From: Xanthobacter sp. YC-JY1
Lineage (GTDB): Bacteria; Pseudomonadota; Alphaproteobacteria; Rhizobiales; Xanthobacteraceae
Assembly (NCBI RefSeq): GCF_021730305.1
Contig: NZ_CP032674.1
Span: 4,759,001-4,823,000 of the forward strand
DNA: 64,000 nt
Direction: 5' to 3'
The translations under genes were made by a program, and so were the position numbers. The first letter of the stretch is position 1. Every line of letters begins with the position of its first letter. Shown here piece after piece: positions 1 to 64,000 of the stretch. A model generated the notes under the pieces. It was not told the origin of the DNA and searched no databases. It worked only from the letters and a program-made list of their open reading frames with translations.

Positions 1-491
1 TGACGTCCGCCGGCATCGCCGCGGGTCTCGATTGCTGCCTGCACCTCATGGCGCGGCTCTCCGGCGTGGGCGAGGCGAACCGGGTGGCGCGCCATCTCGT
101 GGTCGCGCCGCAGCGGGCCGGCGCGCAGCCGCAGATCATCGCGCGGCCGACCATCGCCACGCCGGCGGACCAAAGGGTGACCGAGCTGCTGGAAACCCTG
201 CGGGCCGCCCCCTCGGCGACGCCCGCGCTGGACGATCTCGCCGTCCGCATGGGCATGAGCCGCCGCAGCCTCACCCGCCACATCCGCGCACGCACCGGTG
301 GCAGCCTTGGCGACTGGCTGAAGCGGGCGCGGCTGGCGCAGGCGCAGGACCTTCTGGCCTCGGGCGCCCGGGGCCTCGACGCCATCGCCCAGCGCTGCGG
401 CTTTGCGGACGCACAGGCGCTGCGCCTCGCCTTCCGTTCGGAACTCGGCACCACCCCGCGCCAATGGCTGGCGCGGCAGCGGCTGGATTGA
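1..491 (+). CDS. GlxA-type AraC family regulator, C-terminal part (cut by window edge)
   Basis: The reading frame is open from the window edge (codons in frame from base 3). It begins with the end of a DJ-1/PfpI-like amidotransferase domain (TSAGIAAGLD, then a GxxxANRVARHLVV segment) and continues into an AraC/XylS DNA-binding domain of two helix-turn-helix units (LDDLAVRMGMSRRSLTRHI and LDAIAQRCGFADAQALRLAF), ending TPRQWLARQR as in the family. GlxA-type proteins are cytoplasmic transcription factors with a degenerate amidotransferase-fold sensor. The ligand cannot be told. The start codon lies upstream of the window. The gene is convergent with the DUF1269 gene. Confidence 0.9.
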   Translation, partial: TSAGIAAGLDCCLHLMARLSGVGEANRVARHLVVAPQRAGAQPQIIARPTIATPADQRVTELLETLRAAPSATPALDDLAVRMGMSRRSLTRHIRARTGGSLGDWLKRARLAQAQDLLASGARGLDAIAQRCGFADAQALRLAFRSELGTTPRQWLARQRLD

Positions 492-493
492 GC

Positions 494-517
494 GGCGCCG
501 CCCGTTCGGACGGCGCC
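494..517. terminator. GC-rich hairpin between convergent genes
   Basis: GGCGCCG (494-500) and CGGCGCC (511-517) form a perfect 7-bp stem around a 10-base loop, just after the AraC-type gene and before the end of the convergent DUF1269 gene. There is no T-run on either side, so termination is only inferred from position. Confidence 0.35.
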
Positions 518-532
518 CCCTGTGCCGTGGTC

Positions 533-1018
533 TCAGACGCCCTTGAGCGCGGCCTGGAGCTTTTCTTCCTGCTCCTTGGAGAGGCTGGTCTGCAGCACGG
601 TACCGCCGAACTGGGCCATGTCGGCGACCACCTTGTCGGCCGTCACCTTGCCGACGAGCACGCACAGCGCCGCCTGGTTCGGGCCGAGGGCGGAGCTCGC
701 CTGCTTGATGAAGTCGTCATTGATGCCGACATCGGTGAACTTGCCGGCGAGCGCACCGGCACCGGCGCCGATGGCCATGCCGAGCAGCGGATTGAGGAAG
801 AGAAGGCCGACGAGCCCACCCCACAGGCCGCCGGAAGCGGCGCCCGCGACGGTGGTGTTGATCATCTGGTGCAGCTTGATGGAGCCGTCTTCCTGACGCA
901 CCGCCACCACGGCGTCGCCGAGCTCGATCAGATATTCCTTCTGGAGCTTGAGCAGCTCCTGCCGCGCGGCCTCCGCCTTGGCCTCGGAATCATAGGCAAT
1001 GATGATGAGGTCGGCCAT
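533..1018 (-). CDS. DUF1269 family membrane protein
   Basis: About 161 aa starting MADLIIIAYD. The order is a cytosolic alpha/beta N-terminal part, a glycine-rich hydrophobic region (GGLWGGLVGLLFLNPLLGMA) that continues into IGAGAGALAGKF, and an alpha/beta C-terminal part ending in a charged helix. This is the usual architecture of DUF1269, widespread small envelope proteins of unknown function. I chose the start at 1018, where GGAG precedes the ATG and the family motif begins, rather than the in-frame start 30 bases upstream. It stands alone, convergent with the upstream regulator. Confidence 0.85.
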   Translation of the reverse strand: MADLIIIAYDSEAKAEAARQELLKLQKEYLIELGDAVVAVRQEDGSIKLHQMINTTVAGAASGGLWGGLVGLLFLNPLLGMAIGAGAGALAGKFTDVGINDDFIKQASSALGPNQAALCVLVGKVTADKVVADMAQFGGTVLQTSLSKEQEEKLQAALKGV

Positions 1019-1295
1019 CTTGGTCTCCAGCTCCCGTAGGACGGGCATCGCTTCGCGCCCGCTGCCTCTCTACAGGCCAAGTCGCGCCGATGCGCAACCC
1101 CCTGCGAGGCGCCATCACGTCGTGAAAAGTTCACAGATCCGGGGGGCCGGGGCGATGGCGCGGCGATGAGGTCGATCGCGCCCGGCTCCGACCCGGCCGA
1201 TGACGGCGGGCCTCTCGCGCCGGCCGAAGGAGCGCGCTCGGGCGTTTTGTCCAATGGCTGGCGCACCGCAACGCGGCGACAAGGCCTCGGTGCGA

Positions 1296-2465
1296 ATGGA
1301 CGCCGAGGCCATGTCTGGAAGATCGAGGCGACACCCCGCAGGACGGGTCATCGTTGCCGCAGCCACAGGGCTCCTGATCGCGCTCGCGCCACCCTGTGCG
1401 CGCGCCGGAGCGGACGAAGCCGAGCGGATCGCGCTGGGCGCGATGCTGTTCTCCGACCCCGACCTCTCCATCGGACGCAACCAGTCCTGCGCCACCTGCC
1501 ATGACCCGGCCCACGGCTTCGCCGACCCACGCAAGGACGCCGCGGGCGGCGCCGTCTCCCTCGGGTCAGACGGGCACTCGCGCGGCGTGCGCAACGCCCC
1601 GACGGCGAGCTATGCGGCCTCCGCGCCCCGCTTCCACAGGGACGATCAGGGCCGCTATGTCGGCGGCCAGTTTCTGGATGGCCGCGCCGACACGCTGGAG
1701 GCGCAGGCCGGGGGACCGCTGCTCAATCCCGTCGAGATGGCCATGCCGAGCAAGGCGAGCGTGGTGGCGCGGCTGAAGGAGAAGCCGGCCTATGTGGATG
1801 CCTTCGGCCGGCTGTTCGGTCCCGACGTCCTCGCCAGCGACACCCGCGCCTTCGCCGCGCTCACCGAGGCGCTGGCGGCCTATGAGCGCAGCCCGGAGGT
1901 CTCGCCTTTCGATTCGAGATACGACCGCTATCTGCGCGGCGAATACAAGATGACGGATCAGGAAGAACTGGGGCGCGTCCTGTTCTTTTCCACCCAGTTC
2001 ACCAATTGCCACCTCTGCCACCAGATCGAGCCGCAGGGCAGTCGGACGGAAACCTTCTCCGACTACCAGTTCCACAATATCGGCGTGCCCGCGAACCCCG
2101 ATCTGCGCGCGTCAACCGACCACGGCCTGCGTGCTGGCAGGCACCTGAAGGACCGCCGGCAGGACGGCCGGTTCAAGGTGCCGACCCTGCGCAATGTTGC
2201 TGTCACCGGCCCCTACATGCACAACGGTGCGTTCAAGGACCTGCGCACGGTCATCCTTTTCTACAACAGCTACGTCACCAAGTCGGACACGCGCCGCATC
2301 AACCCCGAGACCGGCCGTTCATTCGCTCCTCCGGAAGTCGGCAGCACGCTTTCGCGCGCCGAGCTTCTGGACGCGCCCGCCCTCGACGACCGGCGCATCG
2401 ATGCGCTCGTCGCCTTCCTGAAGACGCTCACGGACGCGCGCTACGAACCGCTGCTCACGCCATGA
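1296..2465 (+). CDS. Di-heme cytochrome c peroxidase (MauG/CcpA family)
   Basis: About 389 aa. A signal peptide (RVIVAAATGLLIALAPPCARA) sends it to the periplasm. There are two heme c sites, CATCH in the first domain and CHLCH in the second, plus the family segments HGFADPR and GPYMHNGAFKDLRTVI. Members reduce H2O2 with electrons from cytochrome c or modify proteins; a bacterial cytochrome c peroxidase role is most likely here. It lies about 100 bases upstream of cydA on the same strand, so it may share a transcript with the bd oxidase and protect it from peroxide. The start is uncertain: 1296 or the ATG at 1311 both keep the signal peptide. Confidence 0.88.
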   Translation: MDAEAMSGRSRRHPAGRVIVAAATGLLIALAPPCARAGADEAERIALGAMLFSDPDLSIGRNQSCATCHDPAHGFADPRKDAAGGAVSLGSDGHSRGVRNAPTASYAASAPRFHRDDQGRYVGGQFLDGRADTLEAQAGGPLLNPVEMAMPSKASVVARLKEKPAYVDAFGRLFGPDVLASDTRAFAALTEALAAYERSPEVSPFDSRYDRYLRGEYKMTDQEELGRVLFFSTQFTNCHLCHQIEPQGSRTETFSDYQFHNIGVPANPDLRASTDHGLRAGRHLKDRRQDGRFKVPTLRNVAVTGPYMHNGAFKDLRTVILFYNSYVTKSDTRRINPETGRSFAPPEVGSTLSRAELLDAPALDDRRIDALVAFLKTLTDARYEPLLTP

Positions 2466-2567
2466 GCGCACACGAGATCTGCCCCATGTCGGCCCACCCG
2501 AAATCAATCCGGCCGCGCCGCAGGGTGCAGCCAGAGACAAGGAGACCGGACCGTCCCGGCAGATCCC

Positions 2568-4145
2568 ATGATCCTCGATACCGTCGACCTCTCACGGCTG
2601 CAGTTTGCCGTGACCGCGCTCTACCATTTTCTCTTCGTGCCGCTGACGCTCGGCCTCTCGGTCCTGCTCGCCATCATGGAGACGGTCTATGTGATGACCG
2701 GCCGGCCCATCTGGCGCCAGATGACCAAGTTCTGGGGCACGCTGTTCGGCATCAATTTCGTGCTGGGGGTGGCCACCGGCATCGTTATGGAATTCCAGTT
2801 CGGCATGAACTGGAGTTATTACAGCCACTATGTGGGCGACATCTTCGGCGCACCGCTGGCCATTGAAGGCCTGATGGCCTTCTTCCTGGAGGCGACCTTC
2901 GTCGGCCTGTTCTTCTTCGGCTGGGACAGGCTGTCAAAGGTGGGGCACCTCGTCACCACCTATGCCGTGGCGCTGGGCTCGAACCTCTCCGCGCTCTGGA
3001 TCCTCATCGCCAACGGCTGGATGCAGAACCCCACCGGCGCGGCCTTCAACCCGCAGACCATGCGCATGGAAGTCTCCGACTTCTATGCCGTATTGTTCAA
3101 TCCGGTGGCGCAGGCGAAGTTCGTGCACACGGTCTCGGCCGGCTATGTCACGGCGTCCTTCTTCGTGCTGGGCGTCTCCGCCTGGTACCTGCTGAAGGGC
3201 CGGCACATCGATCTCGCGAAGCGGTCCATGACGGTGGCGGCCTCCTTCGGCCTTGCCGCGTCCCTGTCCGTGGTCGTGCTGGGCGACGAGAGCGGCTATC
3301 TCGATGGCGAGCACCAGAAGATGAAGCTCGCCGCCATCGAGGCAATGTGGGAGACCGAGCCCGCGCCGGCCGGCTTCACCATCATCGGCCTGCCGGACCA
3401 GACGGCGCGTGAGACACGCTTCGCGGTGCGCGTGCCGTGGGTACTGGGCCTCATCGCCACACGCACGCTGACGATGCAGATTCCCGGCATCGAGGAACTG
3501 GTCGGCCACGCCGAAACCCGCATCAAGAGCGGCATCGTCGCCTTCGATGCGCTCCAGCAGATCCGCGCCGCCGGCAGCAGCGCGGCCATTGCGCCCGCGG
3601 TGAAGCAGGCGTTCGAGGACAATGGCGGCAACCTCGGCTACGCGCTCCTGCTGAAGCGCTACGTGGACGACCCGCGCAAGGCGACGGCCGCGCAGGTGAA
3701 CCAGGCCGCCTGGGACACCGTGCCGAACGTGCCGACCTTGTTCTGGTCATTCCGGGTGATGGTGGGGCTCGGCTTCTTCTTCATCGCCTTCACCGCCTTC
3801 GTCTTCTACCTCTCGGCGCGGCGCCGGCTGGACCGCAGCCGCACGCTGCTCTGGATCGCCGTCCTCGCCATTCCGCTGCCGTGGATCGCGGCGGAGCTGG
3901 GATGGGTGGTCGCGGAGGTGGGCCGCCAGCCCTGGATCATCGAGGGCGTGCTGCCCACCGCCGCCGCGGTTTCCAGCCTCGGCGCCGGGACGGTTCTGGC
4001 GACGCTCGCCGGCTTCGCCGCCATCTACACGGTGCTGATCGTCGTCGAGATGACGCTGATGCTCCGCGCCATCCGCAAGGGACCGGAGCCGGACGAAGCC
4101 CCCGAGGCCCGGCTCATTCCCCCCGCATTCGCCGCCGCGGAGTGA
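2568..4145 (+). CDS. cydA: Cytochrome bd ubiquinol oxidase subunit I
   Basis: 525 aa polytopic membrane protein. It carries the family start [11 protein letters not shown], a heme-ligand His in [12 protein letters not shown] (His20), the glutamate pair in [13 protein letters not shown], and the quinol-loop motifs [15 protein letters not shown] and GRQPW. The loop after KLAAIEA is long, as in the E. coli-type (L) oxidase; total length matches E. coli CydA (522 aa). With CydB and CydX it reduces O2 to water with quinol electrons at high affinity and without proton pumping. A ribosome-binding-like AAGGAGA lies 22 bases from the ATG, farther than usual, but the start is fixed by homology. It is followed by cydB after 5 bases. 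Confidence 0.98.
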
Positions 4146-4150
4146 CTGCC

Positions 4151-5308
4151 ATGATCCTTCACACCCTCATCGACTACGACGCCCTGCGCGTCATCTGGTG
4201 GCTGCTGCTCGGCGTGCTGCTCATCGGCTTCGCCGTCATGGACGGGTTCGATCTCGGCACCGGCATGCTACTGCCCTTCGTCGCCCGCACCGATCTGGAA
4301 CGGCGCGTGGTCATCAACACGGTCGGCCCGGTCTGGGAGGGCAACCAAGTGTGGCTCATCCTCGGCGGCGGCGCCATCTTCGCCGCCTGGCCGCCGCTCT
4401 ATGCGGTGTCCTTCTCGGGCTTCTACCTCGCCATGTTCGCCATCCTCTTCGCGCTGATCCTGCGGCCGGTGGGCTTCAAGTATCGCTCGAAGCGCGAGGG
4501 CGCGGCCTGGCGCGCAGCTTGGGACTGGGCGCTGTTCGTGGGTGGGCTGGTGCCGGCGCTGGTCATGGGCGTCGCCGTGGGCAACGTGCTGCAGGGCGTG
4601 CCCTTCCACCTCAACGACGAGCTGCGCATCTTCTATGACGGCACCACCCTCATCGAGCTGCTGAACCCCTACGGCCTGCTGTGCGGCCTGCTGAGCGTCG
4701 CGATGCTGCTCATGCACGGAGCCAACTGGCTGGTGCTGAAGACGGAAGGTGAGGTGGAGGCGCGGGCCCGCACCATCGGAAGCACAGCGGCGCTGGTCAC
4801 CGCCCTGCTCTTCGTCCTCGGCGGGGTCTGGCTCTATTTCGGCGTCAGCGGCTACCGGATCGTCGGCGAGATCGCGAAGGACGGCCCCTCCAATCCGCTG
4901 GCCAAGGCGGCGGAGCTGTCGCCCCACGCCTGGTTCGCCAACTATGCCGCGCGGCCGTGGATCATCGCCGGGCCGCTCCTCGGCATCGCCGGCGCGCTGG
5001 CATCCTTCGCGGCGCTGCGCGCGCGGCGGGAGATCGGCGCGATCCTCGCGAGCGCGCTCGCCATCTTCGGCATCATCTCGACGGTGGGGCTCTCCATGTT
5101 CCCCTTCATCCTGCCGTCCTCCATCGACCCCCGGTCGAGCCTCACCGTGTGGGATGCGTCCTCGAGCCATCTCACCTTGTTCATCATGCTGGTCTGCGCC
5201 GTGGTCTTCGTGCCGGTCATCCTCGCCTACACCACGTGGGTCTACCGCGTGCTGTGGGGCAAGGTGGACGCGAAGGCCATCGCCGACGGCTCCGGCCACG
5301 CCTACTGA
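4151..5308 (+). CDS. cydB: Cytochrome bd ubiquinol oxidase subunit II
   Basis: 385 aa with about nine hydrophobic segments. It has the CydB hallmarks: a [20 protein letters not shown] start, [21 protein letters not shown]-like WPPLYAV, and a C-terminal FPFILPSS followed by LTVWDASSS. It binds no heme in the standard view and packs against CydA as the second subunit. The start ATG at 4151 is 5 bases after the cydA stop. It is followed 12 bases later by the short cydX gene, so the three form one operon. Confidence 0.98.
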
Positions 5309-5320
5309 GGGAGCGCAAAG

Positions 5321-5446
5321 ATGTGGTATTTCGCCTGGCTGCTCGGCCTGCCGCTGGCGGCCGCCTTCGCCGTACTCAACGCCATGTGGTTTGAGCTGAT
5401 GGACGACCGCGCCCGCGCGCTCGCCAGCAAGACCGTTCCGAAATAG
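5321..5446 (+). CDS. cydX: Cytochrome bd small subunit CydX
   Basis: A 41-aa single-helix membrane peptide, MWYFAWLLGLPLAAAFAVLN then AMWFELMDD. The MWYFAW(I/L)LG start and the AMW-E motif after the helix are the signature of CydX/YbgT, which binds CydA and stabilises the heme groups of the bd oxidase. GGGAG precedes the ATG by about 7 bases. It follows cydB by 12 bases, as in other cydABX operons. It is short enough to be missed by automatic gene calling. Confidence 0.93.
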   Translation: MWYFAWLLGLPLAAAFAVLNAMWFELMDDRARALASKTVPK

Positions 5447-5454
5447 CGCTTCGC

Positions 5455-5492
5455 CAAGGCCGGTGCCGCACGCAAGTCCGGTACCGGCCTTG
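5455..5492 (+). terminator. Hairpin after cydX
   Basis: CAAGGCCGGTGCCG (5455-5468) pairs with CGGTACCGGCCTTG (5479-5492); 13 of 14 pairs are Watson-Crick and one is G-U, with a 10-base loop. GCCTTTCG follows. It closes the cydABX operon and separates it from the next operon. The T-run is weak. Confidence 0.6.
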
Positions 5493-5532
5493 GCCTTTCG
5501 GCCACTCCACTGGTGCCCGTTGAAGCACCGGC

Positions 5533-5549
5533 TTGGACCGTTTGTCCAA
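5533..5549. promoter_or_regulatory. Palindrome upstream of the cytochrome c operon
   Basis: TTGGAC, a 5-base spacer, and GTCCAA form a perfect inverted repeat about 60 bases upstream of the 5610 start codon. Its right part lies in TTTGTCCAAT, a 10-mer also present at 1246-1255 upstream of the peroxidase gene. It could be an operator for a regulator of both respiratory units; which protein binds is unknown. Confidence 0.35.
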
Positions 5550-5609
5550 TCGTGCCGTGCGGGTGCCCGACCATAGTTGGGCCCTCCGCGAACACAGCAC
5601 GACGGACCA

Positions 5610-6053
5610 ATGATGATTGCCCATTTTCTTTCCGGGCCTGGGGCTCGATTTGGGGCTCGGCTTGGAGCCTGGCTCGCCGCCCGGCCCGACTGGCTTGCGG
5701 TGGTGAATGCCCTGCTTCTCACCGCCATCCTGATCCTGCTCGGCAATGCCGACCTGTTCCGCTTCGTCGGCGGCGCCGCCGTCCTCCTGTGCGCAGCGGC
5801 GGTGCTGGTCCGGGCCCTGCGGCGCGTGGACCGGAACCCGCTGACCCTTCACCCCTATGATCTCGCCGTGATGCTCGCGCCGCCGGCCATCGCCGCGGCG
5901 CTTGCCGCGCTCGCCATCAGCCTCGTCGTCGGCCATGCCCCCGGCAGCTTCGCCCACGCGATGGGCCTCGTGCTGTTCACCATCGAATTCGCCCTGCTGG
6001 CACTGGGCGCGAGCGATGGCGCGGACGCCGCGCCGGAAGCCGCGAGGGCGTGA
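5610..6053 (+). CDS. Small integral membrane protein, first gene of the cytochrome c operon
   Basis: About 147 aa, starting MMIAHFLSG, with three or four hydrophobic segments (WLAVVNALLLTAILILLG, FVGGAAVLLCAAAVLV, LAVMLAPPAIAAALAALAIS, MGLVLFTIEFALLALGA). I do not recognise a family. Its stop overlaps the start of the next gene (TGATG), which implies translational coupling and a shared role with the CydA-like cytochrome. It may be an accessory subunit of that complex. The start could also be the TTG at 5577 or the adjacent ATG at 5613. Confidence 0.7.
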   Translation: MMIAHFLSGPGARFGARLGAWLAARPDWLAVVNALLLTAILILLGNADLFRFVGGAAVLLCAAAVLVRALRRVDRNPLTLHPYDLAVMLAPPAIAAALAALAISLVVGHAPGSFAHAMGLVLFTIEFALLALGASDGADAAPEAARA

Positions 6054-7567
6054 TGGACTTTCCCGTCTTCCACCTCGACATCCTCGGCAATCGCGGCCTC
6101 ATCGCCACCATCGCCATCCTGCATGTGCTCATCAACCACGGCCTCGCGGTGGGCCTCATGCCGCTTGTCGCGGCCATGGAATGGTACGGGCACCGGCGCG
6201 GGGATGCGCGCTGGGACCGGCTCGCCTACCGCATCCTGTTCGTCGCCTTCCTCATCACCACCACCGTGGGGGCGCTGACCGGCGTCGGCATCTGGCTGTC
6301 GGTGTCGCTGGTGAACCCCTATTCCATCGCCAGCCTCATCCGCGTGTTCTTCTGGGCGTGGTTCGTGGAATGGCTGGTGTTCATCACCGAGGTCTGCCTG
6401 ATCCTCGCCTATACGCTCACCTGGAAGACATGGGCGACGGGCGCCGCCAAGGTGCGCCACATCCGCCTCGGCTTCGCGCTCGCCTTCTTCTCATGGGTGA
6501 CGATGGCCATCATCGTCTCCATCCTCGGCTTCATGATGGACCCGGGGAACTGGCTCTCCCAGCAAACCTTGTGGAGCGGATTCACCAACCCCGTCTATCT
6601 GCCGCAGCTCGCCTTCCGCACGCCGCTCGCGGCGGCCATGGCGGGGGTCATCGCCATGTTCCTCGTGCCCTTCTTCGTGAAGCGGGACGATCCCTTCCGG
6701 GCGACGGCGCTCCGGGCCATCGCAGTCTGGACGCTGGTGGCGGCGCCGCTCGTTCTGGCCGGCGGGCTCTGGTATTACGCGGTCGTGCCGGAGGCCATGC
6801 GCGAGAATTTCGGCGTGGCGCTGGCCAGCCTGCAATTCGCCGAGTGGCAGCAGAGGTTTCTGGAGATCGCGGTGGTCACCGTGGTCGCCATCCTCGCGGT
6901 GGTGCAATGGGCGATCGCCCGACCTCAACTCCTGCCGCGCGTGGTCCTGATCGTGCCGTTCGTCGCCATCCTGTGGATGACCGGACACTTCGAGCGGGTG
7001 CGCGAATTCGTCCGCAAGCCCTATGTCATCGGCAGCTACATGTATGCCAACGGCTTCAGGGTGGACGACTACGCCCTGCTCCAGCGCGACGGCGTGCTCG
7101 CTCATGCCACCTATTCCAACCCGCTGACGGATGCCGAGAAGACCGGCCTGCCCGAGGGCCTTGCCGCGCCTGAACGCGCGGCGCTGCTGACGCGCATCCA
7201 GGTGGGCAAGGACGTGTTCATGAACACCTGCTCGCGCTGCCACACCGGGCACGGCGTGAATTCCATCACCGGCCATCTCCAACGCATGTTCGGCGACCAG
7301 CCGTGGAAGAGCGAACTCACCGCCGGCTACATCGAGAACATGCACGAGGCCCAGCCATTCATGCCGCCCTTTCCCGGCACTGCGCGGGAGCTGGAGCTGA
7401 TGGGCGCCTATCTCGAGCACCTCCAGCACAACAGCGCGCCCATCCCCGGCGCCCAGCAGGCGGGCGTCGTCGTCATCACCCCGACGCTGCGCGCCGCCCT
7501 CACCGGCGCTCCACCCCTCACCCAGGCCTCCGCAACGCCCCTCACGCGGGAGACCGGCACGCGATGA
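6053..7567 (+). CDS. CydA-like membrane protein with C-terminal heme c domain
   Basis: 504 aa. The N-terminal ~330 residues hold about nine membrane helices that resemble CydA at a low level: a His in LHVLINHGLAVGL (helix I), TVGALTGVGIWL, and two glutamates in FVEWLVFITEV. The C-terminal ~110 residues carry a single CXXCH heme c site (Cys393-Ser-Arg-Cys-His397) and later Met residues (MHEAQPFMPPF) that could be the axial ligand. Such CydA homologs with covalent heme are known as a distinct branch of the bd superfamily; their electron donor and activity are poorly defined. No GRQPW quinol motif is seen. It overlaps both neighbours by 1-4 bases. Confidence 0.82.
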   Translation: MDFPVFHLDILGNRGLIATIAILHVLINHGLAVGLMPLVAAMEWYGHRRGDARWDRLAYRILFVAFLITTTVGALTGVGIWLSVSLVNPYSIASLIRVFFWAWFVEWLVFITEVCLILAYTLTWKTWATGAAKVRHIRLGFALAFFSWVTMAIIVSILGFMMDPGNWLSQQTLWSGFTNPVYLPQLAFRTPLAAAMAGVIAMFLVPFFVKRDDPFRATALRAIAVWTLVAAPLVLAGGLWYYAVVPEAMRENFGVALASLQFAEWQQRFLEIAVVTVVAILAVVQWAIARPQLLPRVVLIVPFVAILWMTGHFERVREFVRKPYVIGSYMYANGFRVDDYALLQRDGVLAHATYSNPLTDAEKTGLPEGLAAPERAALLTRIQVGKDVFMNTCSRCHTGHGVNSITGHLQRMFGDQPWKSELTAGYIENMHEAQPFMPPFPGTARELELMGAYLEHLQHNSAPIPGAQQAGVVVITPTLRAALTGAPPLTQASATPLTRETGTR

Positions 7568-8631
7568 ACCCCAACATTCCCGTTCCCAACGACATTCCCC
7601 TGCCCATGCCGGCGCCGGAGCCGGTGCTGGTGGCGGTGCTGATCGTCTTCTTCCTCATGCACATCGCCTTCGTGAACTTCATGGTGGGCGGGGCATTGCT
7701 GTCCTTCATCTATGAAGTGCGCGGGCTGAGGCAGAAGCGCTATGACCGCCTCGCCTTTGAGATCGCCTCCACCATCACCGCCAACAAGAGCATCGCGGTG
7801 GTACTGGGCGTGGGGCCGCTGCTGGCGATCAACACCCTCTATACGGTCTATTTCTATACTGCGAACGCGCTCACCGGCGCTTTGTGGGTGTCCATCATCC
7901 CGCTTGTGGTGATCGCCTTCATGCTCACCTACGTCCACAAATATCTCTGGCACCTCATGGAGGGGATGAAGGCCCTGCACCTCGCCATTTCCGGTGTCGC
8001 GTGCCTGCTCTTCCTGTTCATCCCCCTGATCTTCCTCGCCAATGTCAATCTGATGCTGTTTCCCGAGAAATGGGGCAGCGTGCACGGTTTCCTCTCCGCC
8101 CTCGCCTTGCCCAACGTGCTGCCGCGCTACGCCCATTTTGTGCTGGCCTGCCCGGCCATGGTGGGCCTGTTTCTGGTGTGGCTGTTCCGCCGGCGGAGCG
8201 ATGCGGAAATCGCCGACACCGGCTTCAGCCGGGCCGAACTGATCCGCCTCGGCTATCGCTGGGCGTTCTGGCCCACCATGGCCCAGTTCCTCGTCGGCCC
8301 CGTCGCCCTCTTCACCCTGCCACATACGAGTGGATCACAGGCCGGCGCCTTCGGCCTGTTCGGCTTTTCCATCCTCGTGTCGCTGGCGCTGTGCGTGGTG
8401 ATGATCCGCGAGATCCGCGGGCCGGACGGCGCCATCGGCCGCATGTTCGGTCTTGCCGCCTCGCTGATGCTGGTGGTGGTGGTGCTGATGGGCGCCGGGC
8501 GGCACCTCTATCGCGAGGCGGCGGTGAGCGAGCATCGCGAGATGGTCCGCGCCAAGACGCTGGACTACATGCGCAAGGCCGAGGAGGCCCGCCGGCAGGC
8601 CGCCTCCGCCAATGCGGCGACGGTGAAATGA
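7564..8631 (+). CDS. Second polytopic membrane subunit of the CydA-like cytochrome complex
   Basis: 355 aa with about eight hydrophobic helices. Helix I (IVFFLMHIAFVNFMVGG) carries a His in the same place as CydA helix I, and LGVGPLLAINTLYT follows, so it may be a diverged CydA-like partner rather than a CydB. Other histidines lie at YVHKYLWHLMEGMKALHL. The C-terminus is a charged cytosolic helix (KTLDYMRKAEEARRQAA). Its ATG overlaps the stop of the heme c gene (ATGA). I infer that the two proteins form one membrane complex. No family name is certain. Confidence 0.72.
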   Translation: MNPNIPVPNDIPLPMPAPEPVLVAVLIVFFLMHIAFVNFMVGGALLSFIYEVRGLRQKRYDRLAFEIASTITANKSIAVVLGVGPLLAINTLYTVYFYTANALTGALWVSIIPLVVIAFMLTYVHKYLWHLMEGMKALHLAISGVACLLFLFIPLIFLANVNLMLFPEKWGSVHGFLSALALPNVLPRYAHFVLACPAMVGLFLVWLFRRRSDAEIADTGFSRAELIRLGYRWAFWPTMAQFLVGPVALFTLPHTSGSQAGAFGLFGFSILVSLALCVVMIREIRGPDGAIGRMFGLAASLMLVVVVLMGAGRHLYREAAVSEHREMVRAKTLDYMRKAEEARRQAASANAATVK

Positions 8632-8745
8632 CCCCGGGATGCGGGGTACGGACTTCCCCTGAGGCGCAAAGGTCGCGTTGCCTCGCCTGCTTCCGGGGCG
8701 ATAGTGGTCGCGGTCCAGCTGCCGCAACCGGGGAGTGACGTCGGC

Positions 8746-10053
8746 ATGAGCGTGACGGCCATCGAGAGCGACGCCACGCGCGACAATCTGCGGCTGCTCA
8801 TATCGCTGCGCTGGCTGGCGGTGGCGGGGCAGATCGCGGCCATCGGCCTGGTGCATCTGTGGCTGGGCATCTCCCTGCCGCTGGCCGAGATGGGGCTCGT
8901 GGTCCTCTTCCTCGTCGGGCTCAATCTCGTCAGCCTTCACCGGGCGCTCAGCGCGGTGGAGGTGACGCAGACCGAGCTGGGCATCGAGCTGCTGCTCGAC
9001 GTGGCGGCGCTGACCCTGCAGCTTTATCTGAGCGGCGGCGCCACCAACCCCTTCATCTCCCTGTTCCTGCTGCAGGTGATCCTCGGCGCGGTGCTGCTCG
9101 CGCCGCCCATGGCCTGGGTCATCGTGCTGGTGACCAGCCTGTCCTTCATCTGGCTGACCCACTTCTACCGACCCATCGATTTCGGCACCCATGCCGGCGG
9201 GCACCATCACGGCGAGCGCACATTCTTCGATCTCCACGTGCAGGGCATGTTCCTATGCTTCATCCTCGCCTCGGTGCTCGCCGTGGCGTTCGTGACCCGC
9301 ATCACCTCCAATCTACGCCGGCGCGACGCCCACCTCGCCGAGGCCCGGCGGCGCGCGGCGGAGGAGGAGCACATCGTGCGCATCGGCCTCCTCGCCTCGG
9401 GCGCCGCCCATGAGCTTGGCACGCCGCTGGCGACGCTCTCCGTCATCCTCAACGACTGGCAGCACATGCCGCGCTTTCGCGACGATCCGGCGTTCACCGA
9501 AGAGCTGGCGGAGATGCAGACCGAGATCGGCCGCTGCAAGTCCATCGTCTCGCACATTCTCATGGTCGCGGGCGAGGCGCGGGCCGAGGAGGCCCAGCGC
9601 AGCCCGTTGTCGGACTTCCTGGACGAGATGGTGGAAAGCTGGGTGCAAAGCCGCCGCCCCAGCGCCCTCGACTACGCCAATGCGACCTCGAAGGGGGCCG
9701 CAATCACCGGCGACGGCGTGATCCAGCAGGCGCTGTTCAACGTGCTCGACAATGCGCTGGAGGCTTCACCCGCCGGCTTCAGCGTGCGGGCGGCGGAAGA
9801 GGGGGAAGACCTTGTGATCCGCGTCACCGACCAGGGTCCCGGCTTCGCCCCCGACGCCCTCGCCCAGCTCGGCCGGCCTTTCCAGTCCAGCAAGGGCGAG
9901 GCCGGGCGCGGGCTGGGCCTGTTCCTCACCATCAATGTGCTGCGCAAGCTGGGCGGGGATATCGAGGCCGGCAACCTGCAAGGCGGCGGCGCCTTCGTCG
10001 AGCTGCGCCTGCCGCTGGAGGCCCTCGCCGTGGATTATGCCGATGTCGCGTGA
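8746..10053 (+). CDS. RegB/PrrB/ActS-type redox sensor histidine kinase
   Basis: 435 aa. Six membrane helices (about residues 20-180) include GGATNPFISLFLLQV, the ubiquinone-binding motif of RegB. The H-box is SGAAHELGTPLATLSV with phospho-acceptor His222, followed by Cys264 in GRCKSIV, matching the redox-active cysteine position known in RegB. ATP-binding boxes are VLDNALEASP, DQGPGF and GRGLGLFL. RegB kinases switch off when the quinone pool is oxidised. I use the ATG at 8746 (GGGGAG ten bases upstream). The regulator gene overlaps its end. The location next to two terminal-oxidase-type operons suggests that these are its targets. Confidence 0.92.
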   Translation: MSVTAIESDATRDNLRLLISLRWLAVAGQIAAIGLVHLWLGISLPLAEMGLVVLFLVGLNLVSLHRALSAVEVTQTELGIELLLDVAALTLQLYLSGGATNPFISLFLLQVILGAVLLAPPMAWVIVLVTSLSFIWLTHFYRPIDFGTHAGGHHHGERTFFDLHVQGMFLCFILASVLAVAFVTRITSNLRRRDAHLAEARRRAAEEEHIVRIGLLASGAAHELGTPLATLSVILNDWQHMPRFRDDPAFTEELAEMQTEIGRCKSIVSHILMVAGEARAEEAQRSPLSDFLDEMVESWVQSRRPSALDYANATSKGAAITGDGVIQQALFNVLDNALEASPAGFSVRAAEEGEDLVIRVTDQGPGFAPDALAQLGRPFQSSKGEAGRGLGLFLTINVLRKLGGDIEAGNLQGGGAFVELRLPLEALAVDYADVA

Positions 10054-10576
10054 ACGGGACCTGCTTCTGATCGAGGACGACGCGACCTTCGCCCGCGCGC
10101 TCCAGCGTTCGTTTGAGCGCCGGGGCTACAGCGTGCGGCAGTGCGGGCGCATCGGCGACCTTCCCGAGGTGCTCGCCGGCTTCCACCCCGGCCGCGCGGT
10201 GGTGGACCTGAAGCTGTTCGACGCCTCCGGCCTCGAATGCATCCAGCAGCTGCGGGCCTTCGATCCGGACATGAAGATCGTGGTGCTGACGGGCTTCGCC
10301 AGCATCGCGACCGCGGTCGAGGCGATCAAGCTCGGGGCCTGCCACTACCTCGCGAAACCCTCCAACGCCGACGATATCGAGGAGGCGTTCGCGCGGCAGG
10401 AGGGCAACCCGGACGTGCCCCTCGGCGTGAGGCCGAGCTCAATCAAGACGCTGGAGTGGGAGCGCATCCACGAGACGCTGGCGGAGACGGATTTCAACGT
10501 CTCCGAAACCGCCCGCCGCCTCGGCATGCACCGACGCACGCTGGCCCGCAAGCTCGCCAAGCGCCGGGTGACATAA
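10043..10576 (+). CDS. RegA/PrrA/ActR-type response regulator
   Basis: 177 aa. The receiver domain has the acidic pair in LLLIEDDATF, the phosphorylated Asp in VVDLKLFDASG, Thr in VLTGFAS and Lys in YLAKPSN. The C-terminal Fis-like HTH is NVSETARRLGMHRRTLARKLAKR, the almost invariant RegA DNA-binding helix. It overlaps the kinase gene by 11 bases. RegA proteins control photosynthesis, CO2/N2 fixation and terminal oxidase genes. An ATG at 10037 is an equally possible start. Confidence 0.93.
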   Translation: MSRERDLLLIEDDATFARALQRSFERRGYSVRQCGRIGDLPEVLAGFHPGRAVVDLKLFDASGLECIQQLRAFDPDMKIVVLTGFASIATAVEAIKLGACHYLAKPSNADDIEEAFARQEGNPDVPLGVRPSSIKTLEWERIHETLAETDFNVSETARRLGMHRRTLARKLAKRRVT

Positions 10577-10656
10577 CCCCCCACTCTTTGCCCGCGACCG
10601 GACTGCCCGCAGTGATGGCGGAGGTCATCAGAAAGGATGCGTTCCGGGGCTCCCGG

Positions 10657-12069
10657 CTAGGCGAGCGCGGCGCGGACTTCGGCGTCGTCCAGCACGTCGT
10701 CCAGGGTTCGTCTGAGGCGCGACAGAAGCAGCTCCATCTCGTCGGCCGTGCAGGTCAGCGCCGGCGCGAGGCCGATCGTGCCGTCGGCGAAGGCGCGGAA
10801 GATGAGGCCGTTGCGGTAGCTGGCCTCGAACAGGCGGCGCGGCAGCTCCACGGCGGGATCGAAGCGCGTCTTCGCAGCCTTGTCGCTGATGAGTTCCAGT
10901 GCGCCGAGCAGCCCGCGCGAGCGCGCGTCGCCCACCAGCGGATGATCGAGGAGACCGGCGAGCCCTGAGGAGAAGGCCGGCCCGCGCGCCTCTCCATTGG
11001 CGAGGATTCCACCCTCCGTATAGAGGCGCAGCACCTCCAGCCCCACCGCCGCGCTCACCGGGTGGCCGGAATAGGTGAAGCCGTGCCCGATGGGCGCCTC
11101 GGGCGACAGGCCGTCGGCGATGGCCTGATAGATCCGGTCCGACATGAGCACCGCGCCCATGGGCACGTAGCCCGCCGTCAGGCCCTTGGCGACGGTCATC
11201 AGGTCCGGCGACACCGCCTCCGCGTGGCAGGCGAAGATCGGCCCCGTGCGGCCGAAGCCGGTGATGACCTCGTCGGCCACGAACAGGATGTCGAGGCGCG
11301 TGCAGGCCTCCCGCATGGCCTTCAGCCAGCCGGGCGGAGGGACGATCACCCCACCCGAGCCCTGGACCGGCTCGCAGAAGAAGGCGGCCACGCTCTCGGC
11401 CCCGAGCTCGGCGACCTTCGCCTCCAATGCGGCGACGGAGGCGGCGATGACCGTTGCGGGGTCGCCGCCCGCCGGGTTGCGGTAGGGATAGGGCGAGGCG
11501 ATGGTGTGCTGGCGCGGCGTCGGCACATCGAAATGGGCATGGAACGCCGGCAGCGCGGTGAGACCCGCCCCGGTGGAAGACGAGCCGTGATAGCCGCGCT
11601 CCAGCGAAATGAAGTGCTTCTTCGCTGACCGTCCGGTGGAGTTGAAGTAATGCGTGATGTAGCGGACCGCGCTGTCCACAGCGTCCGATCCGCCGAGGGT
11701 GAAATAGACATGGTCCAACCCCTCCGGCGCCAGCTCCGCGAGGCGCGCCGCAAGGCGGATGGAAGGTTCGGAGCCGAAGCCGAAATAGCCGGTGGCATAG
11801 GGCAGGCGGCGCATCTGCTCCGCCGCCACCTCCACGATGCTCTCCTGCCCGTAGCCGACATTCACGCACCACAGGCCGGCGAAGGCATCCAGCAGCTCAT
11901 GCCCCGAGGCATCCCGCAGGAACATGCCGGAGGCGGACTGAAGCACGGTGACGCCGTGCTTCTCATGGCCGCGGAACGACATGACCGGATGGATGAGGTG
12001 ATCGCGGTCGAGGACCTGAAGCGAATTCGCGGGCATTGCGGGGCGGGGCCGGGCGTCAGTCGAGGGCAT
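10657..12069 (-). CDS. Class III PLP-dependent aminotransferase
   Basis: 470 aa, fold type I. Motifs: GGSDAVDSAVR, EPVQGSGGVIVPP, LFVADEVITGFGRTG and the PLP-lysine segment DLMTVAKGLTAGYVPMGAV. It is closest in look to omega-amino acid/putrescine:pyruvate aminotransferases (SpuC type). It should turn an amine into an aldehyde for the semialdehyde dehydrogenase encoded nearby. An AAAGG lies 9 bases before the start at 12069, which overlaps the end of the upstream dehydrogenase gene by 14 bases; the ATG at 12036 is an alternative. It is last in the minus-strand amine operon. Confidence 0.9.
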   Translation of the reverse strand: MPSTDARPRPAMPANSLQVLDRDHLIHPVMSFRGHEKHGVTVLQSASGMFLRDASGHELLDAFAGLWCVNVGYGQESIVEVAAEQMRRLPYATGYFGFGSEPSIRLAARLAELAPEGLDHVYFTLGGSDAVDSAVRYITHYFNSTGRSAKKHFISLERGYHGSSSTGAGLTALPAFHAHFDVPTPRQHTIASPYPYRNPAGGDPATVIAASVAALEAKVAELGAESVAAFFCEPVQGSGGVIVPPPGWLKAMREACTRLDILFVADEVITGFGRTGPIFACHAEAVSPDLMTVAKGLTAGYVPMGAVLMSDRIYQAIADGLSPEAPIGHGFTYSGHPVSAAVGLEVLRLYTEGGILANGEARGPAFSSGLAGLLDHPLVGDARSRGLLGALELISDKAAKTRFDPAVELPRRLFEASYRNGLIFRAFADGTIGLAPALTCTADEMELLLSRLRRTLDDVLDDAEVRAALA

Positions 12070-13129
12070 CGGCGATTGCCTTTCCGCAGCTCAGCGTGTT
12101 GGCGGTCCCGCCGATGTCGGCGGTGCGGCCCGCAGGTTCGGCCAGCACCCGCTCTATGGCGCGCTCGATGGCAGCGGCGGCATCCATCTCCCCGAGATGC
12201 TCCAGCATCATCGCCGCCGACCAGATCTGGCCCACCGGATTGGCGACGCCCTTGCCAGCGATATCCGGCGCCGAGCCGTGGACCGGCTCGAAAAGCGAGG
12301 GGAAGGTGCGGTCGGGGTTGATGTTGCCGGAGGGCGCAATGCCGATGGTGCCGGTGCAGGCCGGGCCGAGATCGGAGAGGATGTCGCCAAACAGGTTGGA
12401 GGCGACCACCACGTCGAAGCGGTCCGGATGCAGCACGAACTGCGCGGTCAGGATGTCGATGTGGTACTTATCGGTGCGCACCTCCGGATAAGAGGCCGCC
12501 ATCGCCTCCACCCGCTCGTCCCAATAAGGCATGGTGATCGCGATGCCGTTCGACTTGGTGGCCGAGGTGAGGTGCCGGTTCGGCCGCCGCATGGCCAGCT
12601 CGAACGCGAATTTCAGGACGCGGTCGACGCCGTGGCGCGACATGACGGTTTCCTGAATCACCAGCTCGCGGGGCGTGCCCGGATACATGCGCCCGCCGAT
12701 GGAGGTGTATTCGCCCTCCGTGTTCTCGCGCACCACCCAGAAGTCGATATCGCCCGGCTTGCGGCCGACGAGGGGCGAGGGAACGCCCGGCATCAGCCGG
12801 ACCGGGCGCAGGTTCACATATTGGTCGAACTCCCGTCGGAACTGGAGCAGCGATCCCCACAGCGAGACATGGTCCGGCACCGTGTCCGGCCAGCCCACCG
12901 CGCCGAACAGAATGGCGTCCGAGGTGCCGACCCGCTCCTTCCAGTCCGCCGGCATCATCTCGCCATGGCGGGCGTAGTAGTCGCAGCAGGCGAAGTCGTG
13001 CCAGTTGAGATCGAGGCTGAAGCCGTAGAGGGCCGCCGCCTTCTCCAGCACGCGTACGCCCTCGGGCATCACTTCCTTGCCGATGCCGTCTCCGGGGATG
13101 ACGGCGATGCGATAGTGTCGTCCGGCCAT
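12056..13129 (-). CDS. Tartrate/D-malate dehydrogenase (TtuC/DmlA type)
   Basis: 357 aa isocitrate/isopropylmalate dehydrogenase-family enzyme. It starts RIAVIPGDGIGKEVMPEG. The segment SLWGSLLQFRREFDQYVN, with NLRPVRLMPG, is typical of tartrate dehydrogenase/decarboxylase rather than LeuB. Later motifs are VVRENTEGEY, ATKSNG, ASNLFGDILSDL and EPVHGSAPDIAGKGVANP. It uses NAD and a divalent metal to oxidise and often decarboxylate 2-hydroxyacids. The substrate in this operon is unknown. ATG at 13129 or GTG two codons upstream are both possible starts. Confidence 0.9.
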   Translation of the reverse strand: MAGRHYRIAVIPGDGIGKEVMPEGVRVLEKAAALYGFSLDLNWHDFACCDYYARHGEMMPADWKERVGTSDAILFGAVGWPDTVPDHVSLWGSLLQFRREFDQYVNLRPVRLMPGVPSPLVGRKPGDIDFWVVRENTEGEYTSIGGRMYPGTPRELVIQETVMSRHGVDRVLKFAFELAMRRPNRHLTSATKSNGIAITMPYWDERVEAMAASYPEVRTDKYHIDILTAQFVLHPDRFDVVVASNLFGDILSDLGPACTGTIGIAPSGNINPDRTFPSLFEPVHGSAPDIAGKGVANPVGQIWSAAMMLEHLGEMDAAAAIERAIERVLAEPAGRTADIGGTANTLSCGKAIADALD

Positions 13130-13164
13130 GGTCACGTTTCCCTGCGATATGTGTGAGATTGGGG

Positions 13165-14658
13165 TCAGACGGGCGCCGTGAGGCGCAGCCCACCCATGTG
13201 AAAGGCCTTGGGCTCCAGATATTCGGCGATGCCGAGATAGCCGCCCTCGCGGCCGAGCCCGGACTGCTTCACGCCGCCGAAGGGCGCCACCTCCATGGAA
13301 ATGGCACCGGTGTTGAGCCCCACCATGCCGAATTCCAGCGCCTCGCCGGCCCGCCAGGCGCGGTGCATGTCCTCGGTGAAGAAATAGGCGGCAAGGCCAT
13401 AGGGGGTCCCGTTGGCGATGGCGATCGCCTCCGCCTCGGTCTCGAACCGGAACACCGGGGCGACCGGGCCGAAGGTCTCCTCATTGGCCAGCAGCATGTC
13501 GGTGGTGGCGCCGGTGAGGAGGAGCGGCGCCACGAAGTTTCCTTCCGTGCAGGACGTGTCGGCCTGCTGCGCCACGCGCGCGCCCTTGGCCAGCGCGTCG
13601 GCCACGTGCGCCCGGACCTTTTCGGTCGCCGCCCGATTGATGAGCGGGCCGATGCCAATACCCGGCTCGGTGCCCGGCCCGACCTTCTGCGCGGCGATCC
13701 GCGCGCCGAGGCGAGCGACGAAGGCGTCGTGGATGCCGGCCTGCACCAGAATGCGGTTGGCGCACACACAGGTCTGCCCGGCATTGCGGAATTTGGAAAC
13801 CATGGCCCCCTCCACCGCAAGGTCGAGGTCGGCATCGTCGAAGACGATGAAGGGCGCGTTGCCGCCCAGTTCCAGGCTCAGCTTCTTCAGCGTTCCCGCC
13901 GAAGCACGCATGAGATGGGCGCCGACACGGGTCGAGCCGGTGAACGAGATCTTGCGGACCGTGGGGTTGGAGGTGAGCTCCTCGCCGATGGCGGCCGGCA
14001 GGCCCGTGACCACGGAGATGACGCCGGCGGGAATGCCGGCCCGCTCCGCGAGCTTCACCACCGCCAGAGCGGAAAACGGCGTCAGTTCCGACGGCTTGAT
14101 GACCATGGTGCAGCCGGCGGCGAGAGCCGGCGCGCATTTGCGCGTGATCATCGCGATGGGAAAGTTCCAGGGCGTGATGGCGGCGGTGACGCCGATGGGC
14201 TGCTCCAGCATCAGGATGCGCCGGTCGGCGCCGGGGGCCGGGATGGTGCGGCCGTAGATTCGCCGCGCCTCCTCCGCGAACCACTTCACGAAAGAGGCGC
14301 CGTAGCGCACTTCCCCCTCCGCCTCGGGGAGCGGCTTGCCCTGCTCGGCCGTCATGATCCGCGCGAGGTCGGCGGCGTTGGCGAGGATGAGGTCGTTCCA
14401 GCGCTCCAGCAGGCGCGCCCGCTCGGCCGTCGGCACGTTGCGCCAGGAACGGAATGCGGCCTCCGCCGCCTCGATGGCCCGCCGCGTCTCGGCCGCGCCG
14501 CAGGCGGGAACGATGCCCACGGCCTTGCCGGTTGCGGGATCCTCGACAGCGAACGTCGCACTGTCATCGGCGGCGCACCATTGCCCCCCAATGAAGGCCG
14601 CCTCCACGAGGAGGCTGGGGTCGGCAAGGCGCAGGAAGTGTTCAGCGGCGAGGGACAT
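13165..14658 (-). CDS. NAD(P)-dependent succinate-semialdehyde dehydrogenase family
   Basis: 497 aa aldehyde dehydrogenase. Seen motifs: TPWNFPIAMITRKCAPALAA, KPSELTPFSA, FTGSTRVG, the Glu-containing LELGGNAPFIVFDDADLD, the catalytic Cys in NAGQTCVCANR, and EETFGPV. The whole resembles GabD-type succinate/glutarate-semialdehyde dehydrogenases. With the aminotransferase it completes conversion of an omega-amino compound to a dicarboxylate. It lies in the same minus-strand operon, 12 bases after the 2-hydroxyacid dehydrogenase gene. Confidence 0.92.
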   Translation of the reverse strand: MSLAAEHFLRLADPSLLVEAAFIGGQWCAADDSATFAVEDPATGKAVGIVPACGAAETRRAIEAAEAAFRSWRNVPTAERARLLERWNDLILANAADLARIMTAEQGKPLPEAEGEVRYGASFVKWFAEEARRIYGRTIPAPGADRRILMLEQPIGVTAAITPWNFPIAMITRKCAPALAAGCTMVIKPSELTPFSALAVVKLAERAGIPAGVISVVTGLPAAIGEELTSNPTVRKISFTGSTRVGAHLMRASAGTLKKLSLELGGNAPFIVFDDADLDLAVEGAMVSKFRNAGQTCVCANRILVQAGIHDAFVARLGARIAAQKVGPGTEPGIGIGPLINRAATEKVRAHVADALAKGARVAQQADTSCTEGNFVAPLLLTGATTDMLLANEETFGPVAPVFRFETEAEAIAIANGTPYGLAAYFFTEDMHRAWRAGEALEFGMVGLNTGAISMEVAPFGGVKQSGLGREGGYLGIAEYLEPKAFHMGGLRLTAPV

Positions 14659-14670
14659 GGGCGAAGGCTT

Positions 14671-15597
14671 TCAATAGCCGCGGCTGCGTTCGACGAGGCC
14701 GATCATCGGCTCGCCCGCGGCGTGGCGGCGGAGGTTTTCGAGCAGGCTGACCACGGCGGTCTCCGGCCGGGTGAGACTTGCCACGTGCGGGGTCAGCAGG
14801 ATGCGCGGATGGCTCCAGAACGGATGCTCCGGCGGCAGGGGCTCCGGCTCCGTGACATCGAGCACCGCCGCCGAGAGCGTGCCGGCATCAAGGGCCGCGA
14901 TCAGATCGGTTGCGACCACATGGCCGCCGCGCCCCGCATTGACGATGCGGGCGCCCGACGGCAACCGGGCAAACAGGCGGGCATCGAGAATGCCCCGCGT
15001 CTCGGCGGTGAGCGGCAGCAGGCAGACGAGGATGTCGGTGCGGGCAAGGAACGGGGCGAGCCCGGCCTCGCCGGCGAAGGTCTCCACGTTCGGGATATCC
15101 CGCGGCGAGCGGCTCCAGCCCGCAAGCGGAAAGCCGAACGCCGCGAGACCTGCGAGCGCCGCCTGCCCTAGCGAACCGAGCCCCATGACGCTGACGCGCC
15201 GTTGCGCCGCCGGCGTTTCATAGTGCGGCACCCAGAGGTTCCGCTTCTGCTGGTCGATATAGGTCGGCAGGTCGCGGTGGAGCGCGAGCACCGCCATGGT
15301 CACATACTCGACCATGCCCTCGACGATGCCGGGCTCCACCATGCGCACCACGGGAATGCCCGGCGGGATACGGGTGAGGTCGAGATGATCCACGCCGGCA
15401 CCGGTGGAGAAGATCACTTCGAGGTTCGGAAACGTCGCCGCCAGATCCACCCGCACATCCCAGACGGCGACCCAGCGGATGTCGGCCGGGTCTCCCATGT
15501 CGGGCCAGATGCGCACGTCGATATCCGGCGCCATTTCGCCGATCAGCCGGCGCCAGACTTCGCCGCGGGCGGGATCGGCCATGTAGAGGAGTGCCAT
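14671..15597 (-). CDS. D-isomer 2-hydroxyacid dehydrogenase (GhrA-like)
   Basis: 308 aa. It has the Rossmann motif VMGLGSLGQAALAGLAAFG, the substrate-binding segment STGAGVDHLDL, NAGRGGHVVATDLIAAL with the catalytic Arg region, and LLTPHVASLTRP with the catalytic His. The glyoxylate/hydroxypyruvate reductase A subfamily fits best. It probably reduces a 2-oxoacid arising in the pathway. I placed the start at MALLYMADP, where the fold begins, not at upstream in-frame codons that encode low-complexity sequence. Confidence 0.88.
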   Translation of the reverse strand: MALLYMADPARGEVWRRLIGEMAPDIDVRIWPDMGDPADIRWVAVWDVRVDLAATFPNLEVIFSTGAGVDHLDLTRIPPGIPVVRMVEPGIVEGMVEYVTMAVLALHRDLPTYIDQQKRNLWVPHYETPAAQRRVSVMGLGSLGQAALAGLAAFGFPLAGWSRSPRDIPNVETFAGEAGLAPFLARTDILVCLLPLTAETRGILDARLFARLPSGARIVNAGRGGHVVATDLIAALDAGTLSAAVLDVTEPEPLPPEHPFWSHPRILLTPHVASLTRPETAVVSLLENLRRHAAGEPMIGLVERSRGY

Positions 15598-15628
15598 GGG
15601 CAGGACCTGACGGAGTGAGGGGGCGGGA

Positions 15629-15982
15629 TCAGGAAACGGCAACCCACAGCTTGCGCACGGTCTCGAGCGTTTCCCAGGTCCCGACGAAGCCCGGCCGCAG
15701 CACGAAGGTGTCGCCCGCGCTGAAGCGGCGCGGGGTGCCGCCATCCTCGGTCAGCACCACGACGCCCGACAGGATGGTGCAATATTCCCAGGTCTCGCCC
15801 TTGATGGAGCGCGTGACGCCCGGCGTCGCCTCCCAGATCCCGGTGCGGATATCCTTGTGCCCGGCCGCCGCGATTTCCCAGGTCTTGTAGCTCGGATCAC
15901 CGGCGATCAGCCGGTCGGGCATCGGCTTGCTCTCGCGCGCGGGTCCGGGGGCGGCAAGGTCGAAGGCGATGAGGTTGCTCAT
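15629..15982 (-). CDS. Cupin domain protein (DUF861/cupin_3 type)
   Basis: 117 aa single-domain beta-barrel. It contains GIWEATPGVTRSIKGETWEYCTILSG as one cupin motif and FSAGDTFVLRPGFVGTWE as the other. Such small cupins often accompany amine-oxidase and polyamine genes; their enzymatic role is not settled. Metal-binding histidines are largely missing from motif 1 (Glu and Thr instead), so a catalytic role is uncertain. It lies between the transporter genes and the 2-hydroxyacid dehydrogenase gene, all on the minus strand. Confidence 0.8.
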   Translation of the reverse strand: MSNLIAFDLAAPGPARESKPMPDRLIAGDPSYKTWEIAAAGHKDIRTGIWEATPGVTRSIKGETWEYCTILSGVVVLTEDGGTPRRFSAGDTFVLRPGFVGTWETLETVRKLWVAVS

Positions 15983-16078
15983 AGGTCGCGGTTCCAGGCG
16001 GCAGATGGGGGCGGCAAAGGGCGAGCGGGCGCCGGCCGGATTGGGCCGGCGCCGCGCAGGTGCGGGGTGTGCGCGGTC

Positions 16079-16873
16079 TCAGGCGTCGGCGTTCTTCCGC
16101 GGCGCGGTCCGTGCGCTGAGGGAGACGAGGATCACCATGAGGAAGGAAATCGCGGTCAGAAGGGTGCTGATGGCGGCGATGGTGGGATCGATCTCGTCGC
16201 GCAGCGCCGTGAACATGCGCTTAGTGAGCGTCTGGTACTCGCCGCCCGAGATGAAGATGGCGACCACCGTCTCGTCCAGCGCCGAGATGAAGGCGAACAG
16301 TAGGCCCGAGATGACGCTGGGGCGGATCTGCGGCAGTGTCACGATGAAGAAGGTGCGCAGCCTGTTCATGCCGAGGCTGCGCGACACCATCTCCTGCGCC
16401 GGATCGAACTTCCTGAGGCCCGTCAGGACTGAGATGATGACGAACGGCAGGCCGAGCATGACGTTGGCGAGGATCAGGCCGCTCATGGTCGCGAGCAGTC
16501 CGACATTGGCATAGACAAGAAAGACGCCGACGGCCGTGATCACGATCGGCACGACGAGGGGCAGGAGCAGCACCACCTGCAGGCTGCGCACCAGGCGCGA
16601 CGTGCTGAGGTTCAGCGCGTAGGCCGCCGCCGTTCCCAGCACCGTGGCGATGATCGCGCTCGACACGGCGAGGATCAGGCTGACCCGCGTCGCCTGCATC
16701 CAGGCGGCGCTTTCAAGATAGGCCTCGTACCAGCGCAGTGACCAGGAGGGCGGCGGGAAGGCGAGGAAGCGGGCGCCCGAGAAGGACATGGGCACGATGA
16801 TGAGGACGGGGACCATCAGCCAGACCAGGATGAGGCCCACCGCCACGTAGAGGATGATGCGGGAGAGGGACAT
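16079..16873 (-). CDS. ABC transporter permease, PotC-like
   Basis: 264 aa with six membrane helices. The cytoplasmic EAA-loop is EMVSRSLGMNRLRTFFIVTL followed by PQIRPS, which contacts the ATPase. It begins with the typical N-terminal helix ILYVAVGLILVWLMVPVLII. It is the second inner-membrane subunit of a spermidine/putrescine-type (PotABCD) importer. The start is 2 bases after the stop of the PotB-like permease gene, so the two are translated together. Confidence 0.93.
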   Translation of the reverse strand: MSLSRIILYVAVGLILVWLMVPVLIIVPMSFSGARFLAFPPPSWSLRWYEAYLESAAWMQATRVSLILAVSSAIIATVLGTAAAYALNLSTSRLVRSLQVVLLLPLVVPIVITAVGVFLVYANVGLLATMSGLILANVMLGLPFVIISVLTGLRKFDPAQEMVSRSLGMNRLRTFFIVTLPQIRPSVISGLLFAFISALDETVVAIFISGGEYQTLTKRMFTALRDEIDPTIAAISTLLTAISFLMVILVSLSARTAPRKNADA

Positions 16874-16875
16874 GA

Positions 16876-17748
16876 TCAGCGCGCCCCCATGATGCGTTCG
16901 AACGGGATGATGAGGCTCGCCAGCCGGAAGACGAGGAAGACGCAGGCGAGCAGCACGATGCTGATGGAGGAGGCGGCGCCCCACTCGTTGTAGACCTCGA
17001 TGTTCCGCGAGACGAGCATGGAGACCATGTAGGTCCGCCCGCCGCCGAGCAGCTCCGGGGTGATGTAGAAGCCGAGCGTCAGCACGAAGACGAGGACCAT
17101 GCCGGCCACGACGCCGGGCAGCGACAGGGGCAGGAACACCCGCGTGAAGACATAGAACGGCGTGCCGCCGAGGCTCGCGCCCGCCATGGTGAGTTCGGCC
17201 GGGATCTTCTGCATGGTGGCGTAGAGCGGCAGCACCATGAAGGGCAGGAGGATGTGCACCGTCGCGATCACGGTGCCCAGCTCGTTGTTGACGAGCGCCA
17301 GCGGGTTCTGGATCAGCCCGAAATCGGTCAGCACCGAGTTCACGAGGCCCCGCCGCTGCAGCAGGATCAGCCAGGCGTAGGCTCGCACCAGAACGCTGGT
17401 CCAGAACGGCAGGATGACCATCGCGAGGATGAAGATGCTCCATCGCCGCGATGCGCCGGCCGCCACATAGGCGATGGGATAGCCGAGCAGCACGGTCACA
17501 GCGGTGACGATGAAGGCGATGCGGAAGGTCTGCAGGAAGGTCGTCCAGTAGACGGCATCACTGAAGAACCGCGCATAGTGCGCCAGCGTGAAGGCGCCAT
17601 CCTGGCGCACCGACTGCCAGACGAGCCAGCACAGCGGCACGATGAGCAGGCAGCCGACCACGGCAAGCGAGGGCGCGAGCAGCAGCAGGACGAGACGCTG
17701 TTCCTGCCTCTTGTGGACGACCGACGGATCAGATGGCGATGCCGACAT
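16876..17748 (-). CDS. ABC transporter permease, PotB-like
   Basis: 290 aa. A short charged cytosolic N-terminus is followed by six helices. LPFWTSVLVRAYAWLILLQR is characteristic of PotB/PotH permeases. The EAA loop is ELTMAGASLGGTPFYVFTRV then FLPLSLPG. AGGAG precedes the ATG at 17748 by about 7 bases, which decides this start over one 78 bases upstream. A stem-loop lies between this gene and the substrate-binding protein gene upstream of it. Confidence 0.93.
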   Translation of the reverse strand: MSASPSDPSVVHKRQEQRLVLLLLAPSLAVVGCLLIVPLCWLVWQSVRQDGAFTLAHYARFFSDAVYWTTFLQTFRIAFIVTAVTVLLGYPIAYVAAGASRRWSIFILAMVILPFWTSVLVRAYAWLILLQRRGLVNSVLTDFGLIQNPLALVNNELGTVIATVHILLPFMVLPLYATMQKIPAELTMAGASLGGTPFYVFTRVFLPLSLPGVVAGMVLVFVLTLGFYITPELLGGGRTYMVSMLVSRNIEVYNEWGAASSISIVLLACVFLVFRLASLIIPFERIMGAR

Positions 17749-17829
17749 GGCAAGCTCCTGGAGCAGTCTTGTGGAGCATTCTTGCGGGGCGGGCGCCGGC
17801 CCGCCACGCGAGGTGCATGGCCGCATGGG

Positions 17830-17873
17830 CCGGATCGTTTCACGGTATGCGCGGCGCGTGTGAAGCGATCCGG
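17830..17873 (-). other. Intercistronic stem-loop between binding protein and permease genes
   Basis: CCGGATCGTTTCAC (17830-17843) and GTGAAGCGATCCGG (17860-17873) form a 14-bp stem with one G-T wobble and a 16-base loop. It lies 11 bases beyond the stop of the substrate-binding protein gene and about 80 bases before the next start. Such structures in ABC operons protect the upstream mRNA or attenuate read-through, so that the binding protein is made in excess. There is no T-run, so a full terminator is less likely. Confidence 0.6.
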
Positions 17874-17883
17874 GGCCGCAGGC

Positions 17884-18921
17884 CTACTTCTGGACGAAGC
17901 CGGCCCAGCGCTTGATGGCGTCTTCGCCGGCGGGCGAGGCCCACCAGGCCTGCGACACCAGCACCTGCTTGGCCGCGTTCTCCGGCGCGCTCGGCATCTG
18001 GGTCGCGCGCTCGGGCGAGATCTTGCCGGTGGCGTAGGCGGCCGGGTTGCCCGGGCCGTAGTCGATATAAGCGGGGAAGTTGGCCTGGATGTCCGGCGTC
18101 ATGGCGGCATTCACGAACTTGTAGGCGGTCTCGAGGTTCGGTGCGCCCTTCACGATGCACAGGGAGGTTTCCTGGAGCAGGCCCTGGTTGAAGGTGAAGC
18201 TCACCGGAGCCCCTTCCTTCATCACCGCGGCGACACGACCGTTCCAGGCCATCTCCATGTCGATCTCGCCATCCGCGAGGAGCTGGGCCGACTGGGCGCC
18301 GGAGGTCCACCAAACAGTGATGTGCGGCTTGATCTGCTCCAGCTTCTTGAAGGCCCGGTCCACATCGAGCGGATAGAGCTTGTCGGCCGGCACGCCATCG
18401 GCGAGCAAAGCGGCTTCCATGGTCGCCTGCGGATGGTTGCGCAGGGCACGGGTGCCGGGGAACGCCTTGACGTCCCAGAAGTCCGCCCAGGTCTGCGGCG
18501 CCTTGCTGGCGAACTTCTTCTTGTTGTAGGCGAGCACCGAGGAATAGAACTCGTAGGCCACCGAATACGGCGTCTTGTATTGCGCCGGCATGGATGCCGC
18601 GGTGGGAATATTGGAGAAATCGAGCTTCTCGACCATGCCCTGGTCGCCGCCGCGGACGCAGATGGTGGTCGGCGCGTCGATGACGTCCCAGATGGGCTTG
18701 CCGGTGGCGGCCTGGGTCTTCAGGACCGGCCAGGCGTCCGGCGCGCTGTCCTGGTTGATGGTGATGCCGAGCAGCTTGGCGGCGGGGTTGAGGATGGCCT
18801 TGGTCTGGGCCTCCTGATACGCGCCCCCCTGCGAGACGAAGGTGATCTGCTCTGCAGAGGCGGTCGCCACCGACAGGGCCAGAGCCGCGGTCATCACCGG
18901 GATCGAGACTGAAAAGCGCAT
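17884..18921 (-). CDS. Periplasmic polyamine-type substrate-binding protein (PotD/extracellular SBP family)
   Basis: 345 aa. The signal peptide MRFSVSIPVMTAALALSVAT ends ASA before EQITFVSQGGAYQEAQ. The body has the SBP_bac_8-like segments PIWDVIDAPT, VAYEFYSSVLAYNKKKF and WADFWDVKAFPGTRAL, seen in spermidine/putrescine-type and Fe/amine binding proteins. AGGAG precedes the ATG at 18921, which also starts the signal peptide. The ligand is not readable; a polyamine or a related amine is inferred from the neighbouring oxidase, aminotransferase and semialdehyde dehydrogenase genes. Confidence 0.9.
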   Translation of the reverse strand: MRFSVSIPVMTAALALSVATASAEQITFVSQGGAYQEAQTKAILNPAAKLLGITINQDSAPDAWPVLKTQAATGKPIWDVIDAPTTICVRGGDQGMVEKLDFSNIPTAASMPAQYKTPYSVAYEFYSSVLAYNKKKFASKAPQTWADFWDVKAFPGTRALRNHPQATMEAALLADGVPADKLYPLDVDRAFKKLEQIKPHITVWWTSGAQSAQLLADGEIDMEMAWNGRVAAVMKEGAPVSFTFNQGLLQETSLCIVKGAPNLETAYKFVNAAMTPDIQANFPAYIDYGPGNPAAYATGKISPERATQMPSAPENAAKQVLVSQAWWASPAGEDAIKRWAGFVQK

Positions 18922-18983
18922 GCCTTTTCTCCTCTTGGCCGCTTCGGGCCCTTGCCTTCTGGAAGCCGTCTGCTCGTCCGCCG

Positions 18984-20288
18984 TCATCTTCCGATGGCGT
19001 CGAGGAATTGATAGGCCCCTGCGACCAGCCGCACCGCGGGCTCGCGCAGGGCATAGAACGGAATGGGGTGGAGCGGCTGCCGGGTGATGAGACCGAGATC
19101 CGGCTGGCGCCCCGTCACCAGATCCGCCACATGCCTTCCGATGCCGGAGGCCAGCGCGACGCCGGTGCCGTTATAGCCCACGCTGTAGACCACCCGGTCG
19201 TCGAGCCGTCCGAGATGGGGGAGGCTGTCCAGCGTCATGGCGACGAGGCCGGACCAGCGGTGCGTCACCTTCACCTGAGCAAGCTCGGGGAACTGCCGCA
19301 CCATCGCCTTTTCCAGCGCGGTGAACGCGCTTTCCCGATCGGTCTTCCCGAAGGCGCCGCGGCCGCCATAGAGCAGGCGATCGCCGGCCTTCCGGAACCA
19401 GCGCATCATGCGCCGGGTCTCGGTGTAGCTGCGTCCAGTGCGCAGCAGATGCGCGCCGGGTGTGCCGGTGAGCGGCTCGGTCGCGATCATGGCGGAACGG
19501 AACGGGATGATGGAGGTGCGCACGGCGGCGGTGGCGGGCGTCAGGTCCGAATAGGAATTGGTGGCGATCACCACCTGCCGCGCGGTGATGCGCGCTGCCG
19601 GCGTCTCGATCACCACGCCCGCCCCCTCGCGGCGCAGGCTCAGCACGGGCGAGCGCTCATGGATGGCGATCCCCGCCACCTTGAGCCCGGCGGCGAGGCC
19701 GAGCACGTAATTGAGCGGGTGGACGACCCCGCCATGGGTGTTCAGCATGCCGCCGGTGAAGCCGTGCGAGCCCGTCTCCGCGGCGACCTCTTCTGCGCTC
19801 AGGATGGAGATCGCCGTGTCTGCGAGCGCGCTGCGCAGCCACTCGGCTTCGGTCTTGAGCTGTTCGAGCGTATGCGCATTGTGGGCGCAGCGCAGCGAGC
19901 CGGTGGGCTGGTAGTCCGCCCCCTCGATGCCCAGCTCCGCGATGATCTCGCCCACATGCGCGATGGCCTCAAGCCCGAGATCGTGCATCCGGCGGGCCGT
20001 CTCGATGCCGTGCCGGCTGGCGATATCGCGGAAACCCAGCCGGAACTTGCCCGAGACCACGCCGCCATTGCGCCCGCTCGCGCCCCAGCCGATGCCGTTG
20101 GCCTCCAGCACCACCGACGACAGCCCGGCCTTGGACAGATAGTGAGCGGTGGTGAGGCCGGTATAGCCGCCACCGATCACTGCCACGTCGAAACTCTGGT
20201 CCCCGCTCGCGCTCGCAAATGTGGGACGCGCGACCGAAGTCGCCTGCCACAGCGAGGGGATGTCGGTCGGGAGCGCGGGGGTGACCAT
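18984..20288 (-). CDS. FAD-dependent amine oxidoreductase (PuuB/OrdL-like, DAO family)
   Basis: 434 aa. The ADP-binding motif is VAVIGGGYTGLTTAHYLSKA, followed by VLEANGIGWGASGRNGGVVS, which is the gamma-glutamylputrescine oxidase/OrdL signature, and a C-terminal VGYNGTGVALASGIGRHVAD. Such enzymes oxidise a secondary or primary amine to an aldehyde with release of H2O2 or reduction of an acceptor. In this locus it is likely the first catabolic step after uptake. No glutamylpolyamine synthetase gene is visible in the window, so the substrate may not be glutamylated. Confidence 0.9.
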   Translation of the reverse strand: MVTPALPTDIPSLWQATSVARPTFASASGDQSFDVAVIGGGYTGLTTAHYLSKAGLSSVVLEANGIGWGASGRNGGVVSGKFRLGFRDIASRHGIETARRMHDLGLEAIAHVGEIIAELGIEGADYQPTGSLRCAHNAHTLEQLKTEAEWLRSALADTAISILSAEEVAAETGSHGFTGGMLNTHGGVVHPLNYVLGLAAGLKVAGIAIHERSPVLSLRREGAGVVIETPAARITARQVVIATNSYSDLTPATAAVRTSIIPFRSAMIATEPLTGTPGAHLLRTGRSYTETRRMMRWFRKAGDRLLYGGRGAFGKTDRESAFTALEKAMVRQFPELAQVKVTHRWSGLVAMTLDSLPHLGRLDDRVVYSVGYNGTGVALASGIGRHVADLVTGRQPDLGLITRQPLHPIPFYALREPAVRLVAGAYQFLDAIGR

Positions 20289-20306
20289 GAGGTTTTGCCT
20301 TCTCGC

Positions 20307-21029
20307 TCAGGCGGCTGCGCGGGAGGTGTGGAGTTCCGCGTCCACGGCATCGGCGAGCTGCTTCAGCGTGGAGAAGTGGAAGTCCGGCTTGGTCAGCACC
20401 TTCGGGTCGGGCGTGCCGCCGAAGCCCTTCAGGCCCTGGCGCCGCTCGATCCAGCAGGTGGTGTAGCCCTCGGCCTTGGCGACGCCGATGTCGTGATACT
20501 GGCTCTGTGCCACGTGCAGGATTTCCGACTGGCGGAAACCGTGGGCGGACTGGCGCCCCTTGTTGAAGGCGAAGAAGCGCGGATCCGGCTTGGCGCAGCC
20601 CGTCTCGTCGCAGGTCACGCTGTCGTGGAAGGGGTTCTCTAGCGTCGCCGAATAGGCCGAGAAGGCGGTCCGGTCGGCATTGGTCATGGCGACCAGGCGG
20701 AAATTCTTGCGCAGCCGGCGCAGGGCATCCACCGAATCCGCGAAGGCCGGCCAGCGCAGCACGGCGAGCTGGAAGGCCTCCGCGGTGGCCTCGTCGTTCT
20801 GGAAGCCCCGTTCGGCGGCGAGGGACAGATAGACGTCCTTCATGGCGAAGGAGGAGCGGCCATAGAACTTGTCGCGGCCGCGCTTGTAGGGCTCGAAGAT
20901 GTCGTCGTCGCTGGCCGCCGCCGCCTTCGGGCCGCCCAGCGCGCGCACGGCGTTCAGGACACCCGTCTCGAAGTCGATGAGCGTGCCGACCACGTCGAAC
21001 GTCAGGACTTTGAACTGAGAGAGCTTCAT
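20307..21029 (-). CDS. HAD superfamily hydrolase, haloacid dehalogenase type II-like
   Basis: 240 aa. Motif I is FDVVGTLIDFE with the nucleophilic Asp; motif II is VAMTNADRTAFSAY; motif III and the later acidic segment are CAKPDPRFF and VAQSQYHDIGVAKAEG, with TTCWIERR near the end. This resembles L-2-haloacid dehalogenases, but most genomic members act on other substrates. It sits between the FAD oxidase and the transporter ATPase gene and is likely co-transcribed. What it hydrolyses in amine catabolism is unknown. Confidence 0.85.
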   Translation of the reverse strand: MKLSQFKVLTFDVVGTLIDFETGVLNAVRALGGPKAAAASDDDIFEPYKRGRDKFYGRSSFAMKDVYLSLAAERGFQNDEATAEAFQLAVLRWPAFADSVDALRRLRKNFRLVAMTNADRTAFSAYSATLENPFHDSVTCDETGCAKPDPRFFAFNKGRQSAHGFRQSEILHVAQSQYHDIGVAKAEGYTTCWIERRQGLKGFGGTPDPKVLTKPDFHFSTLKQLADAVDAELHTSRAAA

Positions 21030-21070
21030 CTTACGCTTTCCTTGTGGATGTCGAATTGGGGAGCGGGGTC

Positions 21071-22162
21071 TCAGGGCGCCTGAGGCACCACGATGGTGTC
21101 GTCCGGATGCAGCCGGACGGCGATGCGTTCGCCCGGCGACTTCATCCGGGACCGGTTTTCGTGATTGCTCGGCACCCTCAGGCTCAGGCGGGCGCCGTGG
21201 TCCAGATCCACGAAGATGCGCACGCTCTCGCCCTGGTAGAGCGTTTCCGACACGGTGCCGGAGAGGATGTTCGCGGAGGTGTCCGCGCCGTCCTGCACCA
21301 CCGTGAGCTTCTCGGAGTGCACGGCCAGGAACAGCTTTAGATTGTGCGGAATCGGCCGCGACGAGACGATGCGGGTGCCGCCGAGGTCCACCGAACGGTC
21401 GTCGATGCGCGACACCGGCAGAAGCGTCGCCTCGCCGATGAAGCCGGCAACGAAGGAATCCACCGGGTGGTCGTGCAGCCGCTCCGGCGCATCCACCTGG
21501 ACCACGCGCCCCTTGTTCATGATGGCGATGCGGTCGCTCATGGTGAGCGCCTCGCGCTGGTCGTGGGTCACGTAGATGATGGTGGCGGCAAGCTGGCGGT
21601 GCAGATGCTTGAGCTCGATCTGCATCGTCTCGCGCAACTGCTTGTCGAGAGCCGAAAGCGGCTCGTCCATCAGGATGAGCCGCGGCTCGAAGATCATGGC
21701 TCGGGCAAGCGCGACGCGCTGGCGCTGGCCGCCCGACAGTTCATGGATCTTGCGGTCGCCGAACCCGCCCAGCTCCGTCATCTCCAGCGCCGCCTTGAGC
21801 TTCGCCGGCCATTCGGACTTCGGCATGCGGCGGGCGCGAAGCGGAAAGGTCACGTTCTCGGCGACGCTCATGTGCGGGAAGAGCGCGTAGTTCTGGAACA
21901 CGATGCCGATGTCGCGTTTGTGCGGCGGAGCGAAGGTGATGTCCCGCTCGCCAAGAAACACCGACCCGGAGGTCGGCTGGACGAAGCCGCCGAGGATGCC
22001 GAGCAAGGTCGTCTTGCCGGACCCGGACGGTCCGAGCACGGAGACGAATTCGCCGGGCGCCACCTCGAGGCTGACGTCATCAAGGGCGCAGAACCCGGCG
22101 TAGCGTTTGGTGGCGTTCCGGATGGATACGCCGACTGTTCCGGAAGATGCAGGCCTAATCAT
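21071..22162 (-). CDS. ABC transporter ATPase, PotA-like
   Basis: 363 aa. Walker A GPSGSGKTT, Q-loop VFQNYALFPHMSV, signature LSGGQRQRVALARAM, Walker B LILMDEPLSALD and the switch His in YVTHDQREA are all intact. A C-terminal TOBE domain (about residues 270-360) is typical of the PotA/MalK branch. It energises the PotBC-like permeases encoded downstream on the same strand. It is the first gene of the minus-strand locus. I use the ATG at 22162; a TTG 30 bases upstream is less likely. Confidence 0.95.
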   Translation of the reverse strand: MIRPASSGTVGVSIRNATKRYAGFCALDDVSLEVAPGEFVSVLGPSGSGKTTLLGILGGFVQPTSGSVFLGERDITFAPPHKRDIGIVFQNYALFPHMSVAENVTFPLRARRMPKSEWPAKLKAALEMTELGGFGDRKIHELSGGQRQRVALARAMIFEPRLILMDEPLSALDKQLRETMQIELKHLHRQLAATIIYVTHDQREALTMSDRIAIMNKGRVVQVDAPERLHDHPVDSFVAGFIGEATLLPVSRIDDRSVDLGGTRIVSSRPIPHNLKLFLAVHSEKLTVVQDGADTSANILSGTVSETLYQGESVRIFVDLDHGARLSLRVPSNHENRSRMKSPGERIAVRLHPDDTIVVPQAP

Positions 22163-22194
22163 CGTGCCCCGCTCTGAAAAGCAACGCGGCAACG

Positions 22195-22208
22195 TTACAT
22201 CGCATGTG
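22195..22208. promoter_or_regulatory. TTACAT half-palindrome near the transporter operon start
   Basis: TTACATCGCATGTG lies 33 bases upstream of the PotA-like gene. It repeats the TTACAT...ATGT pattern of the perfect palindrome next to the divergent LysR start. It is a candidate second binding site for that regulator, proposed on pattern only. Confidence 0.4.
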
Positions 22209-22366
22209 TCACCGGACGAACAGGCCCGCGCGCTGGCGCAAGCCGATCCGTGATCGCGATGCCGTCCCCTGTGTCTCTGGCTTTTATCGGCCCTTGTGGG
22301 CCTTCGTTGCGGCGTAGAAGACCAATCTTGCGCGCCGGGTTCAATTGAAAAAAAATTCCGGCTAAG

Positions 22367-22379
22367 TTACATTATGTAA
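22367..22379. promoter_or_regulatory. Perfect palindrome abutting the LysR start codon
   Basis: TTACATTATGTAA is a perfect inverted repeat (6-bp arms, one-base centre) ending at the base before the ATG of the LysR gene. The surroundings are AT-rich (a run of nine A at 22348-22356). A LysR protein bound here would repress its own gene, the usual autoregulation. The motif pattern T-N11-A is present. Confidence 0.5.
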
Positions 22380-23351
22380 ATGCGCAAAATCCGCCTCGCC
22401 TTGCCGTCCATGAATGGCTTCTTCACGTTCGAGGCTGCGGCCCGCTGCGGCAGCTTCGCCCGCGCCGCCGGCGAGCTGAATGTCACGCCCGCCGCCGTCA
22501 GCCGCATGATCGGCCGGCTCGAGGACCACATCGGCACCGCGCTGTTCAACCGCCTGCCCGGTGGCGTGACGCTCACCGAGCCCGGGCTCATTCTCTACGA
22601 AGCCATCTCGCGGGGTTTTTCCGGCATCGAGCACGCTTTGCGCGAAATCGAGGACCGCAATGCCGGCGTGGATACAGTGACCCTCTCGGTCTCGACCGGT
22701 TTCACCACGCACTGGATCATGCCGCGGATGGCGGAGCTGAAGCGGACCTTCCCGACCGTGGAGCTTCGGTTCGAACTCATCATGTCCGCTTTGACGGGGC
22801 CGGTCACCGACGTCGATCTCGGCATGCGCTTCGTGAACGGGCCGGACGAGCGGCACGAGGCGGCCTACATCATGCCCGAGACGCTCCTGCCCATCTGCAG
22901 CCGGGGCTACAGCGAGGCCCACCGCGGGCCGATGAGGTCGACGGAGGAAACCCTCATCTTCCTGAGCGAGGCGCAGCCGAACTGGTCGCACCTCTTCTTT
23001 CCGGAGGACTCGAGCTCGCCCGTCAATTCAATGATCTTCTCGGACTACGCCATCGTGGTTCAGGCCGCCATGCTGGGGCAGGGCGTGGCGCTGGGCTGGA
23101 TGAACGTGGTCTGCCACTGGCTGCGCCACAGGATGCTCATTCCCGCGAGCCCGCGCCTCATGACGACGGGGCGACACTGCCAGTTCGTCCAGTCGCGCGA
23201 CAAGGCCGCGCGCCCCATCGTCAATGAGGTGCGGGACTGGATTATCGCCCGCATCCAGGAGGACATCGCGGTGGTCGCGGACCTCCATCCGCAACTCGGC
23301 CTCGATGAGGTGCTGGAACAGGGAGCGCGTCAGGTGACGTCCAGGAGCTGA
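22380..23351 (+). CDS. LysR family regulator (GcvA-like)
   Basis: 323 aa. The N-terminal winged HTH reads FFTFEAAARCGSFARAAGEL and NVTPAAVSRMIGRLED. An effector-binding domain follows (STGFTTHWIMPRMAEL, DVDLGMRFVNGPDE, AAMLGQGVALGWMNV). The gene is divergent from the amine transport/catabolism operon, the typical arrangement for its regulator. The ATG at 22380 gives the standard N-terminal length but has no Shine-Dalgarno; the mRNA may be leaderless or poorly translated. The inducer is unknown. Confidence 0.92.
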   Translation: MRKIRLALPSMNGFFTFEAAARCGSFARAAGELNVTPAAVSRMIGRLEDHIGTALFNRLPGGVTLTEPGLILYEAISRGFSGIEHALREIEDRNAGVDTVTLSVSTGFTTHWIMPRMAELKRTFPTVELRFELIMSALTGPVTDVDLGMRFVNGPDERHEAAYIMPETLLPICSRGYSEAHRGPMRSTEETLIFLSEAQPNWSHLFFPEDSSSPVNSMIFSDYAIVVQAAMLGQGVALGWMNVVCHWLRHRMLIPASPRLMTTGRHCQFVQSRDKAARPIVNEVRDWIIARIQEDIAVVADLHPQLGLDEVLEQGARQVTSRS

Positions 23352-23794
23352 TCCGGCAGCGGATGCGCGATGGCGCGCGCCCGGGAGGTTTGAGCTCGAG
23401 GTTATTGGGTTCAGGCCGGGCCAGGCGCGGCTGGCGCATCATTTCCTCACCCGCCGAAGCGCCCGATGCGTGGGACAGCTTCCCATGTCTCAGAGACCCC
23501 CCAACAGCCCCCGCCGCATTGCTCCGCCCACGCGCTGCGCAATCGCGGGCGCCAGTATCGCCGCAGAGAACGACGCGACGGAGCCTCAGCTCATTGGCGA
23601 TCTATGGAGACGGGAGAGCCCGAAGAAGGCAGCTGTATACGGGAAGAAGGCCACCGCAAGCGCCTTGCCGGCGACGCCATGCACCACTTGGTGCCGGCCA
23701 AACGATGAGCTGATCTTTCCCACTCCTCCCCACAGTATGCGGCCGGGAACGCAGCACAAAAACAAGCAATGTTTTCGAGTGCTCAGAGAGTGGG

Positions 23795-23808
23795 TGGTGC
23801 CAGGAGAG
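23795..23808. repeat. Candidate attL core
   Basis: TGGTGCCAGGAGAG matches TGGTGCCCAGGAGAG at the tRNA-Leu 3' end (38037-38051) except for one missing C, in the same orientation. It lies 142 bases before the first gene of the element. Homology stops directly on both sides. A one-base indel in a 15-base core leaves it uncertain. Confidence 0.45.
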
Positions 23809-23857
23809 ATGTCCAAGTTTTTCTTGGATCTCAAAGGCTTTGTCTTCGGTGCGGGCG

Positions 23858-23875
23858 TTTCAACGCTCGTTGAAA
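23858..23875. promoter_or_regulatory. 18-base perfect palindrome upstream of the replication genes
   Basis: TTTCAACGCTCGTTGAAA has 8-bp arms and a 2-base centre. It lies about 75 bases before the primase-polymerase start, where a promoter or operator of the element's replication operon would be expected. No T-run follows, so a terminator is less likely. Confidence 0.45.
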
Positions 23876-23949
23876 GATAAAGCGAATTTTCTGCACCGCC
23901 CGCACGAGATTTTCCGTTGCAAACACCTTCGCAGCTGGCGGGTGCTCTG

Positions 23950-24255
23950 ATGGCACCCGTCCTTTCGTATGAAGCTGCCCTCGCTTATGCCGCCCTCGGA
24001 TGGCGGGTCTTCCCGTGCGACCCGCATCCCGACAAGTCGCGCTCGAAGCGGCCTCTGGTGGTGGCGGACAAGGGGACGGACGGCTGGTCGATCGCGGGGA
24101 CCGGCTGGCCCTGGAAGGCGACCTCGGACGAAGCGCAGATCCGCGCGTGGTGGAATTGTTGGCCCAATGCCCTGATCGGCATGAACCCCGGCTGGGCGGG
24201 TGGTTATGTGGTGGACCTCGACCCCAAGGGCGAGCCGGTGGAGACCGGGCCATGA
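23950..24255 (+). CDS. Bifunctional primase-polymerase (Prim-Pol) domain protein, short form
   Basis: 101 aa starting MAPVLSYEAALAYAALGWRV. The segments FPCDPHPDKSRSKRPLV, DEAQIRAWW, ALIGMNPGW and GGYVVDLDPKG match the first half of the AEP-type Prim-Pol domain, including the metal-binding acidic VDLD. Full domains are about 180 residues, so this is a half-length version that ends at an ATGA overlap with the primase-helicase gene. The pair may act together or derive from one split gene. It initiates element DNA replication by inference. Confidence 0.75.
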   Translation: MAPVLSYEAALAYAALGWRVFPCDPHPDKSRSKRPLVVADKGTDGWSIAGTGWPWKATSDEAQIRAWWNCWPNALIGMNPGWAGGYVVDLDPKGEPVETGP

Positions 24256-26123
24256 CCGGCTTCATCGATATGATGGCGGCTGTTGCCGCTCGCCTTCTGG
24301 GGGAGCCGAACCCTCACCATTCGTCCAAGGATGAATGGCGGTATGGGACCCACGGCAGCTTGTCCGTGAAGGTCGGCGGTCCCCACAAGGGGACGTGGAT
24401 CGACCACGAGGCGAGCGAGGGCGGCGGCGTTCTCGACCTCATTGCACGTTGCGTCGGGGGCGGTAAGGAAGGCGCCACCGGCTGGCTCCGCCGGGAGTTC
24501 CCCGACTTTGCTGGCCGCCCCGAGGTGCCCAGCGTCCGTGGGCGCACCGTCGCGACCTATCCCTATCACGACGAGACCGGCACGCTGCTCTTCGAGGTGG
24601 TGCGCTCCGATCCGAAGGATTTCCGCCAGCGGCGCCCCGATGGCGCCGGCGGACATACTTGGAACCTCAAAGGCGTGCGGATGGTCCCCTACCATCTGCC
24701 GGAATTGCTCGAAGCCATCGGCCAGGAGCGCACCGTCTTCATCGTCGAGGGCGAGAAGGATGTGGACCGGCTCGGCCGGCTCAACATCCCGGCGACGTGC
24801 AACGCCGGCGGGGCGGGTAAGTGGCGGGATGACTTCGCGGCCCATTTCGCCGGCGCCGATGTCGTCATCGTGCCGGACAATGACGATGCGGGCCGCGACC
24901 ATGCCGAAAAGGTCGCGCGCTCGCTCGCGTCCGTCGCAGCGCGCGTGCGCGTGCTTGCCCTCGCCGGCCTGCCGCGCAAGGGCGACGTGTCCGACTGGCT
25001 GGATGCCGGCGGCACGGTGGATGAACTGCATCGTCTCGCCGAAGAGGCGCCGACCTGGAAGCCTACCGTCGCCACGCGCCTCCCGGCGGTGTGGTGGGGC
25101 GATGAGGACAAGCAACCGCCCCTGCAATGGCTGGTGAAGGGCATGCTCATCGAGGGCGGGCTTTCGACGGTCTACGGGCCGCCGGGCACCTCGAAGACGT
25201 TCCTTGTGCTCGATCTCGCCTTGCACGTCGCCCACGGCCGGGAATGGTTCGGCCGTCGCGTGGCAACGGGCGGGGTGGTCTATGTATCGGGCGAGGGCGG
25301 CTCCGGCATGCGCCAGCGGATGAAGGCGTGGCGGAAGGAGCGCGACGGGGAGGCAGGGCGGCCCTTCGTGCTGGTGCCCTCCTCCGTCGACCTTTTCGAG
25401 GGCGATGACGGCCTAGAGACACTGATCTCTGACGTTCGGCAGCACGCCGGCATGATGTCGGCACCCCTGCGCCTGGTGGTGCTGGACACGCTCTCGCGGA
25501 TGATCGGCGCGGGTGACGAAGATAAGGCGCGCGACATCAATGTCGTGGTGCAGCGGGCCGAGCGCATGCAGCGCGAGCTCGGGTGCCATGTGCTGGTCGT
25601 GCACCATTCCGGCAAGGATCGCGAGCGCGGCGCACGGGGCTCCAATGCCCTGCTCGGTGCCGTCGACGCGGCCATCGAGATTTCCCGTCATGAGACAGGA
25701 TTGTGTGAAGGCAAGATCGCGAAAGTGAAGGACGGCGGGGACATTGCGCCTTTCACGTACGAGCTGCGGCAATCGGTTCTCGGGGCCGACGAGGACGGTG
25801 ACGACATCACCTCCTGCGTCGTCAAGCCCTCGGATGCGAGCCCCGGCGAGGCGAAGGGACTGCCCAAGCTGACCAACCCCGAGCGGATTGCGCGTGAGGC
25901 GTTGATAGAGGCAATCGATGAGCAGGGCGAGGAGATGCACGGGAGCCATGCCCCCACATCCACCCGCGGTGTGCGCGTCGAGACGTGGCGCGAGTATGCC
26001 TACAGGCGAGGGCTCGGTGATACGCCGGACGCGAAGAAGAAGGCGTTCCAGCGTGCTCGGGAGAGCCTCAAGGCCAAGGGCATCATTGGCATCTGGGAGC
26101 CCTTCGCATGGATAATCCGATGA
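24252..26123 (+). CDS. Phage/satellite primase-helicase (Toprim + RecA-like ATPase)
   Basis: 623 aa. The N-terminal part resembles a primase zinc-finger-like region without the cysteines (WIDHEASEGGGVLDLIARCV). A Toprim domain follows (FIVEGEKDVDRL, then VVIVPDNDDAGRDHAEKVA), then a RepA-like AAA ATPase with Walker A YGPPGTSKTFL, Walker B LRLVVLDTLSRM, and LVVHHSGKDRERGARGSNAL. The C-terminal segment has charged helices. This is the Toprim-AAA replication protein of phages and satellites. It starts at the ATGA overlap with the Prim-Pol gene and ends at another ATGA overlap. Confidence 0.9.
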   Translation: MTGFIDMMAAVAARLLGEPNPHHSSKDEWRYGTHGSLSVKVGGPHKGTWIDHEASEGGGVLDLIARCVGGGKEGATGWLRREFPDFAGRPEVPSVRGRTVATYPYHDETGTLLFEVVRSDPKDFRQRRPDGAGGHTWNLKGVRMVPYHLPELLEAIGQERTVFIVEGEKDVDRLGRLNIPATCNAGGAGKWRDDFAAHFAGADVVIVPDNDDAGRDHAEKVARSLASVAARVRVLALAGLPRKGDVSDWLDAGGTVDELHRLAEEAPTWKPTVATRLPAVWWGDEDKQPPLQWLVKGMLIEGGLSTVYGPPGTSKTFLVLDLALHVAHGREWFGRRVATGGVVYVSGEGGSGMRQRMKAWRKERDGEAGRPFVLVPSSVDLFEGDDGLETLISDVRQHAGMMSAPLRLVVLDTLSRMIGAGDEDKARDINVVVQRAERMQRELGCHVLVVHHSGKDRERGARGSNALLGAVDAAIEISRHETGLCEGKIAKVKDGGDIAPFTYELRQSVLGADEDGDDITSCVVKPSDASPGEAKGLPKLTNPERIAREALIEAIDEQGEEMHGSHAPTSTRGVRVETWREYAYRRGLGDTPDAKKKAFQRARESLKAKGIIGIWEPFAWIIR

Positions 26124-26362
26124 AGCGGGACACGAGTGTCCCGGCGGGACAGTCCCGTTTGTCCCGGTGGGGAGCGGGACAGGGGACATCCCCCAAAGGG
26201 GGTGTCCCCTGTCCCGACACCAGCACCACCGCCGCCGTGTTGGTGGGTCTTGCTGGTCGGGTGCGGCGGCTGGCACCGTCACACCGCGACCCTGAGGCCT
26301 TCCACATGGAAAAGTCGGCCATCGAGGGCGAGCTGAAGGCCTTGGCGAGGAAGGTCCGGTGA
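26120..26362 (+). CDS. Small protein after the primase gene, spanning hairpin repeats
   Basis: 80 aa. Its ATG overlaps the primase stop (ATGA), which argues for translation. The first half is low in recognisable structure because the DNA there is a chain of GGGACA/TGTCCC hairpins; the second half (VGLAGRVRRLAPSHRDPEAF and a charged helix to the end) looks like a normal short helical protein. No function is recognised. The DNA structure may matter more than the peptide. Confidence 0.5.
   Translation: MKRDTSVPAGQSRLSRWGAGQGTSPKGGVPCPDTSTTAAVLVGLAGRVRRLAPSHRDPEAFHMEKSAIEGELKALARKVR
26126..26216. repeat. Three consecutive GGGACA/TGTCCC inverted repeats
   Basis: Unit 1 is CGGGACA (26126-26132) and TGTCCCG (26137-26143). 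Unit 2 is CGGGACA (26145-26151) and TGTCCCG (26160-26166), with an inner GTCCCG. Unit 3 is a 14-bp perfect stem (26175-26188 with 26203-26216) enclosing CCCCC-AAA-GGGGG. Six copies of one 7-mer directly behind a replication gene resemble iterons, or a structured RNA. Confidence 0.7.
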
Positions 26363-26621
26363 GGCCGCTTGGTCAGTCCTCGCTCGAAGTTCGGAGAAGG
26401 GGGGGTGGTTGCCGACTTCGCCGTCTTCAGCCGGGACCAGCGGACCCAGTTTGCGCGTGATGGAGGCCTTATGGTGTTTTTCTCATCAGATGCAGATGGT
26501 TAGGTGCGGTTTCCGTGCTACTGCGAGGATATGGCCGAGGCCCCCCGAGGCTGCGAAGTGTCCGAAGTTGTCCGAAGTAGCCCTCTGGTGACGGGCGCGT
26601 AGAAGGCGCAAAAAATGGAGG

Positions 26622-27848
26622 ATGAAGACCCCCTTCGCCCTCCTTCGCTCCTTCCGGGCCGCCGAGCGCAAGTCGCTCGCCTCTCCCGATGCCGATCTGT
26701 TGGCGCTGTTCGGTGCCGCCGGCCCGACCGCCGCGGGTGTGAGCGTGGGGCCGGGCAGCGCTCTCGCCGTGCCTGCGGTGGCATGCGCCGTGCGGGCCAT
26801 CTCCGAGGCCTGCGCCACGCTCGACGTGAAGGTGGTGCGCCGCGAGGCGGGACGTGGCGACGTTGAGGTTCCGGAGCACCCCGCGCTGCCCCTCCTGCGC
26901 GATGCGGCGAACGACTGGACTTCCGGCTTCGAATTCATCCGCGACCTCGCGGCACAGGCCCTCATCCATGACGCTGGCGGCCTCGCGTGGGTGAACAGGG
27001 TCGAGGGCCGTCCGGTGGAGATCATCCACTACGCGGCGGGCTTCCTCTCTGCCGAGTATGACACCGCCGGCACCGGCGAGCCGCTCTACCGACTTCAGGG
27101 CCGCGCACTGCCGGCCGGCGACGTGATCCACCTGCGCTCCCCGTTTGGCCGCTCACCCGTTTCCCTGGCCCGCGAAAGCATCGGCCTTGCCCTCACCCTC
27201 GACGCCCATGCGGCGCGCCTCTTCGGCAATGGCGCCCGCCCCAGCGGCGTGCTGACCGTGAAGGGCAAGACGAGCCCCGACGCCATCCGCAAGATCCGAG
27301 AGGCGTGGCACCTCGCCCATGGAGGCTCGAACTCCGGCAAGACGGCGATCATCGAGGGCGAGACCGAGTATGCGCCCCTGACCATGACCAGCGTGGACGC
27401 GCAGTTCCTGGAGCTGACGCGCTTTCAGGTGCTCCAGATCGCGCGGGCCTTCCGCGTCCCCGTCACCATGCTTCAGGATCTGGAGCGCGCCACTTGGTCG
27501 AACATGGAACAGGCGGGCCGCGAGTTCCTCGTTTACTGCCTGGAGCCATGGCTGCGCGCGCTGGAAGGCGCCCTGGGCCGAGCGCTGTTCACGGCCGAGG
27601 AACGGGCCTCCGGCCTCCGGACTGTCTTCGACCGCGATGACCTCACCCGCGCCGACATCGGCGCCCGGGCCACGGCCTATTCGAGCCTCATCGCCTCGCG
27701 CGTACTTTCGCCGAACGAAGCCCGCCGGTGGGAGGGCCTGCCGCCCTACGAGGGCGGCGACGCCTTCGCCAATCCGAACACCGGGGCCAACCAGCCCGGC
27801 GCCTCCGCGCCGGAGGACACCGGCCGGGTCGCCGAGGTGGATGTCTAA
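26622..27848 (+). CDS. HK97-type portal protein
   Basis: 408 aa. The SPP1/HK97 portal core is visible: VPAVACAVRAISEACATLDV near residue 50, HPALPLLRDAAND, GFEFIRDLAAQALIHDAGG and AWVNR, VIHLRSPF, LALTLDAHAARLFGNGARPS, and LELTRFQVLQIARAFRVPVT. The portal forms the dodecameric DNA channel at one capsid vertex. A GGAGG directly abuts the ATG at 26622, an unusually tight spacing, so the true start could be slightly different. A TAATG overlap couples it to the protease gene. Confidence 0.93.
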   Translation: MKTPFALLRSFRAAERKSLASPDADLLALFGAAGPTAAGVSVGPGSALAVPAVACAVRAISEACATLDVKVVRREAGRGDVEVPEHPALPLLRDAANDWTSGFEFIRDLAAQALIHDAGGLAWVNRVEGRPVEIIHYAAGFLSAEYDTAGTGEPLYRLQGRALPAGDVIHLRSPFGRSPVSLARESIGLALTLDAHAARLFGNGARPSGVLTVKGKTSPDAIRKIREAWHLAHGGSNSGKTAIIEGETEYAPLTMTSVDAQFLELTRFQVLQIARAFRVPVTMLQDLERATWSNMEQAGREFLVYCLEPWLRALEGALGRALFTAEERASGLRTVFDRDDLTRADIGARATAYSSLIASRVLSPNEARRWEGLPPYEGGDAFANPNTGANQPGASAPEDTGRVAEVDV

Positions 27849-28351
27849 TGGAACACGCCTTCCTTGAAACCAAGATCCTTGCTGATGGCGCAGGCGTGAT
27901 CGAGGGGCTGGCGTGGCCCTTCGGCACGCCCGACCGCACCGGCGATGTGATCGAGCCCGGTGCATTCTCCGGCGTTCGCCTGCCGCTGCCGATGCTGTTC
28001 GGCCATGACCCGAACGATCCGGTGGGCGCGTGGACTGAGGCTGCGGAGACCCGCGACGGCCTGCGTCTCAAGGGCCGCCTGCTGGTCGATGAGGTGGCTC
28101 GCGCCCGCGAGGTGTTCGCCCTTGTGAAGGCCGGCGCGGTGCGCGGCCTGTCGGTCGGTTTCATGATCCGCAAGTCGGCGCCACGCGCCGCCGGAGGCCG
28201 CACCATCACGGCGCTCGATCTCTTCGAGTGTTCGCTTGTGACCACGCCCGCGCACCCCGGCGCGCGGGTGGTCGCCGCCAAGTCGGCGGTGACCGCGATT
28301 GCCATTGCCGGGGCTCTCCATCGCGCCGCTGCGGCGATCAGCAAGGGGTAA
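27848..28351 (+). CDS. HK97-family prohead protease
   Basis: 167 aa. The family features are VIEGLAWPFGTPDRTGDVIE at the start, the catalytic His in LPMLFGHDPNDPVG, and the catalytic Ser in VRGLSVGFMI, then TALDLFECSLVTTPAHPGA. It cleaves the capsid delta domain during head maturation. Its start overlaps the portal stop by one base, and the capsid gene follows after 3 bases. Confidence 0.93.
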   Translation: MEHAFLETKILADGAGVIEGLAWPFGTPDRTGDVIEPGAFSGVRLPLPMLFGHDPNDPVGAWTEAAETRDGLRLKGRLLVDEVARAREVFALVKAGAVRGLSVGFMIRKSAPRAAGGRTITALDLFECSLVTTPAHPGARVVAAKSAVTAIAIAGALHRAAAAISKG

Positions 28352-28354
28352 TCC

Positions 28355-29569
28355 ATGTTTCACGACACTTATGCGCCGGCGGGCGTTCCCGTTTACAAGG
28401 CCGATCCGGAAGATCCCGCCTCTGTCGTCACGGCGGCACTCGACGCTTTCAAGGGCGAAGTCGTCACGCGCCTCGACAAGATCGATGCCCGCCTCGACAA
28501 GGTGGAGGCCGCGCAGGGTGGCGGCGACGCTCCCAAGGCCGAGGCCCCGAAGGCTGAGACCAAGGCATTCGGCGACCGGCTGGACAAGATCGAGGCGAAG
28601 CTGAACCGTCCCGCAGGCGTCGAGCGCAAGGCCGATGAGCCGAGCATTGAGCGCAAAGCTTTCGGCACCTACCTGCGCCTAGGCACCGCGGCACCGGTCG
28701 AGGAACTGAAGGCCCTCACTGTCTCCAGCGACCCGCAGGGCGGCTACCTCGCCCCGGCCGAGATGAGCGCCGAGTTCATCCGCGACTTGGTGGAATTCTC
28801 CCCCATCCGCACCCTCGCCAGCGTGCGCGCCACGGCCTCACCCTCGGTGCAGTACCCCAAGCGCACCGGTGTCACGTCCGCCAAATGGAAAGGCGAGACG
28901 CAGGCCTCCGAAGGCTCGGAGCCGAGCTTCGGCCAGCTCGAAATCGTGGTGAAGGAGGTGAACACGTTCGTGGACGTGTCCAATCAGCTCCTCGCCGATA
29001 GCGCCGGTGCGGCGGAAGCCGAGGTGCGACTGGCCCTCGCAGAGGACTTCGGCCAGAAAGAGGGCCTCGCCTTCGTCTCAGGCGACGGCGTGCTTCAGCC
29101 CATGGGCCTGCTTTCCGATGCCGGCATCGGCTCCACGGTCAGCGGTTCCGCTGCGGCCCTCACCTCCGATGGTCTCATTTCGCTCATGTATGCCCTGCCG
29201 GCGGCCTATCGCGGGCGTGGCTCCTGGCTCATGAACGGATCGACGCTGGCCACCCTTCGCAAGCTGAAGGACGGGCAAGGCAATTACCTTTGGCAGCCGT
29301 CCTATGCCGCGGACGTCCCCGAGACCATCCTCGGCCGCCCGGTGGTTGAGGCGGTGGACATGCCCGACGTGGCGGCGAACGCCTTCCCCATCCTGTTCGG
29401 CGACTTCGCCACCGCCTATCGGATCGTGGACCGCCTCGCGCTCTCGATCCTCGTGAACCCGTATTCCCGCGCCACTGAGGGCGTCACCCGCATCCATGCC
29501 ACCCGCAGGGTGGGCGCGGGCGTGGTGCAGCCCAAGGCTTTGCGCAAACTGAAGATCGCCGCGAACTGA
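28355..29569 (+). CDS. HK97-type major capsid protein
   Basis: 404 aa. The first ~110 residues are a coiled-coil, charged delta (scaffold) domain (FKGEVVTRLDKIDARLDKVE and repeats of DRLDKIEAKL) that the protease should remove. The HK97 fold begins around ALTVSSDPQGGYLAPAEMSA and includes FSPIRTLASV, TSAKWKGETQASEGSEPSFG, DFGQKEGLAFVSGDG, WLMNGSTLATLRKLKDGQG and ILGRPVVEA. It is full length and shows no frameshift, so the element can probably build its own heads. Confidence 0.96.
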   Translation: MFHDTYAPAGVPVYKADPEDPASVVTAALDAFKGEVVTRLDKIDARLDKVEAAQGGGDAPKAEAPKAETKAFGDRLDKIEAKLNRPAGVERKADEPSIERKAFGTYLRLGTAAPVEELKALTVSSDPQGGYLAPAEMSAEFIRDLVEFSPIRTLASVRATASPSVQYPKRTGVTSAKWKGETQASEGSEPSFGQLEIVVKEVNTFVDVSNQLLADSAGAAEAEVRLALAEDFGQKEGLAFVSGDGVLQPMGLLSDAGIGSTVSGSAAALTSDGLISLMYALPAAYRGRGSWLMNGSTLATLRKLKDGQGNYLWQPSYAADVPETILGRPVVEAVDMPDVAANAFPILFGDFATAYRIVDRLALSILVNPYSRATEGVTRIHATRRVGAGVVQPKALRKLKIAAN

Positions 29570-29581
29570 GGAGGGCCGACC

Positions 29582-29962
29582 ATGCGTGACCTGGTGCACA
29601 ACATCTCCGCCGTCCCTGCTCTCGCACCGGCGGTGCAGGCTGCTGCCGCCGATGGCGCCGCCATCGATCTGCGTGGGTTCAACCGCGTCGCCTTCGTCGT
29701 CAATACCGGCGCTATCGTCGGCGCGGGCGACTTCGGCGTGAAGTTGCAGGAGGGCGACGACGGCGTGACCTTTGCCGATGCCGCGGCTGCCGTGGTGCAG
29801 GGCTCGGTGCCCGCGACGTTGGCGGCGGCAAGCACCTACAAACTCGGCTACGTCGGGTTCAAGCGCTTTGCGCGCCTGTCCCTGACGAAGGCCGGCGGCA
29901 CCTCGCTCGCCATCGGCGCCGTTGCCGTGCTGGCGGATCCCGCGACCGTTCCCGTTTCGTAA
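29582..29962 (+). CDS. Small head-associated protein, possibly capsid decoration
   Basis: 126 aa starting MRDLVHNISAVPALAPAVQA. It is predicted mostly beta (FNRVAFVVNTGAIVGAGDFG, VKLQEGDDGVTFADAAAAVV, LGYVGFKRFARLSLT). Genes of this size and fold directly after the major capsid gene often encode cement or head-completion proteins. I know no exact family. It follows the capsid gene by 12 bases with a GAGG ahead of the ATG. A 172-base spacer then precedes the HNH gene. Confidence 0.7.
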   Translation: MRDLVHNISAVPALAPAVQAAAADGAAIDLRGFNRVAFVVNTGAIVGAGDFGVKLQEGDDGVTFADAAAAVVQGSVPATLAAASTYKLGYVGFKRFARLSLTKAGGTSLAIGAVAVLADPATVPVS

Positions 29963-30134
29963 TCCCGGCGCGTTCAGGTGAGGGCGCGTAGCGGCCCGCC
30001 CAACAACGGTAATCCCACCTCCCCGGCGCCGGCCGAGCGATCGGTTTTCATGGCGGGGTCAAGGCGGGAACGGTCGCAATTCTAGGGGGGGGCCACGCCC
30101 GGCGCTGGCCTCCCCGTCATTCGGAGCAAACATC

Positions 30135-30518
30135 ATGGCGGTGCGTCCCCCACGGATATGCTCTTGCGGCTGCGGCAAGGTGCTGCGCGACGGCGAGCGT
30201 TGCCCGGCCCGGGTGGCCCGCAAGAAAGCCGCCGAGCAGGCCGCAGATGCGGCACGCCCGACTGCCCGGGAGCGTGGCTACACCACCAAATGGCAGAAGG
30301 AGTCAAAGGCCTTCCTCGCCATCCCTGGGCATGAGCGGTGCGTGCACTGCGGAGGCGTAGCGACGCTGGTGGATCACAAGGTGGCGCACAAGGGCGACAT
30401 GAAGCTGTTCTGGAGCCGCAGCAACTGGCAGCCGAGTTGCGGGCGCTGCAATCGCGCCAAGGCCGTCCGCGAGGAAGGCGCCTTCGGCAGGCCTGTCAAA
30501 GCCGGAGTGCTGGCATGA
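30135..30518 (+). CDS. HNH endonuclease
   Basis: 127 aa. The HNH core is CVHCGGVATLVDHKVAHKGD, then WSRSNWQPSCGRCNRAKAVR, with two CXXC zinc knuckles, the DH pair and the Asn. An extra CSCGCGK motif lies near the N-terminus. Phage HNH proteins next to terminase genes assist DNA cleavage during packaging in cos-type systems. Its stop overlaps the connector start (ATGA). Confidence 0.92.
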   Translation: MAVRPPRICSCGCGKVLRDGERCPARVARKKAAEQAADAARPTARERGYTTKWQKESKAFLAIPGHERCVHCGGVATLVDHKVAHKGDMKLFWSRSNWQPSCGRCNRAKAVREEGAFGRPVKAGVLA

Positions 30519-30814
30519 CCGCGACCCTCGACATTCTCCCCCTCGCCGATCTGAAGGCCCATGCACGGATCGACACCAGTGAGGAAGATCCGGACCTCGC
30601 GCAGCTGATCGAGGCGGCGCGTGGCTTCGTGGAAGGTTGGTGCGGTCCCCTCGACGACTTCGCGAGCCCGGTGCCGCCGGCGCTGGTGCACGCCATGAAG
30701 CTCTATGCCGCGCACCTTTACGAAAACCGCGAGGCGACCTCTGCCGGTGGCGTGGCCGAAGTGCCCCTCGGCTTCTTCGACCTCATCGACCCGCATCGCC
30801 TGCGGGTGTTCTGA
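30515..30814 (+). CDS. Head-tail connector protein (gp6-like)
   Basis: 99 aa. LADLKAHARIDTSEEDPDLA and QLIEAARGFVEGWCG with PALVHAMKLYAAHLYENREA are the helical signature of the phage head-tail connector (DUF3168/gp6-type adaptor) family. The ring sits under the portal and closes the head. It is the only head-tail joining gene here; no tail gene follows. It overlaps the HNH gene by 4 bases. Confidence 0.88.
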   Translation: MTATLDILPLADLKAHARIDTSEEDPDLAQLIEAARGFVEGWCGPLDDFASPVPPALVHAMKLYAAHLYENREATSAGGVAEVPLGFFDLIDPHRLRVF

Positions 30815-30825
30815 CGGAGCCCGCC

Positions 30826-31251
30826 ATGAAAGGCCGCAAGCCTGAGATCCCCGCTGCCCAAGAACCGCTTCCCGATGGCGTCCCGGAGCCGCCCGAATGG
30901 CTCACCGAGGACGCCCGCGCGGAATGGGCGCGCGTGTTGCCGGTGCTGCTGGTGGAGAGGCGCACCATCACCATGACCGACCTGTCCATCTTTGCGAACT
31001 ATTGCACCGCCATCGGGCAGGTCGCGGAGGCCAACCGCATCTTGTCGGATGAAGGCCTCACCTTCAAAGGACCGAGCGGGCCTAAGCGTCACCCCGCCAT
31101 CGCCATCCGCTCGGATGGCATGACACAGGCGCGTCAGATGGCAGCCGAACTCGGCTTGACGCCCGCCAGCCGTGGGCGCCCGGCCATCAAGAATGGAGGC
31201 GGCGATGACCTCTTCAGCGGCGGCCTGTTCGGCGACCTTGGCCTCAACTGA
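30826..31251 (+). CDS. Terminase small subunit (P27 family)
   Basis: 141 aa starting MKGRKPEIPAAQEPLPDGVP. The core PEWLTEDARAEWARVLPVLL, LSIFANYCTAIGQVAEANRI, FKGPSGPKRHPAIAI and LGLTPASRGRP is the P27/TerS layout. It recognises the packaging site on element DNA. In satellites a private TerS redirects packaging to the satellite genome. It overlaps the TerL gene by 47 bases if TerL starts at 31205. Confidence 0.92.
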   Translation: MKGRKPEIPAAQEPLPDGVPEPPEWLTEDARAEWARVLPVLLVERRTITMTDLSIFANYCTAIGQVAEANRILSDEGLTFKGPSGPKRHPAIAIRSDGMTQARQMAAELGLTPASRGRPAIKNGGGDDLFSGGLFGDLGLN

Positions 31252-32812
31252 GCCGGTGGCCGATCCGTTCGGCTATGGCGAGCGGGCAGTGAAGTTCCTG
31301 CGCGCGCTGCGCCATCCCAAAAGCCGCCTCGCGGCGCGCGCCTTCCAGCTCGATCCCTGGCAAGAAGATATCGTGCGACGCATCTATGGTCCCTGCGATG
31401 AAGGCGGCGCGCGCATCGTGAAGACCGTGGTGCTGCTGCTCCCGCGCGGCAACCGCAAAACCTCCCTGTGCGCGGCGCTTGCCTTGCTCCACACCTTCGG
31501 CCCGGAGCGCCTCCCCGGTGGCGAAATCATCTCGGCCGCCTCCGACCGCAAACAGGCGCGCATCGCCTTCGAGGAGGCCCGCGGCATCATCGAAGCGACG
31601 GCGCCACTCAAGGCCATCACCGCCCCGCAGGAGTACAAGAACCGATTGGTGAACACGAAGTGGCGCAGCTTCTATGAGGCCATCAGTTGCGACGCTGGCA
31701 CCCAGCACGGGCGCACCCCGGCCTTCGTCCTGGCCGATGAGCTGCACGCCTGGAAGAAGCGCGATCTTTGGGACGTGCTGAAGTCGGGCTTGGTGAAGAC
31801 GCCCGGTTCACTCCTGATTGTCGCCACTACGGCAGGGCGCGGACAGGAAAACCTCGCCTTCGACATCGTGAACGATGCCCGCCGGGTAGCGCGCGGCGAG
31901 GTGGACGATCCTTCCATCCTGCCCGTCCTGTACGAGGCCGGGAAGGATGACGACTGGCGCGATGAGCGGGTGTGGCGCCGGGTCAATCCCGGCCTTGCCC
32001 ACGGCTATCCCGACATCGCCGGCTTGCGTCAGCTTGCGCGCGAGGGCGAACGCCGGCCGGGCGACCGCGATGCCTTCCGCCAATTGAACCTCAATGTGTG
32101 GCTGGATCATTCCGTCGATCCATTCGTGGACATGGGTGTCTATGACGAGGGCGCGCAGCTCGTGGACCTCGACGCGCTCGTTGACGCCCCGTGCTGGCTG
32201 GCGGTGGACCTCTCCTCAAATGGCGACCTCACCTGCATTGTCGCCGCCTGGCGCGAGGGTGAGGATGGCTTCGTAGTGCACCCGTGGTTCTTCTGCCCCG
32301 CCGACAATCTGCGCCTGCGCGCCGAGCGCGACGGCGTGCCCTACCCCGCCTGGGCCGAGGCCGGCCACATCACGCCGACCCCCGGAAACGTGGTGGATTT
32401 CCGTCATGTCGAGGACACCATTCGCGACCTCTGCGAGCGCTTTCAGGTGCAGGAGATCGCGTTCGATCCCTACCTCGCCCGCAATATGATGATGAACCTC
32501 GCCGACGATGGTCTGCCCGCCGTCGAGATGCGGCAGAACTGGGCAACCATGGCGCCGGCCGTCAAGGAACTGGAGCGCGCGATTGTCGGCCGCCGGCTTG
32601 TCCACGGCGGCCATCCGGTGCTGCGGTGGAACTTCGACAATGTGGCCGTACACACGGACAGCGCCGGCAACCGCGTCTTCCACAAGGGCAAGAGCCGAGA
32701 TCGCATCGACGGCGCCGTCGCCTGCGCCATGGCCGTCAGCCGCGCCTCTGCGGGCGATGGTGGCTCGATCTATGACAGCGAGGAGTGGTCGGCCGAGCTG
32801 ATGGTGATGTGA
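31205..32812 (+). CDS. Terminase large subunit
   Basis: 535 aa. The ATPase half has a Walker A variant LLPRGNRKTSLCAALAL and Walker B AFVLADELHAWKK. The nuclease half has AVDLSSNGDLTCIV with its metal-binding Asp, VQEIAFDPYLARNMM, and FHKGKSRDRIDGAVACAMAV near the end. It is the motor that cuts and pumps DNA into the head. GGAGG six bases upstream supports the ATG at 31205. Terminase genes lie downstream of the capsid genes here, the reverse of most HK97-type prophages. Confidence 0.95.
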   Translation: MTSSAAACSATLASTEPVADPFGYGERAVKFLRALRHPKSRLAARAFQLDPWQEDIVRRIYGPCDEGGARIVKTVVLLLPRGNRKTSLCAALALLHTFGPERLPGGEIISAASDRKQARIAFEEARGIIEATAPLKAITAPQEYKNRLVNTKWRSFYEAISCDAGTQHGRTPAFVLADELHAWKKRDLWDVLKSGLVKTPGSLLIVATTAGRGQENLAFDIVNDARRVARGEVDDPSILPVLYEAGKDDDWRDERVWRRVNPGLAHGYPDIAGLRQLAREGERRPGDRDAFRQLNLNVWLDHSVDPFVDMGVYDEGAQLVDLDALVDAPCWLAVDLSSNGDLTCIVAAWREGEDGFVVHPWFFCPADNLRLRAERDGVPYPAWAEAGHITPTPGNVVDFRHVEDTIRDLCERFQVQEIAFDPYLARNMMMNLADDGLPAVEMRQNWATMAPAVKELERAIVGRRLVHGGHPVLRWNFDNVAVHTDSAGNRVFHKGKSRDRIDGAVACAMAVSRASAGDGGSIYDSEEWSAELMVM

Positions 32813-32871
32813 GATCGGTACGGAAGCGCTTGATTTTCAAGTGAGTTGCTGAAAACAATCGGACAGGTTGT

Positions 32872-33798
32872 GTGTTGAAATCGATTCAAACGAGACTGGC
32901 CTTACAAAAAATGCCCGCGCCTGCGACCCCGATTATCAGAATACCGTACAGATTATGCGACTACACTCTCCCTAAGGTTTTGGCAGAAGTTTTGAGCCAA
33001 TGCGGGGGTAACTTGCCTCCGACATTGGATTTCGACATGAGCTCTCTGTCGTTTATCGAGCCTGCTGGAGTGACATTTCTAAGCAATATTGGATACTGGC
33101 TGGTATCTCGCGGCTGCAATCCACGCTTTATCAATATTGATAACAGAAACCAATCTATTATATATCTCGATGATTCCCTATTTTTCGAACAGCATTGCGG
33201 CTCTCGGCTAAGGGTGGAAGCGTGCCCCCGTCGCACAACGCAGCCTCTCCAAAGGATCGACCACGATCGGATTCATAGCTGGCTTCGGATGGAATTGATC
33301 CCCTGGCTGAGCAGCTGCCTCGGGATGACGCAAAGTTCTCTATCTATGTTTCAAGTGTGTATCTCTGAATTATTCAATAATATTAATGATCATTCTATTC
33401 CTAATACGGGCAGTATTTTCGTTCAACATTATCCAAATAAGAATGAAATAAGGATTGCCGTTGCGGATTTTGGCCCCGGAATTCCATCTACTGTGGCTAG
33501 GAGGGCGCCAAACCTGACTGACGTTCAAGCTATTCTAAAGGCTGTTGAGCCGGGCTTTTCTTCTCTCAGTTCGCCCCGCAATCGAGGGGCGGGGCTTGAT
33601 ATTTTGCTTGAGACGGCGGTGAGGAGGAACGGCGGCAGGGTCACCATATTTTCGCAGAGTTCCTATGTTGTATTCTCTCAGCAAGGCTGCCATGTCCATG
33701 GTGGCGTCGGTTTCTGCCCCGGCACCACGATTGACATTTGCCTTAGAACTGACACGATCGAGCAGATAGAGGACGGCCCGGAGGATTTGGAATGGTAA
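32872..33798 (+). CDS. GHKL-type ATPase with N-terminal STAS-like region (cargo)
   Basis: 308 aa, clearly more AT-rich than its neighbours. Residues ~50-100 resemble a STAS fold (TLDFDMSSLSFIEPAGVTFL). Residues ~160-290 form a GHKL ATPase: N-box CISELFNNINDHS (163-175), G1 VADFGPGIP (197-205), G2 NRGAGLDILLETAV (237-250), and PGTTIDI. No phospho-acceptor H-box or membrane helix is visible, so it is not an ordinary sensor kinase. The next gene overlaps it and encodes a STAS-like protein. The GTG start at 32872 is uncertain; ATG at 32911 is possible. It may work by partner switching, as anti-sigma kinases do. Confidence 0.8.
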   Translation: MLKSIQTRLALQKMPAPATPIIRIPYRLCDYTLPKVLAEVLSQCGGNLPPTLDFDMSSLSFIEPAGVTFLSNIGYWLVSRGCNPRFINIDNRNQSIIYLDDSLFFEQHCGSRLRVEACPRRTTQPLQRIDHDRIHSWLRMELIPWLSSCLGMTQSSLSMFQVCISELFNNINDHSIPNTGSIFVQHYPNKNEIRIAVADFGPGIPSTVARRAPNLTDVQAILKAVEPGFSSLSSPRNRGAGLDILLETAVRRNGGRVTIFSQSSYVVFSQQGCHVHGGVGFCPGTTIDICLRTDTIEQIEDGPEDLEW

Positions 33799-34103
33799 TC
33801 CGAGTTGTCGATTTTTTGCCGTCGGCCGACACTGCTGAGCAGGGCGCCGTGCTTCACAACATGCTGTTGGACGAGCTGAAGAGCGGCACGACAATCACGG
33901 TATCATTTTACCATATTCAGAGTGCCACTTCATCGTTCGTGAATGCTGCGTTTGTGGATCTGCTAAGCCATTTCGGCTTCGATGAACTAAAGAAGCGGCT
34001 TCGCATCGTAGAGTCGAGCCGGCAGATCAATGAAATGATTAAATCGCGCCTGTCTTTCGAGTCAGATCGAGTGTCGCGCGATGTGTCACGACTGCACGCA
34101 TGA
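33792..34103 (+). CDS. STAS-like DUF4325 protein (cargo partner)
   Basis: 103 aa. VDFLPSADTAEQGAVLHNML, VSFYHIQSATSSFVNAAFVD, LLSHFGFDELKKRLRIVES and INEMIKSRL follow the DUF4325 pattern: a conserved S-F-x-N-x-A-F turn and an L-K-K-R segment. DUF4325 is a STAS-related fold often encoded beside GHKL ATPases. It overlaps the ATPase gene by 7 bases. The GHKL partner could phosphorylate or bind it; which, and to what end, is unknown. It is AT-rich like its partner. Confidence 0.82.
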   Translation: MVIRVVDFLPSADTAEQGAVLHNMLLDELKSGTTITVSFYHIQSATSSFVNAAFVDLLSHFGFDELKKRLRIVESSRQINEMIKSRLSFESDRVSRDVSRLHA

Positions 34104-34126
34104 TGCACAAGGTCCGAGAATGATTA

Positions 34127-34152
34127 AAAGCCCCGCTCTGGCGGGGTTTTTT
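34127..34152 (+). terminator. Rho-independent terminator after the cargo genes
   Basis: CCCCGC (34131-34136), loop TCTG, GCGGGG (34141-34146), then six T; an A-run precedes it, so it may work in both directions. It ends the structural/cargo operon and, on the minus strand, the XRE gene. Confidence 0.9.
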
Positions 34153-34176
34153 GTGCCCATATGAGCTAAATATATT

Positions 34177-34413
34177 TTACTCCAAGCTCAACTTGTTCCT
34201 TAACCGCACTCCCGGCCCGCCGCCATTCTCCGGGATGAACTCGACGCCAGCAGCTTCGAGAGCGTGCTGGATGGCCTCGACGGTGCGGGGCTTCAGCTCT
34301 TCACCGGCTTCGAGGCGAGAGACGGTCGCCGGGGCAACCTTTGCAATCTCGGCCAATTCACGGATGCCGAGACCCAGCGCAACGCGCGCCATCTTGCATT
34401 GGACAGCCAGCAT
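34177..34413 (-). CDS. Small XRE-type HTH regulator (element repressor candidate)
   Basis: 78 aa. An HTH_3 domain covers MARVALGLGIRELAEIAKVA and PATVSRLEAGEELKPRTVEA, followed by IQHALEAAGVEFIPENGGGP and GVRLRN. The last segment, A-G-V-E-F-I-P-E-N-G-G-G-x-G-V-R-L, is the common small alphaproteobacterial XRE protein; a chromosomal relative is at 59326. It is the only minus-strand gene of the element and faces a divergent gene across a repeat-rich operator region, the position of a master repressor. Confidence 0.9.
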   Translation of the reverse strand: MLAVQCKMARVALGLGIRELAEIAKVAPATVSRLEAGEELKPRTVEAIQHALEAAGVEFIPENGGGPGVRLRNKLSLE

Positions 34414-34485
34414 TTTAGAGCACCGCTCTCATTTTAGCTTGACGTTCTAATATCAACGCTCCATTTTTAGAGCGTCGTTATCATT
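34413..34485. promoter_or_regulatory. Operator/promoter region between the XRE gene and the divergent operon
   Basis: TTTTAGAGC occurs at 34413-34421 and again at 34465-34473. AGAGCACCGCTCT (34417-34429) is an inverted repeat with 5-bp arms. The whole region is AT-rich against a GC-rich background. These repeats are candidate XRE binding sites controlling both directions. Confidence 0.6.
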
Positions 34486-34505
34486 CGTACCACAGGAGCA
34501 CGCGC

Positions 34506-34904
34506 ATGGGCACCCATGTTCGCGAACAGGAGAAGTGCGTCTCTCGCCGCCCGGTCCTCAAGAGCGTCGCAACTGGGCTGGTTGGAATGCCCCTTGGCAT
34601 TTGGGTCGCGGCCGAGCCGGATCCGGTCTTCGCTGCGATCGCGTTGCACTCTCAGCTTTGGCGCGCCGTCGAGCAAGTCTGCTGCCAAGGCGGGTTGACC
34701 GATCAGGTAAAAAAGGCCTCCCTCCGGGAGGGCGAGGCCTTGCATTACTTCCTTGCAACCGTCCCCACGACCAGAGCGGGCTTGCTCGCCTACATCGATC
34801 ATCTCGGCTCGCCCATGGGGTTCGGCGAGGACGGGCCATCCGATGAGGAGATGCCCGCGATCCTCAAGACCATCCGCGCCTTCGCGGAGGCTCGCCATGC
34901 GTAG
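34506..34904 (+). CDS. Conserved small element protein of unknown function
   Basis: 132 aa. The start resembles a twin-arginine signal (SRRPVLKSVATGLVGMPLGI), followed by PDPVFAAIALHSQLWRAVEQ. Proteins with this arrangement are common in alphaproteobacterial prophages and have no assigned role. The hydrophobic stretch is short and has no clear cleavage site, so export is doubtful. AGGAG lies 7 bases before the ATG. It is the first gene rightward from the XRE operator region and overlaps the next gene. Confidence 0.75.
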   Translation: MGTHVREQEKCVSRRPVLKSVATGLVGMPLGIWVAAEPDPVFAAIALHSQLWRAVEQVCCQGGLTDQVKKASLREGEALHYFLATVPTTRAGLLAYIDHLGSPMGFGEDGPSDEEMPAILKTIRAFAEARHA

Positions 34905-35457
34905 CGCCTCGCCTCGCACCTTCGAGATGGTGGAGACGACACGTTTCCGCGCCCGCGTCGTCGCCGCCATCGAAACCCTTGTGGACCTCCTCGACGAGCT
35001 GGACCTCGATCCGGACCTTGAGCCGGACAATGACGATGAACCCTCCCTCGGCTGGCGCGAAGCGCGCGGGGGTAATGGCCTGTGCCCGACCTTCACTGAT
35101 GAAGCCGAACTCGGCTCCTGGATCGAGGGCGCTCGGCAGCAGCATATCGGGCGCTTCACCGCGCATACCGAGGACGAGGAGCACACGGCCCCCGAGCGGT
35201 ATGGGAAAGGCTTCGTCGATGCCGGTCCCGACGACGATGAAGACAGCGACCCCGGCGGCGGCGACATCCTCGATATCGCCGCGGATCAGGACGCGGTGGA
35301 CCTCCTACAGGAAGAATTGGCCTTCCATCGCTGGATGGATGACACCCGCCCGGCGAGGCTCAAAGCCCATGAAGCCACTCGCGCACAGATCGCCAAAGCC
35401 ACCGGCCGGAAGCCCGGATCGCACTGGTGCATCTCAACACGGATCCAGCCGCGGTGA
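34897..35457 (+). CDS. Acidic hypothetical element protein
   Basis: 186 aa, strongly acidic. The N-terminal helix (VVAAIETLVDLLDELDLDPD) leads into LEPDNDDEPSLGW and later DAGPDDDEDSDPGGGD. No domain is recognised. Similar acidic proteins with a 'LLDxLDxDPDxE' start recur in rhizobial prophages. It overlaps the upstream gene by 8 bases with CGGAGG ahead of the ATG, so the two are coupled. It may act as a DNA mimic or adaptor, which is only speculation from charge. Confidence 0.7.
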   Translation: MRSASPRTFEMVETTRFRARVVAAIETLVDLLDELDLDPDLEPDNDDEPSLGWREARGGNGLCPTFTDEAELGSWIEGARQQHIGRFTAHTEDEEHTAPERYGKGFVDAGPDDDEDSDPGGGDILDIAADQDAVDLLQEELAFHRWMDDTRPARLKAHEATRAQIAKATGRKPGSHWCISTRIQPR

Positions 35458-35471
35458 GGAAACTCTCGGCC

Positions 35472-35512
35472 TATTGGATTTTATTTCCAATGGGGTTTTC
35501 GGCTCCCATTGG
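35472..35512. promoter_or_regulatory. ATTGG/CCAAT operator cluster upstream of the winged-helix gene
   Basis: CCAATGGG (35487-35494) and CCCATTGG (35505-35512) form a perfect inverted repeat around 10 bases. A second pair, ATTGGA (35473-35478) and TCCAAT (35486-35491), overlaps it. The region is AT-rich and lies 38 bases before the next start codon. It looks like an autoregulated operator. Confidence 0.6.
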
Positions 35513-35549
35513 CTATGATATCTAATGGAGGTTCAAAGAGGATCTTCTT

Positions 35550-36233
35550 ATGGCTTCCCCCGGAGATTTGGTTGCGGCTGTCGCGGCGGTGCTCGGCTAT
35601 CCGCTGGTGACGATCTCCACCTATTACCGCCATCTCCGCGAGGCAGGGCTCGTGACCAAGGGCGGGCGTGGCCCCAGCGCCGCGCAGATGAGCCCGCGCG
35701 ATGCTGCGCTTCTTCTGCTGGCCGTGGCGGCTTCGGACGAGGCTAAGACGGCAGCAGAGCGGACGCTGGCCATGGGGTTGATCCCCCTTGTCTATCGTTC
35801 CAGGGAGCGGGGACAGGAAACTTCCCTGCTCTCAGTTTTCGATGACTTGCCTGCCAGCCACACCTTCGCCGACGCACTCACCATGCTGTTGGATTGTGCC
35901 GGCCAAGGATCGTTGCAATCGGCGATCAACGCCACCCTGTCCTCTACCGATGGCAGCGTAAAGGTCTGGAATATCCGAGTCACGATCCTGGGACCTCTTC
36001 CTCAGGCGCGTATCGATATCTTCGTCGGTGGCAGGCATGAAACGCTCTCCTATTCGAGCATTCCCAGCGAACTATTCTCGGAATTCGATCCGGGTGAGGG
36101 GTTGGATGCCCTGAAGAATTGGAGCAGTGAAACCGAGCACTCGTTTCCCGGCGATATGAGCTTCACGCGTGAGTTCACCAGCCGGGCAATCTTGCGCATC
36201 GGCGCGCTGGTTGCGGGCAAGGTGAAGCAGTGA
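35550..36233 (+). CDS. Winged-helix element protein
   Basis: 227 aa. The first ~60 residues form a winged HTH: VAAVLGYPLVTISTYYRHLR, EAGLVTKGGRGPSAAQMSP. The rest (ETSLLSVFDDLPASHTFADA, then a beta-rich VWNIRVTILGPLPQARIDIF) is not recognised. Proteins of this kind occur in rhizobial mobile elements and may be regulators. It probably binds the ATTGG/CCAAT repeats just upstream. Its stop overlaps the excisionase-like gene (TGATG), linking it to excision control. Confidence 0.72.
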   Translation: MASPGDLVAAVAAVLGYPLVTISTYYRHLREAGLVTKGGRGPSAAQMSPRDAALLLLAVAASDEAKTAAERTLAMGLIPLVYRSRERGQETSLLSVFDDLPASHTFADALTMLLDCAGQGSLQSAINATLSSTDGSVKVWNIRVTILGPLPQARIDIFVGGRHETLSYSSIPSELFSEFDPGEGLDALKNWSSETEHSFPGDMSFTREFTSRAILRIGALVAGKVKQ

Positions 36234-36421
36234 TGTCTTCGGTCGTGCGCCCCCTCAAGACGGCGAAGCAAATCGCCCACGCGCTCGGCGTCTCCGAGCG
36301 CACAGTGAGCCGCATGGTTCGCAAGGGTCTCCTCCCCGCCACCAAGGGCGGCTGCGGCGGGCGCACGAGCCCGCTGGTGATCGAGCGCAAGGCGCTGGAA
36401 ACCGTGAAGAAGGCACGCTGA
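36233..36421 (+). CDS. Excisionase/AlpA-like HTH protein
   Basis: 62 aa, MerR-like HTH_17: LKTAKQIAHALGVSERTVSR, then MVRKGLLPATKGGCGGRTSP and LVIERKALETV. This is the recombination directionality factor/AlpA-type architecture found beside phage and satellite integrases. In PICIs, AlpA activates the lysogenic-to-lytic gene set. It overlaps the winged-helix gene and lies about 0.5 kb before the integrase gene. Confidence 0.85.
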   Translation: MSSVVRPLKTAKQIAHALGVSERTVSRMVRKGLLPATKGGCGGRTSPLVIERKALETVKKAR

Positions 36422-36422
36422 C

Positions 36423-36704
36423 ATGGATGATCTCCCGATCCGCCATATCGCAGTGGGGTGCGCTTCCTGGGTGGGAAACGGCGGCTGGTCAAAGCGCCCG
36501 CCGAGCGCATCCGCAATGAGGCTTCAGCGCAAGCTGGATGCGGAGGCGGCGGCCGGCACTCTGCAATTTCCGCCCGAGAACGCCGTGCGCTCGATGCGCT
36601 TCGGTTTCCCCTGCCGCATTGTCCTGTGGGACTGGGAGGAGAACTTCAAAGCGCGCGCCGAGCGCGCTCGCGCGGCCCGGGCCAAAAAGCGTGGGAAGGG
36701 CTGA
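36423..36704 (+). CDS. Small hypothetical element protein
   Basis: 93 aa. PPSASAMRLQRKLDAEAAAG, FGFPCRIVLWDWEENFKARA and a basic C-terminal helix (ERARAARAKKRGKG) are the visible parts. No family is recognised. It starts 1 base after the excisionase-like gene and is followed by another small gene after 4 bases, so it belongs to the xis-int operon. Confidence 0.65.
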   Translation: MDDLPIRHIAVGCASWVGNGGWSKRPPSASAMRLQRKLDAEAAAGTLQFPPENAVRSMRFGFPCRIVLWDWEENFKARAERARAARAKKRGKG

Positions 36705-36708
36705 GGCC

Positions 36709-36915
36709 ATGGCGCGCACGCCGTCCAACTTCGTCCAATCCGACCTCAGCCGGACCCTCCGCGCCTGCAAGGATGCCGGCGTGCTCGATCGTGTGGTGGT
36801 ACGCGTCGAGAAGGGCGTCTTCATGATCATGCCAGTCGGAACGGCTTCGTCCATGCCCGCCACCTCTTCCGATGAGGAGCCTTCCGAGGATCTTCCCGAG
36901 CTGCCCGAGTTCTGA
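36709..36915 (+). CDS. Small protein preceding the integrase
   Basis: 68 aa starting MARTPSNFVQSDLSRTLRAC with VVVRVEKGVFMIMPV and an acidic tail (DEEPSEDLPELPEF). Proteins of the form 'xNFTQxDVxRALRAxxxAG...VxIxxDGxIxI' often lie just before integrase genes in alphaproteobacterial elements. The function is unknown. It ends 9 bases before the integrase ATG. Confidence 0.72.
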   Translation: MARTPSNFVQSDLSRTLRACKDAGVLDRVVVRVEKGVFMIMPVGTASSMPATSSDEEPSEDLPELPEF

Positions 36916-36924
36916 GGGTAACCC

Positions 36925-38013
36925 ATGCCGCGGCCTCTTCCCCCATCCCTTCATCGCGAGCGCACGCGCCACGGACAGGTTGTCTATTACGTCCGGCGGA
37001 AACACGGGCCGCGCGTCCGTATCCGCGCCGAGTTCGGAACGCCTGCCTTCTATGAGGAGTACCGCGCGGCGCTCGCGGCGGAACCCACGCCCCGCGCGGG
37101 TAAAGGCCCGCAGGCGGGTTCTATCGAATGGGCGATCAAACGCTACATGGCCAGTTCGGCTTGGGCGGGCCTGTCGCCGGCAACGCGACGCGCACGTGAG
37201 AACATCTTCCACCAGATCACGGAGGCGGCGGGCGACAAGATGCTGTCGCAGGTGACCCAGCGCACAATCATCGGCGGCCGGGAAAAGCGGGCGAAGACGC
37301 CGCATGCCGCGAACAACTACCTCAAGGCCATGCGCGGACTGTTCGGCTGGGCGGCCGGCGACGGCGGGTTGGTCAAGGTCAATCCCGCTCTGGGCGTGAA
37401 GCTCCTCAAGGGCGCCAACGACGCCGAGGGCTTCCACACTTGGACGGAAGAGGAGGTTGCGCGCTTCGAAGAGGCTTGGCCCCTCGGGACGCGGGAGAGG
37501 CTCGCTCTCGACATTCTGCTCTATACGGGGCTGCGGCGCGGAGACGCGGCGAAGCTCGGCCGCCAGCACGTCCGCGATGGCGTTATCACGATCCGCACCG
37601 AGAAGACGGGGGAGGTGGTAAGCCTTCCCGTGCTTGAGCCCCTGGCGCGATCCATCGCAGCCACCACAACAGGCGACTTGACCTTCCTCATCACCGAGCG
37701 GGGCACGCCCTTCGCCAAGGAGAGCTTCGGCAACTGGTTCAAGAAGGCCTGCGTCAAGGCCAAGGTGCCCGGTTCGGCGCATGGGCTGCGGAAGGCGGGG
37801 GCGACGCGCGCCGCCGAGAACGGCGCCAGCGAGCGCGAACTGATGGCCCTGTTCGGCTGGAACACTGGGAAGATGGCTGTCCACTACACCAAGGCGGCGA
37901 GCCAGAAGCGCCTTGCCCAAGAGGCGGCCCAACTGCTGCTGCCGAAACGGACGCGGAACAAAAGCGCCCGTACCCCACGCCCCGGTGCGGGCGCTAGCGC
38001 TAAAAATCGTTGA
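36925..38013 (+). CDS. Tyrosine recombinase/integrase of the element
   Basis: 362 aa. The N-terminal arm domain precedes a SAM-like core-binding domain (SIEWAIKRYMASSAWAGLSP, ANNYLKAMRGLFGWAAGDGG). The catalytic domain has Arg in YTGLRRGDAAKLGRQH, a Lys strand (ITIRTEKTGEVVSLPV), HxxR in AHGLRKAGATRAAE, Trp at the second His position in ALFGWNTGKMAVHYTKAA, and the nucleophilic Tyr in that same segment. It inserts the element at the tRNA-Leu 3' end, 23 bases away. GAGGG lies ahead of the ATG. Confidence 0.95.
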   Translation: MPRPLPPSLHRERTRHGQVVYYVRRKHGPRVRIRAEFGTPAFYEEYRAALAAEPTPRAGKGPQAGSIEWAIKRYMASSAWAGLSPATRRARENIFHQITEAAGDKMLSQVTQRTIIGGREKRAKTPHAANNYLKAMRGLFGWAAGDGGLVKVNPALGVKLLKGANDAEGFHTWTEEEVARFEEAWPLGTRERLALDILLYTGLRRGDAAKLGRQHVRDGVITIRTEKTGEVVSLPVLEPLARSIAATTTGDLTFLITERGTPFAKESFGNWFKKACVKAKVPGSAHGLRKAGATRAAENGASERELMALFGWNTGKMAVHYTKAASQKRLAQEAAQLLLPKRTRNKSARTPRPGAGASAKNR

Positions 38014-38036
38014 TTTTCAGGAGCTTAGAAAATGAA

Positions 38037-38051
38037 TGGTGCCCAGGAGAG
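38037..38051. repeat. attR core: 3' end of tRNA-Leu
   Basis: TGGTGCCCAGGAGAG is the CCA end, acceptor strand and start of the T-arm of the tRNA read on the plus strand. It is matched, less one C, by the candidate attL at 23795. The integrase keeps the tRNA gene intact. Confidence 0.5.
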
Positions 38052-38121
38052 GACTCGAACCTCCACGGCTTTCACCACTGGTACCTGAAACCAGCGCGTC
38101 TACCAATTCCGCCACCTGGGC
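38037..38121 (-). tRNA. tRNA-Leu(CAG), CCA encoded
   Basis: On the minus strand the gene reads GCCCAGG...CCTGGGC-ACCA. The D-arm is GCGGAATTGGTAGACGC, the anticodon stem-loop CTGGT-TTCAGGT-ACCAG with anticodon CAG (plus-strand positions 38085-38087), followed by a long class II variable arm (TGGTGAAAGCCG) and a T-arm with TTCGAGT. All stems pair. It decodes CUG, the main Leu codon of this genome. Its 3' end borders the integrated element. Confidence 0.97.
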
Positions 38122-38216
38122 CCCGTCCGGTTGTGGCCGGCTGGGAGCGCGACACATAGAGGGGGGGCGGCTTGCTTGTCAACACGCTCTTTGCGCTCTT
38201 CCTCGGAAAGATGGGG

Positions 38217-38251
38217 AAGGCGGGTGCGGCCGGCTGGGCAGCACCCGCCTT
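38217..38251 (-). terminator. Terminator of the enoyl-CoA hydratase gene
   Basis: AAGGCGGGTGC (38217-38227) and GCACCCGCCTT (38241-38251) are perfectly complementary around a 13-base loop, 5 bases beyond the stop codon on the minus strand. The following T content is modest. Confidence 0.65.
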
Positions 38252-38255
38252 GCCG

Positions 38256-39026
38256 TCAGGCCTTGAAGTCGGGCGGGCGCTTTTCGATGAAGGCACTCAT
38301 GCCTTCCTGCTGGTGGGCGAGGCCGAACTGGGACTGGAACACCCGGCGCTCGAAGCGGATGCCCTCGGCGAGGGAGGTCTCGTAGGAGCGGTTCACCGCC
38401 TCCTTGGTCTGCATGGCCACGGGCAGCGACATGCCGGCGATCACCTTCGCCACCTTCAGTGCCTCGGTCATCAGCTCGGCGGCGGGGATGATGCGGGAGA
38501 CGAGGCCGGAGCGCTCGGCTTCCACGGCATCCATCAGCCGGCCGGTGAGACACATTTCCATGGCCTTGGACTTGCCGATGAAGCGGGTGAGGCGCTGGGT
38601 GCCGCCCGAGCCGGGCATGACGCCGAGCTTGATCTCCGGCTGGCCGAATTTCGCGGTGTCGGCGGCGAGGATGAAGTCGCACATCATCGCGAGCTCGCAG
38701 CCGCCGCCGAGGGCGAAGCCGGCTACCGCCGCGATCACCGGCTTGCGGGTGCGCGAGAGGCGCTCCCAGGAGGTGATGTAGTCGTCGAGATACGTGTCGG
38801 GATAGGTGAAGTTCTGCATCGCCTTGATGTCGGCGCCGGCGGCGAACGCCTTCTCCGAGCCGGTGAGGATGATGCAGCCGATGGCGCGGTCGGCCTCGAG
38901 CACGTCGAGGGCGGCGTTCAGCTCGTTGATGAGCTGGGCGTTGAGCGCGTTGAGCGCCTGCGGGCGGTTCAGCCGGATGATGCCGACCCGCTCGTCCACC
39001 TCCAACAGGATCGTCTCGTAAGCCAT
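38256..39026 (-). CDS. Enoyl-CoA hydratase
   Basis: 256 aa crotonase. The oxyanion segments are [12 protein letters not shown] and [15 protein letters not shown], with the two catalytic glutamates in GGCELAMM-type position and in [20 protein letters not shown]. It hydrates 2-enoyl-CoA to 3-hydroxyacyl-CoA in fatty acid or branched-chain oxidation. It has the length of short-chain enoyl-CoA hydratases. Next to mutM, as in many Hyphomicrobiales. It marks the return to core genome after the mobile element. Confidence 0.95.
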
Positions 39027-39161
39027 CCCTATCTCCTCCTCAGCCGGCGTGACACCGGTCGATAGCCTCGGCGGCGCTTCGCGCGCACGGGTGACGTGCT
39101 CTAGCGTGTCCCGGCTTTGATGCGAAGTGGCAGCCTCGCACAGCGGCCGTGCGGAGCTGCG

Positions 39162-40040
39162 CTATCTCTGGCAGACCGGGCAATAGAAGGTGGAGCGCCC
39201 GGCTTGCACGATGCGCTGGACGATGCCCTTGCAATGCCGGGTCCGGCAGGGCTCGCCCTCGCGGCCGTAGACGCGGAACGTGTGCTGGAAATAGCCGAGT
39301 TCGCCGCTCACCTGCTTGTGGTCGCGCAGCGAGGAGCCACCCGCCTGGATGGCCTCGCGCAGCACGTCGCGAATGGCGGTGACGAGACGCTCCACCCGTG
39401 GCGTGGGCTTGCCGTCCTTGGTGACGATGGTGTGGGCCAGACGACGCGGCGAGAGACCGGCGCGGAACAGAGCCTCGCAGACATAGATGTTGCCCAGCCC
39501 CGCCACCAGCTTCTGGTCGAGCAGCGCGGCCTTCAGCGCGGTATTGCGGCGGGCGAACGCTGAAGCGAGATAGTCCGCATGGAAGGCGTTGCCCAGCGGC
39601 TCCGGGCCGAGCCCGGCGAGGAGCGGATGGCTCTCCAGCCGGTCGTAGGGAACGATCAGGATCGCACCGAAGCGGCGCGGATCGTTGAAGGTGACGGTGG
39701 TGCCGCCGGCGAGGTGCAGCACCACATGGTCGTGGGGGCCGGCCGCGGCGCGCGGATAATGGAAGGCGCCGGGCCGGCGGGTTTCCGTGCCCTCGACCCG
39801 GATGGAGCCGGACATGCCGAGGTGCAGGATCATCACCTCGCCGCCGTCCAGATCGGCGAGCAGATATTTGGCGCGGCGGCCGATGGCCTCCACGCGGCGG
39901 CCGGCGAGGCGTTCGGCGAAATTCTCAGGCAGCGGCCAGCGCAGGTCCGGGCGGCGCGCCTCGGCGCTTTCGATCACGGCGCCCTGCAAGACGGGCATCA
40001 GGCCGCGGCGGACAGTTTCCACCTCGGGCAGTTCGGGCAT
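39162..40040 (-). CDS. mutM: Formamidopyrimidine-DNA glycosylase
   Basis: 292 aa. It starts [14 protein letters not shown], with the catalytic Pro2/Glu3 needed for the Schiff base. The H2TH part includes [19 protein letters not shown]. The zinc finger near the end has [20 protein letters not shown] and CPVCQR. It removes 8-oxoguanine and nicks abasic sites. The start at 40040 is fixed because Pro must follow the initiator Met. It is slightly longer than E. coli MutM (269 aa). Confidence 0.97.
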
Positions 40041-40163
40041 TTCGTCCTTAAGGGTCACGGGCGCGCCACAACCGGCGCGTGATTCATTTCGGCCTCCAGC
40101 ATCCCGCCTTGGGCGGCGCGGCGCAAGATGCCGCAGCCCCGACAGGGGCCACATCAACAGGGC

Positions 40164-40515
40164 TCAGCCCTTGCGCAGGATCTTCTCCAGCGGCCGCCCC
40201 CGCGCCAGCTCGTCGATCAACTTATCCAGATACCTTATCTCGCGCATGGTCGGCTCGACGACCTCCTCCACCCGCACGCCGCAGACCATCCCGGTGATGA
40301 GCGCGCGGGCCGGGTTCGGCGCGAGCGCCTCGGCGAAGAAGGTCTCGAAATCGGTCTTTCCGGCGAGGAGGGCGCCGAGCGCCACGTCGGAATATCCGGT
40401 CAGCCAGCGGATGACCGCGTCCACCTCCGCCTTGGTGCACCCCTTCCGTTCCGCCTTGGCGACATAGAGCGGGTAAACGCTGGCGAAGCTGGGTGTAGAT
40501 GCGGTGCTTCGGCAT
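40164..40515 (-). pseudogene. DUF2200 family gene with a frameshift near its 5' end
   Basis: From the ATG at 40515 the frame reads MPKHRIYTQ and then leaves the family. From about 40488 the correct continuation ([40 protein letters not shown]) lies in another frame and runs intact to 40164, ending [20 protein letters not shown]. Both halves together give one normal DUF2200 protein of about 115 aa. Two bases appear to be missing after MPKHRIYT, where the family has a Met. It is either a recent mutation or a sequencing error. The function of DUF2200 is unknown. Confidence 0.8.
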
Positions 40516-40524
40516 GAAGCCCTC

Positions 40525-41679
40525 TCACTCGGGCGGAGCGGAGGGCGCCGGGCCGGGGGTGTCGAAATCCAGCTGCTCCAGCCGGAGCCCCCGCCGGGCG
40601 ATCTTGTCGGCGGAGATGATGACGCGCTGCACGTCGTCGCCCACCTGGGAAAAGTGCTTGGCGAGGTCGCCCACCCGCTCGCGCAGGCGGCTCACGTCGT
40701 CCACCAGCGCGGCCACCTCCGCACGCACGCGGTCGGCCTCCTCGCGCATGCGGGCATCCTTGGCGATGGCCTGTACCACCTGCACGGCCAGCATCAGCAA
40801 GGAGGGCGAAACCAGCACCACCCGCAACCGGTAGGCCTCCTGCACCACACCGTCGAAATGCTCGCTGATCTCGGCATAGACGGATTCGGACGGCACGAAG
40901 ATGAGCGCCACGTCTTGCGTCTCGCCGGGGATGAAATAGCGCTCGGCCACGTCATAGACGTGCTTCAGAAGGTCGTTGCGCAGGCGCTGGCCGGCGGCCT
41001 TGCGGTGCTCGGCGGATGGCGCCTCGCGAAAGGCGGTGACGGCTTCCAGCGGGAATTTGGAATCGACGAGGAGCGGGCGCGGGTCCCCCGGCAGGAAGAT
41101 GGCGCAGTCCGGCCGCTTGCCGTTGGAGAGGGTGTACTGGAAGGCGAAGCTGCCGCGTGGCAGGCCGTCGGCGACGATGGCCTCCATCCGCGCCTGCCCG
41201 AAGGCGCCGCGCGCCTGCTTGTTGGCCAGCGTCTCGCGCAGCGAAACCACCTGCGCGGAAAGATCGCCGAGCGTGCGCTCGGCCGTCTCCACCATCACGA
41301 GGCGCTCGGCGATGCGGGTCAGGCTCTCATGGGTGGCGCGGGCGGCTGTGGAGAGGGTCTCCCCCAGCCGGTGGGAGGTCTGGTCGAGGCGGTCGGAGAC
41401 GGCGCGGGCGAGCTCGCTCTGCCTTTGGGCGAGGATCTCCGTCATGCTCTGCACGCGGCCGGCGGTCTCGGACTGGACGCGGACCAATTCGCGCAGGCGG
41501 CGGTCCATCTCGTCGCGCCGGAGCGCCTCCTCGGCGACCACGGCGGCGCGCGCCCGCGACTGGCGCACGAGGCTCACCAGCACCAGAAACAGCAGCAGCG
41601 CCAGCACCGCCGCGGCGACCGCAGCGGCCTCGGCCACGGTGAAGGGCCGTCCGCCGAAGGTGAACAGCACAACCGGCAT
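40525..41679 (-). CDS. rmuC: DNA recombination protein RmuC
   Basis: 384 aa. An N-terminal membrane helix ([20 protein letters not shown]) and a long coiled coil (residues ~45-140) precede the PD-(D/E)XK-like RmuC domain: [20 protein letters not shown] with [26 protein letters not shown], and [20 protein letters not shown]. RmuC limits inversions and is implicated in nuclease control of recombination. It is divergent from def across about 100 bases. Confidence 0.95.
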
Positions 41680-41779
41680 GCCTTGCTCTTGCGTGAACCT
41701 TCTCTTCTTACGTGATTCTCTTCCTTGAACAAACGGCGAACATGTTGACCTATGCGGCAGCTTCGCTTATCTCGCTCGA

Positions 41780-42298
41780 ATGACGATCCGGCCCATCCTC
41801 ATCATCCCCGAGCCCAAGCTGCGCACGCTTTCCACCCCGGTCGAGACCATCGACAGCGAGGTGCGCAAGCTGGTGGAGGACATGTTCGAGACCATGTACG
41901 ACGCCCCCGGCATCGGGCTGGCGGCCATACAGGTGGGTGTGCAGCGCCGCGTCATCACCATCGATGTCGCGCGCGACGGCGAGAACAAGAAGCCCATCGC
42001 CCTCATCAATCCGGAGATCATCGCCGCTTCGGAGGAGACCTCCGTCTACAGCGAGGGCTGCCTCTCCATCCCCGAATATTACGAGGAGGTGGAGCGCCCG
42101 GCGAAGGTGGCGGTGCGCTTCCTGGACATCGAGGGCAAGACGCGTGAGGTGGAGGCAGAGGGCCTGTTCGCCACCTGCGTGCAGCACGAGATCGACCACC
42201 TCAACGGCGTGCTCTTCATCGATCACATCTCCAAGCTGAAGCGCGACCGCGTCATCAAGAAGTTCACCAAGCAGGCGAAGCACAAGGCCGAGGCCTGA
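41780..42298 (+). CDS. def: Peptide deformylase
   Basis: 172 aa. All three metal-site motifs are present: [27 protein letters not shown] with the Cys ligand, and [15 protein letters not shown] with the two His ligands and catalytic Glu. It removes the formyl group from nascent proteins. It is followed by fmt, the gene that adds that formyl group to Met-tRNA, 37 bases later. Confidence 0.97.
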
Positions 42299-42335
42299 TC
42301 CCGCCGCGGCGGGAGATCACGGGGCACGAGGGTTC

Positions 42336-43259
42336 ATGCGCATCGTCTTCATGGGCACGCCGGATTTCGCCGTCCCCACCCTCTCGGAGATCGTCGGGCG
42401 CGGCCATGAGGTCGTCGCGGTCTACACACGCGCCCCGGCCCCGGCCGGCCGGCGCGGGCTCGACCTCACCCCCTCCCCCGTCCATGCGGTGGCCGAGCGT
42501 TTCGGCCTGCCGGTGTTCACGCCCAAGAGCCTGAAGGGCGAGGAGGCGGCGGACGCCTTCCGCGCCCACGAGGCGGACGTGGCGGTGGTGGTGGCCTATG
42601 GCCTCATCCTGCCGCAGGCCATCCTCGATGCGCCGCGCCTCGGCTGCCTGAACCTGCACGGCTCCCTGCTGCCGCGCTGGCGCGGGGCCGCGCCCATCCA
42701 GCGCGCCATCATGGCCGGCGACAGGGAGACGGGCGTCGCGGTGATGCAGATGGAGGCCGGGCTGGACACCGGCCCCGTGGGCCTCGTGGAGCGCATCCCG
42801 ATCGGCCCGGACATGACCGCCGGCGAATTGCACGACCGGATGATGGTGATCGGCGCCGACCTCATGGGCCGGGCGCTGGCCGCGTTGGAGCGCGGCGGCC
42901 TCGCCTTCACGCCCCAGCCGGCGACCGGCGTGGAATATGCCGCCAAGATCGAGAAGGCCGAGACCCGCATCGACTGGTCGAAGCCCGCCCAGGAGGTGCA
43001 CGACCGCATTCGCGGCCTCTCCCCCTTCCCCGGCGCCTGGTTCCCCCTCGGAGCGGAGGAGGCGCGGGTGAAGGTGCTGCGCTCGACGCTGGTGGAGGGT
43101 TCCGCAGCGCCCGGCACGGTATTAGACAACCGCCTCACCATCGCCTGCGGGGCCGGCGCGGTGCGTCTCGTGGAACTGCAGAAGGCCGGCAAGCAGCCCA
43201 TGGGGGCGGAAACCTTCCTAAGGGGAAACAAGCTCGCACCTGGGTCGCAGCTCACTTGA
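42336..43259 (+). CDS. fmt: Methionyl-tRNA formyltransferase
   Basis: 307 aa. [20 protein letters not shown] starts the formyltransferase domain. Catalytic Asn, His and Asp are in [20 protein letters not shown] and [10 protein letters not shown]. The C-terminal OB-like domain includes [12 protein letters not shown]. It formylates initiator Met-tRNA using 10-formyl-THF. Its end overlaps by 8 bases the end of a small convergent gene. Confidence 0.97.
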
Positions 43260-43485
43260 AGCCGAATTCGGCCTTCAGAATTTCATAGAGCTGTCCAGCG
43301 CTCCGGCGATCCAGTTGCACCGATTGGCTTATCTTGTGCGGGTTGGCTCTCGTGCCACGGCCATAGGTGTCGATTTGAAGTACCCGCCCACCCTCGGCTT
43401 CGAAGGAGCAAACGTGTGCCTCAATGGCCTCATGAACTTTGAACCGCTCTTTGTCCTGCCTGACAAAATTCTCAATAAGTGCCAC
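43252..43485 (-). CDS. Small conserved protein, convergent with fmt
   Basis: 77 aa from a GTG at 43485 with GGAGAG about 6 bases upstream: [40 protein letters not shown], then [20 protein letters not shown] and [13 protein letters not shown]. The strand pattern 'LQIDTYGSxxRxxPxKxSQSxQLDxxxAxxLxxIL' belongs to a small family often misnamed formyltransferase because of its neighbour. The function is unknown. The 226-base region would otherwise look empty, and its base composition is less GC-rich than the genes around it. Confidence 0.75.
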
Positions 43486-43515
43486 GAGCGTTCTCTCCGT
43501 TGGAATTAGCCGGAA

Positions 43516-44253
43516 GTGCCTAGATATAAGCTCACCATCGAATATGACGGCACCCCCTTCGCCGGCTGGCAGATGCAGGCGGATCTGCCCACCGTGCAGG
43601 GCGTGCTGGCCGAGGCTTTTCAGCGCTTCTGCGGGGAAAAGGTGACGGTGGCGGGCGCCGGGCGCACCGATGCCGGCGTCCATGCCACCGGGCAGGTGGC
43701 CCATGTGGACCTTGCCAAGGAGTGGCGCACGGACACGGTGCGCGACGCCATGACGGCCCAGCTTCGGCCCCACCCGGTGGCCGTGCTCTCAGCCGAGCGG
43801 GTGCCGGACAGCTTCGACGCCCGCTTCTCGGCCACCAAGCGGCACTATCTCTACCGCATCGTCAACCGCCGCCCCGATCTCGCGCTGGACCGCGACCGGG
43901 CGTGGCGCATTCCCCAGAAGCTCGATGCGGAGGCCATGCACGCGGCGGCGCAGCGGCTGCTGGGCAAGCACGATTTCTCCACCTTCCGCGCCGCCGAGTG
44001 CCAGGCCGCCTCGCCGGTGAAGACACTGGACCAGCTGGACGTATCCCGCCACGGCGACGAAATCCGGGTCGTCACCTCGGCCCGCTCCTTCCTGCACCAT
44101 CAGGTGCGCTCCATGGTGGGCTCGCTGATGCGGGTGGGGGAAGGCCGCTGGAGCGCGGACGATCTCGCCGCCGCCCTCGCCGCCGCCGACCGCACGCGCT
44201 GCGGCCCGATGGCCCCCGCGGCGGGGCTCTATCTCGCCGCCGTCAGCTATTGA
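43516..44253 (+). CDS. truA: tRNA pseudouridine(38-40) synthase
   Basis: 245 aa from a GTG at 43516: [20 protein letters not shown]. The catalytic Asp is in [16 protein letters not shown]; later [15 protein letters not shown] and [20 protein letters not shown] are TruA motifs. It modifies the anticodon arm of several tRNAs. With def and fmt it forms a translation-related cluster, interrupted by the small minus-strand gene. Confidence 0.97.
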
Positions 44254-44395
44254 GGCTGCACGATTCCGACGGCTTGAGCCTCGCACTGGGCAACATCCTG
44301 TAAACGTTCATCGCGTCGCAGGTTGGAACGGTCCGGCCCTCTTGAGCATTTCCACTGGGAAGACACCTCAGGGGCGATAGAGGACAACGGGTCCG

Positions 44396-44746
44396 ATGTT
44401 CAGTTTCCGTATGCCGCGCTGGCAGCCTTCGCGCCGCCGCGTTCCCCTCTCCCTCGCCCATCTGGTCGCCCGCGCCGTGCCGGGTGCGCCGTGCGGATGG
44501 ATCTTCTTCGACGGCAGCGAAACCCGGATCGATACTCAGGAAGGCGAGGCCGTCATCATCCCCGGCGGCGCCTTCTTCCCGCGCGAGGCCCATCGCTTCG
44601 CCAACGAAAGCGAGGCGCAGGCGGAGGCCGCCCGGCTCAACGATGCCAGCCTCTGCCTCGACCGCCCGTGGCGGGTGCGCCCTGCCTCCGCCTTCGCGGT
44701 GGAGCGCGTCGCCGCCTCCGGCAAGATGCTGGAACGCCACGGCTGA
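44396..44746 (+). CDS. Hypothetical protein
   Basis: 116 aa: LSLAHLVARAVPGAPCGWIF, ETRIDTQEGEAVIIPGGAFF, and a C-terminal RPWRVRPASAFAVERVAA. No family is recognised; the middle is weakly cupin-like (E-G-E-A-V-I-I-P-G-G-A-F-F). It sits alone between truA and a bidirectional terminator, in the plus direction, and its frame ends just before that terminator, which supports it as a real gene. Another frame is also open here, so confidence is moderate. Confidence 0.5.
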   Translation: MFSFRMPRWQPSRRRVPLSLAHLVARAVPGAPCGWIFFDGSETRIDTQEGEAVIIPGGAFFPREAHRFANESEAQAEAARLNDASLCLDRPWRVRPASAFAVERVAASGKMLERHG

Positions 44747-44770
44747 GGCTGGTGTCGCCGGCCCAAACGC

Positions 44771-44800
44771 AAAAAAGCCCCCGGTGACGGGGGCTTTTTC
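44771..44800. terminator. Bidirectional rho-independent terminator
   Basis: GCCCCC (44777-44782), loop GGTGAC, GGGGGC (44789-44794), flanked by six A on the left and six T on the right. It ends the plus-strand gene at 44746 and the minus-strand trxA gene, whose stop lies 22 bases away. Confidence 0.92.
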
Positions 44801-44821
44801 GCATTCGGAGACTGGAAAAGC

Positions 44822-45142
44822 TCAGATCGAGCCGTTGATCCACTGCACCAGCTTCGCCTTGGGGGCGGCGCCCACCTGACGGGAGGCGATCTTGCCGTCC
44901 TTGAAGAGGAGCAGGGTGGGGATGGACATGATGCCGTACTTGGATGCCGTCTGCGGATTCTCGTCCACGTTCAGCTTCACGATGCGGACCTTCTCGCCCA
45001 GCTCGCCGGACACTTCCTCCAGGATGGGGGCAACCATGCGGCAGGGGCCGCACCACTCCGCCCAGAAATCGACGATGACCGGCGCGCTGGACTTCAGCAC
45101 GTCCTGATCGAAATTCTGATCGGAAACTTTCTCGACGGCCAT
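44822..45142 (-). CDS. trxA: Thioredoxin
   Basis: 106 aa. MAVEKVSDQNFDQDVLKSSA, the active site FWAEWCGPCRMVAPILEEVS, and the cis-Pro segment YGIMSIPTLLLFKDGK identify cytosolic thioredoxin 1. It reduces protein disulfides with electrons from thioredoxin reductase. It lies downstream of addA on the same strand, an arrangement common in alphaproteobacteria, with a strong terminator after it. Confidence 0.98.
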   Translation of the reverse strand: MAVEKVSDQNFDQDVLKSSAPVIVDFWAEWCGPCRMVAPILEEVSGELGEKVRIVKLNVDENPQTASKYGIMSIPTLLLFKDGKIASRQVGAAPKAKLVQWINGSI

Positions 45143-45227
45143 GACATACCTCGTAGGGCAGAACGGGGAGAACCACTGGATGTTGGGGAGAACGTAGGTA
45201 GCCGCTCCCCTCCCCGTCAAGGCGGGT

Positions 45228-48200
45228 TCACGCGCCCTTGACGCCGAGGGAGGCGAAAGGCGGGGACGGAACCCCCAGCCGGTCCAGCGCCGCACCGAGC
45301 CGGGAGGCGGCGAGCGGCACCACCAGCGGCCCGGCCGTATAAACAAGCCGTGCCTCCACCGGCCGCCCGCCGAACGCCTGCGACAGAATGGCGCCATAGA
45401 CCGCAAGCTGGGAAACATAGCTTTCGCCGGCCTCCGCAGGGTCCCCTGGCGGCGTCCGATCGGTCTTGAAGTCGGCCACGAGGATGCAATCGGGCAGGAC
45501 GACGAGCCGGTCGATGCGGCCGTTGACGGCGAACACCTCCCCGCTCCCACCCGTGATACGGCCGATCACCGGCACTTCGGCCCGGCTCCCGGCGCCGAAC
45601 AGCTCCGCGAGGGGCGCATGGCCGAGCACGCCGAGCGCCTCGGCGAGAATCGCCCGGTGCGCCGCCTCGTCCACCCCGTCCGCCGCATGGCGCAGCAGGC
45701 GCAGGCCCACCGCCTCCCGCTCGGCCGCCGCCACCTCCGGCAGGCCGGCCAACAGCCGGTGGACCAGATCGCCGCGCACGGGGGGGGACAGCGCACTCTC
45801 GGGCAGCGGCGCCGGCATGGCCGGTCGCTCGGGCCGGGGGTCAGCGCCGTCGATGCCGGAGGGCCGCAGGCGCCGCAAGGCGGGCTCGGGCGGCGGGGGA
45901 TTGGGGAACGATAGCGCCTCAGCCTCCTCGACCGCCGCTGGCACGGGCGCGCCCGCCTCTGCCACCTTCAGCCCAGGCCCCTTGCGCCAGCGCAGCACCT
46001 TGCCCTCGAAGCCCAGCGGCTCACCCTCGTCGGCGTCCGGCTCCAGCGCCGCGCGGGCGAGGTCGTACCAGCAGCCCTCGGGCCGGGCGTGGGGCTTGTC
46101 CTTGGCCGGCGCGCGGGTCTCGGCGCCACAGATCACCAGCGCATCCTCGGCGCGGGTGAGGGCGACGTAGAACAGGCGGCGATATTCCTCCAGCTCGCGC
46201 GCGGCGGCTGTAGCGCGAGCGGTGGCGAGCACCTCCGGGTCTTCCGCCTTGCGCGGTGCCAGCACCGGTACCCCCTCCCCCGGCAAGGTGAGCAGGCCGC
46301 CGGCGATGCGCGGGCGCGGCATGTCCACGGTGTCGGCGAGGATGACGAGGGGCGCCTCCAGCCCTTTCGCGCCATGGGCGGTCATCACCCGCACCTCGTC
46401 GCGGCCGCTCTCCATGTCGCGCTTGGTCTCCGCCCCGCCGCGCCTGAGGAAGGCGAGGAAGCCGGCAAGGCTCGCCGGCTCGGCGCCCTCATACGTGCGG
46501 GCCAACGCCATGAACTCGTCCAGCACGTCCGCCGCCTCGGGGCCGAGCCGCGCCAGCATGGCCCGCCGCCCGCCATCGCGGCCGAGGACGCGGCCGTAGA
46601 AATCGAACGGCCGCAGCCCCTCCGCTTCGCCCTTCCAGCCGGCGAGGCGGGCGGCGGCGGCGCGGTGGCGCGCGTCCTCGGAGGTGGCGAGGACGGAGGC
46701 GAGCGTGCCCTTGCGCTGCGGGCACAGGGCCATGAGATCGTCGTCGGTGAAGCCGAACAGCGGGCTCTTGAGCACGGACGCGAGGGAGAGATCGTCGTGC
46801 GGCGAGAGCAACGCGTCGCCCAGCGCCATCAAATCGAGGGCGGCGATGTGCTCCGGCACCACGAGCCGGTCGGCGCCGGCCACCTGCACGCGCGGGTCCT
46901 TCAGTTCCTTCAATGCTCGGATGACCGCCTCGAACACCCGCCCGCGCCGGCGCACCAGCACCAGCACATCGCCGGCCCGCATGGGCCGTCCGTTGCGGGA
47001 GGGGATGGCGAGGCCGTTCGCAATCCCCGCCTGGATGAACCCGGCGATGCGCGCAGCGAGCCGGCTGACCGGATCATCGGAGGGCACCTCGTCCAGCGGC
47101 CGGCGCCAATTGTCCGGCTCGGGATGGGGCTCGGGCACGGTGGTGGGCCAGATCTCCACCAAGGCCGGCGCATCGGCGCGGATGGCGGCGTGGACGGGGC
47201 CCACCCCATCCAGCGTCAGCCCCGCATGGGCCACCGCGCTCTTGAAGATGGCATCCACCGCCTCCAGCACACCCGGTGCCGAGCGGAAGGAATGAGGCAG
47301 CTCCACGCGGCGGAAGCCCTCGGCCCCCACCTTGCGTTCGAAGGTCGAGCGCATGGCGCCGAAGGCACGCGGATCGGCCCCCTGGAAGGAGAAGATGGAC
47401 TGCTTCTCGTCGCCGACCACGAAGATGGTGCGCGTCACGCCCGCCCGCGCGCCTTCGCCGGAGAAGAAGTCGGAGGCGAGGCCCTCCACCACCTTCCATT
47501 GCTCCGGGCTCGTATCCTGCGCCTCGTCCACGAGGATGTGGTCGATGCCCTGGTCGAGCTTGAACTGCACGAAGGTCGGCTGCTCGGCGAGCAGGGCCGC
47601 GGCCTTGGTGATGAGGTCGTCGAAATCCAGCAGGCCCCGCGCCGCCTTCTCCGCCTCGTAGCGGCGGCAGGCCTCGGCGCCGAGGGTGAGGGCCGCGCCG
47701 GTGCGCTCCAGCGTCCAGGCCGCCTTGAGGCGGTCGTCCAGGCCGGCGAGGCGGTCGCGCTCGGCGGTGAAGCGGGCGAGAAGGTCCGGCTCGCGCGTGC
47801 CCATGCCCTTGGTGAGCAGGTTCTTGTCGGAGCGCGGACCATCCGAGCCGAAGAACACGCCGCGATAGGCGGCGAGCGCCGAGGCGTCGTCCCCAGCGGC
47901 AGCAGCGGCGGCGAGGTCGTCGGCGCGCTTGCGGTCGGTGGCCTTGTCGGAAGTGGCGAGCGTCGCCGCGACGCTCTCCCATTCCGAGCGCGGCAGATGC
48001 GGGCTCGCCAGCATCTCGGCGTCCACGTCCGCCACGGTCAGTCCCGCCGGCAGCCCCAGCGCCCGCGCCACGGCGGCGCGGCGGGCGGCGGGCGTGTCGC
48101 CCAGGGGCGAGATGCGCGCGCGCAGAGCCACCGCCGCCTCGATGAGGCCGGTCAGCCCGGTGTCGGACATTTCCTCGGTCAGCCGCGCCAGCGCCTCGCC

Positions 48201-48758
48201 GGCCGGAGACGCGGGGGCAAGGCTCGCCGCCACCACGAGGTCGGCGCGGATGCGCGCCATCAGCTCGCGGCGGGCCACCTCGTCCAGCTCGCGGAAGCCG
48301 GCCGCCACGTCCGCCTCGAACGGGAAGCGGTGCAAAAGGCCGCCGCAGAAGGCGTGGATGGTCTGGATCTTCAGCCCGCCCGGCGTCTCCAGCGCCGCCG
48401 CGAACAGCCGGCGTGCGCGGGCGCGCAAAGCTTCATCCGGCGCCTCGCCCACCGTCTCGACGATGGCGGAGTCAAGCGCGCCATCGTCCATGCGCGCCCA
48501 GCGGCCGAGGATGGCGAGCACGCGGTTGGCCATGTTGGCCGCCGCCGCCTTGGTATAGGTGAGGCACAGGATGCGCCCCGGCGGCGTGCCGGCGAGCAGC
48601 AGGCGGATAACCCGGCGGGCGAGTACATGCGTCTTGCCCGAGCCGGCATTGGCCGAGACCCAGGCAGAAACGGCGGGGTGGGAGGCCTCCGACTGGCGGC
48701 GGGTGGCCTCGGACTTGGGGTCGCGGGCCAGATCGGGGCTGGTGTCGGAGGCGCTCAT
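45228..48758 (-). CDS. addA: Double-strand break repair helicase-nuclease AddA
   Basis: 1176 aa. SF1A helicase motifs: Walker A VSANAGSGKTHVLARRVIRL, CLTYTKAAAANMANRV (Ia), ILVDEAQDTSPEQW (II), VVGDEKQSIFSFQGADPRAF (III), MTAHGAKGLEAPLVILAD (V) and RLFYVALTRAEDALVI (VI). A RecB-type nuclease domain ends the protein (GRIDRLVVLPDCILVADFKT with GDPAEAGESYVSQLAVYGAI). With AddB it resects DNA ends for RecA-dependent repair. I start it at the ATG that overlaps the addB stop (ATGA). Confidence 0.97.
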   Translation of the reverse strand: MSASDTSPDLARDPKSEATRRQSEASHPAVSAWVSANAGSGKTHVLARRVIRLLLAGTPPGRILCLTYTKAAAANMANRVLAILGRWARMDDGALDSAIVETVGEAPDEALRARARRLFAAALETPGGLKIQTIHAFCGGLLHRFPFEADVAAGFRELDEVARRELMARIRADLVVAASLAPASPAGEALARLTEEMSDTGLTGLIEAAVALRARISPLGDTPAARRAAVARALGLPAGLTVADVDAEMLASPHLPRSEWESVAATLATSDKATDRKRADDLAAAAAAGDDASALAAYRGVFFGSDGPRSDKNLLTKGMGTREPDLLARFTAERDRLAGLDDRLKAAWTLERTGAALTLGAEACRRYEAEKAARGLLDFDDLITKAAALLAEQPTFVQFKLDQGIDHILVDEAQDTSPEQWKVVEGLASDFFSGEGARAGVTRTIFVVGDEKQSIFSFQGADPRAFGAMRSTFERKVGAEGFRRVELPHSFRSAPGVLEAVDAIFKSAVAHAGLTLDGVGPVHAAIRADAPALVEIWPTTVPEPHPEPDNWRRPLDEVPSDDPVSRLAARIAGFIQAGIANGLAIPSRNGRPMRAGDVLVLVRRRGRVFEAVIRALKELKDPRVQVAGADRLVVPEHIAALDLMALGDALLSPHDDLSLASVLKSPLFGFTDDDLMALCPQRKGTLASVLATSEDARHRAAAARLAGWKGEAEGLRPFDFYGRVLGRDGGRRAMLARLGPEAADVLDEFMALARTYEGAEPASLAGFLAFLRRGGAETKRDMESGRDEVRVMTAHGAKGLEAPLVILADTVDMPRPRIAGGLLTLPGEGVPVLAPRKAEDPEVLATARATAAARELEEYRRLFYVALTRAEDALVICGAETRAPAKDKPHARPEGCWYDLARAALEPDADEGEPLGFEGKVLRWRKGPGLKVAEAGAPVPAAVEEAEALSFPNPPPPEPALRRLRPSGIDGADPRPERPAMPAPLPESALSPPVRGDLVHRLLAGLPEVAAAEREAVGLRLLRHAADGVDEAAHRAILAEALGVLGHAPLAELFGAGSRAEVPVIGRITGGSGEVFAVNGRIDRLVVLPDCILVADFKTDRTPPGDPAEAGESYVSQLAVYGAILSQAFGGRPVEARLVYTAGPLVVPLAASRLGAALDRLGVPSPPFASLGVKGA

Positions 48759-51700
48759 TCGCCCTCCTCCCCGGCCAGCGCCCATTCGCGCACGCGGGCG
48801 AGGTGGTCATAATCGCCATAGCGGCCGGACCATTGCGGCGCGGCGAGTGAGCGATAGCCCTGCGCCACGTTCTCGAACGCCTTCAGCAGGCTTTCGAGGC
48901 CCGCGAGGGCATCCTCGGCGAGGTCGTGGGTGGAGCGGTCTTTCACCTTCACCGGCTTTTCCGCGCCACCGTCGGCCCCGCCCTTCAGTTCCACATAGGT
49001 GAGCTCTTCCACCGGCGCTCCCGGCACTCCCTCGAAACCGCCACGACGGGCCATAGCCGCTTCCAGCGGCAGTTGCGGGGAGAGGGAGGCGGCCTGCTTC
49101 GCGCTCGGCGCGGTGCCGGTCTTGTAGTCGATGATGGCCAGCGTCCCGTCGCGCTTGATCTCGATGCGGTCGGCGCGGCCGGTGAGGCGGAAGGTGGAGG
49201 CGGCGAGGGGAATGTCGAGGCTGCCCTTCGTCTCCGCGACAATGCGGTCCAGATGGAGGCGCCGCTCATGCTCGAAGGCGACGAGGAAGGCCGCCGCCCG
49301 CTCGAACCGCGCCCACCACAGAGCATGCTCGGCGGGGAACGCCTTCAGCGGCGCGAAGGCGCGGGCGCCCTCCTCGATCAGCCGCACCAGCGCGTCGGGG
49401 GGCAGCTCATCGGGAAACGCCTGCGTGAAGCGGCCCACCGCCTCGTGCAGCGCACTGCCGCGCTCCGCGCCGCCCGGCGGGGCGTCGAGGTCGTCGAGCG
49501 GGGACAGGCCGAGCACATGGCGGGCATAGATGGAATAGGGATCGCGCAGGAAGGTCTCGATCTCCGTCACCGAGAGCCGGCGCGGGCGAAGCTCCAGTGG
49601 CGGCGCGGGTGCGGGCCGGGTCGCACGGGGCACGGCCGGCGCCTCGTCGAGGCTTCGGGCGGCGCGGACGAAGCGGGCGCCCCGCGCGCGGGCGGCGTTC
49701 CACTCGGCCTCCCCGGCCACGGTCTTCAGCCGCTGCACGAAGCGCGAGGGGACGCTCTGTGTGCCGCCGACCTTGGCGGCGAAGCTCAGCACCAGCTCGC
49801 GCGCGCCGAAGCCTTGCGCGAAATCGTGGGCGGAAAGGCCGATGCGCCGCTCCGGCAGATCCAGCCCCAATTGCGCCCGCATGGGGCGGCTGAGCCACGG
49901 GTCGGTCTCCGGAATGGTCGGCCAGGAGCCCTCCACCAAACCACCAAGCACCATGCGGTCCACATGAACGAGGCGCGCCTCCAGCGGGCCGAGAATGCGG
50001 ATGCGCGCATGGGGCTCGGCGCGCGGGCGGACCATGGTGTCGGAGAAGAGCGCGCCCGCCGCATCGGCATAGGATGAGAGGTCGAGGGCCGGGCCGTCGC
50101 CGGCCACGCGCTCCAGCGTGTCGAAGGTGCGGGCCAGCGCCGCCTCGGCCGCATCCTCGGCCTCGGGATCGAGACGGCCGGCGGTAGCCTCAACTGCGGC
50201 GCGATGGGCGGCGACGAGTTCGTCGAGGGGAACGGCGCCGTGCCGGTCGCCCAGCGCCAGCAGCGGGCCGAGAGCCGCCTCCAGCCGCTGCACCAGATCG
50301 CGCGCGGCCGCGACCGCTGTGCCATCGATGCGGCTGCGCGGATCGGAGCGGCGGTAGCCTTCCGGATCGTGTGCGTCCAACGCCGCGCGCAGCCCCGCGA
50401 TGCCGGTGGCGGGGCGGGGTCCGCGCAGGGCCGCCAGTTCCAGCGCCCCCACCGCGTCCGCCTTTACCTGCCCATCGAGGCCGAAGCGCGCCAGCGGGTG
50501 GGTGAGGAGCGCGAACAGCGGCACCGGCGCCAGCCCTTCGGCCGCCGCCGTCACCAGCAGGCCGGCGAGGCGCCCGGCGGGAGCATCGGCCAGCGGCGTT
50601 CCGGCGGAATCGTCCAACGCCACGCCGAAGCGCGCCATCTCTGCCGCCACGCGCCGCGCGAGATCGCGCTCGGGGGTGACGAGGGCCGCCGTCTCGCTCG
50701 GCCGCTCCAGGCTGTCGCGCAGCAGGAGGGCCACAGCCAAAGCCTCGGCGCGGGGATCGTCCGCCTCCACCACGCTGATGCCAGCCATGGCGGCGGCGAG
50801 ACCTTCCGGGGGCAGACGCTCGGGAAGGGTGGCCCAGAGGTCGGTCGTCTCGGCCTGCCGCAGGGCCTCGCCCATCAGCCGCTCGCGGCCGAAGGGGGCC
50901 GGCGGTGCCAGCGGGATCACCTCGCGCCGCTCTACGCCGAGCGTGCCGAGGAGACGGGCGAGGCCGTATTGCGGATGATCGGGCGCGCCGAGCACGGGAT
51001 CGGCAAGGCGATCGAAGGACGGCACATCGAGATCGAGGTCCAGCCCCGGCAGCACCACGGCGCCGTGGGGCAGGCTGGCAATGGCCTTCAGCAGGCGCGC
51101 GGTGGCCGGCATGGAGCCGGTGGAGCCGGCGGCGATCACCGGGCCGGCCGCCGTGCCCAGCGCCGTCAGCCGGCGCGCCTCGGCATCCACCAGCGCATCG
51201 CGGCGGGCAGCGGGCTCCACCAGCCCTTCCTCTGCCAGATAGGCGGAGAAGGCGCGCCGGGCGATGCGCACGAAATCCAGCCCCACCTTGAAATAGCGAT
51301 CCAGCTCGTCCGGCACGAGCCCATCCATCCGCTCGACGCCGAGGCCGGCGGTGGTGAGATCGTCGAACAGGGAGCCCAGCGCATCGGCCAGTGCGAAGGT
51401 GGAAGCGGTGCCGGCGGCGACCGCCTCCCGCTCCACCGCCTTGGACAGCGTATCGCGCCAGTGCGCCACGAGCCGTGCCAGCACCAGCCGGCGATGCACC
51501 GGCGCGATGGCGTGGGGCGCGGCGAGCACCGGGGCATCCTCGGAGAAGGCGAGCGCATCCTCGTCCACGTCGCCGAGGGGCACAATGCGCGGCAGCAGCA
51601 GCGCCGTTCCGCCGGACGCTTCCAGCAGCGCCTCGGCGAACAGCCGCCCGGCGCGGCGGGTGGGCAGGAAGACGGTGGCGCCGGCCAGCGCGAGCGGATC

Positions 51701-51802
51701 GTTACGCGGCGCGAAACCCTCCACAAGCGTGCCATCCAGCAAGGCGCGCGCGAGCACCGGCAGGAAGGGCGCGGAAGGCGGAATGGTCAGCACGCGCGGC
51801 AC
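48755..51802 (-). CDS. addB: Double-strand break repair protein AddB
   Basis: 1015 aa. The alphaproteobacterial AddB start is VLTIPPSAPFLPVLARALLD; the degenerate helicase P-loop region has TVFLPTRRAGRLFAEALLEA. The C-terminal nuclease has RADRIEIKRDGTLAIIDYKT, with the metal-binding Asp and Lys of the RecB family. It works as the partner of AddA. Its stop overlaps the addA start. A pair of 23-base direct repeats lies just upstream of it. Confidence 0.95.
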   Translation of the reverse strand: MPRVLTIPPSAPFLPVLARALLDGTLVEGFAPRNDPLALAGATVFLPTRRAGRLFAEALLEASGGTALLLPRIVPLGDVDEDALAFSEDAPVLAAPHAIAPVHRRLVLARLVAHWRDTLSKAVEREAVAAGTASTFALADALGSLFDDLTTAGLGVERMDGLVPDELDRYFKVGLDFVRIARRAFSAYLAEEGLVEPAARRDALVDAEARRLTALGTAAGPVIAAGSTGSMPATARLLKAIASLPHGAVVLPGLDLDLDVPSFDRLADPVLGAPDHPQYGLARLLGTLGVERREVIPLAPPAPFGRERLMGEALRQAETTDLWATLPERLPPEGLAAAMAGISVVEADDPRAEALAVALLLRDSLERPSETAALVTPERDLARRVAAEMARFGVALDDSAGTPLADAPAGRLAGLLVTAAAEGLAPVPLFALLTHPLARFGLDGQVKADAVGALELAALRGPRPATGIAGLRAALDAHDPEGYRRSDPRSRIDGTAVAAARDLVQRLEAALGPLLALGDRHGAVPLDELVAAHRAAVEATAGRLDPEAEDAAEAALARTFDTLERVAGDGPALDLSSYADAAGALFSDTMVRPRAEPHARIRILGPLEARLVHVDRMVLGGLVEGSWPTIPETDPWLSRPMRAQLGLDLPERRIGLSAHDFAQGFGARELVLSFAAKVGGTQSVPSRFVQRLKTVAGEAEWNAARARGARFVRAARSLDEAPAVPRATRPAPAPPLELRPRRLSVTEIETFLRDPYSIYARHVLGLSPLDDLDAPPGGAERGSALHEAVGRFTQAFPDELPPDALVRLIEEGARAFAPLKAFPAEHALWWARFERAAAFLVAFEHERRLHLDRIVAETKGSLDIPLAASTFRLTGRADRIEIKRDGTLAIIDYKTGTAPSAKQAASLSPQLPLEAAMARRGGFEGVPGAPVEELTYVELKGGADGGAEKPVKVKDRSTHDLAEDALAGLESLLKAFENVAQGYRSLAAPQWSGRYGDYDHLARVREWALAGEEGE

Positions 51803-51835
51803 GGCTTCACTCCTGTCGAGGCGCGAGCGCCTCTT

Positions 51836-51892
51836 CGCTCAAACGCCGCGCGGGCTTTCTCGTGGTCCCCGCTCAGACGCCGCGCGGGCTTT
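51836..51892. repeat. Pair of 23-base direct repeats
   Basis: Copies at 51836-51858 and 51870-51892 differ at one base, share the core ACGCCGCGCGGGCTTT, and are separated by 11 bases. They lie in the short gap between addB and murU-like genes. It may be a small local duplication or a dispersed genomic repeat; no function is evident. Confidence 0.7.
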
Positions 51893-51900
51893 AGGGGGCT

Positions 51901-52683
51901 TCAATCGCTCGACCGCTCGATGGCGTCCTCGGCCAAGGCGATGGCGTCCGGCGTGCCCACATGCATCCAGATGCCGTCGAGCCGCAAGCCGTAGAGCCGC
52001 TCCGCCGCGCCCGCGCGGTCGAACACGCGGTTCAGCGAGAAGGCGCCTTCCGGCGTGCCGTCGAACAGCTCCGGCTTGAGAATGGCGGCGCCGGCATAGA
52101 CGAAGGGGGCGATGGTGCGCTCGCCCCGGCGCTCCAGATGGCCGAGCTTGTCCATCTGGAAATCGCCCATGCCGTCATAGCCGATGGAATGGGCGGCGGA
52201 GGCGAGCAACAGCAGCGCGTCCATGCGCTCCGGGTCGAACTGCTCCATGAGCCGCATGAGGTTCGGACGCGCGCCTTCGATCCAGATGGTATCGGAATTG
52301 ATGACGAGGAAGGGCGTCTCGCCGATCAGCGGCAGCGCCTTGCGCACGCCGCCGCCGGTCTCCAGCAGAACCCCGCGCTCGTCGGAGAGCAGGATGTCGG
52401 GCGCGCCCGCGCGCGCCTTGAGGTGCGCCTCCAGCAGGTCGGCGTGGTGGTGCAAATTGACGATGGCGCGCGGAATGCCTGCGGCAGCGACACGGTCCAG
52501 CACATGGTCCACCAGCGGGCGGCCCTCCACCTCCACCAGCGGCTTGGGCCGGGTGTCGGTGAGGGGGCGCATCCGCGTGCCGAGGCCGGCAGCGAGCACC
52601 ATCGCGGTGGCGATTCGGGCGGTATCGATCCGGACAATTCCGGCGGCGGGCTCGTCAAGCAGCGTGTCGGGGGCAGCGGTCAC
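51901..52683 (-). CDS. Nucleotidyltransferase, MurU-like
   Basis: 260 aa. AMVLAAGLGTRMRPLTDTRP followed by KPLVEVEGRPLVDHVLDR is the sugar-nucleotidyltransferase signature. LVINSDTIW holds the metal-binding Asp. In length and neighbours it matches N-acetylmuramate-1-phosphate uridylyltransferase (MurU) of the cell-wall recycling route. It starts with a GTG that overlaps the stop of the TsaE-kinase fusion gene. The kinase part of that fusion would supply the sugar-1-phosphate. Confidence 0.85.
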   Translation of the reverse strand: MTAAPDTLLDEPAAGIVRIDTARIATAMVLAAGLGTRMRPLTDTRPKPLVEVEGRPLVDHVLDRVAAAGIPRAIVNLHHHADLLEAHLKARAGAPDILLSDERGVLLETGGGVRKALPLIGETPFLVINSDTIWIEGARPNLMRLMEQFDPERMDALLLLASAAHSIGYDGMGDFQMDKLGHLERRGERTIAPFVYAGAAILKPELFDGTPEGAFSLNRVFDRAGAAERLYGLRLDGIWMHVGTPDAIALAEDAIERSSD

Positions 52684-54251
52684 GCGGAGAGGTCCTTCGA
52701 TGGCAGCACCGCCTCATACCACATGCGCAGCGATCCCAGCTCCTCATGGGCGAGGCAGCGGGCGAGATAGCGCCGGATGCGCGGCAGGTGCCGGAGATAA
52801 TGCGGCTTGCCATCGCGATCGTTGAGGCGGGTAAAGATGCCGAGGATCTTGCTGGCCCGCTGGGCGCCCATGAGCGCGTAGGTGCGGGCAAAGCCGCGGG
52901 GATCGAAGGTGGGGTCCGCCTCGCGGCGCATCGCCACGTAGCGGCGCACGAGTTCGAGCTCCAGCTCCTCCGGCACGTCCACCCGCGCATCCTGCGCCAG
53001 CGACACCACGTCGTAGGCCGCCGGCCCCATCACCGCGTCCTGGAAATCGATGAGGCCGATGCGGCGCAGCCCCTCCCGCTGGGGCAGCCAGATGAGGTTG
53101 GGCGAGTGATAGTCGCGCAGCACCCAGGTGGGCGGCTCGGCCATGGCGGGGTTGAGCGCGCTGCGCCACAGCAGGCGGAATTCCTCCCGCACCACCCCGT
53201 CGAGCCGGATGCCGCGGGACGGCAGGTACCAGTCCAGCATCAGGTCGATTTCGGTGAGCATGGCGGCGACGTCGTAGGACGGCAGCGCCCGCTCGACCCG
53301 CGGCGCGATGTTCAGCGTGCGCGGCAACGGCCGGCTGTGCAGGGTGGCGAGCACTTCCACCGCGAGGCGATAGCGCTCCGGCACCGGGGCGGGCGGGGTG
53401 CCGGCCACCACGAATTCCGGTCCAAGATCTTCCAGCACGAGGATGCCGGCTTCCAGATCCGCCGAATAGATGAGCGGCGCGGACAGGCCCTGCGCCAGCA
53501 GCGCCCGGTCCATGGCGACGAACGGCTTCACATCCTCCGCCAGATGGACGAGCTGGCTGTAGGGCAGGCCGCGCTTCAGTGGCGGCCCGTCCGGCTGGCG
53601 CGGCGCGTTCATCACGATGGCCGAGCGGTCGCCGAGCACGAGGCGGCTGTAGGAACGGGCGGAGGCGTCGCCCTGCAGGAAGCGGTGGGCCGCCTCGGCA
53701 AAGCCGCTCTGCTCGATGAGCGACTGGGCGATCATCAGCCGGTCGAGGCGCGGGCCGAAGCTGCCATAGCCGGTGACGATGGCGATGCGCGCCTCCGGGC
53801 CGAGCGTGGCCGCGTCCCGGGTGCCGGCGGCGAGGTAGAGCGCGACGTCGAGGCGGTCGGCCGGCAGGCGCTCCTCGGCGCGCTCAGGCCATTCCACCAT
53901 GAGGAGCGCGTTCTCGCGCAGCTCGTCCCAGCCGAGCTCGTCCAGCTCGTCCGGCTCCTGGATGCGGTAGAGGTCGGCGTGCACCACCCGGCCGCGGGGA
54001 AAGTCGTAGGAAATCAGGATCGGGAAGGTGGGGCTGGGCACGTCCACGCCAGCATCGTCGGCGAAGGCGCGGATGAGCGCGCGGGCCAGTTCCGTCTTGC
54101 CGGCGCCGAGGTCGCCGGTGAGGGTGATGGTGTCCTTGCCGCCGAACCAGCTGGCGATCAGCGAGGCGAGGCGGCTGGTGGCGGCGAGGTCCTTCAGCAC
54201 CACGCGGCAGGCCACCGGCTGTCCTTCGAGGCGTTCCAGCACGATGCTCAT
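52680..54251 (-). CDS. TsaE-sugar kinase (AmgK-like) fusion protein
   Basis: 523 aa. Residues 1-~160 form TsaE, an ATPase of the t6A tRNA-modification machinery: Walker A TITLTGDLGAGKTELARALI, SPTFPILISYDF and VHADLYRIQEPDELDELG. Residues ~175-523 form an aminoglycoside phosphotransferase-type kinase, with FLQGDASARSYSRLVL and the catalytic WVLRDYHSPNLIWLPQ and IGLIDFQDAVMGPAAYDVVS. AmgK phosphorylates N-acetylmuramate and N-acetylglucosamine at the anomeric position, and MurU uses the product. It overlaps both neighbours. The fusion joins tRNA modification and wall recycling on one chain. Confidence 0.92.
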   Translation of the reverse strand: MSIVLERLEGQPVACRVVLKDLAATSRLASLIASWFGGKDTITLTGDLGAGKTELARALIRAFADDAGVDVPSPTFPILISYDFPRGRVVHADLYRIQEPDELDELGWDELRENALLMVEWPERAEERLPADRLDVALYLAAGTRDAATLGPEARIAIVTGYGSFGPRLDRLMIAQSLIEQSGFAEAAHRFLQGDASARSYSRLVLGDRSAIVMNAPRQPDGPPLKRGLPYSQLVHLAEDVKPFVAMDRALLAQGLSAPLIYSADLEAGILVLEDLGPEFVVAGTPPAPVPERYRLAVEVLATLHSRPLPRTLNIAPRVERALPSYDVAAMLTEIDLMLDWYLPSRGIRLDGVVREEFRLLWRSALNPAMAEPPTWVLRDYHSPNLIWLPQREGLRRIGLIDFQDAVMGPAAYDVVSLAQDARVDVPEELELELVRRYVAMRREADPTFDPRGFARTYALMGAQRASKILGIFTRLNDRDGKPHYLRHLPRIRRYLARCLAHEELGSLRMWYEAVLPSKDLSA

Positions 54252-56863
54252 TCGGCAGCCTCCCGCCGGCGCTCGCCGTCGAGCGGAAAGATGCAGGTGG
54301 CAAGCGTTCCGCGCGTGGCGGAGGCCGGCCCCACCGTGACCGAGCCGCCATGCAGGCTCACGAACGAGCGCACGATGGCGAGGCCGAGGCCCACCCCGCG
54401 ATGGCGCGGGCCGGCGCTGCGGCTCTCGAAGCGGTCGAACAGCGTCTCCTTGACCTCCGCCGGCACGCCCGGCCCCTCGTCGCGGACGGTGAACACCAGC
54501 GCCCCGTCGCGCCGGTTGGCACCGAGCGTCACGGTGCCGCCCTCGGGCGAGACGGCGATGGCGTTGGACAGGAGATTGAACAGGATCTGCCGCAGCCGCC
54601 GCGCATCGGCGACGAAGACGCCGGCGGCGGGATCGATGTTCACGGCGAGGGAAAGCCGCGCCTCGTCCACGCTGTCGCGCACCGCCTCGGCGACGGAGAG
54701 GACCAGCTCGCGCACGTCCACCTCGGCGAGGTCCAGCTCCATGGCGCCGGCATCGATGGTGGCGAGGTCGAGGATATCGTCGATGAGGGCGCGCAGCAGG
54801 TCCGAGGACTGGCGCATGTGGTCGAGATAGTCGCGCTGGCGGTCGTTGAGCGGGCCGGCAAGGCCCTCACGCAGCATATCGGCATAGCCCATCAAGGTGT
54901 TGAGGGGCGTGCGCAGGTGATAGGAGACGTGGCCGACGAAGGCGTTCTTCAGTTTGTCCGCCGCCTCCAGCGCCTCCGCGCGCTCGGTCAGCGCCCGCTC
55001 CACCTTCACGCTGTCGGTGACATCGCGGAACGTCACCATGGTGCCGCCGTCCGGCAGGGGCTGGGTGGCGCCGTCGAGCACCCGGCCGTCCGGCCGCTCG
55101 AAGCGCAGGGTCATGGCCTCGCGCGGGCCGATGGCCGTCACCGCCTGCCGGATGCGGGAGAAGGCGGCCGTCTCGCCATAGAGCGGGCGACACATGGCCG
55201 CCACCGCATCCACATGGGGCTTGTCGCCCATGGCCTGGGCGTCGAGGGACCAGAGCGCGAGGAAGGCTTCGTTGTAGAGGTTGAGCCGCCCGTCGGCGCC
55301 GAACACCGCCACCGCCTCGGCGAGGCCGTCCAGCGTCTCGCCCTGGATGCGGATGAGGCTGTTGTAGCGGCTCTCCAGTGCCAGATGCTCGGACAGATCG
55401 TCGAACAGATAGGTGATGCCGCCTTCGGCATTGGGGGTGATGACCACGCGCAGCATCTGCCCGCCGGGCAGGTGCCACCAGTCGTTCACCGGCTCGATGG
55501 CGCGGTAGGCCTCGCGTAGTTGCGCGCGCCACGCGCGGAAATCGGCCTGCTCGGGCACCTTGCGGCGGCGGCGCAGGTCTTCGAGAATTTCGTTCTCCGG
55601 CGGGCGCTGGTCGAGGAGGCCTGGGGCGAGATCGAACAGGCGCTCATAGGCCGCATTGTGGAAGACGAGGCGCTCGTCGGCGCCGAAGATGGCCACGGCG
55701 GTCGTCAGCTGGTCCAGCGTGCGCTGGTGGGCGGCCACCGTGCGGGCGGTCTCGGCCTTCGCCACATCCTCGCCGGTCACGTCGATGGCGATGCCGGCGG
55801 TGCCGAAGGGCCCGGCCACCTCCACCACATCCATCTGCCGGCGCTGGCCGCTCGCCACCGCTTTCACCCGCTGGCGGAACGTGCCGGCCGTGCCTTCGGC
55901 GGTCAAAGCGGCGCTGCGGATGCGGGCGTCGAGCAGATCGAGACCAGCCGTGCGGGCCTCCGCGGCTGAAGGCGCGCCCACCGCGGTGGCGAAGGCGGGA
56001 TTCACATAGACCAGCGTGCCGTCCGGCCGCCGGAGCCAGGCCGGCGCAGCAGCCGCATCGAGCGCGGCGGCGAGGCCATGGGCCATCCGCTCCGCCTCGG
56101 CGAAGTCGGCAGTATCGGCTTTTCCGGAGAGTTCCGCCGCATCGGCAGGACGCAGAAGCAGAACGCCCGCACCGCCGAGGCTGCGGCCTTCCAGCCGCAC
56201 GGGACCGGCCGGGGTCTCCACCAACTGGGAGAGGGTGCCGTCTTCCCGCCGCAGCTGCTCCAGCGCCCGGTCGAGGGCGACGGAGGCGGCGCCAAGGCTG
56301 GCGCGGAAGGCTTCCGGCGTCGCGCCGTGCACGTCCACCGGCAGGGTGCGGCCGCTCCAGGCCATGAAGGCGGGCGCGCCGGCGGTGAGGAGGATGCGCG
56401 CGGCATGGGCTTCCGCCCGGGCCCGGGCGGCGGCGGCGCCGGCATCGCGGGCCTCCGCCTCGGCCTTGTCCATGCGCGCGCCGAGATCGGCGGCCACCCG
56501 GCGGGACCGCAAGGCGACGAGGCCGGCGACGGCGCAGGCCGACAAGGCGATCACCGGCCACAGCGCCTCTGCGGCGCCCATGGCGATGGTCCAGCCGTCG
56601 GCGGAAGCCGGGGTGCCGGCGAGGGCGGTGGTGGCGAGGAGAACTCCGCCGAACAGCGCGGTGCGGGAGCCGACGCAGAAGTTCGCGCATCCCGTCGCCG
56701 GGGCGGGCCCCTGCCTGCGCCCGCGCGCCGGGCGCCGCGCGCCGCTCCTCCGGATGCGCTCCGCCATTCGCCCCGGTGTCCTTCCCCTGCCCTGCGGTTG
56801 CCGCAGCCTCTCTGTGGCGCGCCGCGAATCACTTGCGAAGGATAACGGAGCGTTTACCAGCAT
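54248..56863 (-). CDS. DivL-like PAS sensor kinase with Tyr at the phospho-acceptor site
   Basis: 871 aa. Two hydrophobic stretches near the N-terminus (LFGGVLLATTALAG and WPVIALSACAVAGLVAL) anchor it. At least three PAS-like units follow (WLRRPDGTLVYVNPAFATAV, AIFGADERLVFHNAAYERLF, AVFGADGRLNLYNEAFLALW). The dimerisation helix reads FVGHVSYHLRTPLNTLMGYA: where kinases have S-H-E-L-R-T-P-L, this has S-Y-H-L-R-T-P-L, so Tyr (~648) replaces His, as in DivL. ATP boxes are intact (FNLLSNAIAVSP, DEGPGVP, GVGLGLAIV). DivL controls the CckA-CtrA cell-cycle pathway. It overlaps the tsaE fusion gene by 4 bases. Confidence 0.88.
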   Translation of the reverse strand: MLVNAPLSFASDSRRATERLRQPQGRGRTPGRMAERIRRSGARRPARGRRQGPAPATGCANFCVGSRTALFGGVLLATTALAGTPASADGWTIAMGAAEALWPVIALSACAVAGLVALRSRRVAADLGARMDKAEAEARDAGAAAARARAEAHAARILLTAGAPAFMAWSGRTLPVDVHGATPEAFRASLGAASVALDRALEQLRREDGTLSQLVETPAGPVRLEGRSLGGAGVLLLRPADAAELSGKADTADFAEAERMAHGLAAALDAAAAPAWLRRPDGTLVYVNPAFATAVGAPSAAEARTAGLDLLDARIRSAALTAEGTAGTFRQRVKAVASGQRRQMDVVEVAGPFGTAGIAIDVTGEDVAKAETARTVAAHQRTLDQLTTAVAIFGADERLVFHNAAYERLFDLAPGLLDQRPPENEILEDLRRRRKVPEQADFRAWRAQLREAYRAIEPVNDWWHLPGGQMLRVVITPNAEGGITYLFDDLSEHLALESRYNSLIRIQGETLDGLAEAVAVFGADGRLNLYNEAFLALWSLDAQAMGDKPHVDAVAAMCRPLYGETAAFSRIRQAVTAIGPREAMTLRFERPDGRVLDGATQPLPDGGTMVTFRDVTDSVKVERALTERAEALEAADKLKNAFVGHVSYHLRTPLNTLMGYADMLREGLAGPLNDRQRDYLDHMRQSSDLLRALIDDILDLATIDAGAMELDLAEVDVRELVLSVAEAVRDSVDEARLSLAVNIDPAAGVFVADARRLRQILFNLLSNAIAVSPEGGTVTLGANRRDGALVFTVRDEGPGVPAEVKETLFDRFESRSAGPRHRGVGLGLAIVRSFVSLHGGSVTVGPASATRGTLATCIFPLDGERRREAAE

Positions 56864-56914
56864 TGAAAGGGCAGACCGCCGCCGGCCCACAGCCGGCAAA
56901 TGGCTTTGCCGCTT

Positions 56915-57349
56915 CTAAACGTAGGTCAAGGCCTCGATGCGCCAGCCGTCCGGGTCCATGAGGAACGAGGCGTAATAGCCGGGTCCGTATTGGGGCCGCA
57001 GGCCCGGCGCGCCGTAGTCCGCGCCCCCATGGGCGAGGCCCGCCGCATGGAAGGCCTCCACCGCCGCCCGGTCCGTCGCACAAAAGGCGATATGAGTGCC
57101 CGGCGGCGGCGTCACCGGCCCGTCGCGCAACTGCACCCAGAAGGGCGCCGCGCCCGGCACACCCTCAGGCGCCGGCAAGGTGCCCGGCGGACCCCAGCAG
57201 GCGGAGGCGCCCTCCGGCTCGTCATAATCCGCCACCCGCACCAGACCGAGGGGCGCCAGCACCGCATCGTAGAAACGCACGGCGCGGGCAAGGTCCACCG
57301 TGGTCACGGACAGATGCTCGATGACGGGGCGGACGGGCGTGAACGTCAT
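56915..57349 (-). CDS. VOC family (glyoxalase/dioxygenase-like) protein
   Basis: 144 aa. IEHLSVTTVDLARAVRFYDA and VLAPLGL begin the first beta-alpha-beta module; THIAFCATDRAAVEAFHAAG and YYASFLMDPDGWRIEALTYV form the second. Metal-binding His/Glu positions (IEHLSV, THIAF, IEALTY) are visible. The reaction is unknown; members include glyoxalase I and many uncharacterised proteins. It is encoded between the DivL-like kinase and xerC genes. Confidence 0.85.
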   Translation of the reverse strand: MTFTPVRPVIEHLSVTTVDLARAVRFYDAVLAPLGLVRVADYDEPEGASACWGPPGTLPAPEGVPGAAPFWVQLRDGPVTPPPGTHIAFCATDRAAVEAFHAAGLAHGGADYGAPGLRPQYGPGYYASFLMDPDGWRIEALTYV

Positions 57350-57363
57350 GCTTCAGCTCCTGT

Positions 57364-58347
57364 CTATGCGCGCGCCCTGGGATGGGCCGCGCGCCAGGCA
57401 TTCATGAGGGCGGCGGCATCCACCTGCGTATAGATCTGCGTGGTGGAGAGGGAGGCGTGACCGAGCAGTTCCTGAATCGCGCGCAGATCGCCGCCGCGCG
57501 ACAGGAGATGGGTGGCGAAGGAATGGCGCAAAGCGTGGGGCGTCGCGCTGTCGGGAAGGCCCAGCGCGCCGCGCATCCGCTCCACCGCCAATTGCACGAT
57601 GCGCGGCGAGAGCGGCCCGCCCTTGGCCCCGCGGAACAGCGGCTTGTCCGGCGCCAGAGGATAAGGACAGAGGCCGCGATAGGCCTCCACCGCCGCGAGC
57701 ACCGGGGCAATCAGCGGCACCATGCGTGTCTTGTTGCCCTTCCCCGTCACCGTGATCTGCGTGGTGCCGGGCGACATCATCCCGGCCGTCAGGCCCAACG
57801 CTTCCGAGATGCGCAGGCCCGCCCCGTAGAGAAGGCCGATGACCGCCGCGTCGCGCGCCAGCACCCAGGCCTCCCGTGCCTCGCCGGCCCGGGTATCGGG
57901 ATCGGCCAGCGCACGGGCGGCGGCGACGGAGACGGGCTTGGGCAGGCCCTTCGGCACCTTCGGCGCGCGCACGGCCGTGAGCGCTCCCACCTTGCCCTGC
58001 CCTTCCCGCTCGAGATGCCGGCCGAAGGACCGCGCGGCGGCGAGCAGGCGCACCAGCGTGCGCGGCGCCACGCCCTCGGCCCGGCGGGAGGCGAGCACGG
58101 CGCGCACATCCGCCGGGGTCAGCGCGGCAAGATCGGGAAGCGTCGGGCGCTTGCCGAGATGGTCGGTGAGCCGGACGAGCACAACGGAGAGATCGCGCGC
58201 ATAGGCCTCCAGCGTCTTGGCGGAGAGGCGGCGCTCGTGGGCGAGCCGCGCCAGCCAGCCCTCGACGGCTGCCGCCACATCGGGCGCTGCGGCAGCGGCG
58301 AGGCCGTGGGCCGCGCGGGCGGCTCTGTCCTGATCGGTCATGGCCAT
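57364..58347 (-). CDS. xerC: Tyrosine recombinase XerC
   Basis: 327 aa. The core-binding domain has WLARLAHERRLSAKTLEAYA. The catalytic residues are Arg in LLYGAGLRISEALGL, Lys in ITVTGKGNKTRMVPL, HxxR in TPHALRHSFATHLLSRGGDL, and ELLGHASLSTTQIYTQVD with His and the nucleophilic Tyr. It resolves chromosome dimers at dif with XerD. Full length and distinct from the element integrase. I use the ATG at 58347, which has GGAG about 9 bases upstream. Confidence 0.95.
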   Translation of the reverse strand: MAMTDQDRAARAAHGLAAAAAPDVAAAVEGWLARLAHERRLSAKTLEAYARDLSVVLVRLTDHLGKRPTLPDLAALTPADVRAVLASRRAEGVAPRTLVRLLAAARSFGRHLEREGQGKVGALTAVRAPKVPKGLPKPVSVAAARALADPDTRAGEAREAWVLARDAAVIGLLYGAGLRISEALGLTAGMMSPGTTQITVTGKGNKTRMVPLIAPVLAAVEAYRGLCPYPLAPDKPLFRGAKGGPLSPRIVQLAVERMRGALGLPDSATPHALRHSFATHLLSRGGDLRAIQELLGHASLSTTQIYTQVDAAALMNAWRAAHPRARA

Positions 58348-58439
58348 ACGGGAACACTCCGGCGATCCGGCCGATCCTGCAAGCACGGGCCTTCAGAAAG
58401 CCTGAACGGAATTTTCGGAGAGCCCTCTTGCGCGATAGA

Positions 58440-58483
58440 TATATCGAACGATATAACCATCGTCGCTATATCTAACGACATAT
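58440..58483. promoter_or_regulatory. PadR operator: two copies of TATATCNAACGA
   Basis: TATATCGAACGATATA (58440-58455) and TATATCTAACGACATAT (58467-58483) repeat the same core 27 bases apart; the first contains the perfect palindrome ATATCG-AA-CGATAT. The region is AT-rich and ends 16 bases before the PadR start codon. Autorepression by PadR is the likely role. Confidence 0.75.
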
Positions 58484-58499
58484 CTAAGGAGACTTCCGA

Positions 58500-59183
58500 A
58501 TGTTCGGATGCAGACGAGACTGGCGGGACGCCCGCCGTGGCCGCGGTTTCGGTGGCGAAATGGGCGGCGAGTTTGGTGGCCGCGAGATGGCAGAACATGA
58601 GTTCGCCGGCCGTGGCCATGGCGAGTTCGGCGGCCATCGCGGCGGTGGCGGACGCGGCGGGCGCGGCGGCGGCGACATGTTCCGCATCGGCCGCATGCTG
58701 GCCCAGGGCGACCTCAAGCTTCTGGCCCTGTCGCTCATCGCCGAGCAGCCGCGTCACGGCTACGAGATCATCAAGCTGATCGAGGAGAAGACCGCCGGCT
58801 GGTATTCGCCGAGCCCGGGCGTGGTCTATCCCACCCTCACCTTCCTGGAAGAGGCCGGCTACGTGACCGCCGAGGCGGACGGCTCGAAGAAGCGCTACGC
58901 CATCACCGAGGAAGGCCGCGCCTATCTCGCCGAGAACCGCGACTTCGCCGACGCCATCATCGGCCGGCTGTCCGAGATCGGCCTCAAGATGGGCCGCGTG
59001 AAGAAGTGGATGGGCTGGAGCGAGAACGGTCCGAGCCACGGCGCCGAGTTGCCCCGCCTGGTGGAAGCCGCGCTGGAGAACCTGCGCGACGTCTCCCGCG
59101 AGAAGCTGGAGCAGAATCGCGGCGCCGAAACGCGGATCGTCGAGATCCTCGCCCGCGTGGCCAACGACATCCGCGAGGCGTGA
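58500..59183 (+). CDS. PadR family regulator with Gly-rich N-terminal extension
   Basis: 227 aa. Residues 1-~60 are a Gly/Arg/His-rich tail (GRGFGGEMGGEFGGREMAEH, GGHRGGGGRGGRGGGD). The PadR winged HTH follows: LAQGDLKLLALSLIAEQPRH, GYEIIKLIEEKTAGWYSPSP and GVVYPTLTFLEEAGYVTAEA. A helical Vinf-like dimerisation domain ends it. AAGGAGA lies 7 bases before the ATG, so the tail is translated. PadR proteins repress stress and efflux genes; the ligand is unknown. The AT-rich direct repeats upstream suggest autorepression. Confidence 0.93.
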   Translation: MFGCRRDWRDARRGRGFGGEMGGEFGGREMAEHEFAGRGHGEFGGHRGGGGRGGRGGGDMFRIGRMLAQGDLKLLALSLIAEQPRHGYEIIKLIEEKTAGWYSPSPGVVYPTLTFLEEAGYVTAEADGSKKRYAITEEGRAYLAENRDFADAIIGRLSEIGLKMGRVKKWMGWSENGPSHGAELPRLVEAALENLRDVSREKLEQNRGAETRIVEILARVANDIREA

Positions 59184-59233
59184 GCCGCGCGGCAAGGGCG
59201 GGCGCCGACCCCAGCGCCCGCCCTCGCGACGAT

Positions 59234-59252
59234 GTGATGTTTTAAACATCAC
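59234..59252. promoter_or_regulatory. 19-base palindrome upstream of the XRE-hyf genes
   Basis: GTGATGTTTTAAACATCAC has 9-bp perfect arms around one T. It lies 74 bases before the XRE start and 51 bases after the PadR stop, in an AT-rich patch. No T-run follows, so an operator is favoured over a terminator. Confidence 0.5.
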
Positions 59253-59325
59253 TAATAATGCTTGATCGCTTAATAGACCGGGTGTAAGCAGCATAAATCA
59301 CGCTTCACGCCTGCCGTTGGCGATC

Positions 59326-59589
59326 ATGATTACTGCTGCCCAGCTCCGTGCCGCCCGCGCCCTTCTCGGCCTCGACCAGCGCGCCCTTGCCGGCCTGTGC
59401 GGCCTCTCGCTCCCCACCATCCAGCGCATGGAAGCCAGCGACGGCGTGATCCGCGGCAACGTGGATTCGCTGATGAAGCTGGTGGGCGCGCTCGATGCCG
59501 CCGGCGTCGATCTCATTGGCGAAGGCGGCGTGAGCGACGGCGGCGGGCGCGGTGTGCGCCTCAAGGCGCCGCGCGTGACGGGGGAGTGA
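59326..59589 (+). CDS. Small XRE-type HTH protein
   Basis: 87 aa. MITAAQLRAARALLGLDQRA, LAGLCGLSLPTIQRMEASDG and LVGALDAAGVDLIGEGG form the HTH_3 fold with the same 'AAGVxxIxE' tail as the element XRE protein at 34177. It stops 1 base before the hyfB ATG, so it is probably the first gene of the hyf transcript and may regulate it through the palindrome upstream. ATG at 59326 is preferred to the upstream TTG. Confidence 0.85.
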   Translation: MITAAQLRAARALLGLDQRALAGLCGLSLPTIQRMEASDGVIRGNVDSLMKLVGALDAAGVDLIGEGGVSDGGGRGVRLKAPRVTGE

Positions 59590-59590
59590 G

Positions 59591-61612
59591 ATGACCCTCG
59601 CTCCCACATTCCAGCTTCTGGTCGCGCTCGCGGCGGTGGCCGCCCTGCTGCTGCTGGCACTGGCCGGCGCAGCGCTGGCGCGCGGACCTTACGGACGCCC
59701 CGTGGTCTATGGCGGCGCGCTGGTGGTGACGCTCCTTGCCGCCGTCTCCGCCCTCACCGCCATCCCGGCACCCACGGGCGGCCTCGTGCTGCCGCTGGGC
59801 ATTCCGTGGATCGGCGCCAATCTCAGGCTCGACGCGCTCTCCGCCGTCTTCCTGTTCGTGGTGAACCTCGGCGGCGCGGCGGCGAGCCTCTACGGCCTCG
59901 GCTACGGCCGGCACGACCATGCGCCCGAGCGGGTGCTGCCCTTCTTCCCCGCCTTTCTCGCCGGCATGAGCCTCGTGCCGCTGGCGGCCGATGCCTACAC
60001 CTTCCTCCTCGCGTGGGAATTCATGTCGCTGGCCTCCTGGGCGCTGGTGGTCTCCCACGACAAGGAGGCCGGCAACGTGCAGGCCGGCCTCGTCTATATC
60101 CTCATGGCCTCGTTCGGCACGCTGGCGCTGATGCTGGCCTTCGGCCTTCTGGCGGGGGGCGGCGGGGGCTTCACCTTCGAGGCCATGCGCGCCGCGCCAC
60201 CCACCGGCTGGGCGGGAGCGGTGGTGCTGGCGCTCGCCATGCTCGGCGCGGGATCGAAGGCCGGCCTCGTGCCGCTCCATGTGTGGCTGCCGCTCGCCCA
60301 CCCCGCCGCGCCGAGCCATGTCTCCGCGCTCATGAGCGGGGTGATGACGAAGGTGGCCGTCTACGGCTTCATCCGCATCGTGTTCGATCTCGCCGGCCCG
60401 CCGGACTGGTGGTGGGGCATTCCAGTGATCGTCGCAGGCGCCATTGCCGGCGTCGTCGGCGTGCTGCAGGCGCTGCTGCAGAGCGACACCAAGCGCGTGC
60501 TCGCCTTCTCCACCATCGAGAATATCGGCCTCATCTTCGTCGGCCTCGGCCTCGCCCTCGCCTTCAAGGCCTCGGGCTTCGGCGGCGCGGCGGCGCTGGC
60601 ATTCACCGCGGCTTTGTTCCACGTGTTCAACCATGCGGCCATGAAGAGCCTGCTCTTCTTCGGCGCCGGCGCCGTGCTCACCGCCACGGGATCGCGGGTG
60701 ATGGACCGCCTCGGCGGGCTCATCCACCGCATGCCCGTCACCTCGGTGGCCATGCTCATCGGCGCGGCCGCCATCTCGGCCTTGCCGCCGCTCAACGGCT
60801 TCGCCTCCGAATGGCTGGTGTTCCAGGCCATCCTGCTCAGCCCCGAGCTGCCGGCCTGGGGCCTGAAGCTCTCGGTGCCCGCAGCCGGCGCCCTGCTGGC
60901 GCTGGCCGCGGCGCTGGCGGCGGCGTGCTTCGTGCGGCTCTACGGCATCGTCTTCCTCGGCCGGGCGCGCAGCGAACAGGCGGCGAACGCCCATGAGGTG
61001 GACGTCTTCTCCCGCGCGGCCATGCTCGCCCTTGCCGGCATCTGCGTCGCCGCCGGCCTGTTCCCCGGCCTCGTCATCGATGCGCTGCAGCCGGCGGTGA
61101 CGGCGCTGGTCGGGGTGAGGATGCCGGCGCAAAGCGAGGTGGCGTGGCTCTCCATCGTGCCTGTCGCGGAAAGCCGTTCGTCCTATAACGGCCTCCTTGT
61201 CTTCCTCTTCATCGCCTCCTCGGCGCTGCTCACCGCCTTCATCATCCACCGGCTCGCCACCGGAGCGGTGCGCCGCGCGCCGCCGTGGGACTGCGGCTTT
61301 CCCAATGCCGATCCGGTGACGCAATATTCCGCCGGCTCCTTCGCCCAGCCCATCCGCCGGGTGTTCGCCCGCACGCTGTTCGCCGCGCGGGAACGAGTGG
61401 AGATGCCGCCGCCCGGCTCGCTCGCCCCGGCGCGCATCGAGATCACCGCGCGCGATCCCGCCTGGGCCTTCCTGTTCCTGCCGCTGGCCGGGCTGGTGGA
61501 GCGCATCGCGACGCGGGCCAACCGCCTGCAATATCTCACCATCCGCCAATATCTGGCGCTGGTCTTCGGCGCCCTCGTCCTCCTGCTGCTGGTGCTGGCG
61601 CTATGGACATGA
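59591..61612 (+). CDS. hyfB: Hydrogenase-4/complex I-like membrane subunit B
   Basis: 673 aa antiporter-like subunit, the same length as E. coli HyfB. Motifs of the NuoL/M/N family: LLAWEFMSLASWALVVSHDK with the key Glu, AMLGAGSKAGLVPLHVWLPL and AHPAAPSHVSALMSGVMTKV with a Lys and His, FSTIENIGLIFVGLGLALAF, and FNHAAMKSLLFFGAGAV. About 16 membrane helices. It should conduct protons or Na+ in a hydrogenase-4-type membrane arm. It follows an XRE gene by 1 base and overlaps hyfC. Confidence 0.93.
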   Translation: MTLAPTFQLLVALAAVAALLLLALAGAALARGPYGRPVVYGGALVVTLLAAVSALTAIPAPTGGLVLPLGIPWIGANLRLDALSAVFLFVVNLGGAAASLYGLGYGRHDHAPERVLPFFPAFLAGMSLVPLAADAYTFLLAWEFMSLASWALVVSHDKEAGNVQAGLVYILMASFGTLALMLAFGLLAGGGGGFTFEAMRAAPPTGWAGAVVLALAMLGAGSKAGLVPLHVWLPLAHPAAPSHVSALMSGVMTKVAVYGFIRIVFDLAGPPDWWWGIPVIVAGAIAGVVGVLQALLQSDTKRVLAFSTIENIGLIFVGLGLALAFKASGFGGAAALAFTAALFHVFNHAAMKSLLFFGAGAVLTATGSRVMDRLGGLIHRMPVTSVAMLIGAAAISALPPLNGFASEWLVFQAILLSPELPAWGLKLSVPAAGALLALAAALAAACFVRLYGIVFLGRARSEQAANAHEVDVFSRAAMLALAGICVAAGLFPGLVIDALQPAVTALVGVRMPAQSEVAWLSIVPVAESRSSYNGLLVFLFIASSALLTAFIIHRLATGAVRRAPPWDCGFPNADPVTQYSAGSFAQPIRRVFARTLFAARERVEMPPPGSLAPARIEITARDPAWAFLFLPLAGLVERIATRANRLQYLTIRQYLALVFGALVLLLLVLALWT

Positions 61613-62556
61613 TGGCGAACCTTCTGGTGCAGGGCACCCAGATGCTGCTGGTGCTGGCGCTGGCGCCGCTGCTCACCGGCCTCGTGCGCAAGGTGAAGGC
61701 GCGCCTCACCCGGCGGCGCGGCGCCTCCGTGCTCCAGCCCTATCGCGACCTCGCGCGGCTCCTGAACAAGGAGGCGGTGCTGGCCCACAACGCCTCCTGG
61801 CTGTTCCGCGCCGTGCCCTACCTCCTTTTCGCGGCGACGTGGGTGGCGGCGGCGCTGGTGCCCACCTTCGGCACCGGGCTCATCTTCTCCTGGTCGGCGG
61901 ACCTCATCGTCATCACCGCGCTGCTCGGCTCGGCCCGCTTCTTCCTCGCGCTGGCGGGCATGGATGTGGGCACCAGCTTCGGCGGCATCGGATCGAGCCG
62001 GGAGGTGATGATCTCCTCCCTCGCCGAGCCGGCGATGATCATGATCGTCTTCTCCCTCGCCCTCGTCGCCCATTCCACCCAGCTCTCCACCATCGCCTCG
62101 GTGATGGTCGCGGGCGTCGGCCTGCGCGTGTCGCTGGCGCTGGCGCTCGTCGCATTGGCCATCGTGGCGGTGGCGGAGAACGGGCGCATCCCGGTGGACA
62201 ATCCCGCCACCCATCTGGAGCTGACCATGGTGCACGAGGCCATGGTGCTGGAATATTCCGGCCGCCACCTCGCGCTCATCGAGCTGGCCGCGCAGCTGAA
62301 GCTGCTGCTCTTCATCTCCCTCGTCGCCTGCGTGTTCCTGCCGTGGGGTCTGGCGCCGGCCGGCGCCGGGGCGGGCGCGGTGGTGCTGGGCATGGCGAGC
62401 TATGGCGCCAAGCTCGCGGCGGGCGCGGTGCTGCTCGCGGTGTTCGAGACGTCGATTGCCAAGATGCGGGTGTTCCGCGTGCCGGACTTCTTGGGCGCCG
62501 CGCTGATGCTGGGGCTGCTCGGAACCCTGCTCCTCTTCGTGTCGAGGATCCTGTGA
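61609..62556 (+). CDS. hyfC: Hydrogenase-4/complex I-like membrane subunit C (NuoH-like)
   Basis: 315 aa with eight helices. GLVRKVKARLTRRRGASVLQ followed by PYRDLARLLNKEAV, ENGRIPVDNPATHLELTMVH with EAMVLEYSGR, and a C-terminal ETSIAKMRVFRVPDFLGAAL are HyfC/HycD signatures. It links the peripheral redox arm to the antiporter-like subunits. ATG at 61609 overlaps the hyfB stop (ATGA); ATGs at 61603 and 61612 are alternatives. Confidence 0.94.
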   Translation: MMANLLVQGTQMLLVLALAPLLTGLVRKVKARLTRRRGASVLQPYRDLARLLNKEAVLAHNASWLFRAVPYLLFAATWVAAALVPTFGTGLIFSWSADLIVITALLGSARFFLALAGMDVGTSFGGIGSSREVMISSLAEPAMIMIVFSLALVAHSTQLSTIASVMVAGVGLRVSLALALVALAIVAVAENGRIPVDNPATHLELTMVHEAMVLEYSGRHLALIELAAQLKLLLFISLVACVFLPWGLAPAGAGAGAVVLGMASYGAKLAAGAVLLAVFETSIAKMRVFRVPDFLGAALMLGLLGTLLLFVSRIL

Positions 62557-63281
62557 TGGACCGCACGCTGGAAATCGCGCACGGAACGCCGCTGGACGCC
62601 GCCCTCTCGGCGAGCCTCGTGTTCGACGTGGCCCATCTGTTCGCCGGCGCGCTGGTGCTCATCAGCTTCCTGATGCTCTATCAGGACCGGCTCTATGCCC
62701 TCCTGAAAGTGTTCGCTTTGCAGGCGGTGGTACTGTCCCTCTCCGTGGGCTGGCAGGCGCTGGCGCAGGATGCGCCGCATCTCTACGTGACCGCCGCCAT
62801 TGCCCTCGTCTTCAAGGCGGTGGTGATCCCGCTGGCGCTGGCGCGGATGGTGGCCCGCCTCGGCATCCACCGGCAGGTGGAGACGGTGGTCTCCATCGGC
62901 CCCACCATGCTCGCCGGCATCGCCCTCGTGGCGCTCTCCCTCGTCGTCATGCTGAAGGCCACCGCCGCGGTGGGCGGCGCGGCCGATGCGCTGGCGCGGG
63001 AAGACCTTGCCTTCGCCCTCTCCGTGGTGCTGCTCGGCCTCCTGATGATGGTGACGCGGCGCAATGCCGTCAGTCAGGTCATCGGCTTCATGTCGCTGGA
63101 GAACGGCCTCATCCTCGCCGCCACCGGCGCCAAGGGCATGCCGCTGGTGGTGGAGATTTCCGTCGCCTTCTCGGTGCTCATCGCCCTCATCGTCATCGGC
63201 ATCTTCCTGTTCCGCATCCGCGAGCGGTTCGACACCGTGGACGTGGACGCCCTCGACCGCTTCCGGGGAGGGCGCGCATGA
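62556..63281 (+). CDS. hyfE: Hydrogenase-4 membrane subunit E
   Basis: 241 aa with about seven helices. FQAVVLS-like FALQAVVLSLSVGWQALAQD, LYVTAAIALVFKAVVIPLAL, and the NuoK-like SQVIGFMSLENGLILAATGA then KGMPLVVEISVAFSVLIALI mark HyfE. It starts at a TGATG overlap with hyfC and ends in an ATGA overlap with hyfF. It is slightly longer than E. coli HyfE (216 aa). Confidence 0.93.
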   Translation: MDRTLEIAHGTPLDAALSASLVFDVAHLFAGALVLISFLMLYQDRLYALLKVFALQAVVLSLSVGWQALAQDAPHLYVTAAIALVFKAVVIPLALARMVARLGIHRQVETVVSIGPTMLAGIALVALSLVVMLKATAAVGGAADALAREDLAFALSVVLLGLLMMVTRRNAVSQVIGFMSLENGLILAATGAKGMPLVVEISVAFSVLIALIVIGIFLFRIRERFDTVDVDALDRFRGGRA

Positions 63282-64000
63282 ACCTCCTGTCCGGCCTCCT
63301 CGTAGATCCCGCCCCCGTGCTGGTGGCCGTGCCGGCCGCAAGCGCGGTGCTGCTGGCGCTGGTGCCCTCCTATCGCGTGGGGGCGTTCCTCAATGTCGCC
63401 GCCTGCGGCCTCACCTTCGCGCTGGCGCTGCTGCTGCTCGGCGCGCCGCGGATTCAGGGGCCGTTCCTCATCGTCGACGATCTCAACATCGTCTTCGTGG
63501 TGCTGAACACCTTCGTCGCCTTCACCACCGCCTGGTTCAGCGCCGGATACATCGCCCACGAACTGGAGACCGGGCGGCTGACGCCGCTCAACCTGCGCTT
63601 CTACCACGCCATGTATCAGGTGCTGCTCGGCGCCATGACGCTGGCGCTGCTCTCCAACAATCTCGGCGTCATGTGGGTGGCCATCGAGGTGGCGACGCTC
63701 ACCACCGTGCTCATGGTCGGCCTCTACCGCACCGAGGCGGCCATCGAGGCGGCGTGGAAATACTTCATGCTCGGCTCGGTGGGCATCGCGCTCGCTCTGT
63801 TCGGCACCATCCTCGTCTACATGGTGGCGCAGCCCGTGGTGGGCGAAGGCACGGACGGGATGATCTGGAGCGTGCTGATGAAGCACGCCCGCGAATTCGA
63901 CCCCGCCTTGCTCAACGTCGCCTTCGTGTTCCTGCTGCTCGGCTACGGCACCAAGGTGGGCCTCGCGCCGCTCCATGCCTGGCTGCCGGATGCGCATTCC
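63278..64000 (+). CDS. hyfF: Hydrogenase-4 membrane subunit F, N-terminal part (cut by window edge)
   Basis: 241 codons are visible before the edge, starting at the ATGA overlap with hyfE. FLIVDDLNIVFVVLNTFVAF, HAMYQVLLGAMTLALLSNNL, GVMWVAIEVATLTTVLMVGL with the key Glu, and YFMLGSVGIALALFGTILVY with GTKVGLAPLHAWLPDAHS identify the HyfF/NuoN-like antiporter subunit. GGGGAGG lies ahead of the ATG. The remainder and probable hyfG/hyfI genes would be to the right of the window. Confidence 0.93.
   Translation, partial: MNLLSGLLVDPAPVLVAVPAASAVLLALVPSYRVGAFLNVAACGLTFALALLLLGAPRIQGPFLIVDDLNIVFVVLNTFVAFTTAWFSAGYIAHELETGRLTPLNLRFYHAMYQVLLGAMTLALLSNNLGVMWVAIEVATLTTVLMVGLYRTEAAIEAAWKYFMLGSVGIALALFGTILVYMVAQPVVGEGTDGMIWSVLMKHAREFDPALLNVAFVFLLLGYGTKVGLAPLHAWLPDAHS

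Follow-up and report, generated by a model that had tools for sequence, protein, structure and literature searches.

Capsid-forming satellites and the Xanthobacter element

Capsid-forming PICIs (cf-PICIs) are described as phage satellites of approximately 14 kb that have an integrase and lack tail genes, but encode a capsid, protease and portal of their own along with a connector, TerS, TerL and HNH (PMC10690885, PMC10803314, PMC13230959). Their mean size is given as 14 kbp and their hosts are listed as Enterobacteriaceae, Pasteurella, Morganellaceae and Firmicutes groups (PMC10803314); a wide distribution across Bacteria is stated in another report (PMC10690885). Among the titles and opening lines of abstracts listed in a literature survey that did not extend to subscription papers, none described an alphaproteobacterial cf-PICI.

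The window analysed here, a stretch of 64,000 nucleotides from Xanthobacter sp. YC-JY1, holds an element that resembles the cf-PICIs in having its own capsid, protease, portal, TerS, TerL, HNH, integrase and primase within 14,242 bp and in being tail-less. The late genes of cf-PICIs usually run HNH-TerS-TerL before the portal, an order also present in a phage-like E. coli plasmid record, whereas the element has the order portal-protease-capsid-HNH-adaptor-TerS-TerL and an alphaproteobacterial host; in addition, the head closure protein Hc1 was not found, and HTH_17 is matched instead of Phage_AlpA. Given the different gene order and the missing Hc1 and Phage_AlpA matches, membership of the cf-PICIs proper is not established in this comparison, which was made by description. 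Other described satellites share single features with the element. The cf-PISP satellite-plasmids of Vibrio also carry head and packaging genes without tails (PMC13230959), and relatives of the element occur on small circular plasmids (16.9 kb in Roseomonas, 17.5 kb in Paracoccus), whereas the window element sits in the chromosome and carries a complete integration module. The Streptomyces phage satellites MulchRoom and MiniFlayer likewise encode heads and packaging, and a tail fibre gene in one relative (L052) recalls that of MiniFlayer; they differ in having virulent helpers, no obvious replicase, and hosts of another bacterial phylum (PMC10690885). Helper-embedded PICIs show the capture of phage late genes by satellites (PMC10111431), and one relative (L006) lies in a siphoprophage late gene as they do, whereas the window element lies at a tRNA gene.

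Boundaries, integration and replication

The original prediction placed a 14-kb element at a tRNA-Leu gene, and its coordinates proved exact: the element spans 23795-38036 and is flanked on both sides by tRNA-Leu(cag) sequence. The attR core TGGTGCCCAGGAGAG (38037-38051) is an intact 15-mer at the 3' end of tRNA-Leu(cag) (38037-38121, minus strand), and the attL core TGGTGCCAGGAGAG (23795-23808) has one base, a C, fewer, so that excision may be weak or lost. An automatic repeat search returned no att pair for the element, and the attL copy by itself scored 26 versus a background of 24. The left boundary is corroborated by a homologous segment in a genome of the same genus (G011), where the alignment ends at the identical base and the copy also lacks that C, and further by perfect copies of the core on either side of the Azorhizobium relative (17 bp) and of the one in Ancylobacter koreensis (15 bp). 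Outside the element, at 23510-23780 (plus strand), lies a frame-broken relic of the C-terminus of another element's tyrosine integrase, whose DNA is 79% identical to an integrase 3' end in genome G009 and 76% identical to one in G011, pointing to an earlier occupation of the site. No clean empty site was found: in close relatives this tRNA-Leu is occupied by other integrases or by an insert of 10 kb.

The predicted trio of integrase, excisionase-like HTH protein and primase-helicase was matched in the Pfam and PHROG scans. The tyrosine integrase (36925-38013, plus strand; PF00589, 4.6e-16) is 68% identical to that of the Azorhizobium element, itself at a tRNA-Leu(cag). The excisionase/AlpA-like protein (36230-36421, plus strand) matches HTH_17 (PF12728, 2.3e-9) and phrog_66 (7e-7); no element protein matches Phage_AlpA (PF05930), and a PICMI model accepts PF12728 as AlpA (PMC10803314). 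An Xre-type repressor gene (34177-34413, minus strand; PF13560/PF01381), divergent from the integrase operon, may correspond to the Stl-like master repressor of the cf-PICIs.

Replication genes had been expected next to attL, and the Prim-Pol gene at that place proved to be a fragment. This 112-aa N-terminal piece (23917-24255, plus strand; PF09250, 5.6e-15) covers profile positions 1-66 of 158, and it is related to the primase of a prophage resident in the same genome (78% identical over 91 amino acids and, at the DNA level, 79.6% over 274 bp). The 623-aa primase-helicase (24252-26123, plus strand) combines AAA_25 (PF13481, 1.3e-51) with Toprim, whose matches lie below the Pfam cut-off, and also matches the PHROG DNA primase/helicase family (1.9e-49). 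It is followed at 26127-26215 by an iteron-like array, a putative replication origin, with nine GGGAC/GTCCC copies in 110 bp versus a maximum of three across 63,639 other 110-bp windows; arrays occur at the equivalent place in four of four other loci that belong to the same primase cluster. An ori downstream of pri is reported for helper-embedded PICIs (PMC10111431), and the putative origin of the element is likewise downstream of its primase gene.

Head and packaging genes, cargo and missing tail genes

Twenty element proteins were scanned with Pfam and PHROG profiles. On the plus strand, the head module comprises the portal (26622-27848; PF04860, 2.8e-87), the S78 prohead protease (27848-28351; PF04586, 8.6e-24), the HK97-type major capsid protein (28355-29569; PF05065, 2.7e-83) and a conserved 126-aa protein beside it (29582-29962; phrog_5707, of unknown function, 3.5e-32). 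Packaging genes follow on the same strand: an HNH endonuclease (30135-30518; phrog_144, 1.4e-19, with PF01844 below cut-off), the HK97 gp6-like head-tail adaptor Ad1 (30515-30814; PF05135, 1.2e-11; phrog_40, 2.3e-23), TerS (30826-31251; PF05119, 7.9e-23) and TerL, with both domains (31205-32812; PF20441, 1.8e-32; PF03354, 3.5e-14). The head genes had been described as unbroken, and portal, protease, capsid, HNH, adaptor, TerS and TerL are all full length. With dN/dS of 0.12-0.27 across all seven in comparison with the nearest relative, L003, these genes are, by codon comparison, under purifying selection. The claimed connector holds for Ad1 and not for Hc1, which was found neither in the PHROG scans nor with relatives' profiles run on the window. 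Upstream of HNH, a conserved, apparently noncoding block (29961-30111, plus strand) is a candidate cos/packaging site; nhmmer gave 31 hits in 161 sequences, 23 of them with E<1e-10, including 14 outside the nine training sequences. Against this assignment, the blastn alignment with L003 breaks at this block.

Two cargo genes after TerL on the plus strand, encoding a HATPase-domain protein (32872-33798; PF02518, 1.6e-6; phrog_3364, 4e-34) and a STAS-like DUF4325 protein (33792-34103; PF14213, 1.4e-12), have a GC content of 49% versus 68% in the head genes. Cargo at this place varies among relatives: a kinase and a helicase in A. rudongensis, a dCMP deaminase-like protein in Aquabacter, and an ATPase with a phrog_3964 protein in Azorhizobium. 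Further downstream, also on the plus strand, are three uncharacterised small proteins of 132, 186 and 227 aa (34506-36233) with no Pfam match and no convincing PHROG match, to which some relatives have homologues in the same place, and two of 93 and 68 aa (36423-36915) without Pfam or PHROG family matches, the 68-aa one having a homologue in Azorhizobium.

Tail, holin and endolysin families had zero matches among the 20 proteins, and profiles made from the tail genes of relatives gave no hit in the window, in agreement with the predicted lack of tail, lysis and holin genes. The tail, tip and lysis genes of a complete prophage were not recognised inside the element.

Relatives of the element

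The head-only layout is common to six close relatives, in which 20 further proteins, most of them encoded in the interval from TerL to the repressor, gave no tail-family match; four of the six are islands with tRNA repeats at their ends. Two relatives have perfect copies of the tRNA-Leu core of the element at their ends, one in Azorhizobium (16.6 kb, at a tRNA-Leu(cag)) and one in Ancylobacter koreensis (16.9 kb). Other head-only relatives are bounded at tRNA-Gly (A. mangrovi, 53-bp repeat), tRNA-Met (A. rudongensis, 16-bp repeat) and tRNA-Arg (Luteovulum, 33-bp repeat).

Most of the wider family has tail genes: 92 of the 132 relatives on the TerL tree have a tape measure and other tail genes, which occupy several separate places among the head genes instead of one detachable block. 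Bounded tail-bearing relatives are as small as head-only ones, and they yielded no J-type tip; among 15 virus records, this domain occurred in one, as part of the prophage hosting the satellite. The original prediction was to fall if relatives of the same order formed complete prophages with tail and lysis genes, and no such case appeared in the part of the 160-locus set in which completeness was assessed for tail and tip genes. Terminal repeats of a circular form were present in none of 34 IMG/VR contigs checked. Among 50,697 phage records, identity was below 60% in all 604 major capsid matches and all 1,503 TerL matches, the best TerL among the matches listed reaching 39%.

The head-only label was initially assigned by our own profiles to 27 loci, in several of which PHROG then found tail genes: L086 (with near-identical proteins in L005) and L096 have a tape measure, L052 has a tail fibre, and L110 has a tail terminator, L033 sharing its TerL and having ORFs that match. 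These six loci, and L090 as well, were given new labels before the tree was recounted. As the profiles had missed divergent tail genes, absence is uncertain in relatives that were not rescanned. With the new labels, head-only loci are dispersed over the TerL tree, with 14 changes of state, at least ten of them forced. L004, which carries a tape measure, a major tail protein and a tail terminator, groups with the window element and L003 (SH-aLRT 98). Going by this grouping and the scattered head-only state, the lineage may once have had tail genes and lost them.

Possible helpers and alternative explanations

A siphoprophage resident in the host genome (4.13-4.16 Mb) encodes head, distal tail and fibre proteins; its primase shares DNA with the left end of the element, and it is a candidate helper. 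It was rejected as a source of the head genes, since the Prim-Pol fragment alone was matched (tblastn at 1e-3, and DNA). The relative L006 sits within the J tail-fibre gene of a siphoprophage. Gene transfer agents (GTAs) are clusters without integrase or replication genes; the element has an integrase, a primase and att sites, and elsewhere in the genome, at 1.32-1.34 Mb, is a GTA-like cluster that encodes portal, capsid, tail and tip proteins. A 40%-identical capsid was rejected as a second copy of the element, as it belongs to this cluster. That the tails of such a GTA cap the satellite heads is very improbable. Besides this cluster, its support lies in the 99 of 149 family genomes that have capsid matches, mostly 35-40% identical and presumably GTA-like; against it, nothing pointed directly to an interaction, and the resident siphoprophage sharing primase DNA and the J-embedded relative point to phages. 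It is also highly unlikely that the heads stay put, as products of a chromosomal defence island interfering with phages. The variable cargo after TerL, including the low-GC HATPase/STAS genes, would fit such a role, but PADLOC gave weak or generic matches only on ten element proteins, and mobility is suggested by the complete packaging module together with the candidate cos, the integrase, the excisionase and the putative origin.

An ordinary siphoprophage decaying after deletion of its tail and lysis genes would account for the imperfect attL, the truncated Prim-Pol and the relic integrase abutting the left side, and tail genes are present in most relatives. This origin is nevertheless unlikely, because the head and packaging genes are full length and under purifying selection, no related phage was found among the phage records, and the bounded tail-bearing relatives are small too; the recurrence of the head-only order in bounded islands of several genera had already weakened it. 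Moreover, since relatives carry tail genes at several places among the head genes, no single deletion yields the layout of the window. A working satellite whose ancestor made both head and tail tube and whose lineage lost the tail genes is a serious possibility, somewhat short of even chances. It draws on the placement of the tail-bearing L004 and on the many changes of label across the tree, and two tail-gene places of tail-bearing relatives correspond in the element to the 11-bp gap between adaptor and TerS and to the cargo after TerL. On the other hand, the window element, L003, L084 and L085 are all head-only, so the loss would have to be older than the window element; exchange of TerL between elements could mimic repeated loss in a single-gene tree made by a quick method; and a gain of tail genes in L004 is equally possible.

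Proposed life cycle and implications

The element is quite likely a phage satellite that forms capsids, makes heads only and functions in the manner of a cf-PICI, as originally predicted, and its gene set, size, att sites and relatives support this. The sequence shows an island integrated at tRNA-Leu that brings its own genes for integration, replication, heads and packaging and counts among a family of small islands. The layout it shares with relatives suggests that it would parasitise viruses and borrow their tails. On entry or induction of a helper siphophage, the Xre repressor would be relieved, and the integrase and HTH_17 excisionase would free a circle, which the primase-helicase may replicate from the iteron array. 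Capsid, protease and portal of the element would form heads, to be filled by HNH, TerS and TerL, probably from the conserved block upstream of HNH; Ad1 would then take on the neck and tail of the helper, and lysis would be left to the helper. The missing base in attL, the truncated Prim-Pol and the failure to find Hc1 weigh against this scheme, as do the scattered head-only state on the tree and the 34 IMG/VR contigs without terminal repeats.

More tentatively, Alphaproteobacteria may host a large satellite lineage whose head and packaging gene pool is separate from that of sequenced phages and whose dependence on helpers is graded. Some members, such as the window element, might borrow a whole tail and others add neck parts, while most would make head, neck, tube and tape measure themselves and may rely on a helper for tip and lysis functions only; one would bring its own tail fibre, and another would have settled in its helper's tip gene, so that its excision would control when the missing part is on hand. 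This joint reading has somewhat less than even odds, lowered slightly by the spread of tail genes among head genes.

That satellites make their own heads and borrow tails is already known; here this strategy would be seen in a further bacterial group, reaching many Alphaproteobacteria, with another order of genes and with tail genes that come and go. Automatic annotation can mistake such islands for decaying prophages. The family therefore poses a testable question: how much of a virion satellites must encode, and what determines the choice of parts to borrow.

Boundaries and gene content of the island

The integrated island occupies 23795-38036 (14,242 bp) at tRNA-Leu(cag), in agreement with the original prediction of an island of about 14 kb at tRNA-Leu. 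Its right end, attR (38037-38051), is the 3′ terminus of the tRNA, TGGTGCCCAGGAGAG, and its left end, attL (23795-23808), repeats this word minus one C. On its own the attL copy is weak, scoring 26 versus 24 for the runner-up place in the window; the call is supported by a homologous segment in a genome of the same genus (G011), whose alignment stops at the attL base and in which that C is likewise absent from the copy, and by relatives in Azorhizobium doebereinerae and Ancylobacter koreensis, which carry perfect copies (17 bp, at tRNA-Leu(cag), and 15 bp, respectively) of the element's core on their boundaries. The prediction had proposed to look for its compact gene order at tRNA-Leu in other genomes. 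The one-base change in attL could lower excision in this strain. Immediately to the left of attL (23510-23780) lies the disrupted terminal part of a second tyrosine integrase, a relic of another element, and other integrases adjoin the same tRNA-Leu in two genomes of the genus (G002 and G009); the site is therefore a hot spot.

The 20 proteins of the element were scanned against Pfam and PHROG. From the left, the genes encode a Prim-Pol fragment, a primase-helicase, portal, S78 protease, HK97-type capsid, a conserved 126-aa protein, HNH, a gp6-like adaptor, TerS and TerL. These are followed by a HATPase and STAS-like DUF4325 cargo pair (32872-34103, 49% GC) at a variable cargo position, a divergent Xre repressor and a group of three small proteins. 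An HTH_17 excisionase-like protein, a further two small proteins and the integrase complete the element on the right. The cargo pair has no credible PADLOC match. The predicted integration, replication, head and packaging genes were thus recovered; as to the predicted connector, the gp6-like adaptor is present and the head closure protein Hc1 was not found. No tail, holin or lysin family was matched by any of the 20 proteins, and tail profiles made from relatives gave no match anywhere in the window, as the prediction had it.

Relatives of the element

A capsid query provided 80 IMG/VR loci (the best 80 of at least 595) and 80 genome loci (the best 80 of 327), the latter with host names that we take to be alphaproteobacterial except for an Exiguobacterium MAG. 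The gene order portal-protease-capsid-...-TerS-TerL is repeated among relatives. By profiles built from relatives, 139 of 161 sequences have portal, capsid and TerL together; 34 of these have neither tape measure nor tube/chaperone nor tail terminator (Hc1 is present in 13), 77 have all four tail and neck markers, and 28 are mixed. For the TerL tree, four loci were removed as duplicates, as were rows lacking a long TerL, a portal or a capsid, giving 132 rows (119 different). A head-only label demanded a contig extending 2.5 kb beyond TerL, and a tail-bearing label a tape measure together with tube/chaperone, terminator or both, which yielded 27 head-only, 88 tail-bearing and 17 partial rows. 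A later PHROG check revealed that divergent tail genes had escaped these profiles: L086/L005 and L096 have tape measures and L110/L033 have a tail terminator, while L052, in which head genes but no tape measure were found, encodes a tail fibre-like protein of 614 aa behind TerL (12514-14358). Relabelling gave 21 head-only rows, several of them labelled by relatives-built profiles alone, 92 tail-bearing and 19 partial.

Twenty further proteins of L003, the nearest relative, and of the loci in Aquabacter cavernae (L084), Azorhizobium (L085), A. rudongensis (L087), A. koreensis (L091) and A. mangrovi (L092) matched no tail family, and the closest head-only relatives hold up as such. Cargo-like among these 20 are a kinase, a helicase, ATPases, regulators and a dCMP deaminase-like protein. 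Behind TerL, the cargo of L084, L085, L087, L091 and L092 has the look of possible defence genes: a kinase paired with a helicase, an ATPase next to a phrog_3964 protein, a protein resembling dCMP deaminase, and pairs of ATPases. The Azorhizobium element has a 440-aa ORF, GGDEF-like by eye, between attL and portal.

Whole islands delimited by repeats at tRNA genes occur in relatives. An automatic repeat search of 86 sequences gave 12 candidate repeats and none for the rest, including the window. Head-only islands are those of A. mangrovi (53-bp repeat, 16.5 kb), A. koreensis (15 bp, 16.9 kb), A. rudongensis (16 bp, 16.7 kb), Azorhizobium (17 bp, 16.6 kb) and Luteovulum (33 bp, 14.4 kb). An island with Hc1 in a Phyllobacteriaceae MAG (47 bp, 16.7 kb) is head-only as judged by profiles alone.

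Satellite lineage or prophage remnant

The element might instead be the remnant of a siphoprophage stripped of its tail and lysis genes, which we consider improbable. All seven head and packaging genes show dN/dS of 0.12-0.27 against L003, with lengths alike, bearing out the prediction that no head gene is broken. In a phage collection, identities of at least 60% were reached by none of 604 records matching the capsid and none of 1,503 matching TerL, yet capsid identities within the family's own loci are about 50-78% (among the best 80 of at least 595 IMG/VR and the best 80 of 327 genome loci), as expected of a lineage evolving as satellites. In tail-bearing relatives the tail genes are dispersed: the chaperone follows portal, the tube protein is near HNH, terminator and closure precede TerS, and the tape measure comes behind TerL, so a single deletion would not yield the layout of the window. 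On the TerL tree, built from one gene by a quick method, the head-only label is dispersed over the rows (14 changes, of which at least 10 are forced) and tail-bearing L004 groups with the element and L003, so the lineage of the element may have shed tail genes.

Putative origin and candidate packaging site

Directly behind the primase-helicase, nine GGGAC/GTCCC words (26127-26215) lie in 110 bp, compared with at most three per window in 63,639 other windows. All four primase-cluster mates repeat a six-base word eight or nine times in the corresponding position, and the word varies by locus: CGGGAC (L011, L067), GGGAAC (L012) and CGGCAC (L043). Elements with different primases generally show lower raw counts, though a few reach seven or eight. 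The array looks like an iteron origin, and the differing words among elements with related primases are a possible primase-origin specificity code. Upstream of HNH, a block (29961-30111) is conserved in several relatives while adjacent DNA is not. Its profile gave 31 matches in 161 sequences (E up to 0.01), 23 of them below 1e-10, including 14 beyond the nine profile-building sequences. The blastn alignment with L003 stops right at the block, which counts against its conservation, although the profile still recovers it there (2.8e-16). By analogy with HK97-type phages, the simplest reading is a candidate packaging (cos) site.

Helper candidates

In the host genome, PF04860 portals are confined to the element and a GTA-like cluster (G000:C1:1324000-1342000). 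A separate resident siphoprophage (G000:C1:4130000-4160000) contains a lambda-type portal, head genes, distal tail protein, J-like fibre and another tail protein. The element's Prim-Pol fragment shares 78% identity over 91 aa with the 942-aa primase of this prophage, and 79.6% over 274 bp with the start of its gene, which we read as a trace of recombination with the phage type of the resident siphoprophage. The tail genes of this prophage show little kinship with those of the satellites.

A close relative, L006 (capsid 69%, TerL 75%), lies within a siphoprophage in a 65-kb record (with L261 and L262, contig 4-62 kb). It is preceded by prophage HNH, TerS, TerL, portal, capsid, tail genes, tape measure, a minor tail gene and a small gene resembling an NlpC peptidase by eye, and followed by the J fibre gene. 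The first 47 residues of the J frame contain no usual start codon; its alignments to J of two other phages start at its residues 8 and 18, whereas those phages' own intact J genes begin 24 and 22 codons ahead of these points, so the interruption of J falls close to its start. On the other side of L006, an open frame of 21 codons, without testable homology, may be the missing start. Among 15 virus records searched, the L006 record is the one with a J-type tip domain. The arrangement of a satellite within a helper late gene is termed helper-embedded (PMC10111431).

Proposed working and comparison with known satellites

Upon helper entry or induction, repression would be lifted, the integrase and HTH_17 protein would excise the element, and the primase-helicase would replicate it at the iterons. 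The element would make and fill heads of its own, whose adaptor would receive the neck and tail of the helper; the helper would lyse the cell and, since no Hc1 was found in the element, would have to provide the stopper too. These steps are deduced from parts observed in the DNA.

The late-gene order of cf-PICIs differs from that of the element, and a phage-like E. coli plasmid record has the order HNH-TerS-TerL-portal. The host class also sets the element apart; neither Hc1 nor a Phage_AlpA match was found in it, and some of its sister elements carry tail genes. For cf-PICIs, published work reports the set of head, packaging and HNH genes seen here (PMC10690885, PMC13230959), an average of 14 kbp and hosts among Enterobacteriaceae, Pasteurella, Morganellaceae and Firmicutes groups (PMC10803314), and a wide distribution across Bacteria (PMC10690885). 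The predicted cf-PICI-like satellite is consistent with head and packaging genes without tail genes, att boundaries and compact, bounded head-only relatives; judged from its genes, the element is very probably a cf-PICI in function.

Tail-bearing relatives

Tail-bearing islands are those of Xanthobacteraceae 501b (51-bp repeat, 17.2 kb), Stappia (47 bp, 17.5 kb, also with a distal tail protein) and Mesorhizobium (19 bp, 15.0 kb), and the Azospirillum lipoferum island (48 bp, 16.2 kb) has Hc1 and terminator. Hard limits on size come from two circular plasmids, in Roseomonas (16.9 kb, no tail genes by profiles, an IS21 transposase gene) and Paracoccus (17.5 kb, with tape measure). Among the relatives with a tape measure and other tail genes are L086, L259 (17.5-kb circular plasmid) and L099 (3367-20935), the last with a distal tail protein. 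Ten proteins from three elements include no tip or lysis family, and seven tail-bearing loci have no ORF above 395 aa past the tape measure within flanks reaching 1.8-5.2 kb beyond. DUF2460, a phage tail family, occurs in 23 of 26 genomes, as a single copy in 20, and lies far from the element in the three with comparable positions (G177, G190, G196). Late-gene capture by satellites is already described (PMC10111431), which makes tail-bearing forms less novel. No J-type tip was seen in the bounded tail-bearing relatives looked at, and these relatives may be satellites that borrow only the tail tip.
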